Shown here: positions 1-64,000 of the stretch, one piece after another
Numbering within the stretch: position 1 is the stretch's first letter
Layout of the letters: each line of letters opens with the position of its first letter
Assembly: GCA_002286715.1 (NCBI GenBank)
Contig: NSJX01000045.1
Span: forward strand, 62,001 to 126,000
Direction: 5' to 3'
From: Dentipellis sp. KUC8613
Taxonomy: Eukaryota; Basidiomycota; Agaricomycetes; Russulales; Hericiaceae
Length of the DNA: 64,000 nt
Translations under genes and position numbers: made by a program
The notes under the pieces: generated by a model
What the model was told of the DNA's origin: nothing
Database searches by the model: none
The model's input: the letters and a program-made list of their open reading frames with translations, nothing else

Positions 1-2427
1 GAGCTCGGCAACGTCGCCGAGTACATGCTGTACTCGACCAAGGACAAGAACGAGAACGTCGCGCTCGAGGCGTGCGAATTCTGGCTCACCTTCGCGGAGG
101 ACCCCGAGCTTGTGCAGTACCTGCACCCGCTGTTGCCCCGCGTGGCACCCGTGTTGCTGGACTGCATGATCTACGGCGAGGACGACCTGCTGTGGCTCGA
201 GGCGGACGTCGAGGAGGACGCGGCGGTGCCGGACAAGGAGACGGACATCAAGCCGCGGCACTACGGCGGGAAGACGCACGGGTACGAGCGCGAGGGCGCG
301 GGCGCGGGCGCGAACGGCGGGGAGGACCCGTCGTCGTCGAAGCGCGGCGCGTACGGCGAGGAGCAGCTCGACTCGGACGACGACGACTTTGACGACGACG
401 ACGACTTTGCGGACGAGATGTCGACCGAGTGGAACCTCCGCAAGTGCGCTGCGGCCGCGCTCGACGTGCTCGCGGTGCGCTTCGGCCCCGAGCTGCTGAA
501 TGTGCTTCTTGAATCCCTCAAGGGGAAGCTCTGGAACACCGACTGGCTGCAGCGGGAAAGCGCGATTTTGGCGCTCGGCGCGGTCGCGGAAGGTGCGCGT
601 TGTGTTTGCGGGCTTTTTGTGCGAGATGAACGCTCATAACTCATGGTGTTTGCGTTTGCAGGGTGTATTGACGCGATTGAGCCGCATTTACCCCAGCTCA
701 TACCGTACCTGATCAGCACGCTCAATGATCCGAAGGTCTGTGTCTTCATTTGCGTGTTCATTTCGTTTTCGCGAGGGCGCGCCGCTGACGCATTCGTTCG
801 TAGCCACTGGTGAGGTCAATCACCTGCTGGACGCTCGGCCGATACGCGAGCTGGTGCACGCAGGGCGCGACCGAAGAACACCGGAACCAGTTCTTCATAC
901 CCACTTTGGAAGGGGTGCGTTCTGTGCCTTTCATCATGCGCCGGTGTTCATCAGGCTGACGGGCTCGGGCTTCATCTCGCGCGTGTGCGCGTGTGACAGC
1001 TCCTTCGCATGGTCCTGGACAACAATAAGCGGGTCCAGGAGGCGGGGTGCAGTGCCTTCGCGACGTTTGAGGAAGACGCCGGGACCGAGCTTGCGCCGTA
1101 TCTGGAACCCGTGTTGCGCAACCTTGTGTTTGCGTTCGAGAAGTACCAGCACAAGAACATGCTCATTCTGTACGACGCGGTCGGCACGCTCGCGGATGCC
1201 GTGGGCGCTGCGCTCCAGAATCCGGCGTATGTGGAGATCCTCATGCCGCCATTAACGAAAAAGTGGTCGAAACTGAAGGATGACGACGAGGACCTGATCC
1301 CGCTACTCGAGGTGGGTGCTTCATCTTCATCTTGCACTGACAGGATCTTGGCGCTCATCAAGTGGTTCATAGTGCCTTGCATCCGTGACCATCGCCATCG
1401 GGCCGTCGTTCCTGCCCTACGCGGGGCCCATCTTCGACCGCTGCCTGAACATCGCCAAGACGTCGATCGTGCAGTACCAGACGTACCAGCAGAACCCGGA
1501 CCTCGACGAGCCGGACAAGACGTTCCTCGTCGTCGCGCTGGACCTGCTCTCGGGGCTCACGCAGGGCCTCGGCATGGAGCTCAAGCCGTTCATCGAGAAC
1601 GGCGAGCCGAACTTCTTCCAGCTGCTCACGGTGTGCCTCAAGCACCCGCAGGCGCCCGTGCGCCAGTCCGCGTACGCGCTCATTGGAGACCTCGCGATGG
1701 CGTGCTTCCCGCTGCTCCGCCCGAACATGGCGGGTGTGATGCAGGAGCTGATTGTGCAGCTCGACCCCGAGCCGAAGGTCGAGTTTATCAGCGCGTGCAA
1801 TAACGCGGCGTGGTCCGTAGGCGAGGTGGCGCTGCGCTATGGCCGAGGTGCGCAATCTCGCTCGTGTTTCTGAATGTCTCGTACTGACTGGACTGCTTTT
1901 TGACGTAGACGATCCAGAGTTCCAGCAGTGGGTGCAGCCCCTCATTTCTCGCCTGGTGCCGATTCTGCTGCACCCCAAGGCGCCGCGGAGTCTGCACGAG
2001 AACGCGGCCGTGTCGATCGGGCGCATCGGGCTCACGCACCCGAATATGGTCGCGCCGCTGCTGCCTGAGTTCGCGCAGGCGTGGTGCATAGCGCTGTATG
2101 AGATCCGGGATAACGAGGAGAAGGACTCGGCGTTCCGCGGGCTGTGCACGCTTGTGCAGGCGAATCCGATGGGGATCACCAAGGTGCGTCGCCTTTTCTG
2201 ATATGTGTGAAATGAGCGGTGATGCTGATGCTGGGTTGGGCGGGCAGAGCTTGCTGTGGTTCTGCAATGCGATCATCCGCTGGAACTCGCCGTCGGCGGA
2301 GCTGAACAACATGTTCCAGGGGCTCCTGAGCTCGTTCAAAGCGGCCGACGCCGCGGGCTGGCAAGCGCAGGTGTCGACGTTCCCGCCCGTCATCCAGGAG
2401 CGGCTGGCGGAGCGGTACGGGGTCTAG
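1..2427 (+). CDS. Transportin / karyopherin beta-2 (Kap104-like), 3' part
   Basis: The gene enters from the left edge, so its N-terminal HEAT repeats and start are missing. Transportins carry PY-NLS cargo through the nuclear pore and release it on RanGTP. Seen: an acidic loop ([13 protein letters not shown], about 370-415) followed by HEAT repeats such as [18 protein letters not shown]. Later exons read [20 protein letters not shown] (about 661-735), [13 protein letters not shown] (803-915), [20 protein letters not shown] (from about 1002), a long exon from about 1376 and the C-terminus LAERYGV. Introns are GT-AG and about 50-80 bp, for example 593-660. Reading is uninterrupted once the introns are removed, so this copy looks functional. 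Its last 1.4 kb is repeated in damaged form at 7785-8501. Family assignment is firm; the choice of Kap104 over other importin-betas rests on the acidic loop and the C-terminal repeats. Confidence 0.9.
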
Positions 2428-2439
2428 GTGACGGTGATA

Positions 2440-3100
2440 GAGTCGCGTTAGTGTACTACAAGCAAGCCTGGAAGAAGTTACGACGACTGCACGACGAATT
2501 CTTTTTTTTCTTTTCCCCCCCTGTTCTGCTTTTTTTTCGCTTCTCTTACTCCTCTCCTCTGCATGGCCAGCTGGTCTCCCGTACGTACGTGCCTGTCTGT
2601 TCACCTGTACCAGTTTCGGCTTCGGTCTCGGTCTGTCTACCTGTCTGTTTAGCTGTTTGTTGTTTGTTTGTTTGCCTGCCATTTGTTCGATTACGACAAT
2701 TGCTCAGCGCTCGTCTCGCCTCGCCTCGTGCTTCCTTACTACGCTTATGCGCTCCTAGTCCTAGGCGTAGACATAGCGCGCATCTGCGATTCGAGGCTTA
2801 GCTTGTTACCAGTTACCAGTTACCAATTTACCAGCTCCTCCATACTCTTACCTACCATTTCCCCTTCTTCTTCTTCTTCTTCGTGTTCTTACTTCTTACC
2901 TTACCGACGCCCGCATCCTTCGTTTGTTCGTTCGTTCTTCGTTTTGTTTTTGCCCGCCTGTTCGATCTCGTCTTGCATACATACATACATACACTGTTCG
3001 AGTCCATACGCATACATACATACTCATACGTACAACACCATACATACATCCGCCCCCCCCGTCTGAATCCACAGTCCGCCTGCATACGTATACGCACGTT
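2440..3100. repeat. Low-complexity 3' flank of the transportin gene
   Basis: T-rich and TTTG, CTGT, TTC and CATA simple repeats fill the sequence after the transportin stop, including a CATACATACATA run near 2975-3040. No coding frame is credible. A shorter version follows the pseudogene copy near 8570-8900, where the stretch equivalent to about 2851-3266 is missing. Confidence 0.7.
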
Positions 3101-3461
3101 ACGATTACGATACATATCTCACGTCTGAATCCATTTGCCATCTGTAGTTACAAGTAGTTACATTTTTATCGGTTTGCGATGCGAGTGCTGTCTGGTTTCT
3201 GGTTTCTGGTTTTGGTGAGAGTGAGCCATTGGTGAACTTGACAGGAAGAAATACAGAGGTGGGTGCTCGGAGTTGCGGACGGAGGTAGATGTAGTACTGC
3301 GGAGTTAGAGCACACGTGGCTCCGCCCGCTCCGAACCTCCGTTCCGAGGACCGCACAGTGACAGTGCCCGTTTCCCTAATAACTAACATCTGCACATCCC
3401 ACAGTGATAAGTAATCTCACAGTACAATTCATCCTCATACACGAATATACTGCAGACCTCC

Positions 3462-4493
3462 ATGAAAGCCTCCGGCTCCAGACCATCCAGCACAGGCCCA
3501 AGTTCCGCTAACGAAGCAGCAGAACGCGACGCGGCGGTACGTACCTCGGCACACGACATGGTACATGCACTCAACCAGCACAGGCGCTATACGCGAAGGG
3601 CGCACAGGCGGAGCTCGGCAAGCGCTACGACGCCGCGTTCCGCGCGTACGTCGATGCGGGCGCGGCGTTCCTGCGCCTCGGGCTGCGCGCGGAGGCGGGC
3701 AAGGCGCTCGGGCGCGCGGAGAAGATCAAGGCGGCGCGGCAGGGGATGGGGCTTGCGCCTGTTGTGCGCGATTCGCTGTCGGAAGGTGCGTCTCGCAAGG
3801 GAGTGGGGATTGTGGTTTGCAGAGCGTAGCTGACACGCGGGATGTAGATGAGCAGCGGCTTGTGTTGGAAAGGGGCGCGAATGTGAATGGCCTGCGGGTG
3901 CCGCTGTGGGAGGAAGGTGAGGGTCTGGGAGATGTGCAGAGATTAGGAAATGCGTATATGTATGTGACTTCTGTTGGTTTACCCTTTTCCGGATCGTGGA
4001 GGTCTGACAGAGCGCAGGGACCCGGACGGCCTACTGAAACTCTCCCCGGAGCAGGAGCGGCTGTCCACCGTCTAGCGCAGGCCGGGAGACGTGCTTGGCG
4101 AGATCACGTTGCAGGCAGAGAATATCAGCCCTGAGGATGTTGTGCAGCGCGTGGTTGAAGACTGCTCGTTGTGCGGGTCGCTCGCGGTTTGTTTGGGATT
4201 TAATGCGAGGCATCGCGCGAAGGTGACTTCTTCTGCTTCTATGCTCGCATTGGTGTTAAATTATGATCCACAGGGGATGTTGCCGTCGTTGTTTCCGTGC
4301 AGAAATAGTGGACAGCCGGAAGTTTCGCCGGTGGGAAGGTATGATCTGAAGGTGTGGTTTAATGGCGCACACAGACGAGTGAGTTATTTGTTCCCTTTCA
4401 GCTGGTCGTCTATTTAGTCGGTATAGATATGTGAGTTGTCTGCGTCTTCGGTGAGGCAAGGCCCTGACATTGTCAACAGCGATCGACGACCAG
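3462..4493 (+). pseudogene. Truncated Rim13/PalB-like calpain (5' fragment)
   Basis: The sequence matches the first part of the complete calpain at 11360-15052: the same start (MKASGSRPSSTG), the same first intron and an MIT-like helix region (ALYAKGAQAELGKRYDAAFR). The calpain active-site region with DCSLCGSLAVCLG lies near 4155-4200. An in-frame stop interrupts the codons at about 4072 (LSTV followed by TAG where copy 2 has TGG). Homology to the calpain ends at IDDQ near 4493, where NagA-type sequence begins. The catalytic His/Asn half is missing, so no active protease can be made. The fragment lies directly downstream of the intact transportin gene. Confidence 0.85.
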
Positions 4494-5454
4494 TCGCGCT
4501 GCACCCGAAGTCGACGATGTTCTCGACTCCGTGAAAGACCTTACCATCAGGGGCATCGTCTACTCGATTGGCCACAGGTAAACCCGTATTGCCATATTCC
4601 CAGTGCCTTGCAGTCGCTTATGATAACGTGCGCGTAGTATTTGCAACGACGGACATCGCGACAGAGGCAGTGCGCCGTGGTGCGCGCCTCATAAACCACC
4701 TCTTCAATGCAATGCCGCAACTCCACCACTGCGACCCGTCTATTATGGGCCTTCTCACCGCTTCGCCTCATCGCCCTTCTCCCCGGCCGCTGCCGCCGCG
4801 CTGGTGTCACAGGTGCCCCACAGTCCTGTGAGCTTGGTGAGCTCGACCACGGCGCAGGCACGCTCGGAGGCGTTGGACGACATCGTCACGCCGCCAATGT
4901 CACCCGTCGTGAGGGCCACGCGCCTCGCCTCGCGCGTGCCCTCCCTGCAGCACAGCAGGCAGAACAGCCGCCCGGAGCTTCATCTTGAGAAGGGCCTAGT
5001 GTCGCATATGGACTTCGTGCGCCCGTTCTATGAGCTGATCGTCGACGGCGTACATTCGCACCCAAATTCGGGTCGAGTATGTGTATCCCGATGGATGCAT
5101 TCTGATTACAGATGGTAAGTTCGATTGCGAGTCTCTCAGGAATGCCCAATCTCAAGCACGGCGATACTTCAGTGATGAAGATTCTCGATCCGAATCTGAA
5201 GGACGGTGTCCACGAGTGGCGTGACGGGAAGCGGTTCGTCAAGGAGGGTTTCAAGCTGTACTTAGAAGGTACCGATACTCTTGCCGGAAGGTCAGCACAT
5301 CTCTTGGCCGTAAAAGCAAAGTCCCGTGTCTGAAACGGGTTTTCACGGCAGTGTGATCTCTCTCGACGCCTGTGTCCGCAACTTCTCGCGTTTCACCGGG
5401 TGCTCGCTCGGTGAGGCCATTAAATGTGCTACATTCAACCCTGCAAGGTATGTC
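4494..5454 (+). pseudogene. N-acetylglucosamine-6-phosphate deacetylase fragment (NagA-like)
   Basis: NagA removes the acetyl group from GlcNAc-6-phosphate in amino-sugar breakdown. Family hallmarks are visible: VDDVLDSVKDLTIRGIVYSIGH at the left edge, RGARLINHLFNAMPQLHH (4677-4735), RPFYELIVDGVHSHPNS (about 5019-5070), YPDGCILITD (about 5086-5113), YLEGTDTLAG (about 5260) and FTGCSLGEAIKCATFNPA (about 5395-5450). The pieces lie in different frames: a shift occurs near 4780-4800 and another near 5068, beyond what introns explain. The N-terminal metal-binding half is absent and replaced by calpain sequence. The 3' end may run into the assembly gap. The gene identity is clear; the pseudogene status is inferred from the shifts and the missing half. 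Confidence 0.82.
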
Positions 5455-5489
5455 TATGGCCTATTGAAGAAATGAAAGGTTGTTTGACT

Positions 5490-5864
5490 NNNNNNNNNNN
5501 NNNNNNNNNNNNNNNNNNNNNNNNNNNNNNNNNNNNNNNNNNNNNNNNNNNNNNNNNNNNNNNNNNNNNNNNNNNNNNNNNNNNNNNNNNNNNNNNNNNN
5601 NNNNNNNNNNNNNNNNNNNNNNNNNNNNNNNNNNNNNNNNNNNNNNNNNNNNNNNNNNNNNNNNNNNNNNNNNNNNNNNNNNNNNNNNNNNNNNNNNNNN
5701 NNNNNNNNNNNNNNNNNNNNNNNNNNNNNNNNNNNNNNNNNNNNNNNNNNNNNNNNNNNNNNNNNNNNNNNNNNNNNNNNNNNNNNNNNNNNNNNNNNNN
5801 NNNNNNNNNNNNNNNNNNNNNNNNNNNNNNNNNNNNNNNNNNNNNNNNNNNNNNNNNNNNNNNN
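5490..5864. other. Assembly gap (375 N)
   Basis: A run of unknown bases falls just after the NagA-like fragment, inside the rearranged locus. Reading frames that cross it have no meaning. Confidence 1.
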
Positions 5865-6009
5865 CGATGGCTGCATAGTATGCGACCAAGCGATGTAGGC
5901 TCCATGTGCACGTATCAGCAGTGGCCTTTCAAAACTGCTCCTGCATCTTTTCCAATGCGACTCTCGAAGCCATACAACGGATACATTGTTCGTGATCATT
6001 GAATCAAAT

Positions 6010-7381
6010 CTAACGCAACTCCGCGAACCCTATGCGGTCGCGAGTGACATCGAGAGTAAGGTAGACATTCTTCAAGAACGCGACTCCTAATAGCACCTCC
6101 CCTTGCTGCCTCATCTCGTCCGGAAAGATATTGGATCGGCAGAAGCCATTTGGAAGGGTATACCCAACGACGTCGCGCGGATCCACGTCGAATTGGGAAC
6201 CGCCGATGGTGATCGATAGCATCGGCTGGGCATCACACGGAAACGCATACGTGCTGTCTCTAAGCAACACAGCCCCCGGAACCACATTGTGTATTGCGAA
6301 TGCATCGAAGGGGTGCATGAGCACCTCGGTGCAGCCAGTGTCGACAATGCCGACGCCCGCCGATATGATCTGAGACCCATCCATCGAAATCCCGTCGATG
6401 CTGACCTTCCAGGTTTTGAATCGTCCACCGGAGAGGTTCTGCACGAACACTTGTCTGTCCTTGAAGAATATGGCATCATTCTCCCCGCCGAACGTGATTT
6501 CGCCGTCATTTCGACCGTCAGCGTTGCGCGACAATTTCCAGCCGGTTATGTGATTTGATATAAAACCTGCGTCCACGAGAGCATCTAGAATGGTCGGTGC
6601 ACCGGTTCTCGAGGAATCCTGTTCGCAAGATAATGATATTCAGAGCCCCTCACAGATGAAGTATAGTAGACAAGCTTACAGCGAAACCGAATCCCATGAT
6701 CCCATCATAAGGGTCGGCGGCCAGAGTACCTGTCAACGTGACGGCGCTTCCGAACGGAAGTCCAGGAAGAGTCCGGCCGCCGACAGTGACATCATCCAAA
6801 ACAAAAAGACCAGTCAAAGAACTATCATCTTCATATGCGGTACCCCAAGAGCCTTCCCAAAATTGGACAGTCTGCGAAGTCGAACGGCCGAAGGGAACAC
6901 GGCGACCCTGCGGATAAAACGTAAGTAACCGAAAAGTCGATGGGAAACTGAATTGAGGGCTTACGCGCTGCTTGCATGTATCGCTAACGAGCCAAAACTC
7001 GGAGGACCCGCAGTCCACGAGCACGGTGTATGCAGTTGGAACCGTGCCGACCTTCACCGAGGCGGTATAGGCCATATCGAAACGGTCGTTTGCAGGTGTC
7101 AGAGGGATCGTGAAAGGAGAAGCCGCTGTCGGAGGGATCGTGAAAGGAGAAGCCGCTCGTCGGGATACATTTCTAGGATCATGCATAACTTCAATATCCT
7201 TGTTTACATGAATGAAATTCAGGGTGACTGACACAGAGTGGTGCGAAGCCTCCCTTGAGTCGATATGAGTTGCGGGAGGTTCATGGCCACGAGGAAACGG
7301 AATGCCCCGAACTGATGCAGGGGCCGAAAGTCCAAGACAAGCAGCTGCTAAGAAGGCGTCGAATGTGAGTGTATACCGCAT
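6010..7381 (-). CDS. Secreted pepsin-like aspartic protease with altered active-site motif
   Basis: The protein has a signal peptide (MRYTLTFDAFLAAACLGLSA), a propeptide-like stretch and two lobes of the A1 fold. Three exons are supported: an intron at 6908-6964 and another near 6600-6675. The first catalytic motif reads VLVDCGSSEFWL where the family has DTGSS or DSGSS; the second reads GIVDTGCTEVL where DTGT/S is usual. Both aspartates remain. The flap region reads FWEGSWGT, without the usual Tyr. The C-terminal end GVAFLKNVYLTLDVTRDRIGFAE is typical of the family. A 27-bp direct duplication near 7107-7160 gives ASPFTIP twice in the propeptide. The gene lies between the two halves of the segmental duplication. 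The fold is secure; activity is uncertain. Confidence 0.85.
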
Positions 7382-7784
7382 GATAGGCAGGGAACAGCGG
7401 AGACCAGCTCGAGGGGAAGAATTGTAGGAAGAAACCAGCCTTGCCAGAAGACGTCAATATTCAATGGTTGAGGCCTTTTATATTGTCGGCTGTGCCTGAT
7501 TTCCACTGTGTCAGCCATCGAGCTGAACCATGGCGAATAAGATGCCGGGCCGTCAGAGTCGGGCTCCAATCAATTCAGCTTCAGCGAGGCTGCTAGCGTG
7601 AATTCAAGGAAGCCCTCTGTGCTTCCGTGATGCCCAGAGACAAGCCGGGTACCATTTTACTGCGTGAGACGCCGTAAGTCCTTAAATAAGGGCACCAAAA
7701 TCGGAGGTCAGCTTGGAGATGTAGGCTCAGTCGCTGGTTATATAAAAATACGCACAGAGGGAACTACGCACCCAGTGCTCCACT

Positions 7785-8501
7785 TCGCATTGTTCTGAAC
7801 AACAATAAGCGGGACCAGGAGGCGGGGTGCAGTGCCTTCGCGACGTTTGAGGAAGACGCCGGGACCGAGCTTGCGCCATATCTGGAACCCGTGTTGCGCA
7901 ACCTTGTGTTTGCGTTCGAGAAGTACCAGCACAAGAACATGCTCATTCTGTACGACGCTGTCGGCACGCTCGCGGATGCCGTGGGCGCTGCGCTCCAGAA
8001 CCCGGCATGTGGAGATCCTCATGCCGCCAACAACGAAGAGGTGGTCGAAACTGAAGGACGACGACGAGGACCTGATCCCGCTTCTCGAGGTGGGTGCTTC
8101 ATCTCGCACTGACAGGATCTTGGCGCTCATCAAGTGGTTCATAGTGCCTTGCATCCGTGACCATCGCCATCGGCCCGTCGTTCCTGCCCTACGCGGGGCC
8201 CATCTTCGACCGCTGCCTGAACATCGCCAAGACGTCGATCGTGCAGTACCAGACGTACCAGCAGAACCCGGACCTCGAATGGCGAGCCGAACTTCTTCCA
8301 GCTGCCCACGGTGTTGTCTGTAATGTGTGCAGTTAGCAGTGATGCTGATGCTGGGTTGGGCGAGCAGAGCTTGCTGTGGTTCTCATGTTCCAGGGGCTCC
8401 TGAGCTCGTTCAAGGCGGCCGACACCGCGGGCTGGCAAGCGCAGGTGTCGACGTTCCCGCCCGTCATCCAGGAGCGGCTGGCGGAGCGGTACGGGGTCTA
8501 G
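7785..8501 (+). pseudogene. Transportin pseudogene (deleted copy of 1002-2427)
   Basis: The sequence is close to the transportin 3' end, starting at the exon VLDNNKR and ending with the same LAERYGV stop. It carries a frameshift near 8007 (one codon base lost in NPAYVEIL). Internal deletions remove the equivalents of about 1508-1596, about 1635-2205 and about 2264-2311. No upstream exons exist on this copy. It cannot encode a working importin. It marks the start of copy 2 of the segmental duplication. Confidence 0.88.
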
Positions 8502-9026
8502 GTGACGGTGATAGAGTCGCGTTAGTGTACTACAAGCAAGCCTCGAAGAAGTTACGACGACTGCATGACGAATTCTTTTTATTTTTCCCCCTGTTCTGCT
8601 TTTTCGCTTCTCTTACTCCTCTCGTCTGCATGGCCAGCTGGTCTCCCGTATGTACGTGCCTGTCTGTTCACCTGTACCAGTTTCGGCTTCGGTCTTGGTC
8701 TGTCTACCTGTCTGTTTAGCTGTTTGTTGTTTGTTTGTCTGTTTATTCGATTACGACAATTGCTCAGCGCTCGCCTCGCCTCGTGCTTCTTTACTACGCT
8801 TATGCGCTCCTAGTCCTAGGCGTAAATATAGCGCGCGTCCACGATTCGAGGCTTGTTACCAGTTACCAGTCACCAATTTACCAGCTCCTCCTTACTCTTA
8901 CCTAGGCTCGGAGTTGCGGACGGAGGTAAATTAGAATGGGCTCTACTGCGGAGTTAGAGCACACGTGGCTCCGCCCGCTCCGAACCTCCGTTCCGAGGAC
9001 CGCACAGTGACAGTGCCCGTTTCCCT

Positions 9027-9355
9027 CACCAGTACCTCTTAGTCTTGATATCGGCTTAGGCCCGTGTATAGGGGGGCATATGCAGCCCTAAGTCGCTTAC
9101 TACGGCGGAATAGGGCGCCCACACGGGCCAGCCCGCGCGTGGCCTTCCCGATTGGGAAGAGCCTGCCTGTCTCCTCCCTGCTGCGTCGGACTGGCCCAAC
9201 CAGCCCGCACCCATTGCCCGAATGAGAAGCCTTCACTGTGTCGCGCGCCCCGACGCTCAGCGAGCCCGCCGCCTCTTCCCGAACGGGAAATAAAACGTGT
9301 TTCGTGTGCCCCGACGCTCAGCCTCGAGCCCATCCCGCCCCCCCGTTCGGGAAGG
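9027..9355 (+). repeat. Left terminal inverted repeat of the transposon
   Basis: This stretch pairs with 10930-11267 read in reverse. It contains several short palindromes of the form TTCCCGA..CGGGAA (near 9147, 9277 and 9340) that recur in the right repeat. Confidence 0.85.
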
Positions 9356-10929
9356 CATATGCATGTTCTCTGGTACATTCCTTGGTCCCCTCGGCCCAGC
9401 CAACCCCCGACTTCTTCCCAAAGGAGGATGCACCCCGTATGTTGTGTATGCCGACGCCCAGCCCGCCCGCCCGCCCGCCTTCCTGTTCAGGAGAGTGCAC
9501 CCCTGCGCGCCCCCCCTCATCGTCCCGTCCCGCCGCACATTTCGGGATGGTGTGTATGTCTCAGGGTGTCTACTGGTGCCCTTTGTCCAGCTGAGTATCC
9601 CGTCACTATCGGAGGTGCAGTCGCCAATGATGTCTCTCACCGGCACGTGCTGTGCTCATCGTCTACCTACAGCGCCACGGCGTGCATTTCCGCGTGCGCT
9701 TGTCAATGCTTTCCTTGCACCGGCGCCGGCACATGTGTATTCCTCAGGTCACTGTGGCTTGTATGACCCAGGTGCATGCCTCTTTGTCATCCTATCTGAG
9801 CCTTACTATTGTTTGCTGTGTGATCTGGTCGAAGAACCGGGGAGATCAGGACAAGGACTCGTCTGTGGGTGTGAATAAAAATGTAACTGAATAGGAAAAA
9901 TAGTACACAAACAGGAATCTCATTCAATTCCATGTTTTTCTGAAACTGTAGAACCCCGGGAAATATGTTGTTGTGGCAGAATCGTCAGAGGAAGAGCCGA
10001 TAAGAGCCTGATCACACTGTGCCCCGGCAATTTCCGCGAGAGGACAATCCGAGAGTTCTCAAGGAAATAAATTGGTTGAAATTAGAGAAATATTTTAGGA
10101 TGATCGTGGACCATATGTGATGATATGTTCTGGATTTTGTGTAGGGGAGAGCTGTGTAGCATGCATAACATACCAATTGGCCGTCAATAAATGTAGGAAT
10201 GCTGCGATGCAAGCGCGACGCGGCATCGAAAAGCGTGCAGCACTGGTTGAATTCTTGGTCGGTGCAAAGGCACAAGTCGCGAAGCTTTCTCTCGAGCAAC
10301 TCTATGGCCATTTAATAGGAATACAGGATAATACGAGTCTGATCTCGATTTTTGGAGTCATTTGAAGCTCGTCATAGTCAAATACACTATTATATGCAGC
10401 GGAGGAACAGCTTCGCGCGCGATTAGTAATTGGAAGTCATTTGCATATTGAAAGCCAGAGATATGTCCTTTAAATCCAATCAAATTGACACATACTTTCA
10501 AGGGTAAACTATGGTTGCAGAGTACTATTATCTTGCTTATAATACAATTTGATGCATCTACACAGGGTATAGATGTCGAGAGTTCGCTCGGTCACCGCAA
10601 TTCCGCTGTTCCCGCACTATCTCGACCACACTACCTGCCGCCTGTGTGGAAAGTGATAAGCAAATATGTATGCAGTGGTGCAGTAGGCGACTGCTGTATG
10701 TTTTATTTTATTCCTATGTCTTTGTAATGCAAATACACACCTCCGACTCAGTGATACAATCTATCGGTAATGCTGAACACGGCCCGTCTTCTCCTGATCA
10801 CAAAAAGGTGATTCTATTGATTGCACAATGAAAAGGTGACTATGTACATAGATAGTTCTCGTAATACACAGAAGAGAAGGGGCGGGACGCGGGAGGGAGC
10901 GTCACCGTCGTTGGGGGCGGGACGGGACG

Positions 10930-11267
10930 CTGAGGGGCGCGCCTTCCCGAACGGGAAGACGGGATGGGCTCGCTGGGCGTCGGGGCGCACGAAACACGTA
11001 TGATTTCCTGTTCTAGAAGAGGCAGCGGGCTCTCTGGGCGTCGGGGCGCACGACATAGTGAAAACTTCTCATTCGGGGAATAGGTGTGGGCTGGTTGGGC
11101 CAGTCCGACGCAGCAGGGAGGAGACAGGCAGGCTCTTCCCGATCGGGAAGGCCACGCGCGGGCTGGCCCGTGTGGGCGCCCTATTCCGCCGTAGTAAGCG
11201 ACTTAGGGCTGCATATGCCCCCCTATACACGGGCCTAAGCCGATATCAAGACTAAGAGGTACTGGTG
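10930..11267 (-). repeat. Right terminal inverted repeat of the transposon
   Basis: This is the reverse complement of 9027-9355. The outer half is nearly perfect; the inner half has diverged by scattered substitutions and small indels. Confidence 0.85.
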
Positions 11268-11359
11268 GTTTCCCTAATAACTAACATCTGCACATCCCAC
11301 AGTGATAAGTAATCTCACAGTACAAATTCTCCTCATACACGAATATACTGCAGACCTCC

Positions 11360-14300
11360 ATGAAAGCCTCCGGCTCCAGACCATCCAGCACAGGCCCAAG
11401 TTCCGCTAACAAAGCAGCAGAACGCGACGCGGCGGTACGTCTTTCGGCACACGACATAGTACATGCACTCAATCGGCACAGGCGCTATACGCGAAGGGCG
11501 CACAGGCGGAGCTCTGCAAGCGCTATGACGCCGCGTTCCGCGCGTACGTCGATGCGGGCGCGGCGTTCTTGCGCCTCGGGCTGCGCGCGGAGGCGGGCAA
11601 GGCGCTCGGGCGCGCGGAGAAGATCAAGGCGGCGCGGCAGGGGATGGGGCTTGCGCCTGTTGTGCGCGATCCGCTGTCGGAAGGTGCGTTTCGCAAGGGA
11701 GTGGGGATTGTGGTCTGCAGAGCGTAGCTGACACGCGGGGTGAAGATGAGCAACGGCTTGTGCTGAAGAGGGGCGCGAATGTGAATGGCCTGCGCGTGCC
11801 GCTGTGGGAGGAGGGTGAGGGCGCGAGTGATGCGCTAGAGTCGGGAATGGCGTATACGTACGTGGCCCATGCTTGTTTGCTTTCGTCCGGATCGTGCAGG
11901 TTTAATGCAGAGCAGGGATCCAGATGGTCTATTGAAACTCTCCCCTGAGCAGGAGCGACTGTCCACCGTCTGGCACAGGCCGGGAGACGTGCTCGGTCAG
12001 ATCACATTGCAGTCGGAGAATATCAGCCCTGAGGATGTCGTACAGCGTGTAGTTGAGGACTGCTCCCTGTGCGGGTCGCTTGCAGTTTGTTTGGGATATA
12101 ATGCGAGGCATCGTGCGAAGGTGACTTCTTCCACTCCCCTTGCCTGCCTTAGTATTCAATGATCCAAAGGCGATGTTGCCGTCGTTATTTCCGTGCACTA
12201 CTAATGGACAGCCGGGAGTCTCGCCGGTGGGAAAGTATGATTTGAAGGTGTGGTTCAATGGCGCGCACAGACGAGTAAGTTCCCCATCCCTTTCAGCCGG
12301 GCGTCTTTTCTGAAATTGGTATAGATATGTGAGTTGCATGTATCCACCGGTGAGGTAAGGCCCTGACATTGTCAGTAGCGATCGACGACCAACTCCCATT
12401 CGATCCAAACGGGAGCCCCATGTGCTTGTCGACCGTCAGACCGTCCGAACTGTGGCCATCCTTGGTCGAGAAAGCCGTAAGTCATGGCTCGCGATCTCCA
12501 TTGCGCAGCCAGCTGATAGTACTCTGACAGTATCTGAAACTGATGGGCGGCTACGATTTCCCTGGGTCGTGAGTCTTCCGCGAGCATCGACGTCTGCGCT
12601 GCGGTTCATTCCTTGTGCTAGGAACTCGAGCATCGATATTCAGTAAGTGAGGACTTACCATTATATCCTGGATATGACTTGTTGACTGAGTGTAGCACGC
12701 TTTCTGGCTGGATTCCGGATCATATTGAGATCAGAGGGTAATTCTGAATTCACATCCATTCGTTTACTATTTGCACTAATAGGCGCGCTCGCAGACCATC
12801 ATTTCAGCGAGAACATACGTGGTTGAAGATATATCAGTCTTTCCAAGCAGGTAGTCATAAACATTGTGTCGCTGCTTGTGCTGATCGCTGATTCTTCTGG
12901 ATCTGTCAGGTGAGACGGTTCTCACCGCAGGGACTGGACATCGGCCATCAATCTCCTGGAGGAATATTGAGCTACTAACAGCGCATAGTTATGCGATTTT
13001 TGGTTGGTTTCCTGGATCGCCGTTTGAATCAACCTGACGAACTCCCCAGATCTCCGCGAGGACGGTGGCGGAGAACGATATTTGACGATAATCGACTCCT
13101 TGAAGTCGAGGCAAACGATCGACCACGCTCTCGCGCGATTGACGCTGGAGAAAGACGCAGAGCGGCCAGGTGAAAATTATTGCTTGATCATTAATGTGAG
13201 GTACTAATCATCTGCTTAGTAGAGAAGGTAGAAATGACTTGGGACGACTTCTGCAATATGTTCGACAGCATCTACGTCAGTTGGGATCCCAGCATGTTCG
13301 CGCACACCGTGCATTTTCACGGGTTCGTCTATGGTTCGTTGTAGTTACGAGATTGTGCTCATCTATAGCTAGGATGTGGAGGCCCTCACGCTTATCCGAC
13401 GCGGATAAAGAAGACTGTGCGTCCGTCGTTTCCCAAAAAGTATGCCATGCTGACACCTGGTATTTAGCGTCGCAGCAGGTCTTCCGTCTGAAGCCTGATC
13501 AAGCAATTACCAAGATACCCCCGCAGAGTGATGTATGGATACTACTGACAAGACATAGAAACGATACCCGCAAAGTTTCAGACTATATATCCTTGCACGT
13601 CGAAGAGACCAGCGACTCGATGAAAGCTAATACAACTCACTTGGCGTCCGACCGACCGGCTGTACGCTTTCGCCTCCACTTTGACTTTCCTGTGCTGAAG
13701 GTAGATCTAGGGTACATATACGAACAGCCCACACGTCCTGGTACGCCATTCACTCGGCACCATCCTCGAGGTATATCCGCTCAATCGAATTTCAGGTCAA
13801 AACCTCGCTCTCTGAAGCATCTACTGCTTTCCTCGTCACAGCCCTCTGCGACGGGACCGACGAAGACGTCGGCTTCACTCTCACGGCATATTCTTCGCTG
13901 TCGATGCACTGGGAAAGTGCCATCGAGAAATTGCCCTTTGACCTCAAGGCAAGCCTACTCCCCCATCATATTGCCCAATATGCTCAGGTACTCACGTCGT
14001 TTCCGGACAGATCAACGGCTCTTTCACATCCCGAACGTCCGGGGGCAACCACACCCTCCCGTCATACATGACGAACCCCCAATACCATCTCAAAATCCCA
14101 GACACGCGCGGCGGCCCCCGGTCTAAAGCGCGGCTGCTACTGACAATGCGGGCGGCGAAGGAGCTGGCACTGAACGTGGCTATTGTGTGGGGGCATGGAA
14201 AGCGGGTCTTCGAGTGAGTGGGGGCTAGATGTCGGTTTTGATATGACCGGATAACCATTGGGATGTGTGCTGTAGCCTTGTCTCTAATGACGTCGCTGCG

Positions 14301-15052
14301 ACTTCGGGGGCATACAGCTATGGAAGAGCGCATACTGAAGTCGAGCTCCTTCGTGGGTCGTTTCTGTATATCCATCGACACAGGCCAGCTGATGTGATAT
14401 AGCGGGCGACTACACGGTCGTCGTGTCAACCTTCGACGCGTCACAGCAGGGACCGTTTTCACTGCGCATCGAGAGCTCGCATGATGTGCGGCTGCAGCCG
14501 ATACCGCAGGAAGGTGCGGGGATGTTCGTGAAGACTGTACGAGGGCAATGGTACGTGAAGTGCACTGCGTGCACTCATTGGGAGAGGTTGGGTCTGATAT
14601 GCGTTCTTGTCTCCAGGTCTGGATCGACTGCTGGAGGGTCTGCGAAATTCAATAGTTATACCTCAAATCCGTTCTTCGAACTCCACGTGCCATCTGCGTC
14701 GGAAATTATGTACGTTGTGCCTCTTTCACCCCATGCCTTGGGACACTGGGCTGAACTGGTACCCCTTAGGGTCCGCCTGCAATCTATGGCAAAGTCTACA
14801 TTTATCAACGTCTCCGTCTTCTTCGCGCCCACCTCGACACCATCGTCATCCCTGCCTCGGCACCTCGACAAGCTGCTCGTCTCGTCAGGCCCTTATGCAG
14901 ATGCGGTCTCAGGTGCAGTAACGCAGCTAGCACCTGCTCCAGCTGGGCGGTACATCATCGTACCCTCGACATACGATGTGGGCGTGGAGGCGGAGTTTAG
15001 GATTGTAGTGTATAGCTCGAAGACGAGTGTGGATGTTATGCATGTTGGGTGA
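11360..15052 (+). CDS. Rim13/PalB-like calpain cysteine protease
   Basis: Rim13/PalB cleaves the Rim101/PacC transcription factor on ESCRT-III at endosomes in the alkaline-pH pathway. In order the sequence shows an MIT-like helix region (ALYAKGAQAELCKRYDAAFR, after an intron at 11435-11482) and the calpain core with the nucleophile region DCSLCGSLAVCLGYN (12057-12105). Next come FNGAHRR and AIDDQLPF, then the His region LTAHSYAIFG near 12970-13000 and SIYVSWDPSMFAHTVHFHG (about 13265-13320). C-terminal calpain domains include SGGNHTLPSYMTNPQYHL (about 14040-14090) and a final GRYIIVPSTYDVG. Many small introns are needed, for example 13741-13795. The position expected to hold the catalytic Asn reads YLTIIDS. 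The exon chain is plausible but not proven at each junction. The 5' third is duplicated at 3462-4493. Confidence 0.82.
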
Positions 15053-15219
15053 TGGGGGTCCATCTACTATGTATGTGGGTGGGCAATTTGATTGTGTGGG
15101 TATGTAGTCTGAATAGTGTACTCGAGTACGATGTCCCGTGGACTCATGGAAATCAAATGTCCGCGATGGTTCTCATCTGTAACATATTGGCATGTGACCA
15201 TTGAAACAGCTCACAACAT

Positions 15220-15299
15220 GGTTTGATGGCGTAGTTGGTTATCGCATCTGTCTAACATGAGAGCACAGAAGGTCCGCGGTTCGAGCCCGCGTCAAATCA
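15220..15299 (+). tRNA. tRNA-Val (anticodon AAC) with a 6-nt intron
   Basis: A full cloverleaf can be folded: acceptor GGTTTGA with TCAAATC plus discriminator A, anticodon stem TCTGT with ACAGA, and T-arm CGCGG-TTCGAGC-CCGCG. The anticodon loop reads CTAACA, then six extra bases after position 37, then C. That is the canonical site of nuclear tRNA introns and gives anticodon AAC. The second acceptor pair is G-U. The A and B boxes are present. Confidence 0.88.
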
Positions 15300-15313
15300 T
15301 GTGTTATTGGTCG

Positions 15314-15322
15314 ACTTTTTTT
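15314..15322 (+). terminator. RNA polymerase III T-run terminator
   Basis: A run of T residues about 15 bp after the tRNA-Val gene fits Pol III termination. Confidence 0.7.
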
Positions 15323-15410
15323 TGGTCCTGACACATGGCGCGTCTTCAATCCTTTATTCATCATGAACTCGGAACTCGGAATGAATTTGTCCAATGGTAC
15401 ACACTACATT

Positions 15411-17216
15411 CTACTTCTTTCCAACCTGCCGCATGCGCCTCGTCGTAAAGCTCGCCAAATGCCCCGCATCGGGGTTGCCGGTACAGTCCCGCAGGACGAG
15501 CTTCTCAAGCGCGGCCCCGCGCTCCTTGCGATACTTGAGGAACTGCTCGAGGGGCCAGAAGTCCCCGTCGATGCCTTCGCTCAGCGTCGCGTCTGCGATG
15601 ACGAGCTTCTTCAGTTCGGGGAGGGGGTGTGTGGGTTTCTTCTTCTGCTTCTTCGTCTTCTTCTGCCCGTTGGCGGGCAGGGTCGTATCGGTGGGCGGAT
15701 CCGCGCTGGGTGCGTCAGGGGGCGGAGCCGCGTTTCGTGCGTCCGCGGGTGAAGTCGTCGCCCGCCCTTGAGCGGGTGGTGGCGGCGAGGGTGGAATAGC
15801 TCTGGAACTGCTCGCGGCGTTGAGAGGCGCGTGTACGCCGTGCGATATTCGCAGTTCTCGCACACCCGTCATGAGACGGAATATTCTCGCCCAGTCGAGT
15901 TGCCAGAATGGCGTCGGGAAGCGGTCGCTGACGGACAGCACGGGGGTGCCTGCGATACCAAGTCCCTTGATCATCGCGCAAAAGCCCGCCGTGAAGAAAT
16001 ATGGAGTGGGTAAGAACAGGCGTCCGGAAAGGTCGAGCTGGAATGAGAAGTGGGCTGCGGTGTATGGTGGCGCGTCGAGGATCGTGATCGGGAGCGGGTC
16101 GCACCAGCACGCGATGTGGGATTTGCCGTGGTCCGTCTGGATGTCGACGCGCGAGACCTTCGAGCGCGAGATGCGGGGGTGGGACTGGAGGAGCGCTTCG
16201 GAGAGCTGGGTCCAGTGCTCGGGTTTCGGCGCCTCCTTGGGGGTAAAGCGCACGTGCACGGATGCCGTCGCGGGGATGCGGAGATGCTGCACGAGGTGGC
16301 AGACGTGGAGATAGTGGGTGGAGGTGATCCGGACGGTCGTTAGATTCGGTAGGTCCGCCGTGTATTCTGGAGGGTCCGTGCGGTGCATCTCGATCAAGTG
16401 CTGGATGTCGAGCGTTTCCAGCGCGGGCATCGACTGCAATGCTTTGAGAATGTAATCCAGGTGCGAGTAAGCTGCGTCGACATGTGTAAGATGGCGGATC
16501 TGGTGAGGTTTCGGAAGCTGACTCTGCATAAGGAAGCTCCCAGCAACGTGCAAGGTGTGAAGCTTGGGGTAGCGTCCCGAGAACATGAGGTCCATCCCCA
16601 AGACCAGAATAATCACGTTCACGTGACCATTGACGGTGAGGGGATACCACGGCTCCGGCATCTCGACACTGAAGTCTTCAAGGATTTCTGCAGGAGAGTT
16701 GTAAACGAAGTTCTTCAAGTGTCTGCTCATCGGCGCAACATATCCCCGGAGGTAAAGCTTCCGTACGCGGTGCATCTTCCTGCCCAGCCAATCTAGGAAA
16801 GACCTCTGCGCCTCCTCCTGCGTCATGACGCCGTCTACGAAGCGCACAGGCCGCACAGGTTTGATCTCGTACTCGACGTCGACCGGCATCGGGTCCGAGC
16901 GATTGATGAAGTGCCCGGCCCACCTCAAGGATAGATCGATAGTGACGTCTTGCCATAACCTGCGGTCCTTTAGCGCAATTTCGCGCCACTGACCGCACAC
17001 GTAGGTTATGGCAATCCACTTGGGAGCGCTGCGAGTCGCTACGGCGTGCTGGCTGGTGTCCCGGAGGGTGCAGAAGGCGAAAATCTGACAAAGCAGTTCG
17101 GGTGGGAGACGAGATACGGGCGATCGTGGGGGAGGGATCAGCGCTAGCTTTGCCATGTCGCACTTCAGGTTGGGACTCATAGACACAAACACCGGCGTAT
17201 GCGAATGGGCAGTCAA
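15411..17216 (-). CDS. F-box-like domain protein
   Basis: A single exon of about 601 codons. Near residues 28-75 it reads SRLPPELLCQIFAFCTL followed by CGQWREIALKDRRLW, the usual basidiomycete F-box-like signature that binds Skp1 in SCF ubiquitin ligases. The rest looks like irregular leucine-rich repeats, with stretches such as LPNLTTVRITSTHYLHVCHL and a C-terminal LEKLVLRDCTGN. A Pro-rich region and a lysine tract (KKTKKQKKK) lie near residues 500-540. Substrate unknown. The start could also be an internal Met at residue 13 or 21. It converges on the tRNA and calpain. Confidence 0.8.
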   Translation of the reverse strand: MTAHSHTPVFVSMSPNLKCDMAKLALIPPPRSPVSRLPPELLCQIFAFCTLRDTSQHAVATRSAPKWIAITYVCGQWREIALKDRRLWQDVTIDLSLRWAGHFINRSDPMPVDVEYEIKPVRPVRFVDGVMTQEEAQRSFLDWLGRKMHRVRKLYLRGYVAPMSRHLKNFVYNSPAEILEDFSVEMPEPWYPLTVNGHVNVIILVLGMDLMFSGRYPKLHTLHVAGSFLMQSQLPKPHQIRHLTHVDAAYSHLDYILKALQSMPALETLDIQHLIEMHRTDPPEYTADLPNLTTVRITSTHYLHVCHLVQHLRIPATASVHVRFTPKEAPKPEHWTQLSEALLQSHPRISRSKVSRVDIQTDHGKSHIACWCDPLPITILDAPPYTAAHFSFQLDLSGRLFLPTPYFFTAGFCAMIKGLGIAGTPVLSVSDRFPTPFWQLDWARIFRLMTGVRELRISHGVHAPLNAASSSRAIPPSPPPPAQGRATTSPADARNAAPPPDAPSADPPTDTTLPANGQKKTKKQKKKPTHPLPELKKLVIADATLSEGIDGDFWPLEQFLKYRKERGAALEKLVLRDCTGNPDAGHLASFTTRRMRQVGKK

Positions 17217-18101
17217 CGTAGCTGTAAGCAGATCATTGTTAGAAGTGAGTCTTATACCGCCTTAAGAAGCACACACGTGAATGGAAGGACGAAGTGCGAG
17301 ATATTTCGCGGCGGTGCTTTGCCCTCGCTTTGTTCTATGCGGGAGGTCTTCGGGTTGTTATCATTGCCGCAACCTCGCCCTGTTCATGATATGTCAGTTA
17401 CTACATATGTCAACTCATAATCCGTCCATGAAAGAACCATACCTGGAGTCCCGATGAAGTAGCCGCGCCACCCCCACGTAGCCGACTATGCTCCCGACAG
17501 TGGTGCGGCTGCCCTGCATTTGGAAGATACCCAATATATTATTTACTATGTCAGACAAGTAATGACAGGGAGCACAGAGGGGACAAACGCACCAAACACT
17601 TGTCCGGGTGGTGGAGGACAAGGGGAGAAGCTCGAGACACGGCAATTAGCGCGCGCAGCCGTTAAATACAAAGACTCTGAGATTGCTTCACACAGTCACG
17701 CGCTTGTCTTCCTTTGTCCTCCTCCACGTGCGCGGGGTCGTGATACCTCTGGCTAACAGTCAATTGGGCATACCATCGACTCTGCGCCTTCCAAAGGCCT
17801 GGAGGCTATGGAGGACACCCCATACAAGGGAAAGAACTCTAATATCAAGATACGCATACGTCAGTAATGAGCGCTTCAAACTGCTGACGTCCTGCACTCC
17901 ACCGGCAGCGTCAACTTCAACGGCAATCGTAGGTCAAACGAAATGGCGTCTGTCGAATCAATCTAACATTCTTGCTCCAGATACTTTGATATGTAAGGTA
18001 GCGCTCGCAAACTGATATACACCACCTGTTGCCCTGCCCTCTTGTTCGCCGCGCGGGATGCTCGCACCGCTGCGCGCGGAAAGCCAAAGGAAGCAGGTGC
18101 A
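17217..18101. other. Intergenic stretch with no confident gene
   Basis: Only short frames are present. A minus-strand exon-like piece near 17440-17520 (TTVGSIVGYVGVARLLHRDS) lies between plausible splice sites, but no full gene can be assembled around it. Confidence 0.4.
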
Positions 18102-19065
18102 TCATGCCGGCAGCTCGAATTTTTGCCCCTGCAGTACTCTGCGCAGAATGCAGACATGTCAGTCTATGAGCGAATGGAAGAGGGGTATGCGACGCACTTC
18201 GTGAAGTAGACGTAGAAGAAGTCCACGTAGAGCGCAGTCTGCACCAGACCCGCCGTCACTGCTATAGGATCTACAAGGCCCTCCGAGAAATATCTGGCAG
18301 ACCACATGAGCCTCACACGTAAAACAGCAGAGATAGCAGGACTGACCTATATATCCAATTGGGAACATACAATGCCCTATACGCGCCCAATGCCGCCAGG
18401 TAGTGTGTGGTGATAGTCTCCGCCTCGCCCGTGCGCTGGAGCATGAAGAGCTGGGGGAGAATTGCGACGGCCTCGACGAAGATAGAGAACGACCAGAGAA
18501 TCTCCGTCACGGAGTACGAGTAGTTGAAAATAAGGGCAAGAATGATTGACGGTCCGACGAGGTATTCCAGGCGGAACGTGTCGATTGACGGGTCATTAGT
18601 CGGGCTGCAAGTCAAAACGGTACTCTTTTAGTGCAAGAGGGCACACGAGATAAAAGAGCAGACGCACCGGAACTTGAACTTCATGAGGTACAGGATGTAC
18701 ACGCTGCTGCCGATGAAGAACAGCTTCATGACGAAGTTATACAGCGAGACCCATGACCAGAGGAGGTCGAGGTAGCGCGTGACGAACACTGCGACGTACA
18801 GCGCCTGGGTCTTGAACGAGATGCCTGCGTCGCGAGCGGGTGCGTGAGCCGTGCCGTTGCCGTCGCAAAAGCGGTAAGCCGGACGCACCTCGACATGACC
18901 GGGTCGTCTGGATTTTGTGCAGCAGAATAAATATGGACGCAAGATGCGACAGGTCGCCTAGAGCACATCACGCATGTTAGCGCACCGCAGCAGCAGCGCA
19001 GGGCTCCTACGTGGTGCCCTGACACGCGAACGGGCGCACGCACCAAGAAGCCGGAAAATGTTCAT
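18102..19065 (-). CDS. ERD2: ER lumen protein-retaining receptor (ERD2/HDEL receptor)
   Basis: ERD2 is the seven-helix Golgi receptor that returns HDEL/KDEL proteins to the ER. Splicing five introns gives a 212-aa protein, the usual family length. It starts [16 protein letters not shown], continues with [48 protein letters not shown]-type helix [19 protein letters not shown] and [10 protein letters not shown], and ends [17 protein letters not shown]. Donor sites are GTGCGT-like. The last short exon (18102-18137) restores the expected C-terminus exactly. No breaks are seen. The VIP36-like lectin gene 5.5 kb to the right works in the same transport step, though the sequence gives no sign of joint control. 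Confidence 0.93.
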
Positions 19066-19485
19066 GGCGCCTAGAGTCGTCTCCCTCGAGTCAAGTGCAG
19101 TATACGACGGTCGAAGCTAGGCGAAGTATGCGGCGGCGGGAGGAGAGGAGCGTGCGGGCGTATAACGTGTCGGGCGTGTCGACCTGGGCGACGTGTCCGA
19201 GGACGAGGCGATGTTGATGTCTGTTTGGCCAGACACGTCCGTGCCTCCACTGTGGCCATGGCCAGTGCGTCTCCAAGTTTTCCCCATTTCTATAGTCACC
19301 GAAATCAGATTTGCAACACGCAATGACAAGTTCAAGGGTATCTCTATTACAGCATGGGACGCTAAAGTGTTACATGACCGTACCTACACACAGACCGGCG
19401 AATAATCATGGAATAAGTTAGGTACAGCACGGAGCGACGCTACCGCCGTTCCATGTGCACGAAGAACGAAGCTGCCGCCTCAAAA

Positions 19486-20748
19486 TTAGAAGTGACTGAA
19501 TCGGCTCTTCGGCACGATCAGCCCAGAAATGGTCTTCTGGAATGCCGTCTCCGCCTCATCCTCCAATACAAATGATTCTGGTCGGTTACGGTTGAACGGT
19601 TGGGGGAACACTCGATGTTGAAAGTAAGCAGCAGGGGGGCTTCAAAGAGAATGGTTCAGCTACACGCTGCAGACATATGCAAAGAGGGGGGAAACGCACA
19701 TGAGGCTAAGCGATACAGCGATGATAATTTGGCTAGATATTGGCATATTGAATCCGGTGTGCAGATCCTGAAATAGCGCGAACGAGCGTTAGCATCGCGT
19801 AGACATAGCAACACATACTAGCATCCCAGGCCGACGTACAGCTAAGTGAGAATCATTTTGGTCGAACAGAAATCGCAAGCCACGGCTCCATCCGTCTTGC
19901 CTGTTGGTGAGTAAATCGACGCCCAAGCCTATAAGGAAAGATCCCGCAGAGGCGGAACCGACGAGCTAAATACGACCCAGTTAATCAGCGTCCGAGACGA
20001 GGATCTACGAAACATGCTCACAATCCCGATACGCTGCTTGAAGGGTATTACAGCGCCGCCTAACGCGGCACACACAGCAACAATGACCCAGTTGACGGCA
20101 AACAGGGATGGTTGGGAGAGGAGCAGATTGTCCTTCACTATGACTATGCGAATCCCAATTGCGAGGCCGCCAATGATGCCCAGGATCGTAATTGCGCCTA
20201 GCCGCATGATAGGCAGGAATCCGAGGACCAAGCCGACGAGCATGAAGGCTAGCACGATAAGTGTGAGGGGCAGATCTGGAATTCCCGGTGCAGACACGGT
20301 GTTAATGAATGCAGCCCAAGCTGCATACGCCATGGCCAGTGTAAGTATACAGTCATTCTAAAAGTAGCATAGAAGACGCACCGCACACACCCAATGCAAG
20401 ACTGACCGCAGCGGCAGTCGTGAGCCTCCAACCCCGCACACCTGCAGAAAGCAAAGGAAAACCGAATGTGGCGCACACGACAATCCAGAGGATAGCAGGC
20501 AGCGCCAACGTGCCCTCGGCACCTCCCCCGTCTGTGGCGGGAACCTGCGGAATAACCTGCTTGGTATTCGAGTCCAATACCTCGATGCTCCCGTTGAGGG
20601 GGTTGGTCGTGACGAATGCGTTGGAGCGCGGGGCGAGGGGGAAGCTGATGAAAGGCGACAGCACGGGCGCGGCGTACGCACTGGACGAAAACGAATGCAG
20701 GATAATGATGAGCGAAAGCAGAGTCGAATGGTTTGAGGCTGCCGCCAT
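19486..20748 (-). CDS. TM7S3/TM198-like (DUF4203-type) multipass membrane protein
   Basis: The chosen start gives MAAASNHSTLLSLIIILHSF, a signal peptide ending near SSSAYA. A lumenal stretch and then a series of hydrophobic helices follow: LPAILWIVVCATFGFPLLSA, LTLIVLAFMLVGLVLGFLPI, ITILGIIGGLAIGIRIVIV and NWVIVAVCAALGGAVIPF. After further introns come SFLIGLGVDLLTNRQDGWSR and a hydrophilic tail ending IVPKSRFSHF (stop at 19486). The glycine-rich helix pattern and the GLGVDLL..GWSRGLRF segment are what I associate with fungal TM7S3/TM198-like proteins. Function unknown. A longer upstream frame reaches 20913, but its extra residues do not look like a signal peptide. Confidence 0.68.
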
Positions 20749-20913
20749 TCTGGCTAGTATGTCGGGGTTCAGAAATGAGCGGATGGGGTGAGTGAGGGGA
20801 GGGGGTATTGACGGGAAATTGCTGAGGGTATCGCTTGGATAGGAAGAAGAGAAAAGGTATCCAGCCCGCGCGCACGTATCGTGAACGGGTAAGAAAGTAC
20901 TGAAGAGACTCAA

Positions 20914-22660
20914 CGTTGACCAGCAGGAAATTGAGTGCTATACACAGGCCGACGCTGTATACAGCCTGTACTCAGTACAGCGAGAAAGAGCGTGGGGCGA
21001 ACGAAGGAGGGGGGGGAAGAACGAATGAAGCAACGCCTTGGCAGCTCAGACCAGCATGCCCGTGGTTGGAGGATCCGCCTTGGAAGGGGGAGGCGATGAG
21101 TCCTCTGATAACCTACCTGCACCACTGGCACAGGCCGGGATGCGCGATGAAGTGAAACGAGAGACTGAGCAGATTGACGCTGCCTTTTGGACTCCCAAGA
21201 TTCCCGCCAGTGTGTCAATCTCATCATATGGTGACGTTCGTTGTGCTGGCAACCGGCACTATTTGAATCGAATCTTTCATTCCTGACATACACGTGATCG
21301 TGATGGGAGAATGCGCGACGCGTCCGCGTTGTGGTGAACACCAGCTGCCATGCAGACCGTAGTGGAGTAATGGATGGTGCCTGTGAGACGTCAGAAAGCT
21401 GCTAGCTTGAGAAGATGTTATGTAGAAAAGACCATAGACTTTCGAGCGTCACTTGAGCGCTCGTGGCACGTTTTTACGACTGAAGACCTGATCGGTTCTG
21501 GAGAGAAGCGACACGGCTACTTGAAATCGGTTAGTTCATGCCCTCGGGCTTTCTTCAGAGCCCTCCATAGAGCTCTAGGCCTGATTTTCTGAGGGACAAG
21601 ACGATGGTGAAGAACAAAAAGGATTGGCTGCTGACTCAGCAAGCGGCAGGTACTTGTGGCACGGACATGACCGTGTTCAACCTTTGTTCTCAACTTCAAC
21701 ATCTCTTGCCTCCACCGCGTATCGTCTCTCCCATCGAGTCCATCTGTACAAGGTATACGTGTCTGTCATATTTGCCATATCTTAATAAGTTTGGAACTTC
21801 TTGGATAACGGTTCGTCTACAATATCCTCCAGCTTCTTGCTTGAAGCACCCCGACTAACATATCAACTCTGATCGCTCAGGCTCGCAGTATACCCTCTCA
21901 ATCTCTTGGATAACCAGGGGACAACCGACGGATCGACTATACCTCACAGCAACACCCTCACGACCCTAAATTACTCGCCGTAGCGCGCTGCGAACGTTAC
22001 GCCACACTAGCACTATAGGTGAGTTCCGTACACCAATCACTTCTCGGCAAGGATGCTTTAGTAAAAGGGTCGACCCTTGCCACCACCGTGACATCTCCGC
22101 GTCCTCGGAGCCCTGAACCCTCCAAAATGTTCGATATCCATTGTGCCATTTCACGAGTTCTCCGTGGCGCACCGTAAGGCCGGACAGACATGAAATCAGC
22201 CCTACACGCTGGGCTCTCTCCATGGCTCGCGCTTCCTTGAAGTCAATGGAGCGCGAGCAAAGGCAGAGTCTACAACGGGCGGGGTCTCGCTCTTCGGTGC
22301 GGGACCTGCCCGTCTGCGATACAGCCGAGCCCATGCAGAGCACCTTTCCTCTGTCGTGGGTGGTCGACAGATGTGGTTTTTGTCTTATACTCGCATTCAT
22401 TTACTGCCATACGAGAGATGGTAGGCGCATGCTACAAAGCGTCCTTGCTAGCGATCCTTGCATTGGAGTGTGGTTACATGCGTACAAGAGCAGGCGCAGG
22501 GCTCTGTTTTGGGGATGTGGGTTGTTCACGGTGGTACTCGGGATATGAGATCACCATAAAATCGGGCCATGCCCGTTCTGAGCCTTTCACTTGTTTCTGA
22601 CGTCTTGTTATTCGTCGGCTGACGCAGTCTTTGTCACTTTGCTCTAGCGTAGTCCCCACC
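20914..22660. other. Intergenic region without a convincing gene
   Basis: Reading frames are short and lack consistent splice sites or recognisable motifs. The best is an 82-codon frame at 21038-21286 (MAAQTSMPVVGGSALEGGGD), which could be an exon of an unknown gene but has no supporting context. The right end holds the promoter of the J-protein gene. Confidence 0.4.
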
Positions 22661-24122
22661 ATGGGTCTTCTTACATCTGGTGCCATCATTCTCGGCTGGC
22701 AATATCTCCCTGACTTCGCTACTCGAGGAATTATCCAACTCATCAAGCCCCGCGTCAGCTTTCCAATTACACAATGGCACTATCGTGTCATTTTTTCACT
22801 CGTAGTCCTCTCGTACCTCCTGCACAATTTCTTTGTTGCAACTCTCGGCACACCACCCAGCTACTATGATCTGTTGAAAGTAACGCCAGAAGTGGACGAA
22901 TCTGGGTTGAAGTCGGCATTTCGTACCTTCGCGAAGAGGAATCATCCCGATCGAGTCGGTCCCGATGGCGCTGCGACGTTCATAGCTGTGCGAGCTGGAT
23001 ATGAAGCCCTCATGGATCCTACGAAGCGATGGGCTTATGACCGGTCAGTGGTGTCATTAGCGTTGCTCGAGGATAGCTCACTCAAAGATTTCGTTCCCTA
23101 GATTCGGTCCTGATTTTCTCTATTGTCGCGACTGCACCACCCATCACGATTATCTCCAATGGGGCCTCGGCCAGTCGCTTGTCTTCCATGTCATGGCGTT
23201 CCTCGTACTCCTCATTTTTTCGGCGATCGGCTACGAGAACAATGTATCATTCGTAAGTCCAAATAGCTAGTCTCGACGCAGCAGTATCTTACGAGACTTG
23301 ACAGTGGCGATACTTCATCTTCTTCGCTCTCGCTATATCAGAGGTGTGTCTGATCCTGAGCCCGCCGTTATCTTCAAAGGAGACCTTCCCGCAAAACTCG
23401 CACATACTATCGTATATCTTCCCGACTCAAGTCCCCTTCCAGCACATCCTGTTCTTGCATGAGGTAGGATGCAGGTCCTTCGATACTTCTAGCAGTGTCA
23501 CTGATGTGTCCTGCTCGAAAGGTTTTCGTGTTTACAACAATAGCATTGTCGCGCCTCGCTCCAGTTTTATTCCCTGAAGGCGCGGAAGAAGCTTCGATCT
23601 CGAAGCTTGCGCAGGCGGTAGCAGATCGAGTAAAGTCAATCGACTCAGAACGTACGTCTTCATCCAATTTCGGCTTCTCTGCCTAGATTGACACGACCCT
23701 TAGTCTATACCCAGCTACAAGCAGAACTGCTGAGCATCCAGCCTTCGCATTCAGCCGACGAATCGACTGGCGTTCCCAATGCCGCTGACGCGGACACCAT
23801 GGATACTCTTACTCGTGAAATGGAGAACATGATCATCGAAGGCCGGCTAGCACACGAAGGCGGCGATATCGCCAAAGAACGGACGGAGGCCCTCCGGCGC
23901 CATCGTACCTTCTCACTGCCTCTGAGCGGCCCAGCCCGCGAAGAGACACCACTGTTGTTTGCGTCTCCTCGAAAGGAACTGGGGGCACGCTGGCCTAACC
24001 CGCTTGCTCCTGCGAGGGAGAGTACTCCACAGCCTGGAGGGTCCCGGACGACGATGCCGGGGACATATAAAGCTCCGACACCCGAGCTGGGGTACATGAG
24101 GGCGCGATCAAAGAGCTGCTGA
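22661..24122 (+). CDS. Membrane-anchored J-domain (DnaJ-like) protein
   Basis: The J domain stimulates Hsp70 ATPase. Residues 1-20 and 41-60 (YRVIFSLVVLSYLLHNFFVA) are hydrophobic. Residues 64-128 form a J domain (PPSYYDLLKVTPEVDESGLK) with the invariant HPD at 95-97 in AKRNHPDRVG. After the first intron (about 23044-23099) a conserved fungal extension follows: FGPDFLYCRDCTTHHDYLQ, then membrane helices around VFHVMAFLVLLIFSAIGY and WRYFIFFALAISE. The Ser/Pro-rich C-terminal tail ends MRARSKSC. The J domain lies right after the second helix. The ER or mitochondrial location cannot be told from sequence alone. The start is the only ATG that gives the first helix. Confidence 0.82.
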
Positions 24123-24591
24123 AGATTAGTGTTCGGATCTGTGAATCCGTTGAGTTTCGTTCCTGTTTTTCTGTGTTTTTGTGCATTGTTTTCTTTCCTC
24201 TGTCGTCTCTGGATCTCAAATCATCTCATCGCAATATCTATACCATATCCCGCATCGCATTCTGCACCTTGTACTGTTATCACATACATCTGTTCTTTTA
24301 CCATTGTTTTCAATATCACACACCGTGTTGTTCTGTCAAGAAAGCTGCAGCTGTGGGACAAGTCCGTTCGCGAAAGAGTCGTGTTTCTGGAGCGAGTCGC
24401 GTCGACCACGTGGCGAGTACGTCTCCAAGCCAATCGCAATTATTTCTGAGAGAATTACTTACCGCGACGGACAAGTCCTCCGCCCGTCTCTTGCTCGCGC
24501 TCACCTCCTCCAACTGTACCATTACCCGGCTCGCTCGCCCATACCCCGTCTCCTTTCCTCCGGAGGAATACCGTCTTTCGTTTCCGAGGCT

Positions 24592-26325
24592 ATGGTCCTG
24601 TGCCACGTTTGGTTCTTCCTGACAGCTTTGCTCGGCGCGGGGGTGCTGGCGCAAAGCGACCATACGCAGATTGCGAACAGGACTATTGAGAGGGTGAGTT
24701 TAGGTTCATTCATCTTCTATCCATGCAGACGTGCTCTGCACCATGTATATGGTTCGTGCTGGGACACAATGGCGCGTTACTTGTTGTTCACACCACCGCG
24801 GATTGGCACCAAGTCCGGCGGAGCAGCTTGCTGATTGGCTTCTCTCGTTTCTACAGACTGTCCAACTGCGCACCCACTCCATCTTCGCACCCTATATCGA
24901 CCAGGACCTACAAAATCGGTGCGTAGCTGTGTAACCCGTTCCTCGGTCGGTCGTATTGAATCCTTGCAGATGGTGGGACTTCGGGGCAGATGCATACGTG
25001 GTACGCCTCTCCGATCCCTCGTTCATAGACACTCTCTCATAGTCACCGGGATGAATAGAATACGAATAAACATATACGCCTCACACGTAACCGTCAATCG
25101 TTGATGGTGCGTCTACCTCGTCTGGAACCTGTGCGCCGTGTAGTGACGCTTTGTCTTAGGGATGGCTATGGTCCCGTCTTCCGCTGACGGCCGTGAACTA
25201 CATCATTGAGATCGAATTCAAGGTATGTTGGCCTTGTCAGTCGGTGGAGGAGCTCGCGTGACGAACTTGCGTGTGTGTAGATCTCTGGGGAGTCCAGCCA
25301 CCTATACGGCGATGGTATGGCAGTCTGGCTCACGAAAGAGCGAGCGGAGCCCGGGCCTGTATTTGGCAACAGAGGTGCGCTTGTCAGGCTTGTCGTGCTT
25401 GGGTACTTGCTCATGGATTGGGGGATCGTCAGATAACTTCGACGGGCTGGGCATTTTCCTCGACACGTCTGTGCCTTTCATGCCAACCTTACCATCGGAG
25501 TCTAATGTGTATTTCATTTAGATACGCAAACGGTCGCCACGGATACTCTTTCCCTCGAATCTCGGCCATGCTGGGAGACGGCAAGACGCCTTACGACCAA
25601 GCTGGTGATAACGACGCGCACGCGCTTGCGGGATGCTCTGTATGTGACGCCACTCTGGACGCGAGGTCTTCTACTAATGGCTTGCGAAGGCGAACATTCG
25701 CAGAACCAACGTCGCGACCAAGCTCAAGATTACTTACGTCAAGGACACCGTTTTGGACGTACGTTCTGTCGAAGTCTTTGAAACGATCGCATTGGCTGAC
25801 GGTTTCCTTTTCAATTAGGTCAAAGTTCAGTACAAGGGCTGTAAGTATCATGTTATTTGTCTGGATATTTCATGTTTTATTGACGACACATGCTTCCAGG
25901 GGATGATTGGAGCGACTGCTTCACTGTCAACGGCATTCATATGCCAGAAAATCCCTTCCTTGGGTTCTCTTCCATGACTGGAGACGTTAGCGACAATCAC
26001 GAGTGCGCCGACTTCACCCCCTTCCAATTGACCGTCCCACTTACACTGCATGATACCTGACAGCATCATCTCTGTCTCCACCCACTCCGCCGTCCTCTCG
26101 CAGCCCGAGGCGCCGCGCAACAAGATGCGCACCTTCACCACCGAATCCTTCTCCTTCCCCTTCATCAAGGTGCTCCTCTTCCTCGGCGTGTGCGCCGGCG
26201 GTTTCTACGGGTGGCGAACGTACACCCGCAGGAACGCGCGGGGGGGCTTCGGCAATGCGGGCGGCTTTGGGGGCTTTGGGCAGGGCGGCTCGGGGGGCCT
26301 GTGGTCGGACCCCAAGAGGTTCTAG
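24592..26325 (+). CDS. L-type lectin, VIP36/ERGIC-53/Emp47-like cargo receptor
   Basis: L-type lectins bind high-mannose glycoproteins for ER-Golgi transport. The protein has a signal peptide (MVLCHVWFFLTALLGAGVLA) and a lectin domain spread over many small exons: RWWDFGADAYV, WLWSRLPLTAVNYIIEIEFK, HLYGDGMAVWLTKERAEPG, GNRDNFDGLGIFLDT and YANGRHGYSFPRISAMLGDG. The Asp/Asn-containing DNFDGLGIFLDTY and GDNDAHALAGC segments match the calcium- and sugar-binding loops. Near the end is a membrane helix (FIKVLLFLGVCAGGFYGW) and a Gly-rich cytosolic tail ending SDPKRF. The tail lacks a terminal KKXX. Exon joins were checked by eye only. Confidence 0.87.
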
Positions 26326-26479
26326 GGCCACTGGGGTAGTGTGGTTTCGTACGTAGTGGAGGGCTGGACTCGTGTACTTAAACCCGCTATTTATCCTATC
26401 GTCTGGATGCGTCCGCTAGTGAATTTTGCTTTGTTGTTTTTCGTTTGGACGATCTGAGTGTGACTGGACTTCGAACGTT

Positions 26480-26800
26480 CCGTAGAACACGACGCCTCCC
26501 AGTCTCGTGCTATGGATCCTCCATGACACGCAAGGGAAAGGAACCGCTTGCGGAACTCTACACCAGAAAGCCGTTGCACTCAAACGCCCGGCAGACAATC
26601 TTAGGACCTCGTCTTTCATTGAGTCTGATGACGAGGAAAAGAACGGGATGCTTAAGAAGGGGTGGGGATATTTTGCTCGGGATAGTTTGAGTATCAGGGC
26701 GTCTGCGAAGAGGATAAAGCTGCTGGCAGCAGCACTTACTTACGACTGGGAGCGAACCGAGTCAGCCGACGCGGAAAACAAGGTATCGTCTTCAAGTTAG
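26480..26800 (+). pseudogene. Family A remnant A1
   Basis: This holds only the C-terminal core of family A (SSMTRKGKEPLAELYTRKPL), then a frame change and RPADNLRTSSFIESDDEEKN, LKKGWGYFARDSLSIRASAK. The N-terminal two thirds, the promoter and the last exon are absent. It lies just after the lectin gene and marks the left edge of the array. It points towards B1, as in the other units. Confidence 0.8.
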
Positions 26801-27022
26801 CTGATGGTACGCAGAAGATTGTGAAAATACTGGTTTTCTGATATCCTCAGCACCGGACATAGTTTCCAATCACGGCCACGACATCACGCGCAATTGGTAT
26901 AAAATCAAGTGCGAACTTGCGTTGAGTCAATCATATTCAAGAAGTTTGGATGAGTGCTTGGGTAAGGATGATACACTTCACCGGGGGATATTAGCACCCT
27001 CCATGCGTCTTGCATGTTATTG

Positions 27023-27895
27023 CTAGACGCGACCATTGGATTGTACACCGCGTCCCGCCTGCCGCTCTGCTTCCCGATACTGACGAACCCAATTATAATG
27101 ATGGTTTTTTGCCTCTACAAACACGCGGATCTTCGATTGAATCCGCTCCAGACTCTCGCGATAACGCGGAATATTTGGATACGTCGACACCCTTTGTAGG
27201 TAGAAAGCTTCGAATTCTATATATCTCGATGACACTCCGCCCCCTGTCAGTGATGGGAAAGACGCACCAGCTAGTTCCTCCTCTATTTCTCGGTCCTCGG
27301 CCTCGTTGATTTGCAGGAACTTCTGCAAACGGGCATCCCGTTCCCGAGACTCCACAATTTGTTGAATTCGTAGAGATTTCAAATCTTCGTTCTTGACAGC
27401 TTCATGCCTCAATGCCGCAACATCCTGATGAGGGTGGCCTACGAAGGACATTGGTTCTTCTCGGGATCTTCGTCTCCGAGGCAAGCCGTCGACACGGTTT
27501 TCGATCATAGGCTTCTGATCCAGATGTTGCATTGTCGTGGACGACATAAAGGTATGTGCTTGAGCGAGACCATCCACACCTGTGTAGTTAGAAGGATGAA
27601 ATGGACTTCGCAAATTCTGGTCAGTTGGGGTATGCATGAGCGAAGCCTGTGTATTCGGAGGAAGACTGGCATGGCTTTGATAAGGTGATGAAATCTGCAT
27701 AGAAGACATTCCCGAGTATATGGCAGGAGGGAGCTCAGGACTCCCGACAGAGGCTACTCGCTGGGAGTTCTGCTCCTGCGTGTACGGAGAAGCGTCGACG
27801 TGACCGGCATGCGGTGTTCCAATATACATCGACGATATATCGGAGTAAGGGGAACGACTCGGAGGTAATCGTCCTGGGGAGTTCGAATAGGCCAT
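27023..27895 (-). CDS. Family B protein B1 (unknown function)
   Basis: 273 aa after removing an intron at 27217-27267. It starts MAYSNSPGRLPPSRSPYSDI. The duplicated family motif appears as SDISSMYIGTPHAGHVDASP and YSGMSSMQISSPYQSHASLP. A SUMO-type site AVKNEDLK follows. The usual acidic block ending in QAVLDE is replaced by a charged helix (ESRERDARLQKFLQINEAED). The last exon has the family position STYPNIPRYRESLERIQ, then a basic C-terminus. It is one of the two most divergent B members. No known domain is recognised. It is transcribed away from B2. Confidence 0.72.
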   Translation of the reverse strand: MAYSNSPGRLPPSRSPYSDISSMYIGTPHAGHVDASPYTQEQNSQRVASVGSPELPPAIYSGMSSMQISSPYQSHASLPPNTQASLMHTPTDQNLRSPFHPSNYTGVDGLAQAHTFMSSTTMQHLDQKPMIENRVDGLPRRRRSREEPMSFVGHPHQDVAALRHEAVKNEDLKSLRIQQIVESRERDARLQKFLQINEAEDREIEEELAGASFPSLTGGGVSSRYIEFEAFYLQRVSTYPNIPRYRESLERIQSKIRVFVEAKNHHYNWVRQYREAERQAGRGVQSNGRV

Positions 27896-28001
27896 GACGT
27901 GCGCAGCACAAGTTGACAGCTAGCTGCAGCAGCCGTCAGCAACGATACTACCTTCGGATAGGTTGTCTACACATACCTGAAAACGAGGTGGAAAAGACGA
28001 T

Positions 28002-28070
28002 AATTACCATGATGTGCCGTTACACTTTTAACTCTCCTAGAAATCGCAGTCGCACCGTACAGAGAGTAAT
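28002..28070 (-). promoter_or_regulatory. B1 core promoter and leader
   Basis: Read on the minus strand it has CTCTCTGTACGGTGCGA, then GTTAAAAG, then CATCATG joined to GTAATTATC. The first bases of the TTGTTCTCT box are altered here. Confidence 0.55.
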
Positions 28071-28533
28071 GCGTCTACAAGGCGAGCCGAGTTGGGAACC
28101 GTCGCAATGCAAGGAGTGTTCCGGGGAGAGTCTAGCGACACGAAGGGAACAAGGCGAGCCAGTGTAGGCCAGTTAATGGAGAGACGCATTACTTATGGTC
28201 GTTTGAATCATTCTGTGCGGGGAGCCTTCCGGTCGGCCGGCCCGGCCGCAATAACGTGGAGGAGTCGATCTGTTCATGTCGACAATCATCTGCCAATTTC
28301 TGGGTCTCCTTGGGACCTTTGGCTACGCCTCTGGGTCTCTTGCTATACCAGATCAATTTCTCAACACTCGGTCAGGCTTCATGGAGGATAATTGTCGCTA
28401 TACTTTGATACAGGCGCTTAAATAAATGCTGACTTCCCACTCTGGCTCGCCTTGTTGCCTTCACGCCGCTAGATTTACCACGGAAGTCTTCTCGCGTTAC
28501 GACGGCTTCCAATTCGGGTCGCCTTTATATGCA

Positions 28534-28600
28534 TTGTTCTCTGTATGGGGTGATTGCAAGTCCAGGACAGGTTAAAAGCATAGCAGCGCATCATGGTGAA
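28534..28600 (+). promoter_or_regulatory. B2 core promoter and leader
   Basis: TTGTTCTCTGTATGG at 28534-28548, GGTTAAAAGC about 20 bp later, then CATCATG followed at once by GTGAATATC, a likely 5' splice site. The same arrangement stands before the other B genes. Confidence 0.6.
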
Positions 28601-28705
28601 TATCGTGTTTCTACCTCTTCCTTAGGTACGTGTTCTCAGGTTGCCTGGGGCCGTGTTGTTGCTCACAGTTGTGGCAGTTGCCCGCCAGTTCGTGCTGCGC
28701 ACATC

Positions 28706-29554
28706 ATGGCCTATCCAAACTCGCCTGAAGGACTGCCCCGTACTCTTTATACCGACATGTCGTCATTGCATATCGCTTCACCGCGTGCTGGCTATGCCGA
28801 TGGAAATCCGTACAAGCAGGAGCGATACGTCAAGCATTCTGACTTGAGTGCACGCCCACAGCTGCCTCCCGACCTGTACTCGGGAATGGCCTCGATGCAG
28901 ATTTCGTCGCCCTATCGGGGTCCTGCCATCCTTCCGTCAGGTGCCCAGTGCGCACTTGTCTCCCCTGTGGACCCACTGCAGGATTTCAGTAGACCTGGTC
29001 CTCAGTCCAGCTACACATATACGAGCATGCAGTGTTGTGGAAACAATGCCTTGGCTGCTGGGTGCGCACGCAGCCAGGATCAGAAGACGATGCTCGAAGG
29101 ACCGAAAGTAGAACATGCCAGTCGTCCGCTGCGTAGACGCGATCAGCAACCATCCTACAGCTTGAGGAAGTACTTACAAGATCAATCCGCCCCAACCAAC
29201 GATGCATACATGAAGACCGAGGACGAAGAAGAAGACTATGATTGGGGAGTCTCGTATCAGGAGCTCATGAACCTACCTAATAGTAGGCAAGCACTGTTGG
29301 AAAGAAAAGCCATGATGGATCGGGTGCATGAGAGGAAAATGGCTGGTCTGTCGCCACCGTTTTTCCAGTCATGTGGTCTGACTTTTCATTCTACAGATAT
29401 TGAGAAGGAGCTCGAAGCAGGAGTTGCAAGAGATCCAGGGCTACTTCCTCTCCTAGAGCACCATCGGTATTTGATGCGTTCTGGCGAGCAAGTGAAGCAA
29501 TTGCATCATGACATGATCATCCTGCGGGAGGATATCAAGAGTCTCAGACAGTGA
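28706..29554 (+). CDS. Family B protein B2 (unknown function)
   Basis: 265 aa with a 51-bp intron near 29346-29396. It starts MAYPNSPEGLPRTLYTDMSS and carries both repeats: LYTDMSSLHIASPRAGYADG and LYSGMASMQISSPYRGPAIL. The SUMO-type site is MKTEDEEEDYDW. The last exon, IEKELEAGVARDPGLLPLLE, keeps the helix but has RDPGLLP in place of the PNDP signature. It is the only B gene on the plus strand and converges on A2, so this unit is inverted relative to the rest. An overlapping frame (from about 28641) encodes a hydrophobic stretch, AVLLLTVVAVA; the MAYPN frame is preferred because it is open in all eight paralogs. Confidence 0.72.
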   Translation: MAYPNSPEGLPRTLYTDMSSLHIASPRAGYADGNPYKQERYVKHSDLSARPQLPPDLYSGMASMQISSPYRGPAILPSGAQCALVSPVDPLQDFSRPGPQSSYTYTSMQCCGNNALAAGCARSQDQKTMLEGPKVEHASRPLRRRDQQPSYSLRKYLQDQSAPTNDAYMKTEDEEEDYDWGVSYQELMNLPNSRQALLERKAMMDRVHERKMAGLSPPFFQSCGLTFHSTDIEKELEAGVARDPGLLPLLEHHRYLMRSGEQVKQLHHDMIILREDIKSLRQ

Positions 29555-29685
29555 GAGACGGTATAGCACCAAATGTACGGTATCTGGCTTCCGAATCAAT
29601 TGATCAAATTTTCTCCGCCATGAAATGCTATGCTATACGTGCCAAGAAGTTATCTAGACTGCGGTACAAAGCAGCGATGTTCGTC

Positions 29686-31459
29686 TCAACGAGTCTGTGT
29701 ATCGAAATACAAAGCCGTACTGTTTCTGAGGCACCCGCTTCTATACTTTTCTTCTTCGACCAGTCCTTTTATGTACGATTTTACCTCTGGGATATTGTGT
29801 GGATAAGAAAGTAGTTCTGCGCCTGAAAAAGCCCGGCATCAGCATTGAACCAGCCTAGCCTATGGCTACCGTTAAGAGCTTACTCTTTTCTATGATATCG
29901 ACATCGGTTGGTTCATTTTCGTAGACTTCCTGCTGGGTATACGCTTTTGCTTTCATTCTTTTTACTGCCCTTCGGATTCTTCGGCATTCTAGAGTCGTGT
30001 ATCTCTGCCCTTCCCCGCTGTGATCTTGTTCTCTGCTGTTCTCACACTCGTGATCTGACTGGATCAGAGAAGAAGGTCGAGAATTCTCCGCTGGACGCTT
30101 GAACTGCAATGGTTTTCTGGTGAATAACGGTTTGAGCGGCTCCTTTCCCTTGCGCGTCCTCACGATATGTGCAGGCGGCTGGACGGCCGAGTCTTGTGAG
30201 CCACATGAAGGCTCTGCTCCTGGCGATACAACTTGAGACGCTCGGGACGGACGCGCACGGCTGTCCTCGGCAGTAGCTGGCTCTGAGTACACTCGTAGAT
30301 CATGTGCAAACGAACTTGAGCCCATTTGATGAGCGACACCCGAAGGCAGAACCGCATGCGCGCGAGAAGGATGTTTTATAGTCGAAGGTGGCACCGCGTG
30401 AGATACCCTCCTTGGCCTAAAAGAGGCCGCTGCGGTATGGCTTGCTGAGGGATTAGATACCTGCTGGACAGAGTTCGAACGGGATCTTCCCGTAGCTGGG
30501 CGATGGCTCGGCCCCGGCGGAGGGTCCATAGCACGCTGGTGTCGCGGAGGCTGCAAGCGAGCTCCATCAGATGGGGCGAAGGGGTAGTCTGCTGGTGGTG
30601 CGAGGCCGCTGGCATACTGTTGGTAGGAGGCGTGTCCGGTGGTCATGGTAGGAAACGTCCATTCAAAGTTTAGCTCAGGACGGATCTGAACTGCAGTGGA
30701 AGACGACATGATAGGGTGCGAGCTCTGACCGCGATGAGAAGAAGCGGAAGCTGCTGCGAAATGAACTTGCAGAGAAGAAGAGGAAATCGGAGTAGGGTTA
30801 GCGCCAGCAACTGAACCGTGGTGATGGGCTATATGTTCGCTGTGGCGCGAAGAGCCGGCCGCGAGTGTCGATGAGGCATGTATACCAGTGTCATATACAC
30901 CATGCTGAGGGCGCGCAGCGCCGTACGGTTGCCGAGATGAGGAATCTGCGGTAGCATGACCAACAGAACCAGCAGGCTCTGATCCATTATAGGCCGTATC
31001 ATTACTGGAGGTGTAGGAAGGCGCTTCTTGCACCTGGCACGAAGCGCGGTTATAATGATTAGTACTCGTAGTGTTCATAGTGTTCGTATTCGTGGTGTTC
31101 GTAACGCCCCTGGCAGACGCGGTACCATAGTGTTGGCCGTGGTATGTTGTGTCTCTCGAACCGGCCACCGATGAATATGCGGGCTGCATGGTGGGTTGAG
31201 TTAGATACGCATAGCTTGCTGGTGCGTTATACTGACGCTGCGCCGAAGGATTGGCAGGCAGACTTCAAGAATTTTAAGAATATACCCCAGCATAGAAATT
31301 TGAGAAGACTCACGTCGGTAGGTTTCGCACGGGGGTAGCACGACGGGGACCCTCATGATCAACATAAGGGAGGGACAGCGTCACAGACGGTGCAGCTAGA
31401 TCGGCGTCGTTGTGGTAAGGTTTTCTCTTGGAATCGCGAGGCTTCGTGTTTTTTGACAT
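29686..31459 (-). CDS. Family A protein A2 (unknown function)
   Basis: 553 aa in three exons: 31314-31459, 29884-31262 and 29686-29822. It starts MSKNTKPRDSKRKPYHNDAD. The middle exon is rich in Ser, Thr, Pro, His and Asn, with an Asn/Thr tract (TNTTNTNTMNTTSTN) and the family block VQIRPELNFEWTFPTM. The conserved basic core is RTRKGKEPLKPLFTRKPLQF, then KRPAENSRPSS. The stretch after it is diverged compared with A3 and A6. The last exon, AELLSYPHNIPEVKSYIKGL, is a predicted helix. Exon phases equal those of A3 and A6. A basic nuclear-type protein is likely; nothing else is recognised. Confidence 0.7.
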
Positions 31460-31635
31460 CGGGATCGTGAGACGTAGAAGGGCAGTTAGAGAATTATTAC
31501 AAGCAGAAATCCTAGATAGTATAGCTTGTCGTATGAGGCGAGCCAGCGCCTGGGTATCGATTCTAGAAGCTAAAGTCGGAAGAATGGAGGGTGAGCTGGG
31601 GGGGGTAAGGGAGAGCCTGAAGCCTGGATCGCAGG

Positions 31636-31692
31636 ATTAAATACGTATCGGGAACGGGCACTCTTCCCGCTTCAGAGCCACATAATACTGAG
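31636..31692 (-). promoter_or_regulatory. A2 core promoter
   Basis: Read on the minus strand: CAGTATTATGTGGCTCTGAA, then ATACGTATTTAATCC, then GCGATCCAGGCTTCAGG. A3 and A6 have the same three blocks at the same spacing. Confidence 0.6.
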
Positions 31693-32462
31693 CATCGTTA
31701 TTGTGAGCGCGACACGAAGAGGGTGACAACGAAATCATAAGGAGACAATTGGGCGGCGAGACCTAGGGAGGTAGATTTCCGACCCCCGGGAAGGCAGTGA
31801 GAGAGAGCTCTTGACGTGCCTCGGCAGCTGTATTTTCACAATTGAGGCAACGGGAGAGCATCGATACAGATCTATAGACCAGGACGCATGTCGTCGAGAT
31901 GTTCGAATTCTATAAGGTCCGTGACGGCCTCGGGACCTGCACGTCACAACAATTAGACCAGCGCCTTTTCGAGCGCAGGTCCTATCTTTTCGGGTTTGTA
32001 AAGTGAAGCGATAAGAGTCTCATCCCTTGCGAGCCCTATGGATAACATCTATGGGAGTAATGGTCAATACTGACGGCCTGTGTCTGCGTGGGTAATGCAT
32101 GAGCGATTCTTGACAAAAGACCGGTGAATACACGACTCACCATTGTGGCCCTCATTTTTGAAGGAAATATGCACATATATTTTGCCTGAATCAACGAATT
32201 TATTGGCGGTTAGAGTGATGGAGTGGCAATGAAGAGATGATGTTCAAGCCTGAGTATGTCCATCGGAGTCACCGTCTGCGACGGTTGCCCCCCGGGCCGG
32301 GAAAAGGGACGGCCCGGCCCAAGTTATTGCTTGCCTCCGACGTCCATCGACTTTCAAAAACTTGAAAAAGCTCTCGCAACGAGATTGCCTTCCACAAGAC
32401 ACGACTCCTATCCTCATCGTTATGAGATTGAACCCATCCATATACAGTGTTGACGATATCAG
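31693..32462. other. Intergenic spacer between A2 and RIT1
   Basis: No coding frame of note and no family A or B sequence is seen. A GC-rich CCCGGGCCGGG-like patch lies near 32290-32320. Confidence 0.4.
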
Positions 32463-34283
32463 ATGCCACCGAACGCATATGATGCGAATGATGTTCGGTC
32501 TGAAGCCCTCGCCTACATCCGGAGAGAGTCGCTAGACCTCTACAATCGTATCCATTCCATTGAAGAGGATATAACTTTCGTGGGCCAAGTTCGGGAGGCG
32601 TATCCGGACCAGGCTTTTTTGCGTAAGTAAGATCTATGCTCTTCAATCCGATCACTCATGCGGAAGATTCGACAGCAAATTTACGGTGTGGGGAGTGGTA
32701 TACAGACCCCGCCTACGTTAGTCGATTGTACGTCGATTGTGATTCGAGACGGTGGTACTGATTCTGTGACAGACATCGAAAGAGCCGGCGTATTTCAAGT
32801 CTACAGACGGACATTACAGAAACTGGAGCTTCAACCTCAGACGGCCGAATCTGCACCTTCTGCCTGTCGCAGCCGATCATAACGGGTTCGTGGACTTCCA
32901 TCACTTTACATTTCCTACTTTGACAGAGAGTACATTTGTATAGCCTGATTTTGGTGGACTCCACGCGAGCAGGCAAGCGTATACCCGATGCGCTCTCGAA
33001 GACGGTGCCGATCTGGTGTGCGGTAATCAACCGCGCCATTCGTATCCGGTACAATGACCCTGCGTCTACGGCGTGGAGGACTGCGCTTTATACTCCGCCG
33101 GGTGTCGTCAGCGATCAGGAGCACAGGCAGATTGAAGAGAAGCTGGACCAGTGGGCGAAAGATCTCGCCGTGAGTCTGTTCGTGGGTCAGCACCGGGCAT
33201 GAGCTGATTGGACCTCTGCGTAGAACTCATCTTATTTACTGCCGAATCTTCGCCTACCATTGCGTCCGTTATGGATCACTCCCGCAACATCTACTTTTCC
33301 ATCCCTACCTTCCTCCGGCGGTGAAGGTCGGCAGTTCATCCCGATCATCTGTGTCTCAGCGTCAAAACAAGTATCGGATGGCATAGAACGTCGATCTCTG
33401 GGGTTTTCATATGTCCAGGGATCTGGCGACGATCACGAGCTTTGGAGCATGGTACGCTTGCGTCATCTCATCCTTTGGCTTGAGATACTACAAGAGTTTT
33501 GTGTCTAGGGCCTCACTCCTGCCCTCTTCTGGAAAGAGAAGTATCGAATACTAGGTGCAGACCGCGAGACATTGCCGAGCCTTGTAAGCGAAGTTGTCTC
33601 ACAGTCTCTGCACGCTGTCCAGCGAGACAAATCTTGGACAACCCCTCCGTCTCCTATCACTAAAATCGCCAACCGCATGCTTCTATGCCGGTTGTCGGAC
33701 CTGCCTGCAACTCTCCCAGCGCCACTCCCAGGCGACACTTCGGCATCTACGGAAACGGCCTTCATTCTCATATCACCGACCGCGGATCCAGATACAGAAG
33801 CAGAAACGGTCTCCCCTATTCCCGCGCCTGATGAAGAGACAAACCCCGCGCCTCGAGTTCTGCGGCTGAATCTGGCTTCGGGAAAGAAAGGGCAATATCA
33901 GTTTCTGCACGGCGTCCTTCCCCAAGCCATGACATTTGTCAAATTCCACCTCACGCATGCCCGAAACATCTGCATCGCCTGCGAATCGGGCAAAGACGCG
34001 GGGGTGGGAGTAGCGTTAGCAGCTTTGCAGGTGTTCTTCACGGACGAGGGACACTACAAGCTCCATCTTGATGCGCAGCAGCATAGCGCTTTGGGTAGGT
34101 CCATGGAAATCAGTTTTGGTAGGCAGAATACTGATGATGGACATAGTGAGCAAGGAAACGATTCGGACGCGGCTGCAGTGGATCATTGCGTCACGGCCTC
34201 AAGCGAATCCTTCGCGGACGACACTCAAGCGCGTAAATGATTTCTTACTCTCGCCAAGTCATGGTGTATCTAGTGGTAATTAG
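32463..34283 (+). CDS. RIT1: tRNA A64-2'-O-ribosylphosphate transferase (RIT1)
   Basis: Rit1 adds phosphoribose to A64 of initiator tRNA-Met and so keeps it out of elongation. Exons splice cleanly: MPPNAYDANDVRSEALAYIR at the start, LPNLRCGEWYTDPAYVSRL, then PAYFKSTDGHYRNWSFNLRR. Next come LILVDSTRAGKRIPDALSKT, VPIWCAVINRAIRIRYNDP and VLRLNLASGKKGQYQFLHGV. The end, SKETIRTRLQWIIASRPQAN, follows an intron near 34096-34147. The STDGH, DSTR.GKR.PDALSKT and PIWCAVINRA motifs identify the family. No breaks are seen. It is a single-copy housekeeping gene within the A/B array, between the inverted B2/A2 unit and A3. Confidence 0.9.
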
Positions 34284-34589
34284 ACGAATATGAAGCAAGC
34301 AGCTTCTTTCAATCACATCTCGAAATTCTGGAGGGGCGCCTACAATGCCATCGTATAGTCAGTTCCATTGAATTCAACAAAACGGACATTCTGATTGTCC
34401 TTGCGCCCTTCGCTACCGTTATCGATGCGGTAGTCTCACATCACACTATATCGTGGTATTGTTTACTCGACATGCTTCGAGCCGTCATGATCAGAGCCAT
34501 CGATTCATGACGACTGTTTGACCTTGTAGGTCCTGTTTCTGTTGACATTCGAAGAAGCGCCGGTCTAATTGTTTCGTCACGCAGGTCCC

Positions 34590-35097
34590 GAGGTCATACC
34601 GAATCTTCTTTAAACATATTGATGACATGTGTCCCGGTCCACAGACCGAGATTGACGCTCGCCCACTCTGTCAATTGTGTCTCCATAATTGGCGAGGTAC
34701 GGTCGGAGCTCTTCTCACTGCCTCCCCGGATTTTGGAACTATTCACGAAAACCCCTCCATAGGTCTCTATGCCCAATTGTCTCTTACGGCCTTGTTGCCG
34801 TCCTCTTCGTATCGCACTCTTTTCAATTGTGCACACTCAGTGTTGCTCATGATTGTGCAGTCAGTATTGTGTAGCCATGAAGCGGGGAAGAGAGCTGCCT
34901 CTGGTACGTATATAATCTCGCGATCCAAGCTTCAGGCTCCCTCATTTCCTACCCCGTCCTCCATTCTCCTGTCCACCTAGTCTCTAGCATCGATACCCAG
35001 GCGCTGGTCCGCCATAGACGACAAGTTATATTATCGACGTTTCCCGCATTCTAATTATCCGTTCATCATCCTCTACGTCTACCAGGCACGCTACGTG
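34590..35097 (+). repeat. Duplicated upstream block of A3 (matches 45385-45862)
   Basis: The 500 bp before A3 are similar along their whole length to the 480 bp before A6, including non-coding sequence well above the core promoter. The A gene and its upstream region were therefore duplicated together. Confidence 0.75.
34862..34930 (+). promoter_or_regulatory. A3 core promoter with TATA box
   Basis: CAGTATTGTGTAGCCATGAA is followed by GTACGTATATAAT (34904-34916) and GCGATCCAAGCTTCAGG. The TATA-like box is about 185 bp before the start codon. Confidence 0.65.
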
Positions 35098-36839
35098 ATG
35101 CCTCCTCGCGCTTCGAAGTCGAAACCAGAGTCGAAATCAGCTTACTACGCCGACGCCGATCTGGTAGCACCGTCTATGACGCCATCTTACCCTTATGCTG
35201 ATCGCGAGAGGAGTGTCCATGCTTCGCCTGTGCATGACCATCCAACGTGGGTCCTCCCAATCTGCTATACCGGGATGTGACACTCAACTCCTTGAAGTGC
35301 ACCTGTCAATCCTCCCGTGCGGCACCAGTACAACACGCCTGCGAATTATGCTGCGCCCACACATTCGGCTAGACAACCCCAGTATCCCGCGACGGCTGGT
35401 CCCAGGGACACGACATACCAAAATCAGCACCATACTAGCTCATATACCAGGGGTGTCACGAACCATACGACTGCCACCACGACGACTATCACGAACACTA
35501 CGAATACTACAAGTACTAATCACCATCAAGGACGTCATGCTTCGCGTCAGGTGCAGGAAGCACCCTCTTACCAACCTACTAATATTACCATCTACAATGG
35601 CTCGGAACCCGCTGATTCCTCTGACCATGGTGCTGCGGCTTCATATGAGCGGCAGCATGGCGCCGCTGGAGCTCGACTTGGAGCGCCTGGCATCGATTCA
35701 AACACCGCGTTGACTCAGGCGGCCGCCTCTTCGCGTTATGCTGCACATGCGACGCATTATCCCGGCTATGTTACTCGTACCAACCCCTCGCCGGCTCCCT
35801 CTTCTCTTCAGGTTCACGCGACAGCGAGGACTCCCGCGTCTTCCCATTGTGAGCCGAACTCTGCAGCCCTCATCATACCTTCGTCAACGGCAATCCAGAT
35901 CCGTCCTGAGCTGAACTGTGAATGGACGTTCCCTTCTATGACGGCTAGACAGGCCTCCTACCAACAGCACCCCAACGATCTCGGACCACCGGCAGACTAC
36001 CCATCTTCGGGCACTCATATGCAACCTTCATTGCACTCGCGTGCCATGGGTCCTCCGCCTGCGCCAACTCAGCGTCCAACGGTCGGGCGGCCTCGCTCGC
36101 GTTCTGTTCAACAGGGCTCCATCCCTGCGGCGGGCCATCCTACTGCGCCGTCGCCAAGGTCAAGGAGGATATCTCACGCAGTTCCGCCAACGGCTGCAGG
36201 CCCTCCTTCATATGCTCAAGCTCCACCATCGTCTACTGCAACTCACCTGGTAGGCTCGACCTCGAGCGCGCACGCGGGAGCTTATCCTGCAGACCCGACC
36301 ACCAATGACCTCCAAGGCCTGTCTACCTCTCAGGCGCAGCGGCCGACTGCGGGTTCTTCAAGGACACGCAAAGGAAAAGAGCCGCTTTCGGAGCTTTTTA
36401 CTAGAAAGCCGCTGCAGTTCAAACGCCCGGCTGATAATTCTCGTCCTTCGTCTTTCATTGAGTCTGATGACGAAGGAAAGAATGGGGAGCTGAAGACGGG
36501 GTGGAGATATTCTGCCAGGGACAGTCTGAGTATCAGGACGTCTGTAAAGAGGATGAAGCCTGCGGTAGCTGAGAATGCGACATTGACTGACGCCGAAATC
36601 ATAGCAAAGGGTACGTCTTATACTGAATACGTAGGCGAGAACACACGCTGACCGTCTACTTTCTTTCAGGTGCGGATATGCTTTCTAATCCGGGGAGCAT
36701 TCCGGCAGTAAGAAAATCAGAAAAAGCGTCCAAAGCTACAGCACGACGCTTAGAAAGCCGCCTCCAGACAATGACTAAACTATACACGGACCTCCAGAAG
36801 AATGTGAGTACTAATTGCGGCGCGTTAGAGAGGGCATGA
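35098..36839 (+). CDS. Family A protein A3 (unknown function)
   Basis: 543 aa in three exons: 35098-35246, 35298-36610 and 36670-36839. It begins MPPRASKSKPESKSAYYADA. Exon 2 starts with the conserved APVNPPVRHQYNTPANYAAP, then a Thr/Asn tract, VQIRPELNCEWTFPSMTARQ and RRISHAVPPTAAGP. The core is SSRTRKGKEPLSELFTRKPL, QFKRPADNSRPSSFIESDDE and SIRTSVKRMKPA, a bipartite nuclear-signal-like cluster. Exon 3 is a charged helix (GADMLSNPGSIPAVRKSEKA). All three exons join in frame to one stop, and both introns recur in A2 and A6. It converges on B3, with 76 bp between the stops. Confidence 0.75.
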
Positions 36840-36915
36840 GTCATCGGAGCGTTGTTCAATGCAACGCGATATACAAGTATTCTCACATAGAGGAAGTTTA
36901 CATAAGAAAACCTGC

Positions 36916-37790
36916 TCAACTTCTCTGGCAGCGTTGAGAATGCATCCCGCTATCTCTTCCAGACGTATACCATACTTGTCGCAGCATGTCGTTGCAAAGC
37001 TCCTTCGATTGTACTAGCATGCGTGCCAACGATCGGTTCCGCCTGAGATGTTCGATCAGAAGCGGGTCATTCGGACGTTCTGCGAGCTCCCTCTGAAGTT
37101 CTTCCTCATCCTCTGAGTATATAGGTCAGAGAGCAGGCACATCCAGGCAACTGACGACATACCCATGATAGCTCTCTCAGCTGATTCATCGCGGGCGTTC
37201 GCTTCGTCCAAGACCGCCTGTAAACCGAGTCGTGATGATTGAGGAAATTCAAGGTCAATAGTGTCCATATAACGCGGCTCTGCGTCCTCAGTCTTGATAA
37301 CCATGTCCTTGTTATCTCCCGTGATACCTGGCGGCATCTCCCTGAGATTAAACATCGACGTGTGGTCTCGTCTTTGTGACGAGCGGTCAGCCTGTTCCAT
37401 CACCAACTGCTCAACTGGCATCTTGTAGTCCTGCTGTAGGACACGATTTGACGTATTCCCATGCCCATGGTGAGAATGATGCGTGTTCCAGTGATTCGAA
37501 TGGTAAACTAGTTCGCTAGATTTCCGTTCGGTTGTGTGGTGCATGGGCGCCTTCGGGTCACTGGCATGCGAGGGAAGCCGTGTGTAGTCGGAATATGGCG
37601 ATGAAATTCGCATAGAGGACATTCCCGAGTACAGGTGGGAGGGAAGGTCTAGACGTTGGGTGTACGGTGCCTGCGTGTGCGGAGAAACGTCGACGTGGTC
37701 AGCACGCGGGGATGCAATAGACATCGATTCAGACGACGGGTCGGTGTATGGGGAACGAGACAATCGTCCAGGGATGTTCGGGTAGACCAT
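36916..37790 (-). CDS. Family B protein B3 (unknown function)
   Basis: 274 aa with one 50-bp intron. It starts MVYPNIPGRLSRSPYTDPSS. The second repeat is LYSGMSSMRISSPYSDYTRL; the first is reduced to SESMSIASPRADHVDVSPHT. The central part has a His/Asn-rich stretch (HHSHHGHGNTSN). The SUMO-type site VIKTEDAEP is followed by DLEFPQSSRLGLQAVLDEAN. Exon 2 carries ELAERPNDPLLIEHLRRNR. It is closest to B6, sharing YKMPVEQLVMEQADRSSQ and REMPPGITGDNKD. Confidence 0.75.
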
Positions 37791-37910
37791 GAGGTGCGCA
37801 GCACAATTTAGCCGTCAGCTACCTTTATTTAAATGACTGTGAGCAACGGTACGATCTTCGGACAGCTTGAGAACACGTACCTAAGGAAGGAGGTGTAAAG
37901 GCAGGCGATA

Positions 37911-37980
37911 CTTACCATGATGCGAACCGAGGCTTTAAACACGTCCTGAATCGTTGCTATTGTGCCATATAGAGAACAAT
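37911..37980 (-). promoter_or_regulatory. B3 core promoter and leader
   Basis: On the minus strand: TTGTTCTCTATATGGCACAA, then GTTTAAAGC, then CATCATG followed by the donor GTAAGTATC. Confidence 0.6.
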
Positions 37981-38046
37981 ACTCGTCTAAGATGAGCCAT
38001 ACTAGGCTTCATTCATCCGTTGCAGTGGATCTTCGGAATGCCTAAA

Positions 38047-38215
38047 GTGAACGAGAACAAAGGGAGCTCGAGTAAGGAAAGCGTCATGGCCCGATAGGTG
38101 CCTGTTCGGAGATATCAGTATTATTCCTTATCGACGAATTCGCGAACACTTTTCAAGGGAATACATAGGAAGAACTACCGTGAATCTGTAAGTTACAGGT
38201 CTTGAGCTGCACACT
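38047..38215 (-). repeat. Upstream repeat of B3 (matches 40262-40410)
   Basis: Shared non-coding sequence includes GAACGAGAACAA, GATAGG.GCCTGTT and ATATCAG, and a later GAAGAACTACC..GAATCTGTA stretch. A short version is also at 42841-42890 above B5. It marks the repeating unit of the array. Confidence 0.6.
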
Positions 38216-38284
38216 GCAGCACAGGATTGCCTCCGCTAGCGCTATGACCGGGCCGGTCGGTTAAGAAACATACGTCCTTACGTG

Positions 38285-39113
38285 CTGCTTGCTCCTTTAC
38301 AGATTTTACCATCTGCTCCCCAGGCGTCGCTCAGTTACTGGCAGGCCTTGCTCCCGTTCTGCCACCAAGGATTTGTTCCTGGCACGGGTCGTCCGACTAC
38401 ATCATCTCCGTGGCCGAGACTATTATCTCTTGCAGCTCCGCAAACGACTGCTGGCCTCGCTTTGTACGTACCCATTGGATCCACCGTCATTCGTCGCTAC
38501 TCAGCAGGAGGCTTCGACGCCGACTGCGTACTCGAGAGCCGAACCCGTGAACCCGACGACCAGTAACTTTGCAGGTCCAATAGCCACCTTCGGGTTCTTC
38601 AATGTCGCGCAAGGAATAGGGACCGCTCACGGAGCTCTACACCAGAGAGCCGTTGCAGTTCAAATGACCGGCAGCTGATGATTCTCAATCCTTCATCTTT
38701 CACCGAGTCTAGTGAAGAGAACGGGAAGCTCAAGAAGGGGCGGAGGTCTTCTGCGCGGGACAATCTGAGCATCAGCAGTTCTGCGAATGGGCTGAAGTCT
38801 GCCGTCTCTATGATAGAGAATGCCACATTGACGGATACTGAAAGGTGAGGTCTCAGACTTCAAATTAATAGTATGGATGATGTATCATTAGTTTCAGGTC
38901 CTAGGTGGGGATATTCTTGCTGGTCCATGCGACAAAATCAGGCTGAATAGTCGCATTGAAGCCCTCACACGCAGAGGACAAATCGCTGAAGACGAGCTTG
39001 GTGTACTTTCGAGCGCATATGCTCAAGCGCGGAGGCAAGTGCGTAGCGTCAGAGGCGACGCGAGCAGTAGATATAATGCGCATTCAATCCACCGGTCTTT
39101 AACTGCGGACTAA
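38285..39113 (+). pseudogene. Family A remnant A4
   Basis: The sequence corresponds to the second half of exon 2 and to exon 3 of family A. The core (GPLTELYTREPLQFK) has stops and frame changes. The last exon is still open: GGDILAGPCDKIRLNSRIEA, then LTRRGQIAEDELGVLSSAYA. The promoter, exon 1 and the first half of exon 2 are missing. It points at B4 in the usual convergent arrangement. Confidence 0.75.
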
Positions 39114-39139
39114 TCTGAATGCATGGGTATGCACATGTC

Positions 39140-40016
39140 TCAATGTCCTCGGCGACGTGCTCTTTTCTCTTTGTCTTTCTCTCTCCACTGCCATTCCTGT
39201 GTCAACACGTCGCGAATGACCGCTCTACCATGCTCGATCCGATCCAGTGAGACCTGATGCTCCTCTAAGCATTTGAGTAACGCTGGATCGTTCGGACGCT
39301 CAGCCAGCATTGTTTGAAGAAGAGCCCCGTGCCCTGTAAACGTGTGTCACATGAAGTGTTTCTTCTGGTGAAAACAACGCACTAGTTATGCACTCATCCC
39401 CCTCTTGATCACGGGCCCGTTTTTCGTCCAAAACGGCCTGCAACCCTATTCGAGAAGATTCAGGAAAATGGAAGTCAAACCAGTCGATCTCCTCAGGCTC
39501 TGTTTCTTCGCTCTTAACGAAGGCGAGGCTGCTTGCTGTAGTCTTGCCTTGCAATATATTACCTACCGCAGAGGCTGGCTGATGAGTGCCCTTCCGCGAC
39601 GATCGGCCGGTGGCCTCTGCTTTCGTCGCTTTCGTCGTGAGCTCGCGATACTGATAATATGTATTCCGGGCCGGTATGGGAATATACTCGTTGTATGGTT
39701 TATGAGTGTCCATGTGGCTCGACGGATGGTATGTTCCGCTAGCTTTTTGGTCGATCGGAGCGTCTACGAACGGAGTCATTGCAACAGGAGAAAGGCTGGC
39801 GTGGGTTTGAAATGGCGATGACACACGCATTGAGGACATCCCGTTATAAAGGTCCGGAGGAAGGCTCATGCGGGGGCTTTCCGCACAAGTTGCGAGGTAT
39901 GGCGTCTGTGGGTACGGGGAAGCGTTTGCGCGGCCAGCACGCGGTGAGATATGCACTGATGACATGTCGGTGTATAGGTAGTGGGGGAGTCCTCCGGAAG
40001 AGTTTGGATAAGCCAT
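39140..40016 (-). CDS. Family B protein B4 (unknown function)
   Basis: 275 aa with a 49-bp intron. It starts MAYPNSSGGLPHYLYTDMSS. Repeats: LYTDMSSVHISPRAGRANAS and LYNGMSSMRVSSPFQTHASL. The site VKSEETEPEEIDWFDFHFPE is followed by SSRIGLQAVLDEKRARDQ. Exon 2 reads AERPNDPALLKCLEEHQVSL and ends with EWQWREKDKEKRARRRGH, a very basic tail shared with B5. It is closest to B5 over its whole length. Confidence 0.75.
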
Positions 40017-40123
40017 GACGTGCACGGCACAAGGTGGCCTTCAAGCTGCCGTGACTGTGAGCGTAGCACAACGATTGCGCAGCCTGAAGAACGTACCCGA
40101 AGAAAAAATGGAAAAGGGCGATG

Positions 40124-40192
40124 CTTACCGCGTTGCGAAGTGAAAGTTTAAAACTGCCTTGAAGCGCATCTATTGTTCCATACAGAGAACAA
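40124..40192 (-). promoter_or_regulatory. B4 core promoter and leader
   Basis: On the minus strand: TTGTTCTCTGTATGGAACAA, then GTTTTAAAC, then the donor GTAAGCATC. The ATG before the donor has become ACG (CAACGCG|GTAAGC), which argues that this ATG is not essential. Confidence 0.55.
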
Positions 40193-40261
40193 GACGCGTA
40201 CAAGGCGAGCCATACTGAGCCTTGTCGTGACACAGCGGAACTTCTGAGGAACGCTGAAACC

Positions 40262-40410
40262 TGAATGAGAACAAGGGGACCTCGAGTAGGAAATCGTCAT
40301 GATAGGCACCTGTTACTTAGAAATATCAGATGGATTCACGGGCACTTTTTCGGATAATGCATGGAAGGAACTACCATAATTCTGATCTGTATAGTTACAG
40401 ATCTTAAGCT
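40262..40410 (-). repeat. Upstream repeat of B4 (matches 38047-38215)
   Basis: This is the second copy of the array spacer repeat, including GATAGGCACCTGTTAC and GGAAGGAACTACCAT. Confidence 0.6.
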
Positions 40411-40789
40411 GCCCGAAGAGATTGCAATCATAAGGGTAGTGGGTGGTAAAGTTAACGTTGAGCTTGATCGAGGCAGTCTCCCATGTAGCAGACTCGGACC
40501 GTCCCGGCCCGGGACTTGCGGAGGCTCAACTGGCGTGCTGGACCTTTTCTGCATATAAATCTAAACTGCCAGCACCCCAACTGTTGCATTGAATACAGCC
40601 ATCCAATACCAGCCTCTCTAGCTCTCACATAACGACGAGTTACAACAGTCCTGCCCGCAACAAGAGGATGCTCTCCGTTTCGCCATGCCAACGGCCCCGT
40701 AGGTCGGGAAAAATATCGAAGTTTATATGGTTCGGTTAACATTGTATCGCAGTATCACAGATGTCATATGTCTGTTTCCTTCCCTCTTA

Positions 40790-41475
40790 TCCATGCTCAC
40801 TTCAAGCTCTCAGTGACCGCCGCTCAGGGTGGTATCTTCGTCTCATGGCCAGAGCTCTGCCACCCAATTTCGTGCTGGCAGCCTCCTACTCATCGCTCAG
40901 TCGCTGGGAGGCCTTGCTCACGTCCCGTCCAACATGCATTTATTCCTGCCTCGAGTCATCCGACTACATCATCTGAATGTCCGTGGTCGAGAACATATAT
41001 CTTATGTAGCTCTGCAAACGATCGCGAGCCCCGCTTCGTACCACTGTCATCCATCGCGACTCACCAGGTGGGTTCGACCTCGACTGTGCACTCGAGAGCC
41101 AATCCTGTGGACCCAACAAACATTCACTGTCGAATGTCGTCTACCTCATGAGTGGACTTGCTACCTACAGGTTCATCAACGCCGCGCCAGGGATAGGAAA
41201 CGCACGCGGAGCTCGAACGCCCAGATGACGATTTTCGGCCCTCTTTCATCGAGTCCGATGACGAAAGGTGAAAATATTCTGTCCAGGAAAACTTGAATAT
41301 TGAAACACCTGCGAAGAGGATGAAGTCCATCGTCGTTGCGATAGAGAATGCCAAACTGACAGATGTCGGAATCGTAGAATCGTAGCGAGAGGTAAGGTCT
41401 CCCACTTGAAATTCGCTGTGCGGGACGAGCATTGACTTCCGGATCTCAGGCGCAGATATGACAATTGCTTAGAGC
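40790..41475 (+). pseudogene. Family A remnant A5
   Basis: It aligns with A3 from the middle of exon 2, for example ACTCACCAGGTGGGTTCGAC near 41060, through the core and into exon 3 (GADMTIA, then a stop). Stops and frame changes are frequent. No promoter and no N-terminal part is present. It is the most decayed of the remnants that still have exon 3 sequence. Confidence 0.7.
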
Positions 41476-41718
41476 AGGCAACATTTGAGAGATGAAGCGT
41501 CGCATGGACGATTTACGCCGCGAAGCGCGAGGTGACACGGTGCCAACAATGAGCTGATTGCATTATCAGGTTTATATATATGCTAGGGCCTGCTAGTGTC
41601 TCAGTAAGTGTAAGTGCAAAGCATAAGAGGCGACAAGAGTTGCTACAGTGTCATGTATCTATCCAAATATTCTCCTAATCCACAGCTTCCGGGTATTTAT
41701 AGTATAAGTACAAACTTC

Positions 41719-42591
41719 TCAACGTCCCTGGCGGTGCGCTTTCTTCGCTCTCTCTTTCTCTCTCCACTGCCATTCATTTATCATCGCTTCGCGATTGAAA
41801 TCCCTGAAATATTGGAGCTCACGACTTGAGATCTGGTCTTGTTCTCGCCATTTGAGTAACGTTGGATCATTCGGACGCTTCTCAAGATATTTCTCAAGAG
41901 CGAGCGCATACTCTGAAAACATGCGTTACATCAAAAAATGAGACTTGTTCATTTGAATACACGCACCAGCTGCTTTCTTGTCATCTTCATCGTCACGGGC
42001 TTTCTTTTCGTCCAGAACTGCCTGCAGACCTCTCCGCGAAGATTCCGGAAAATTAATATCGAACCAGTCCATCTCGTCCGCTTCAATGTCCTCGGTCTTG
42101 ACACAGCCGATTTCTGTAGTGATAACTCGCGGCATATTTCCTATGACGGAGACTGGCTGACGTATGTCCTTCTGGGACGGACGGCTGGCGTCTTTCAGAG
42201 CTTTCATCATCGGCTCGCGATCCTGGCGTTGTGCAGCCTGACCCGACGTGGACTGATACTCATAGTACGGACTGTGCATGTCCATGTGGCCAGAGGGATA
42301 GTACTGTCCGTCAAATGTTTGCCCGACCGGAGGTTGTTCGAGCGTAGTCCGTCCGTCAAGAGGAAGGTTTGCTTGGCTCGGAAACGGCGACGAGACGTGC
42401 ATGGAAGACATCCCGTTATAAAGATCCGGAGGAAGGCTCATGCAGGGATTTTCCGCAGAACTTACGAGGTAAGGCATCTGCAGGTATGGAGAGGCATTCG
42501 CGCGGCCGGCGCGCGGTGAGGAGATATGCATTGATGACATGTCGGTGTAAAGGCCGTTGGGGAGTCCTCCGGGGGAGTTTGGATAAGCCAT
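41719..42591 (-). CDS. Family B protein B5 (unknown function)
   Basis: 272 aa with a 54-bp intron. It starts MAYPNSPGGLPNGLYTDMSS. The two repeats are LYTDMSSMHISSPRAGRANA and LYNGMSSMHVSSPFPSQANL, the clearest pair in the family. The site VKTEDIEADEMDWFDINFPE runs into SSRRGLQAVLDEKKARDDE. Exon 2 reads LEKRPNDPTLLKWREQDQI and ends in the basic EWQWREKERAKKAHRQGR. Confidence 0.75.
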
Positions 42592-42702
42592 GACGTGCTG
42601 AGCACAAGGTGGCTTTCAAGCTGCCGCGACTGTGAGCGTAGTACAACAATTGATCAGCCTGAGGAACATACATACCTGAGGGAGAAATGGAAAGGACGTC
42701 AC

Positions 42703-42770
42703 TTACCATGACGCGAAGTGAAGCTTTAAGCTTATTCTGAAGGGCCTCCATTGTTCTGTATAGAGAACAA
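42703..42770 (-). promoter_or_regulatory. B5 core promoter and leader
   Basis: On the minus strand: TTGTTCTCTATACAGAACAA, then GCTTAAAGC, then CGTCATG followed by GTAAGTGACG. Confidence 0.55.
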
Positions 42771-43064
42771 GATGTATACAAGACGAGCCATACTGGGCCT
42801 CGTCGTGACGCAGCGGAACTTCTGTGGAACATCGAAATCTGAACGAGAACAAGGGAAGTGGAAGATTATGATGATAGGCGCCTGTTTGAAAACCCGCTAG
42901 ATTACCACCCCCGGTGGCGACTGACCTAATAAGCGTTGATTTCCAGATTTGTTGAAGCACTTGTAGGGGGCCGCGTTTCAGAAAGCCACGAGTATTCAGA
43001 GCTTGGGTCAATGCTACACGGTACACAACATCTTAAGATAACTGATCGCATACGAACGTCCACC

Positions 43065-43936
43065 TTAACTGCTCTGAGAAGCCCTCTCTTCATCTCTCCT
43101 GGATAGGTACAATTCAGCCTCCTCGAACTTGTTGTGAAGGTTCATCAATAGTTCATGTACGTGTAACCACTCCCGGTGCCGCCTGAAACGATCGATCAAC
43201 AGTGGGTCTTTCGGATGTTTTGCGAGCTGCCTTCGAAGCATTGCCTCGGTCTCTGTGTGCATAAGTCAGAAGGCAGGCACGTCCAGACCGCTGATGACAT
43301 ACCCGGTGCGGCACTCACAGCGTCTTTCTTTTCGTCCAAAATAGCCTTCAAATGGAGTCTTACAGATGGAGGATATTCACGGTTGAAGGCATCCATGTCA
43401 TCCCACTCCGAGTCCGAGTCCGCATCTTCAGCCCCAATCTGAATGTCCTTGTTGTCTCCCGTGATGTCTGGTTGCATCTCCCTGAGACCAAACATCGACA
43501 TATGGTCTCCTTGTGACGAGCGGTCAGCCCGCTCCATCACCGACTGCTCAACTGGCATCTTGTAGTCCCGCTGTAGGGCACGGCTTGATGTATTCACGTG
43601 CCCATGTTGGGAACGACGCATGTCCGTGTGGTTCGAAGGGTAGACTAGTTCACCGGTGCTCCGGTCGACGGTGTGGTGGATGGGCATCCTCAGGTCGTGC
43701 GGGGAAAGGCAAGTGTCGTTATAAGGTGATAGGTTCTGCGTGGAGGGCATCCCGGAGTACAGGTCGGAAGGAAGTCTACGACTTCCAATGGGGTCTGCAA
43801 GCTGGGTGTACGGTGCCTGCGTGTGCGGAGAAGTGTCGACATGGCCAGCACGCGGTGATGCAATAGACATCGATTTAGCAGACGTGTCGGTGTATGGGGA
43901 ACGAGGCAATCGTCCGGGGATGTTTGGGTAGGCCAT
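43065..43936 (-). CDS. Family B protein B6 (unknown function)
   Basis: 273 aa with a 50-bp intron. It starts MAYPNIPGRLPRSPYTDTSA. The second repeat is LYSGMPSTQNLSPYNDTCLS. The SUMO-type lysine is lost here (IQIGAEDADSDSEW), the only such case in the family. Exon 2 reads LAKHPKDPLLIDRFRRHREW and then a charged helix (LHNKFEEAELYLSRRDEER). No family A sequence is recognisable between B5 and B6, so this B gene has no convergent partner. Confidence 0.75.
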
Positions 43937-44040
43937 GATGTGCGCAGCACAGAAATGCCGTCAGCTACCACAACCGTGAGCAACAAAAAGATCTTCAGAC
44001 AGCTTAAGGACACATACCTCAGGAGGGTGGAAAGATAGTA

Positions 44041-44110
44041 CCAACCATGATGCGGAATGGGACTTTATATCCATCCTCGGATATTGCTGTTATGCCGAAC
44101 AGAGAACAAT
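44041..44110 (-). promoter_or_regulatory. B6 core promoter and leader
   Basis: On the minus strand: TTGTTCTCTGTTCGGCATAA, then GATATAAAG, a true TATA box here, then CATCATG followed by GTTGGTAC. Confidence 0.55.
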
Positions 44111-45384
44111 GTGCACAGAAGAACAAGGTTAGCTTGAACTATATCGGGCTCACCGTACCTCGACAAGGTATTCCCGCTACCCCTGTGGTAGTGGGTCTTA
44201 CCGGTCGTTTCTGTGACCACTTTTTGGCGGTAGATTTCAAGATCTGGTGGTGGCTGTGCACGAAATCCTAATTCGTCCATGGCTGCGCAGATTGTGTCAT
44301 CGTACGCGCGGCCCCCTCCACGGCCTCTCGTCTCTCGGTCGCTCATCATACTCATGACTGCCTCAATCTCTGGCTGTCGAACGTTCTCGAAGTACTAGTG
44401 TCCCCACAGCTTATACCATACAAGTTCCCTGCTTCGTCTAATTCTTATGGGGTGTGTGATAACGGTAGATAATGTAACCAAATGGCTATCGTCCCTTCAC
44501 GCTTGCGTGAACATCTACAATGCATGTGACCACGCTGGGAGTCAAATCGCCCACCGATACATACATTTACCTGCTGCACGGTCAACAAATGCGTTGCCAT
44601 CAACCATAGGGTAGCGGGGGTTTGCCACCTGAGTTCAGGTGGCCTTGGGGGCTTATCAATGGAGTATCCAGACATGACGAGAACAAGGTGAACCCGACTC
44701 GGAAACCTCGAGACGCCTACGGAGATTTTTAGCCGACAGAGCGTACAGAAATGAGAAGAGAGAACGCCAACACTTTTCCGAGGTTATAGCCAGAGGTTCT
44801 GTGCTCGAGTATACCCCAGTTGGTAGCTGAAGTAAACTCGAAGAAATTGTGAGGACTCGGGGCAGATCCTGTCATGACCGTGCCGCGCGAAGGGCCCACC
44901 GCCGTCGCCGCCGCCCTGGCCGTCACGGTAGCAGCCGCGGGCCGTCGCACGCCTCCTTCCTTGTAACACGCAGTAACTAAACTCTCATCTGCCCATACGA
45001 GATCTATTGCGTACAGTCGGTATGCAGAAATCTAGGGGGCCCGAACTTTACCATATATATGAAGGCATATCAACAAGGTCCACTCCCCAGCAGATCTAGA
45101 CGTGGCAGAATCAGATGAGAGCCTGAGCTCACGAACGTATGAGCTGTCGACGCCCTCCTCGTCTACAAGCACCTCGCTGGCTCATTCAACGCCTACCGTG
45201 CCTTAGCGACATCACCTTCACATATCTCCAATATCGGTATGCATTGTCGCAGTCCACGAGCGATCCTAGTAGAGTCCTAGCCGCTGCGTTCAGAACTGAG
45301 ATTCGCAATAGCTGTATGAAATTGTAGGTCGTCTCTTTCCCGCTCGAAGAATCGCGAGTCTAATTTTCTTGAGAAGCTTGTCCC
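44111..45384. other. Intergenic spacer between B6 and the A6 upstream block
   Basis: No family A or B sequence and no recognised gene. A TATA-like ACCATATATATGAAGG lies near 45050 with a short Ser/Thr-rich frame after it (ESDESLSSRTYELSTPSSST), too short to call. Confidence 0.4.
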
Positions 45385-45862
45385 GAGGCCAGATCGGAAG
45401 GATCAAAACGTCTGAACGACATGCGTCGCGTCCCGGTGCACAGATCCAGTTTGATGTCGCCCGTTCTGTTAATTGTGTCTCCAAGATGGCCGAGGTACGC
45501 TCGAAGTCTTCTGTCATCGCCTTCCCGAGCGTCATTTTCACAAAAGGCCCTCCCTAGGTCTGTCCGCCCAATTATCTCCTTCGACTTCGTTGTCGTCTTC
45601 TCGCATTCGACGTACTCACAATTGCGTGCAATCAGTATTGTGTAGCCATGAAGCGGGGAGAGAGCCCACCTCTGGTACGTATATAATGTCGCGATCCAAG
45701 CTTCAGGCTCTCTCATCCCATTCTCCTGTCTCCCTAGTCTCTAGTATCGATACCCAGGCGCTGGTCCGCCATAGACGACAAGCTATACTATCTACGATCC
45801 CCACATTCTAATTACTCTTTTATTATCTTCTACATTTGCCACGATCGACGCCACGCCACGCG
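45385..45862 (+). repeat. Duplicated upstream block of A6 (matches 34590-35097)
   Basis: Similarity with the A3 upstream block runs from about the CCCGGTGCACAGA segment to the start codon, with short indels. Confidence 0.75.
45633..45700 (+). promoter_or_regulatory. A6 core promoter with TATA box
   Basis: CAGTATTGTGTAGCCATGAA, then GTACGTATATAAT (45675-45687), then GCGATCCAAGCTTCAGG, about 175 bp before the start codon. Confidence 0.65.
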
Positions 45863-47492
45863 ATGCCTCCTCGCGCTTCAAAGTCAAAACCTTACTACAC
45901 CGATGCCGATCTGGCGGCACCGTCTATGACACTATCTTACCCTTATGCTGATCGTGAGAGCCGTGGTCGTGCTACGCCTGTAGGAGGCGAACCGATGTCG
46001 GTCTTCCCAATTCGCTATCCTGAGGTGTGACACTGATTTTCTCGAAGCGCGCCTATCAATCCTCCGGTGCAGCACCAGTACAATACCCCTGCGGATTATG
46101 CGCGGTCCACTGAAACGGCTAGACAATCTCAGTACGCAACGACGGGTGGTTCCAAAGATACGACATACCGCAATCATAACGCGCATGCTAGAGACGCTAC
46201 GAACCATACGACCACCACCACGACCGTGACGAACGCTACGGGCACTGCAAATTCTAATCATTATCAAGAGCGTCATGTTTCTCGCCAGGTGCGGGAAGCG
46301 CCTCTTCACCAACCTACTAGTACTCCCGTCTACGACGGCTCGGGACCCGCTGATGCCTCCGATCATGTTGCCGTGGCATCATATGAGCGCCAGTATGGCG
46401 TTTCTCGAACTCGCCATGGGGCACCTGGCACAGATGTATACACTTCGTCAACCCAGACGGCTGCTTCTTCGCGTCGTGGTTCGCGTGCATCCCATCAACC
46501 CGACTCCATTGCTCGGACTGACCCTCCACCGACCTCCTCTTCTCTCGGTCCTATCTCTTCGACAGTAGTCCAGATTCGTCCTGAGCTGAACTATGAATGG
46601 ACGTTCCCTTCTATGACTGCCGGGCAAGCCTCTTACCAACAGCATCCTAGCGATCTCGCGCCACCCGCAGACTACCCATCTTCAGGCACTCATACGCAAC
46701 CTCCGTCGCACACGCGTGCTATGGGGCCTCCACCTGTGCCGACTCAGCACCCAATTGTCGGGAGGCCTCGCTCCCACTCGGTCCAACAGGTGTCCAATTC
46801 AGCGGCGGGCCATCACGTTGCGTCGCCACCGAGGTCGAGGAGGATATCTCATGCTGTTCCGCCAACGACTGCAGATCTTCAGTCACATGCACGAACTCCG
46901 CCGTCATCCGACGCTACTCGCCGAATGCGCTCGAGCTCGACCGCACATGCCGGAGCCCATCTTGCGAGCCCGGCGTCTACGGGTCTTCAAGGCTCGTCTA
47001 CCTCGAAGACGCGCAAAGGAAAGGAACGGCTTGCGGAGCTTTACACCAGAGAGCCGCTGCAGTTCAAACTCCCAGCTGACAATTCTCGGCCTTCGTCTTT
47101 CATCGAGTCGGATGACGAGGGAAAGAATGGGGAACTGAAGAAGGGGTGGAGATATCTTGCTCGGGACAGTCGGAGCATCAGGAGTTCTGCAAAGAAGATG
47201 AAGCACTGTGTGGTGACTTCGACAGAGAGCACGGCATTGACGGATGCACAGATCATAGCAAAAGGTGAGACTTGAAAGATAAAATTCTTTGTGTGGAACG
47301 AACGTTGACTTTCTGATCCCAGGTGCCGATTTGCTTGCTAATCCATATGATATTCCTGTGGTGAAAAGACGCATCGAACGCCTTGAGAATAGAGCAAACC
47401 ATGCGCTATACAGATTTAACTCGTTGACGACAGCACATGACGCTGCACGGTGGCGCTTGAGCAGATGCAGGTGCGAAGCATCAGACATGTAA
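45863..47492 (+). CDS. Family A protein A6 (unknown function)
   Basis: 506 aa in three exons: 45863-45996, 46048-47264 and 47323-47492. It starts MPPRASKSKPYYTDADLAAP. Exon 2 carries APINPPVQHQYNTPADYARS, a Thr tract (NHTTTTTTVTNATGT), VQIRPELNYEWTFPSMTAGQ, RRISHAVPPTTADL and the core KTRKGKERLAELYTREPLQF. RPSSFIESDDEGKNGELKKG and SIRSSAKKMKHC follow. Exon 3 is a long charged helix (ADLLANPYDIPVVKRRIERL, ENRANHALYRFNSL). It is similar to A3 throughout and converges on B7, with about 100 bp between the stops. Confidence 0.75.
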
Positions 47493-47591
47493 GTGACAGA
47501 GTACACCATGTATTTATGTAGTGTCATGCGGAGCTATGAGACAAGTAATTCCGAAGTCTGATCGATATAAGCAGTTCTCATAAAACGTTGT

Positions 47592-48445
47592 TCAACCTCG
47601 CGAACGGCGAGGCAGTTCTTTCCGCTGGGCTCTCTCCTTCCAATACCATTCTTCCTTCAGTACAGAGTGATGATACTGCTTGCAGTATTCGAATTGACGA
47701 TTTAAGAATTGATGCCTCTCTAGACGTTGAAGAAGCGTTGGGTCGTTTGGACGTTCTTCGAGCAGTTTTCGAAGTGTTCCCTCGATCTCTGCGAATCATG
47801 TGTGAGGTACTAGCGTCCCTCATCATATTGACGCCAGTACAACGTACCAGCGGAGTCTCTATCGTCCTCCTCGTCATAGGCTCTCTGCTCGTCTAGAACT
47901 GCCTGCAAACCTTTCTGCGAAGATTGCGGATAAAAATACTCAAAAAGGTCCGTTGCCTGGGGTCCCACGTCCTCTGTCTTGATACGATCGGGTCTTGCCG
48001 CTGCGACAACGTTTTGAGGCGTCTTTACGGTCGCAGAGCCTGGTTGGCACCTTCGCGATGGTGGGACGACATCGTCTACTTTCGGTTCTTGCATTATGGA
48101 CTTGCAAATCTTGAACTGTGCAGACCGAGCGAGCGTCATAGGGTGATACTCGCAGTATGGATTATGAGGTTTCTGATCGACTGGAGCTTGTGTGGGTGTA
48201 GTCCATGCAACCGGAGGAAGGCCAGCATGGCTTTGGTAAGGCGATGAGACATGCATAGACGACATTCCATTATACAATTCGGGAGGGAGACTCCTGCGAG
48301 GGCTCCCAACAGCGTGTGTGTGGTCCGATGGGCGCGGATATGGAGATACCCTGGCGTGGCCAGCACGCGGCGAGGAGATCCGCAGCGACGACATGTCACG
48401 ATAAAGCCTGCTCGGTAGGTCTCCAGGAGTGTTCGGATATGCCAT
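47592..48445 (-). CDS. Family B protein B7 (unknown function)
   Basis: 264 aa with a 59-bp intron. It starts MAYPNTPGDLPSRLYRDMSS. Repeats: LYRDMSSLRISSPRAGHARV and LYNGMSSMHVSSPYQSHAGL. The site RIKTEDVGPQATDLFEYFYP leads to QSSQKGLQAVLDEQRAYDEE. Exon 2 reads LEERPNDPTLLQRLERHQFL and ends KERAQRKELPRRSRG. Its N-terminal half is closest to B8. Confidence 0.75.
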
Positions 48446-48552
48446 GCTCGACGGCCGTTGGGCTGCAGCAGACACAACTCAGAGTCAGAGGGCAGCTCCA
48501 TCATCCAGATTTAAACATGCTTACCTGAGAACGAGGTGGAAAAACGCGAATA

Positions 48553-48621
48553 CTTACCATGAGTCGACACGAACCTTTAAATCCGCCCTCTAGGGCTGCT
48601 CTCGCACCGTACAGAGAACAA
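48553..48621 (-). promoter_or_regulatory. B7 core promoter and leader
   Basis: On the minus strand: TTGTTCTCTGTACGGTGCGA, then GATTTAAAGG, then CTCATG followed by GTAAGTATTC. About 33 bp on, TCTCAG is followed at once by GTAAGCATG, a second donor-like site. Confidence 0.6.
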
Positions 48622-48959
48622 CACACAGACAAAGACAAGGCAAGCACCCAAGTAGGAAGTCGTAGGCGCCGGTTTTCCAAAATATGGATCTGATTTGGTG
48701 AACAGAGTTGGGTACCCGTAGAGAAAGGATTGGACAAGCGTGTTCGGCCATTGAAGTAACCCATGGACCCAGAACTTGAGGGTCCTCTCGTCGACGTCGT
48801 GCTGCGGTCTAACTTGTGCGCACAAACGCGACTTCTATAGAAGATCCAAGGGCGACAGCTCCAGAACAAGGCATGCCTGATCGGGCACTGCGAAGCACTG
48901 GAACAGCCGTGTTGGCATCGTTTTGAAGTTGGTGTCGGCAACTCGGTGCCCGGGAGATC

Positions 48960-49717
48960 TTGCTCGCGTTACATATGTTCAGCAGAGATCTATCCCCGCT
49001 GCGGGCCATTCTGCTACACCATCGCCAAGGATCGAGGAGGATATCTAGATCCGCCAGCAACTGCAGGTCTGCCTTAGTACAGCATGCAAGCTCTGCCATT
49101 ATCTGCTGCAACGCACCAGGTGGATTTGAGCTCGTCAGAATGCGCATGCGTAGGCCTCTCCTGCAGACCCGACAACCAGTGACCTCCAAGGCCCGTCTAC
49201 CTTGAAGACGCAGAAGCCACCTGCGGGAACCTCGAAGACGCGCAAAGGAAAGGAGCCGCTTGCAGAGCTTTGCGCCAGAGAGCCGCTGCAGTTCAAACGC
49301 CCAGCTGACAATTCTCGGCCTTCGTCTTTCATCAAGTCCGATGATGAGGGAAAGAATGGGGAACTGAAGAAGGGATGGAGATATCCTGCTCGAGACAGTC
49401 TGAGCATCAAAACGTCTGCAAAGAGGATGAAGCCTGCCGTTTGCACGGCAGAAAACGCAAAAATGACTGACACGGAGATCATAGCGAAAGGCAAGTTCTT
49501 CTCTTCTAGACGCAAGAAGTTCGGATGTTGATGGACTCCCTTCACAGGTGCCGAGATGCTTGCTGATCCATTCGAGATTCCGAACGTCAGAAAAATCATA
49601 AGCGATACGGAAAGCGGGGCCCGACGGGTGAGAGAGCAATATGACAGTTTGGCGCGTTGGTCTGTCGCGGCGCAGCAGCGTTTGGACAGATGTACTTGCC
49701 ATAGACTACAACGATGA
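48960..49717 (+). pseudogene. Family A remnant A7
   Basis: The first part (to about 49200) is decayed exon 2 sequence with stops. From 49202 the core is fully open: TSKTRKGKEPLAELCAREPL, QFKRPADNSRPSSFIKSDDE and SIKTSAKRMKPAVC. It then splices to an open last exon (GAEMLADPFEIPNVRKIISD, ARRVREQYDSLARW; stop 49715-49717). Exon 1 and the A promoter are missing. A shortened C-terminal product is conceivable but has no promoter in view. Confidence 0.72.
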
Positions 49718-49801
49718 GTACCGTATGTATTTAGCTTCGTCACACTCCATTACTGCTACAATGACAATGCCATGTTTCGTTGGCTGCCACAAATTCATGC
49801 C

Positions 49802-50685
49802 TTACACTCCTTGGTGATTACGGCGTCTACTTTCCCTTCGAGACCATTCGTACTCTGCTATACGACGAAGGAGTTGTTTCTGGTTCTGATGCACCTGCTT
49901 CAAGGTCCGTACTGCCTTGAGCTGCTTGAGATATGACGGGTTGTTCGGATGCTCCTCAAGCTGTCTCAGAAGTGTCTCCTCGCTCGCTGTGCAGATAAGT
50001 CAAATGACGTTCTACTTCGTGCAGGAATAGTAAACACACCTGCCAACCCCCTCTCACAGTCCTCGTCACGGGCATCATCTTCATCGAAAACCGCCTGCAA
50101 GCTTATTTGCGAAGACTGGGGATAGACTTGTTCGAGGAAATCCCAGTCTTCCGACTCCATGTTCTCCGTCTTGATGTGCCCGCGCATGTTTCCCTCAGTA
50201 GAACATTGTGGACTACTCTGGTAGGGAGACATCATAGGGCGTTCCTGACCATACTGCAGATGGCGGGTGTGTTCTGCATTCAGTCCTTCCGGAGCCACTT
50301 TGCAATCCCGGTCTTGTTGGGAAATCGGCACCGATGTGATAGCATAAGCCTGACTGTGGTTGTCGAGGCCCGGATACTTCGAGGTATGATGTGACCTGTC
50401 GAATTTCCGTTCGGCTAGAGTGTGCAAATGCGCAGTATGCGCGTCCGAAGACAGACTGGAGTGGCTCTGCCAGTGATAAGGCGAGGACACATGCATCGAC
50501 GACATTCCATTATACAGATCCGGAGGAAGGCTCCTACGAGGGCTCCCAACGGCGCGCGTGTTGTCCGATGGGTATGGGTAAGGAGATGCCCTGGCGTGGC
50601 TAGCACGCGGTGAGGCGATTCGCAACGACGACATGTCACGATAAAGGGCACTCGGCAAGCCTCCAGGGGTACTCGGGTATGCCAT
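49802..50685 (-). CDS. Family B protein B8 (unknown function)
   Basis: 276 aa with a 53-bp intron. It starts MAYPSTPGGLPSALYRDMSS. Repeats: LYRDMSSLRIASPRASHARA and LYNGMSSMHVSSPYHWQSHS. The site HIKTENMESEDWDFLEQVYP leads to QSSQISLQAVFDEDDARDED. Exon 2 reads LEEHPNNPSYLKQLKAVRTL and ends in the basic EWSRRESRRRNHQGV. It is the right-hand end of the array. Confidence 0.75.
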
Positions 50686-50800
50686 GGTGTGCGTGGCACC
50701 AGCCAGCCGTTGAGTTCCTGTAGTCGCGAACCAAGATCAGTGAACAGACATCTTCTAACTTCGCACGTAGTTACCTGAAAAAGAGGGTGAAAGATACGAT

Positions 50801-50870
50801 GTTTGCTATGAGTCAGGACAAGCCTTTAAACCTATCCTCCAGGACCGCTATCGCACCATATAGAGAACAA
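50801..50870 (-). promoter_or_regulatory. B8 core promoter and leader
   Basis: On the minus strand: TTGTTCTCTATATGGTGCGA, then GTTTAAAGG. The leader donor is lost here (CTCATAGCAAACATC in place of CATGGTAAGTATC). Confidence 0.55.
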
Positions 50871-51904
50871 TGCACAGACAAGCCAAGCCGAATTGAGTCC
50901 ATGGCAACGCACCGATAGGAGTTCTGTTTCTTTCTCGCAGGACAAGGCAAGCACCCGATTAGGTATTCGTAGACGCCGAGTCTTCAGAATGTGGATCTGG
51001 TTTGGTGAATTGAGTCGGATTCCTGCAAAGAAAGGAGTAGACGAGCGTGTTTGGCCATTGCAGTAGCCCATGGAGGATTTGTGGGTCCCCTCGTAGACGT
51101 GCGCTGCGGTCAAAATTGTGCACACAATGCGGCCTCTGTGAAATATCTAAGTGCAATAGCTCCAGAACAAGGCATGCCTCATTGGGCATTGCCGAAGTTC
51201 GATGAGGTGTTTAGGTTTCGTTTTGGCCTATCTGAAATATAAAGTGCAAACAATCAGGAAGAAAATGACGGCGCACCGCGCAGAGACCGTCGGCCATCGA
51301 AGAGAAGATCGAAGCCTATCGATTATAAGGGCGCTTGAGTGGGAGTTGAACATTTGCAGTAAACGCATCTCGCCATTGGACGCATAACAAGACGAGAGGC
51401 TCAGCCCTAAAACAACCATCATCAGTAACTCGACAAAAGAAAAGGAAACCCACCTCTCAACCAGATCCACAACCGAACCTCCCCAACCATAAACCGAAAA
51501 GCCACATATATAGCTACACAAACACTCCAGCCCAGGAACACCAGGACCGAGCAATTAACTGGCACAACGTAAGTACAAATAAGACATACTTAAAGCTACA
51601 CTGTCAGAGATACAAAGAACGGGGCGATGAGTAACGAGCGGAGCGCGGGCAGGCGGGGTGGGCAGGTGGATCTAGACTACATAAACGAAGCGTCTTTGGT
51701 AATGGGATATGAGAAGTGAGAGGATAGAGTAAGAGAGTGGAGAAGGGGGAGATGCTACAGTGATGGATGGTGGGATGCGTAAGAGTCTTCGGAGAACAGA
51801 GCCGTGAGACCTCGAGCGGGGTGCGCTAAACCAGAGCGTCCGTCGAGTGGATTCGTGAGGCGTGTATGGTAAGCGAATGGAAGGACATGAAAGAAGGCGA
51901 CGGA
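50871..51904. other. Intergenic region right of the array
   Basis: The part to about 51180 resembles the upstream sequence of B7 (shared GACAAGGCAAGCACCC near 48640 and 50941). The rest is A-rich or mixed sequence and the 3' flank of the LRR gene. No gene is seen. Confidence 0.4.
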
Positions 51905-53442
51905 TCAACCAACGAGGCAAGAGCCACAGGACTGGACCCCAGTGCCGCGCAGGTCGCAGGTCTGCAGCTTTCCAGCAGTGCAGAAGGCGCTCTGTTGGTC
52001 CGAAGTGAGAGACAGTGTCTCATTGTTCACGATCCTACATACCAAACTCGATTAGGACAGCGCAAAGAGAAAAGAGGGTGAAGAAGGCGTACAGGGACTG
52101 CAGTGGAGACTGGGCGATGTTCGACGGCAGCTGGTTGCCGATCTGCGCATTGCGCACGAGGGTGAGGGACGTGAGAGCGGGGAAGGTGCTCGGCAGGCCG
52201 CTCAGGCCGGTGGCTTCGATGTGCAAAGACGACAGCTTTGTCAAAGAAGAGAAAGAGGAGGGTAGCGGTCCACCTAGATATATGCGCGTCAGCTAGGCGA
52301 GACGAGAGCAAAAGTAGTGTACTGACCAGGGATCGCGTTGTTTCCGACGACCTGGAACGACTCCAGGTTCGTAAGGTTGCCAAACTCGTTCGGGATCGAC
52401 GCAGGGACGGCGGGGAAGGTCATTTGGCTGCATATATGCGTCATATTTAGCTCATATCATGAAGCTGCGTAAGGTGAGGGACTTACAGAGACGAGACTCG
52501 CCCAGTGCCGTCGCACTGCACGCCGCCCCAGGCGCAGAACTTCACATCCTTCACCCATCCGGCAGATTCAAAGCCGGACTGCCCAGCGGTATCCGCATCC
52601 TCCCACAGCGATCGCAGAGCACAGAACTGTGCCGCATCGACTGCAGTGGGGTATACGCTTGAAATGTTGGACGGCACCGCTGCGACAAGGGGAAGACACG
52701 TCGAGCACGGATACGTCGTAGGCGACGAAGGCGCATTGAGGGTGTACTCCGTGATACATTGCTGGGTATCGGCAGAGACAGCGGAGGATGTCGGGACAGA
52801 TTGGGGAGATGTGGAAGTGACCGTCTTCACGTCGGACTGCCCATGCGAGCTGAACTGCGGCTGCGATAGCACGCGAGCATCGAGCACGATGAGGTTGATG
52901 AGCACGTAGAGCAAGAACAGCAGCAGCACGATGGTGAGGAACCGCCTGCGCCATTTCTGGAGAGGGTGCTCGTGTTGCTGCCGACACGGGCACTCTTGGT
53001 TCCGCTTCTCGATGTGCAGCGGCGGCCACTGCTGCATGGGAATGTGTGGCTGCTGGATCGGGATTCCGAGTTCAGGCTCGCGGCGCAAGGAGCGCACGTC
53101 GAAGAACATGCGCGTGAAGCGGTCGCGGAAGCCGGCGGTGCGGGGAGTGCTGTTCGTGCTGGGTCCGCGCTGGCTCTCGAGATCGCGCGCCTTGGAGCGC
53201 GGTGACGAGCGGTACATCGTAGACGATCCGATGGAGAATGTGCTGGCGCTGTGCGAGTGAGGCGTCACGTTCTCGGGGAAGGCGTGCTCTGGCGAGTCGG
53301 GGGAGAAGCGCGACTTCTCGATGGCCTGCTCAGGGTCGAGCGGCACGACGGTGAGCGAGAGGTGCTCCTTGAAGCGAGACGGCGATGCCCAGGACGAGCG
53401 GGAGGTTGGCGACTGTAGATGGGGGTCTTTGGGGTGGTTCAT
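51905..53442 (-). CDS. Membrane-anchored leucine-rich-repeat protein
   Basis: A long Ser/Pro-rich N-terminal region, a basic stop (QKWRRR), then one membrane helix at residues 168-187 (FLTIVLLLFLLYVLINLIVL). A Ser/Thr-rich stalk and an LRR N-cap with the plant-like signature VKFCAWGGVQCDGTGRVSSL follow. Later exons give repeats such as FGNLTNLESFQVVGNNAIPG, SSLTKLSSLHIEATGLSG and LTSLTLVRNAQIGNQLPSNI. The end, CDLRGTGVQSCGSCLVG, is a Cys-containing C-cap. With no signal peptide and a basic cytosolic side, a type II orientation with the LRRs outside is inferred. The ligand is unknown. Confidence 0.75.
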
Positions 53443-53864
53443 AGATAAGTTTGTTCCTTGTCCGTTAAGTTAGCGGGAGGCTGTTGGAGAAATCGGAGGA
53501 TTCGGAGGAAGGGAGTACGGCGAGATGGGGGTAAAAAGAGAAGATATAATCGATGGCTCGCGGCCTGGTGCGGTGTGAAGAGGGTGAAGCCATACGGAGA
53601 ACAAAAGCAAGTCGGTAACCGAGCAAACGTCTCTTGCTCGAAACAACGATCCCATTTCCGACAAACAATGTCCGTCACGCACCGTCACACACGTCACAAG
53701 CTATTGTGACAATGTCACTCTCAATGTCACGCGTCACACCGGACATGTCGGCCTGACTTTGCTGGGACCCACTGAATGTTATGATCCAGGAAGCACGTCA
53801 ATGTTGGACCAAGCAACCTATGTGCCAGTATACGTCGTAAAAATGTGAGAATAGCCAGGCAGGA
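53443..53864. other. Intergenic region, LRR gene promoter side
   Basis: No gene is seen. Several GTCAC/GTCACG words cluster at about 53660-53740 (GTCACGCACCGTCACACACG and neighbours), a possible protein-binding cluster. Confidence 0.35.
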
Positions 53865-56509
53865 CTACTCCGCAGCCTCGCCAGTCGGCTTTCCCGCCTT
53901 TTTCTGTCGCCTACGCTTCTTCTTCGCAGGTTCGCTACCATTCTCTTCCACTTCGGCTGGCGCATCAACCCGCTCATCGTCCTCACGCGAGCGTTTCTTC
54001 TTTTCCTTCCTCTCCTTCTTCTCGTCGCCATTCTTTTGAGGTTTAGGTTGGCTTTCATCCATATCGACGTCGTCTTCATCAGCAACGCCGCCCTCTTTCT
54101 CCGCCTTCTCCTTCATCCGCTCCTTCTTACCCTTCCTCTTCTTCTGCTTCTTATCGCCATTTTCTGCAGGAGCAAACGCGTCCGCACCAACCTTCTGCAT
54201 CCGCGCACCGACCTTCTGCTTGAATTCCCGTAGCTTTTCGGGCCGCTTGTTGTCCCACCTGTCCTTCTCCTTCCGGTACGCCGCGAACTGCTTGATCCCC
54301 ATGTACTCGTTGAGATCCTTGTCTTCCGCCATGAGAATTTCTGCTGGCGTGAGCGAGTATGACGATGGTGCAACGCGCGTGTAATGGAACCGTGTAGGCA
54401 GATCGCCGACCTACAGATATCCAGGATGAGCATCAGTCTGTTTGACAAACGCATAAGCGAAGACACACCATGTCGTTAAATTCGAGCCCATAAAGCTCGT
54501 CCATGTACTTGTCCAGCACCCGCTTCCGCATCTCCTCCGTACCGTCCCACTCCTCCTCGTCCCACCCGCCGTCCTCCATCTCCGCATCCATCGCGTCCAC
54601 ATCGACGCCATCCAGATCGCCAAACTCCTTCGTCTTCGCCTTCTTCTTCTCTTTCTTCTTCTCCTTCTTCCTGTCTTTTTTGCTCGTGCTGGTAGACGCT
54701 TCGGGCGCGTCCTCATCCTCGCTTGGAGGCACGATGTCCGCGACGTCGATATCCTCGTCCCACATGGGCTTATCGTCGTCGGCCGCGGCATTTTCCTCCG
54801 CCTCTTTCAGAATCGCGGCCATCTGCCTGTCGTATGCGTCGGGATCCCAATCACCCTCGAGGTCCAGCTCCTCCAGAGCTACACACCAGCACCTGTCAGT
54901 TACACTCCTGACCGCCTTGAGACAGCGACTCACCTTTCCCCATGCCAAACCCGCCCTCCTTACTGACCTTCTTGAGCTGCTGCTCCATCTCACGCATTTT
55001 CAGGCCCTTCAGCCGCTTCACCTCTTCCCGACGAAGACGCTTCTCTTCCTCCTTACGCTCTTTACGCCGCTCTCTCGCCTCTTTTCTCCGCTCGGTGTGT
55101 TCTGCAGGTCGACGCACTGTTGGGACTGAACGAGGGAATGATGGAATGACAGGTGCGTCGCTAAAAGAGCGCGTTAGTTGGGCATTGGAGTGAAATAGAG
55201 AAAATCGCTTACGGCTCCTCGAAACGGAAGTTGTACGAGCTCTCAAAGCGATCCACTACGTCGTCGAACTCGTCCTCGTCCAGCAATTCCTCGTCGCCAG
55301 CCTCGTCCTCGTCCTCGGCCTCAGCCGCATCTTCATCCTTCTTCGACTTTTGGCCCACCGTGCCGCCTGTAATTTCATCGAATGTGGGTACCCGTTTTGA
55401 TGAGCGGTCGATCCAGCCGCGGTTGAGGATATAGCTAAGGACAGGGATCAGCGATATGCACGTAGGAAATAGATAGAGGCGGATGCACTCACTTGAGCAA
55501 GAACTCATGGTCACTATCTTTGACCCCATTCTCTCCAGCCGTCTCCTTCTCCTTCTCCTTTCCCTTCTTTTTCTTTTTCTTCTTCTCCTTCCCGGCCCCC
55601 TCCTCTTCCTTCACCTTCGTCTCCGCCCTCGCCGGCGCCGGCTCTACCTCAATCAGATCATCCAGCTTCCCAACCTCGCGCTCCAAATATCGCCTGTACT
55701 CCTCCTCCTCCCTCGCCACCTCGTCTTGCGTCTTCTCGCGCAGCGTGAACAAGCCGCCCTCGCCAGCATCCTCATCCTCCTCGTCAGCCTCCTTGACATT
55801 GCTGTGGAACGCGGAGATGGTCTCCGCGCGCAGGCGCGCCTGTTCCTCGGTGTAGGTCGGCTCGGCGGGCTCGGGGGATGCGGAGCGCGATTCTGAGTCG
55901 AGGACGGCGGCGAGGCGGTGTGCGGGGAGTGTCAGTGGTTTGGAGCTCTGCGTGTATTCTATCAGTACTCCGCAGCCCTTCTTCTCTTAAAAAGAATAAT
56001 TACAGACCTTCTCTTTCTCCTTTGTCTGCCGCACTGGCGCAGCCTTCCCGGTTTTCTCGTGCTCCTCTGTAACCACGAGTGGACGTTAGTATGCGCGTCG
56101 GACAGGCGGAGATGTATAACATACCCTTGAACACCTCCTTCCCAGCTTCGTAGATCTCAGGATCCTTCCGCTTGATCCGCGCCAGTGTGCGCAATATCGC
56201 AGCGTCCATGGCAGGCGTGAGCTCCTCGCCCTCATCGTCCTCCGTCTCGTCCGACTCCGAGTCGGTCTCCTCCTCATCGTCAATTTCCGAGTCTACATCC
56301 GAGCCGTACTTCTCCTTCACTACACACCCATCCCCAATTCATCAATACACGCGTAGATATATATGGGAGAATGGGAACGCACGTTTCGCGAGCTCCTCGC
56401 GCTCCTTGCGGTACTCGTACGCCTTGGCGAAGTGCTCGTTGACGGTGAGCTGGTGGATATCTTCTTCGTCTCCTGAAGAATCCGAGTCGGAAAGAATCTC
56501 GCTCTTCAT
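53865..56509 (-). CDS. KRI1: KRI1-like ribosome biogenesis protein
   Basis: Kri1 works in the nucleolus on 40S subunit synthesis with the snoRNA-binding factor Krr1. The protein is highly charged: MKSEILSDSDSSGDEEDIHQ at the start and ILRTLARIKRKDPEIYEAGK, typical of the family. RSVPTVRRPAEHTERRKEAR, a long KER-rich coiled coil and GFGMGK follow, then LEELDLEGDWDPDAYDRQM, LDKYMDELYGLEFNDM and EDKDLNEYMGIKQFAAYRKE near the C-terminus. About six small introns split it (for example near 56330-56385). The basic C-terminal tail ends KAGKPTGEAAE. The start at 56509 is the first ATG in frame; an upstream exon cannot be excluded. Confidence 0.88.
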
Positions 56510-56796
56510 TTTGGGGGGTCTGAAGCTCGACTTCGCGGCTACTGTGGTGGTGGTTGGTAGGAAATTTCGAGCAGGATGGTATCCCTAGTTTGAGGTTAGG
56601 AGTATGCACACGTGATTAGGACGCGCTCTGCGCGAGCGGGGTCGAGGCAGCTCGGAAATCTTGCGCTCACAAGACCTGGTCGAAAGCTTGGATGATAGGA
56701 TGATGATTATTGCGATCCGACCAGGAAGTACTCTCCAGATAGTGTATGTAGCATATTAGTGTATAATAAACTGACGGAGCGGTCCTCGAACTCGAG

Positions 56797-57900
56797 CTAT
56801 GGCTCTTCACTTTTTGCGCTTGGCTTCCACTGGGCGTCTCCAACCTCCGCCAAGAACTTGTTCCACTCACCCTCCGCCATCTCATACCCCTCTGCATCGG
56901 GCTTTGGGAACGACCTGTCTCGCACCGCAGCAGCATAGCCCAAAACGCCCCTCCTCTCCTCCAGCCCAACATCTGCAAACCGCCTCACAAACTTCGCCTT
57001 CTTCCCATGCCAGCGCGACATCGCATCGTCCCACACCAGCACCTGCCCACTCGTCCCCGGGCCCGCACCGATTCCAATCGTCGGAATGCGCAGCTTCTCG
57101 GTGATGTACGCGCCCAGCCGATGCGGGATGGCTTCCGTCACAATCGAGAACGCACCGGCCTCCTCCAGCGCCAACGCCGCGCGCAGCACGCCCTGCGCCG
57201 ACGCCGCATCGCGACCCTGCACGCGGTACCCAGACATCGCGACATGGCGCTGCGGAAGCAGCCCCACATGTGCCATGACAGGGATGCCCGCGGCCGTGAT
57301 CCTGCGGACGATATCCACGATCTCCTCCCCGCCCTCGAGCTTGACCGCCTCGACGCGGCCCTCCTTGACCATGCGCACGGCACTGCGCACCGCGTCGTCC
57401 GCGCCCGCGTGGTACGACCCGAACGGCATGTCCGCGACGAGGAGCGGGTGCGCGGTGCCGCGCGCGACCGCGCGGCAGTGGTGCAGCATCTCGTCGAGCG
57501 TGAGCGCCGTCGTCGACGCGTACCCGAGACACACCTGCGCGAGCGAGTCGCCGACGAGCGTGATGTCGACGCCGTTGGTGTCGCACGCGCGCGCGGTGGG
57601 GTAGTCGTACGCCGTGAGCATCGCGATGGGGATGCGCTTCGCGCGCAGCTGGTGCAGGTGCTGGATTGTGATTTTTTTGCGTGCGGGGACTGGTAGGGGC
57701 AAATTAGATGGAAGGCGCTTTCGAGGAAGGGAAGACGGACCTGATGATGGCACTTTCTCCTCATCCGCGGGTCTGACGCTCATCCATCTGCGTCCCAGAG
57801 CACGGCTTCCCTGCCTGATCCTACTCGGAGACCAGCATTCCTGCAAAGGCGCGCGACGGACGCAACTCGCGATTCCCCGTAACGGCATTGACGTCGACAT
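56797..57900 (-). CDS. 3-methyl-2-oxobutanoate hydroxymethyltransferase (PanB/Ecm31)
   Basis: PanB transfers a hydroxymethyl group from methylene-tetrahydrofolate to ketoisovalerate, the first committed step to pantothenate and CoA. Motifs: KITIQHLHQLRAKRIPIAML, TAYDYPTARACD, ITLVGDSLAQVCLGY (metal-binding GDS), PLLVADMPFGSYHAG and AVKLEGGEE. PVMAHVGLLPQ, FSIVTEAIPHRLG, PTIGIGAGPGTSGQVLVWDD and KFVRRFAD complete the barrel. A Met-Arg-rich leader of about 40 residues suggests mitochondrial import. A 51-bp intron lies near 57690-57740; it happens to be open in frame, so the unspliced frame reads through it. Confidence 0.93.
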   Translation of the reverse strand: MSTSMPLRGIASCVRRAPLQECWSPSRIRQGSRALGRRWMSVRPADEEKVPSSGPSSLPRKRLPSNLPLPVPARKKITIQHLHQLRAKRIPIAMLTAYDYPTARACDTNGVDITLVGDSLAQVCLGYASTTALTLDEMLHHCRAVARGTAHPLLVADMPFGSYHAGADDAVRSAVRMVKEGRVEAVKLEGGEEIVDIVRRITAAGIPVMAHVGLLPQRHVAMSGYRVQGRDAASAQGVLRAALALEEAGAFSIVTEAIPHRLGAYITEKLRIPTIGIGAGPGTSGQVLVWDDAMSRWHGKKAKFVRRFADVGLEERRGVLGYAAAVRDRSFPKPDAEGYEMAEGEWNKFLAEVGDAQWKPSAKSEEP

Positions 57901-58045
57901 CCTGACGGATATGCCTGATCTGTGATCGAAGAGAAGATCTGCTGAAGCGGCGCCTAGCTGATTTAGATAGGACTTGGGTTACCGAACGGGAGTCGATGAC
58001 GATGTGCGGGGGAGCTTCGAGCTTCGACGGCCGAATTAATCACGG

Positions 58046-58406
58046 TCAGCGGCTAGAAGAGAGCGCACACGACCACCGTCGTTGTTGTTGGTATGAAGTA
58101 TGGGGGAGGCCTGGATCGATGGAGGTCTTTATACGAGGACAGACATGATCCGATTCTCCTGTTTCAAAGCAGGGCACGTCAAGAAATGGTATCAGTTTAG
58201 CAAACGAGAAAAAATAGCAGCATGAAATGCACACCATATGCATCGGCCTCGGAGGTGTAATCAGCTGGAAATCTCATCCGTCTCGGATCTAAATGCCAGG
58301 GACAACCGGTTTCTGAGTCATCGAGCCGAAGTGTAGAGATTTTGTAGTCGTGGGAAATTGCATTTTGAAGCCGTTGTAGCGATGCTAACAAACCGGATGA
58401 TGACAT
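58046..58406 (-). CDS. Possible small protein (hypothetical)
   Basis: A first exon (MSSSGLLASLQRLQNAISHD through PADYTSEADAYG) followed by a GT-AG intron of about 125 bp gives a second exon, LPHTSYQQQRRWSCALSSSR, and a stop at 58046. Codon use looks acceptable, but no family is recognised and the gene lies in the promoter region between PanB and the KEN-rich protein. Confidence 0.28.
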
Positions 58407-58758
58407 CGCCTAGGCGCCCGTCAAGCGCCGAACAATAGGAAGTTGCCGTCACGTGAGCACAGTGACGATTGCTTTCTCACGGTGCTTGGACGCCGCAGCG
58501 CGGTCAACAGCTCTTTCTCCGCGTTTTCCACCTTCTCTCTTCCACCTTTTCCTGCTCAATTCAACGTGCAGCAGACAATCTTCAGCTTCTTGCGCAACTC
58601 TAGCTACTGCACAATTTTCGCACACTCATCGGTAGTGCTCACCACTGAAGTCGACAATCTCGCGCTCTTCAAGTAGTATCGGGGTAAGTCCTTTCCGCCG
58701 TCGCTTGTGCTTCTCAAGCAAGCCCTGATATATCTTCGGCGAAAGACAATATCGTTGA

Positions 58759-60867
58759 ATGGCTCCAACGACGCGTTCAGCCAAGGCGAAACCACCAGCC
58801 GCGCCACCCAAGCGACCCGGAAGAAAGATAGCTTATGTCTTGATTGACAAGACTCCTCGCAATCGTCTCGCCACCGCGGCCACCAAGAAAGCAGAAAAGG
58901 ATGAGTTGAAGAAAGATAAGGGGAAGGCGGAGAAGCCGAAAGCCAAACTGAAGGCCGTTGCAAAGGCTAACGTAAAGGCAGTCGCGAAGGGGAAGGGTAA
59001 AGCTAGGGTGCAAGAGCCCGCCACCGTTGAGGAGGAGGATGCCCTCCCTCCGACAGACCCCGAGCCCATTCCGTCGGACGCTGCGGGCCCTTCTCTGACG
59101 GCGCCAGTTGCTGCTGGACCTGCGACTATCAATACACCGTCTCGTCTTCCCTCTCCGCCACCCTCGCCACCCCGAATCACACCCCGTCCTCACCCATTCT
59201 TCCCCTTCCCAACTGCAACTGTCCCGCATACACCGCGCAGGCACAGCTTTGTATCTGCGCCTGGAATTCGCGAGCGATATCCCTCCTCACTACCTCCGTC
59301 CTCGCCTATTCGATCCAGCTCGAGCCCGAGCCCAGTACGCCGTCCGCAACATGCCCTCCCCGCGGAACAAAGCTTCTCCGTATACGCCGGCAGGTCCGAC
59401 CCCGAAGCAGATCTCCCAGAAGAAGAATGGGGAGACGAAGCTGGGCAGGAGGATAAGGAGAACTGGGCAGTCGGGAGCGAGGAAGACAAGGAGAACCAGT
59501 TCTTCGAGGATGAGAACAAGGAAAACGAGCCTCTGCCGCCTCAGCCTGCGGAGGACGACGAGGCATCCGACGACGACCTCTTCGCGAAAGGGCTACAGGA
59601 CTCCCGTGACGACGATAGGTGGGACACCCGTCTCAACCGCGAAGAGACCATGGTCTCCGCGCCCGTCGAGGACATCAACCCCTTCGACGTGTCCGGGTCC
59701 GAAGCAATCCTCCCCGGCGGCTCCGATAAGGAAAACGAGAACGAGAACGACTTCGAATTCGACCTGCCCGTCGCCACCACCGACCACGACCGCGGGATCC
59801 TGCAGCCGCGCAGCCCCATCCCCAGCCAAATCGAGGCCGCACGCATCGCGCAAGCAGAAGATCCATTCGGGTTCTTCGCCGCCGAGCAGCGCCTGAAGGA
59901 ACGTCGGCGCCTCGGGCAGCCCGAGGCCGGCCCCAGCACCTCGCGAGCGGCACGGAAACCCTTCGGCATGCGCGCGCTCGCGCAGAAGGAGACGGGTACG
60001 ACCGAGTCGCTCCCCGTGGCCTCACAAAGCCATTCGCAGTCGCAGGCGCACTCGCACCTCCCGCCCTCGACGGCCCCGTTGTACTCGGACAGCGAGATCG
60101 AAGACTTGTACGCCACGCCGAAGTCCACACGCTACGCGTACCAGACCCCGCAGAAGGGTACGGGCTCGCATGTACATGCGTATGGGACGGCTGAGTCGAC
60201 TGTGATGACGCCGCGGCACGACAATGGGCGCGAGGTCACAATGCGCAGGCGGCGGCCGAAGGACGCGAGTGTTACGCTGGCGCCGAGCGAGGACTCGTCG
60301 GAGGTGCCGGAAATGGAGAGTCCATCGCCGAGCAAGGCGCGGAAGCGCAGCTCGAGCGGGCGCGAAGATGCGGAGAATGTGGAGCCGCCGACCAAGAGGG
60401 CGCGGAGGGAGAAAGGAAAAGGAAAGGAGAAGGAGAATGTGGTGGATCCGGCGGAGGAGGTGCGGAGGCTGGAGGAGATGCTGCCGAGGCGGAGGCTGGG
60501 GCGCGCGGCGAAGGGGAAAGGGAAAGCGAGGATGGTTGAGGAGGATGACGATGATGACGAGAGTGAAGAGGATGTGCGGGCGAAGAAATCGACAAGGGGA
60601 CGGAGTACTACGAGGGGTCGGGGAAGGGGCAGAGGAAGGGGAAGAGCTTGTGGAGCTCGAAGTAGGTCTGACGGTAGTCGGGGAAGAAAGAAAAAGGAAG
60701 AAAGCACAGATGAAGATGTCCGTGAGGTGAGTGCCTCTTCTAGCACCCGCTATTCATATTCTCATGCAGACTTCCAGGAACGCGAGCGCGCACGCCAGGA
60801 GCGGATCGAGTATTTCAAGAAACTCGACGGGTACCAGATTCACAAAGAGAACGTCTACGTTATATGA
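58759..60867 (+). CDS. KEN-motif-rich chromatin-like protein (unknown)
   Basis: One open frame of 702 codons. The N-terminus is basic (MAPTTRSAKAKPPAAPPKRP, then a Lys/Ala stretch). Pro/Ser-rich regions with many SP/TP sites follow. Between residues 235 and 335 lie four KEN motifs (KENWAVG, KENQFFE, KENEPLP, KENENEN) in acidic surroundings; two more lie at KENVVDP and near the end, KENVYVI. An Arg/Gly tract (TRGRGRGRGRGRACG), a second basic region (PTKRARREKGKGKEK) and the C-terminal helix FQERERARQERIEYFKKLDG complete it. KEN boxes are APC/C-Cdh1 degrons, so cell-cycle-timed destruction is inferred. The short conserved-looking C-terminus recalls cohesin- or kinetochore-associated factors, but I cannot name a family. 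Confidence 0.72.
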   Translation: MAPTTRSAKAKPPAAPPKRPGRKIAYVLIDKTPRNRLATAATKKAEKDELKKDKGKAEKPKAKLKAVAKANVKAVAKGKGKARVQEPATVEEEDALPPTDPEPIPSDAAGPSLTAPVAAGPATINTPSRLPSPPPSPPRITPRPHPFFPFPTATVPHTPRRHSFVSAPGIRERYPSSLPPSSPIRSSSSPSPVRRPQHALPAEQSFSVYAGRSDPEADLPEEEWGDEAGQEDKENWAVGSEEDKENQFFEDENKENEPLPPQPAEDDEASDDDLFAKGLQDSRDDDRWDTRLNREETMVSAPVEDINPFDVSGSEAILPGGSDKENENENDFEFDLPVATTDHDRGILQPRSPIPSQIEAARIAQAEDPFGFFAAEQRLKERRRLGQPEAGPSTSRAARKPFGMRALAQKETGTTESLPVASQSHSQSQAHSHLPPSTAPLYSDSEIEDLYATPKSTRYAYQTPQKGTGSHVHAYGTAESTVMTPRHDNGREVTMRRRRPKDASVTLAPSEDSSEVPEMESPSPSKARKRSSSGREDAENVEPPTKRARREKGKGKEKENVVDPAEEVRRLEEMLPRRRLGRAAKGKGKARMVEEDDDDDESEEDVRAKKSTRGRSTTRGRGRGRGRGRACGARSRSDGSRGRKKKEESTDEDVREVSASSSTRYSYSHADFQERERARQERIEYFKKLDGYQIHKENVYVI

Positions 60868-61668
60868 GCGCGAAGTCTACAGACAGTGTATCATCATCAT
60901 TTCGTCTCCGCCACATCTATCTTGGCAAACACCCTATGGTTCTCTAGTTATTCGTATCGTATTTTCTCTTTCTTTCTTATTGGGTCTTTCGTCGTTTTGA
61001 AGCAGTACGCTGCGCAGCTCACACTTGTGTCCATAGTCCCCTCTCTCACCCATTTTACACATCGTGCATATCTTTCGATGTGGTCTTCGTTCGTATATTT
61101 CCAATTCTGTCCCTTGTAGTGGTAGCTGTCAATATTTCCGTGTCGTTAAAGCCCAAGTGGCTAACATCGTTGTCTGCGGAGCTCTGAACTTGAAAGTGAA
61201 GTGCATGTCACGTAATCGCCGTGTAGCAATACACGGCTTGTTGGCTTGGTTTGCATTTATTATATTTTACAATCAATGATCCTCGTCGCTGCTCAGCGCT
61301 CTCTTCGTGACACCAGGCCATGCCAGGAGGGCTGCGATATCGATGTCGCAGCGGGAAGCCCGAAACTGATAGCCTCGGACCAGGCGTTGGCGGAGTTACG
61401 GCTGCCGGCTGAGTTCGTTCGGAGTTCGTTTCAGCCGGGCAAGCCGGTACTCCTGCACAACGCCTGGGCACATCCGTGTTACTTTGGTCAGGGACTACAA
61501 ATCATGAGCGCGACTTAGCGAAATCGCGCATGCCGCGCTGTCCTTGCACACCTGCGCTTGTCCATCTGAGTGCACACAACTCTCGTTATCACAAATATAT
61601 GAGTTGATTATTATTGAGTAATGTTCTAACAATGGGTTATGAGATTTTTCAAGTGAACTGTGGCCGTT
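60868..61668. other. Convergent 3' intergenic region
   Basis: AT-rich 3' flanks of the KEN-rich gene and the DUF6589 gene. A 90-codon frame at 61246-61518 has no recognisable feature. Confidence 0.4.
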
Positions 61669-64000
61669 TTAGCCCTCGGCATCGCCGTCATCGTCATCGT
61701 CGCCGAATACCTGCGTAAGCCCCATGTCATCCATGTCCAGATCTACGTCCTCAGCACTGACCAGTGCCAAAAACGACTCGTCATCAAGTTCCTCTTCGTC
61801 TTCAGAATCGTCTCCGTTGTCTTCAGCGCTCAACTGATCTCCAGCCGGAACGGGATGCAGACTATCGGCGCGCGGAGAGTGCGTAACGCTATCCTCTGCA
61901 AGCAAGACATGAGCTCCGCTTTGACAGTCCATGTGAGATTCTGTAGGGACGTACGAATATCGGGTGATGTTGCAGGACGGGATACTGCGTGGCCGCCGAC
62001 AAGAGGTTGAATCCGACGCCGACACTGAAGCTTTCGAAATGAACTGTTGAACTGTTTCAATGGAGCATTTGCTCCCCAAGTTAGCGCGTGGCGCCCCGCA
62101 GCGATCGCATCAGGCGCTGGACGATCTCCTTCGCCGAAAATGCGGCCTGGCTGTTCACGATACACGTTGTTGTGGTCGAGGTGGCCGAGCAGCTCATCAA
62201 GGTCTTCAGTAAGGTCTGCTTCGGCGTGTCGATTTCCCTGTGCGGAGCCGAGAGTCACATTTACATGAGTGGCGAGCTGACGAAGGACCTCAACGCAAGG
62301 GGATATGGTCGCGAGCCACTCCCAAGATGCGCCACTGCCGTGCGCCTGATAGAACGTCTAGAAGCCATAGGTATTTTAACGGGAGAGAAACAAATAAATA
62401 TGAAAGAAGTCTTACCTTGATCCAGAAATTGAGATGTTCCTGTAAAAGGTCGATCTCCACCCACGAGTTCGCTTTCCCTGTCGGATTCACAAGCCAGTTC
62501 TTCAAGACAACATCTCTGAAGACCTAATCAATACACAAGAGCTCATAAAACAGAGCATTTACTCACTTAACATCTGGCGGCCATATGTGCGTGAGGTTGT
62601 GGATAAGGTGAAGCATCTCCTGCGCGTACTTGGTGCGCCCGTTCCCTCGGTAACTATGTGCAAAGAGTTTCAGTATAATACAAACACGCCCAGAATCCCC
62701 TGATTTGATTGCATCTGAGAATTCACGTAGATGGAGTGCATCGCGCAGGAAGAGAATGGCGTTCTCGAATACCATGTCGCCCTTGCCACGGCCAAACTCG
62801 CGAGACTCCCTGAGCTTGTCAACTTTTCGTGAATCAGTGAATTGTTTGATCACCTGGCGTGCGTATGCTTTCAATTCTTCCCAAGTGATGTCCTCCGAAA
62901 ACTGTTTGAGAGACGGCTTCCCGGATACGAGAACGAGACAGTGAAGGACGCGCGCATACAGTGATGTGAAGATGAGATCCCGGCAAGTTCGAAATGGTGG
63001 CAGCGAGGACAGGACAATCGGCTTGCGTTTGAGGACCGTGTTGTGCGCTGATAGGCTGCCCGGGTTGTTGAGGTCGTGATTTGCTTCGCCGAGGTGGTTT
63101 TGAAGGATGCCGTGTGACGCGGCCATCTTGTAATGGAAGAGGCCAGGAGTGTTGAGCGCCCAATCCATTGCACTTGCGCCACCTTCGTTACCAGCTCGAC
63201 TGGCTGCCACCGATCGCAGTCGCGCTATCGAAAGCTGGTCACCTGCGATAGGTCTGAGCTTCTCGGCAAACTCAGGCTTTGAGGTGTCGATGCGAAGCTC
63301 TTTCAAAATCGCGTCCACCACCTCGGCGTTTCCACTCGTCGAGGCTTCGTTGATGTTCATGGTCGGGAGGGGGTATACGGGTGTCTTGTGGACTGGTATC
63401 TTGTGAGCCGTTACCAGTGTTTCATCTTCTACTTCTTTACTGAATACTTGCAGTTCTGGACCCCCGTAACGAACCGCGATTCGAAGAACGGCATGTACGA
63501 GGCACGTTTCGAGAAGATCGCGCTCGCTCTTCGTTAACTCAAGATCCTTCTCAAGCAACAATCCAGCTTTATCAAGTGACTCATTCAATCTACTCGTCTT
63601 CAAGGCTTCAGGGGTAACACCAAAAAGCGGTATGAGCGTTGCACATGTTCCGTTTTCCTGTGATGCTGATAGAAATCCCGCGTTGGAATTGAACAAGACA
63701 GTGTATGATGCAGGACCTACAGGTACGACCGATCACCTGTTCTTGTACCTTCCAGTTCATGTTGATATTGTCGTAGACCTTACCCGTATCTTCTTCTCGA
63801 GCGACTTGGCGCGCACGCTCGCGCATGGAAATCGAGAGCTTCTCGAGGGTGCCCATGCGCTGCTGTTGTCCCGCGGTAGCATTTATGCCAATTTGATCCT
63901 CTTCGCCGTCGACAGAATCTGCTAAGGTAAAGCCTTTGCCTCCGCGTCCTGCTAATGTTGTGTAGCTGACGCTCAGTCCTAGATGATTGAGAACACTGAT
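61669..64000 (-). CDS. DUF6589 domain protein, 5' end beyond the window
   Basis: The gene enters from the right edge. Segments in order: VYDNINMNWKVQEQVIGRT, ASQENGTCATLIPLFGV after an intron near 63665-63720, ARLRSVAASRAGNEGGASAM and LFHYKMAASHGILQNHLGEA. Then come GNGRTKYAQEMLHLIHNLTH, DVVLKNWLVNPTGKANSWVE, DLLQEHLNFWIK and AHGSGASWEWLATISPCVEV. This is the pattern of DUF6589 proteins, a large, possibly transposon-derived family in mushroom fungi. A final intron from GTACGT near 61945 to an AG near 61890 would lead into an acidic tail (FGDDDDDGDAEG, stop 61669). Without it, the frame stops at 61830. Function unknown. Confidence 0.78.

Follow-up and report, generated by a model that had tools for sequence, protein, structure and literature searches.

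What are the two gene families, A and B, that lie in repeated pairs along one stretch of the genome of Dentipellis sp. KUC8613 (Hericiaceae, Russulales), and do their products act together? The window (the whole stretch of DNA that was analyzed, 64,000 nucleotides) contains the array from about 26.5 to 50.7 kb, with the outermost family matches at positions 26508 and 50685. The features are listed in Table 1. The usual unit is an A gene on the plus strand facing a B gene on the minus strand, and it is inverted in A2/B2. B6 is solitary, with no A match within 42800-45300. The first-pass annotation had described the same orientations, the inverted unit and the lone B6, and all were confirmed.

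It had also counted seven A loci. A2, A3, and A6 are intact genes. A1, A4, A5, and A7 proved to be 5'-truncated remnants, and three of these four (A4, A5, and A7) contain in-frame stops. Intact A/B pairs are therefore limited to A2/B2, A3/B3, and A6/B7, in which the stop codons are 76-131 nt apart. A debris adjoins B1, B4, B5, and B8, and five of the eight B genes lack an intact A neighbor. B is intact at 8/8 loci versus 3/7 for A. B is the consistently kept gene of the array.

Table 1. Features of the A/B array, with positions in the window
Feature	Position	Strand	Description
A1 remnant	26514..26731	+	Match to A3 residues 402-474 only
B1	27023..27895	-	273 aa, 2 exons, phase-1 intron; matches deposited P0012 exactly
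B2	28706..29554	+	265 aa, 2 exons, phase-1 intron; deposited P0014 (211 aa) is spliced differently
A2	29686..31459	-	553 aa, 3 exons, intact; 131 nt between its stop codon and that of B2
A3	35098..36839	+	543 aa, 3 exons, intact; gap of 76 nt to B3 end
B3	36916..37790	-	274 aa, 2 exons; matches deposited P0011 exactly
A4 remnant	38319..38842	+	Starts at about A3 residue 306; in-frame stop
B4	39140..40016	-	275 aa, 2 exons; matches deposited P0003 exactly
A5 remnant	40885..41460	+	Starts at about A3 residue 306; in-frame stops
B5	41719..42591	-	272 aa, 2 exons; matches deposited P0001 exactly; structure modeled
B6	43065..43936	-	273 aa, 2 exons
A6	45863..47492	+	506 aa, 3 exons, intact; same as deposited P0005; 99 nt from B7 end; structure predicted
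B7	47592..48445	-	264 aa, 2 exons; deposited P0013 (271 aa) uses another donor and frame
A7 remnant	48951..49714	+	Matches A3 from about residue 313-320 to the A end; stops in exon-2 part
B8	49802..50685	-	276 aa, 2 exons

Eleven spliced genes were rebuilt in the array (the eight B genes with A2, A3, and A6). Each B locus splices into a frame of 264-276 aa across one phase-1 intron of 49-59 nt. The three A genes splice into 553, 543, and 506 aa, with a first intron of 51 nt in phase 2 and a second of 58-61 nt in phase 1. These models reproduce the product lengths and the uniform intron phases of the earlier reading. Five of the 11 (B1, B3, B4, B5, and A6) are identical to deposited KUC8613 proteins. 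The coding frames are open, and each other frame of those 11 coding sequences contains 4 to 31 stops.

The dN/dS ratio was below 1 in all eight paralogue pairs computed. It was 0.28-0.59 by NG86 and 0.46-0.76 by YN00 for B (five pairs), and 0.24-0.38 and 0.33-0.55, respectively, for A (three pairs). Within B, residues 1-75 carry the strongest constraint (NG86, 0.11-0.43 for the same five pairs). In some pairs the middle of B evolves almost neutrally (B4/B5, dN 0.47 and dS 0.49), and dS was saturated in the C-terminal comparison of B7 and B8. The constraint on both families, as estimated from these ratios, is moderate. Open frames beside 4-31 stops in the others, with dN/dS below 1 in 8/8 pairs, form a pattern beyond chance. 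The array genes look real and under selection, as the first-pass annotation had claimed, and the paralogue check that it had proposed agrees, the five B pairs included.

All family matches in the KUC8613 genome (34.1 Mb, 171 contigs) lie in the array. At least 8 of 9 scored candidates matched in the B protein search, and at least 10 of 12 matched in the A search. The divergent D. fragilis queries g852 (B) and g853 (A) gave at least eight matches each, again in the array only, with no paralogue beyond it. Among about 5.8 billion proteins, the families were found only in KUC8613 and D. fragilis. One search matched 4 of 489 candidates. An A search matched 6 of 7991 and a B search 9 of 7993, both confined to the candidates with the most words in common. 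Both families are likely absent from Hericium. The array appears to be restricted to Dentipellis and to comprise two fast-evolving protein families. No paper on the array genes was recognized by title or abstract among the literature matches listed; in the papers that name both Dentipellis and KUC8613, neither name stands in a title or abstract, and neither EVG20 nor DENSPDRAFT was found among the matches listed.

Pfam assigned no domain to either family, in agreement with the absence of a recognized domain noted earlier. B5 and A3 (as a 532-aa form) matched no family at an E value of 1 or better. The nine B-family proteins gave one weak match in one member (Vasculin, E 0.12). Among the six A-family proteins, DUF5089 (E 0.025) and MccV (E 0.3) each matched one member. 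These three matches are weak and confined to single members, and they were regarded as chance. The repeated units and truncated copies could be read as mobile-element remains or domesticated transposon genes. This reading is disfavored and highly improbable. All genome matches are at one locus, the introns have fixed phases, and Pfam gave neither a transposase nor a reverse transcriptase nor any other family. A match to a transposon protein, which had been named in advance as evidence against the array, did not appear by Pfam in B5, A3, or the nine B-family and six A-family proteins.

Structures were predicted for B5 and A6 from alignments of nine B-family and six A-family proteins taken from the search. 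These include the alternative models P0013 and P0014 and omit our own spliced models of B2, B6, B7, B8, A2, and A3. The B5 model (nine sequences) is disordered over roughly its first 165 residues, followed by helices at 189-220 and 225-269. The pLDDT blocks of these helices are mostly above 90, and 84 residues reach 90 or more. The last-exon segment of B is predicted to be a helical hairpin, which is confident in the B5 model. The best structural neighbors of B5 have the type III secretion needle fold, an uncertain match. The A6 model (six sequences) has a mean pLDDT of 42.6. It contains helices at 416-434, 444-456, and 460-505, with block means of 67-89 for the last two, and the remainder is mostly of low confidence or disordered. 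A is predicted to be mostly disordered with a long helix in its last-exon segment.

The N terminus of B contains two copies of a motif like Y-x-x-M-S-S-M-x-I/V-S-S-P. None of 500 shuffles reached the score of this internal repeat in 8 of 11 proteins, and 1 to 8 of 500 did so in the other 3. B also has a [hydrophobic]-K-x-E motif at one alignment column in 9/11 proteins, with the E in 11/11. Motifs of this type can be SUMO sites. An acidic, aromatic stretch adjoins the K-x-E spot in the alignment. For the alignments and trees, the B proteins of D. fragilis were trimmed so as to begin at MAYPN. Neither family contains a strongly hydrophobic stretch by 19-residue Kyte-Doolittle means in the 11 window models. 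The highest mean, 0.89, makes these proteins unlikely candidates for membrane insertion.

A phase-1 intron precedes the last exon in A as in B. This exon encodes a proline-bounded turn before or between the helices, PNDP-like in 9/11 B proteins and PxxIP in 4/7 A proteins (A2, A3, A6, and g10265). D. fragilis g2936 was left out of the A C-terminal alignment because its model lacks the last exon. The similar last exons prompted the idea of a common origin of A and B. It is unsupported: hhalign gave a probability of 0.05% for the C termini and 0.33% for the whole proteins, with the helix-turn of one family aligned to that of the other.

Homeodomain mating-type pairs of Agaricomycetes are repeated pairs of two different genes, divergently oriented, with diverged paralogues. 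The array resembles them as repeated pairs of two different genes with diverged paralogues. It differs in that A and B have no homeodomain and are convergent. Mating or development regulators in a layout comparable to multicopy homeodomain pairs are very unlikely here. The paired two-family array and the acidic, aromatic stretch of B beside K-x-E speak for them, but no homeobox was found by Pfam in B5, A3, the nine B-family proteins or the six A-family proteins, and no other DNA-binding domain was assigned. Homeobox_KN matches are on contigs C88 and C95 and STE3 matches are on C1, with none on C112. A mating-type link was sought and not found, as the homeobox and STE3 matches are on other contigs of the genome.

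The remnants bear on how the array grew. The match to A3 begins at about residue 306 in A4 and A5, at about 313-320 in A7 and at 402 in A1; these points are limits of local alignments and are hence approximate. The common start of A4, A5, and A7 (about 306-320) makes them look like A 3' ends carried along with B. It suggests that the amplified unit was B plus the A 3' end. In self-comparison, A4/B4 resembles A5/B5 and A6/B7 resembles A7/B8 in unit layout, and the spacing of A4/B4 and A5/B5 is alike. This likeness indicates that units were duplicated whole or in part. Duplication of the convergent units as units is supported by the sequence at least for A4/B4-A5/B5 and A6/B7-A7/B8.

In the B tree, B4 and B5 group with D. 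fragilis g10266 (support, 99/95), B3 groups with B6 (100/100), and B7 groups with B8 (93/94). Among the A sequences, A3 and A6 pair in the tree (100/98) and are then joined by g2936 and g10265 (93/95), and A2 pairs with D. fragilis g2938 (84/88). The groupings of B4/B5 with g10266 and of A3/A6 with g2936/g10265 imply that the lineages, and several of the duplications, are older than the species split. Distances in the A and B trees were not significantly correlated across the seven units compared, with B6 left out (exact Mantel, Pearson r 0.25, p 0.22; Spearman p 0.21).

Three D. fragilis contigs contain both families. A g853 and B g852 are on a contig of 82491 bases, A g10265 and B g10266 are on one of 7173 bases, and A g2936 and g2938 are with B g2934 on one of 47036 bases. 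Their consecutive or near-consecutive numbers and equal contig sizes indicate that A and B are neighbors on all three. The first-pass annotation had argued that the two families were kept side by side and that their products work together. Within the KUC8613 genome the first part is overstated, given three intact A of seven and the Mantel result. It regains support from the D. fragilis numbering (g852/g853 and g10265/g10266). That the products work together is plausible.

We infer a partnership of A and B. The best-supported mechanism, at somewhat less than an even chance, is that they are intracellular partner proteins joined by their C-terminal helices, with B diversifying. A would be a large disordered scaffold or regulator that acts inside the cell, and B would be its adaptor. 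The N-terminal repeat motif of B may dock a further protein. The array would grow by unequal duplication of units. Most A copies would be truncated and B copies would be retained and diversify, leaving a few A partners to be shared among several B variants. The neighboring A and B gene numbers on the three D. fragilis contigs and the close spacing of the intact pairs (76-131 nt, stop to stop) favor the partnership. The uncorrelated A and B distances, the five of eight B genes without an intact A and the low mean pLDDT of the A6 model, built from six sequences, count against it, and the hhalign null for A-B homology was also counted on that side.

A close rival, possible but not probable, is that A and B are functionally unrelated neighbors from young families, caught in one tandem duplication unit. 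B would be selected and amplified, and A would be a passenger that by chance survives in some units. This is consistent with the asymmetry of 8/8 intact B and 3/7 intact A, the lone B6 and the Mantel result. Remnants that start near the same A residue, as A4, A5, and A7 do, are expected if B was copied with the A 3' end. Against a passenger A are the constraint on the three intact A genes, noted above, and the consecutive or near-consecutive A/B numbers on three D. fragilis contigs.

Asymmetric decay in multicopy, fast-evolving, genus-restricted families also fits an array for non-self recognition or killer-antidote function, in which a harmful A decays freely and a protective B is kept. Such an array would explain why A is lost and B retained. 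We consider it unlikely. Neither family has a hydrophobic stretch or an enzyme or pore domain, and the intact A coding sequences are constrained rather than relaxed. A precedent is the wtf family of fission yeast (Schizosaccharomyces), which includes drivers and suppressors within one multicopy family (PMC7032740). The array is like wtf in that it is fungal and multicopy, some members being intact and others decayed. It is unlike wtf in having no hydrophobic stretch (maximum 0.89) and two separate families. In wtf, one gene makes both products, and the proteins have multiple hydrophobic membrane segments.

A hitherto undescribed kind of two-component recognition system is likewise improbable. 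In it, B variants that share the N-terminal double motif but have hairpins of their own might use matching C-terminal helices to compete for the few A partners or to neutralize them. Whether nuclei are compatible or survive after fusion or meiosis might then depend on how strains differ in alleles or copy number.

The array also resembles tandem arrays of orphan, genus-restricted families. A and B are multicopy, clustered, fast evolving, and without domains, and they were found only in two Dentipellis genomes. Unlike such arrays, they have two families per unit, placed tail to tail, and are, by gene number, neighbors in the second species too. Two undescribed, selected gene families are thereby added to the young genes of fungi, present in both Dentipellis genomes met. 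If A and B bind, the eight B variants and three A partners would be a natural set for the study of partner specificity and partner loss. If they do not bind, the array would be a clear case of apparent pairing made by the mode of segment duplication.

The approximately 550 bp upstream of two of the intact A genes (34514-35098 before A3, 45312-45863 before A6) are similar in the window self-comparison. The similarity is about 73%, over an alignment that extends into both genes. The upstream regions of paired B paralogues are likewise similar in this comparison. This likeness may reflect conserved promoters or possibly duplication alone.

The deposited D. fragilis A-family models P0009 (g10265) and P0010 (g2938) share a start at one internal methionine (MTTGQASYQQ). 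It lies upstream of the position where the 5'-truncated A remnants of KUC8613 begin. The internal start is either a prediction artefact or a short form of A.

Frames flanking the array on both sides were searched against Pfam, and 6 of the 10 given matched. The two stretches at the left end of the window are 85 to 95% identical in the self-comparison and are a recent segmental duplication surrounding an aspartyl-protease gene. Their frames look like fragments of an importin-beta-type protein.

Features flanking the A and B array (window positions)
Feature	Position	Remark	Source
Similar stretches	1003-4492 and 7783-12391	Partly inverted relative to one another	Window self-comparison
Run of N (masked)	about 5488-5900		
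Aspartyl protease, F-box-like, DnaJ	6650-23101	Upstream of array	Pfam
Kri1, ketopantoate hydroxymethyltransferase, DUF6589	51000-64000	Downstream of array	Pfam
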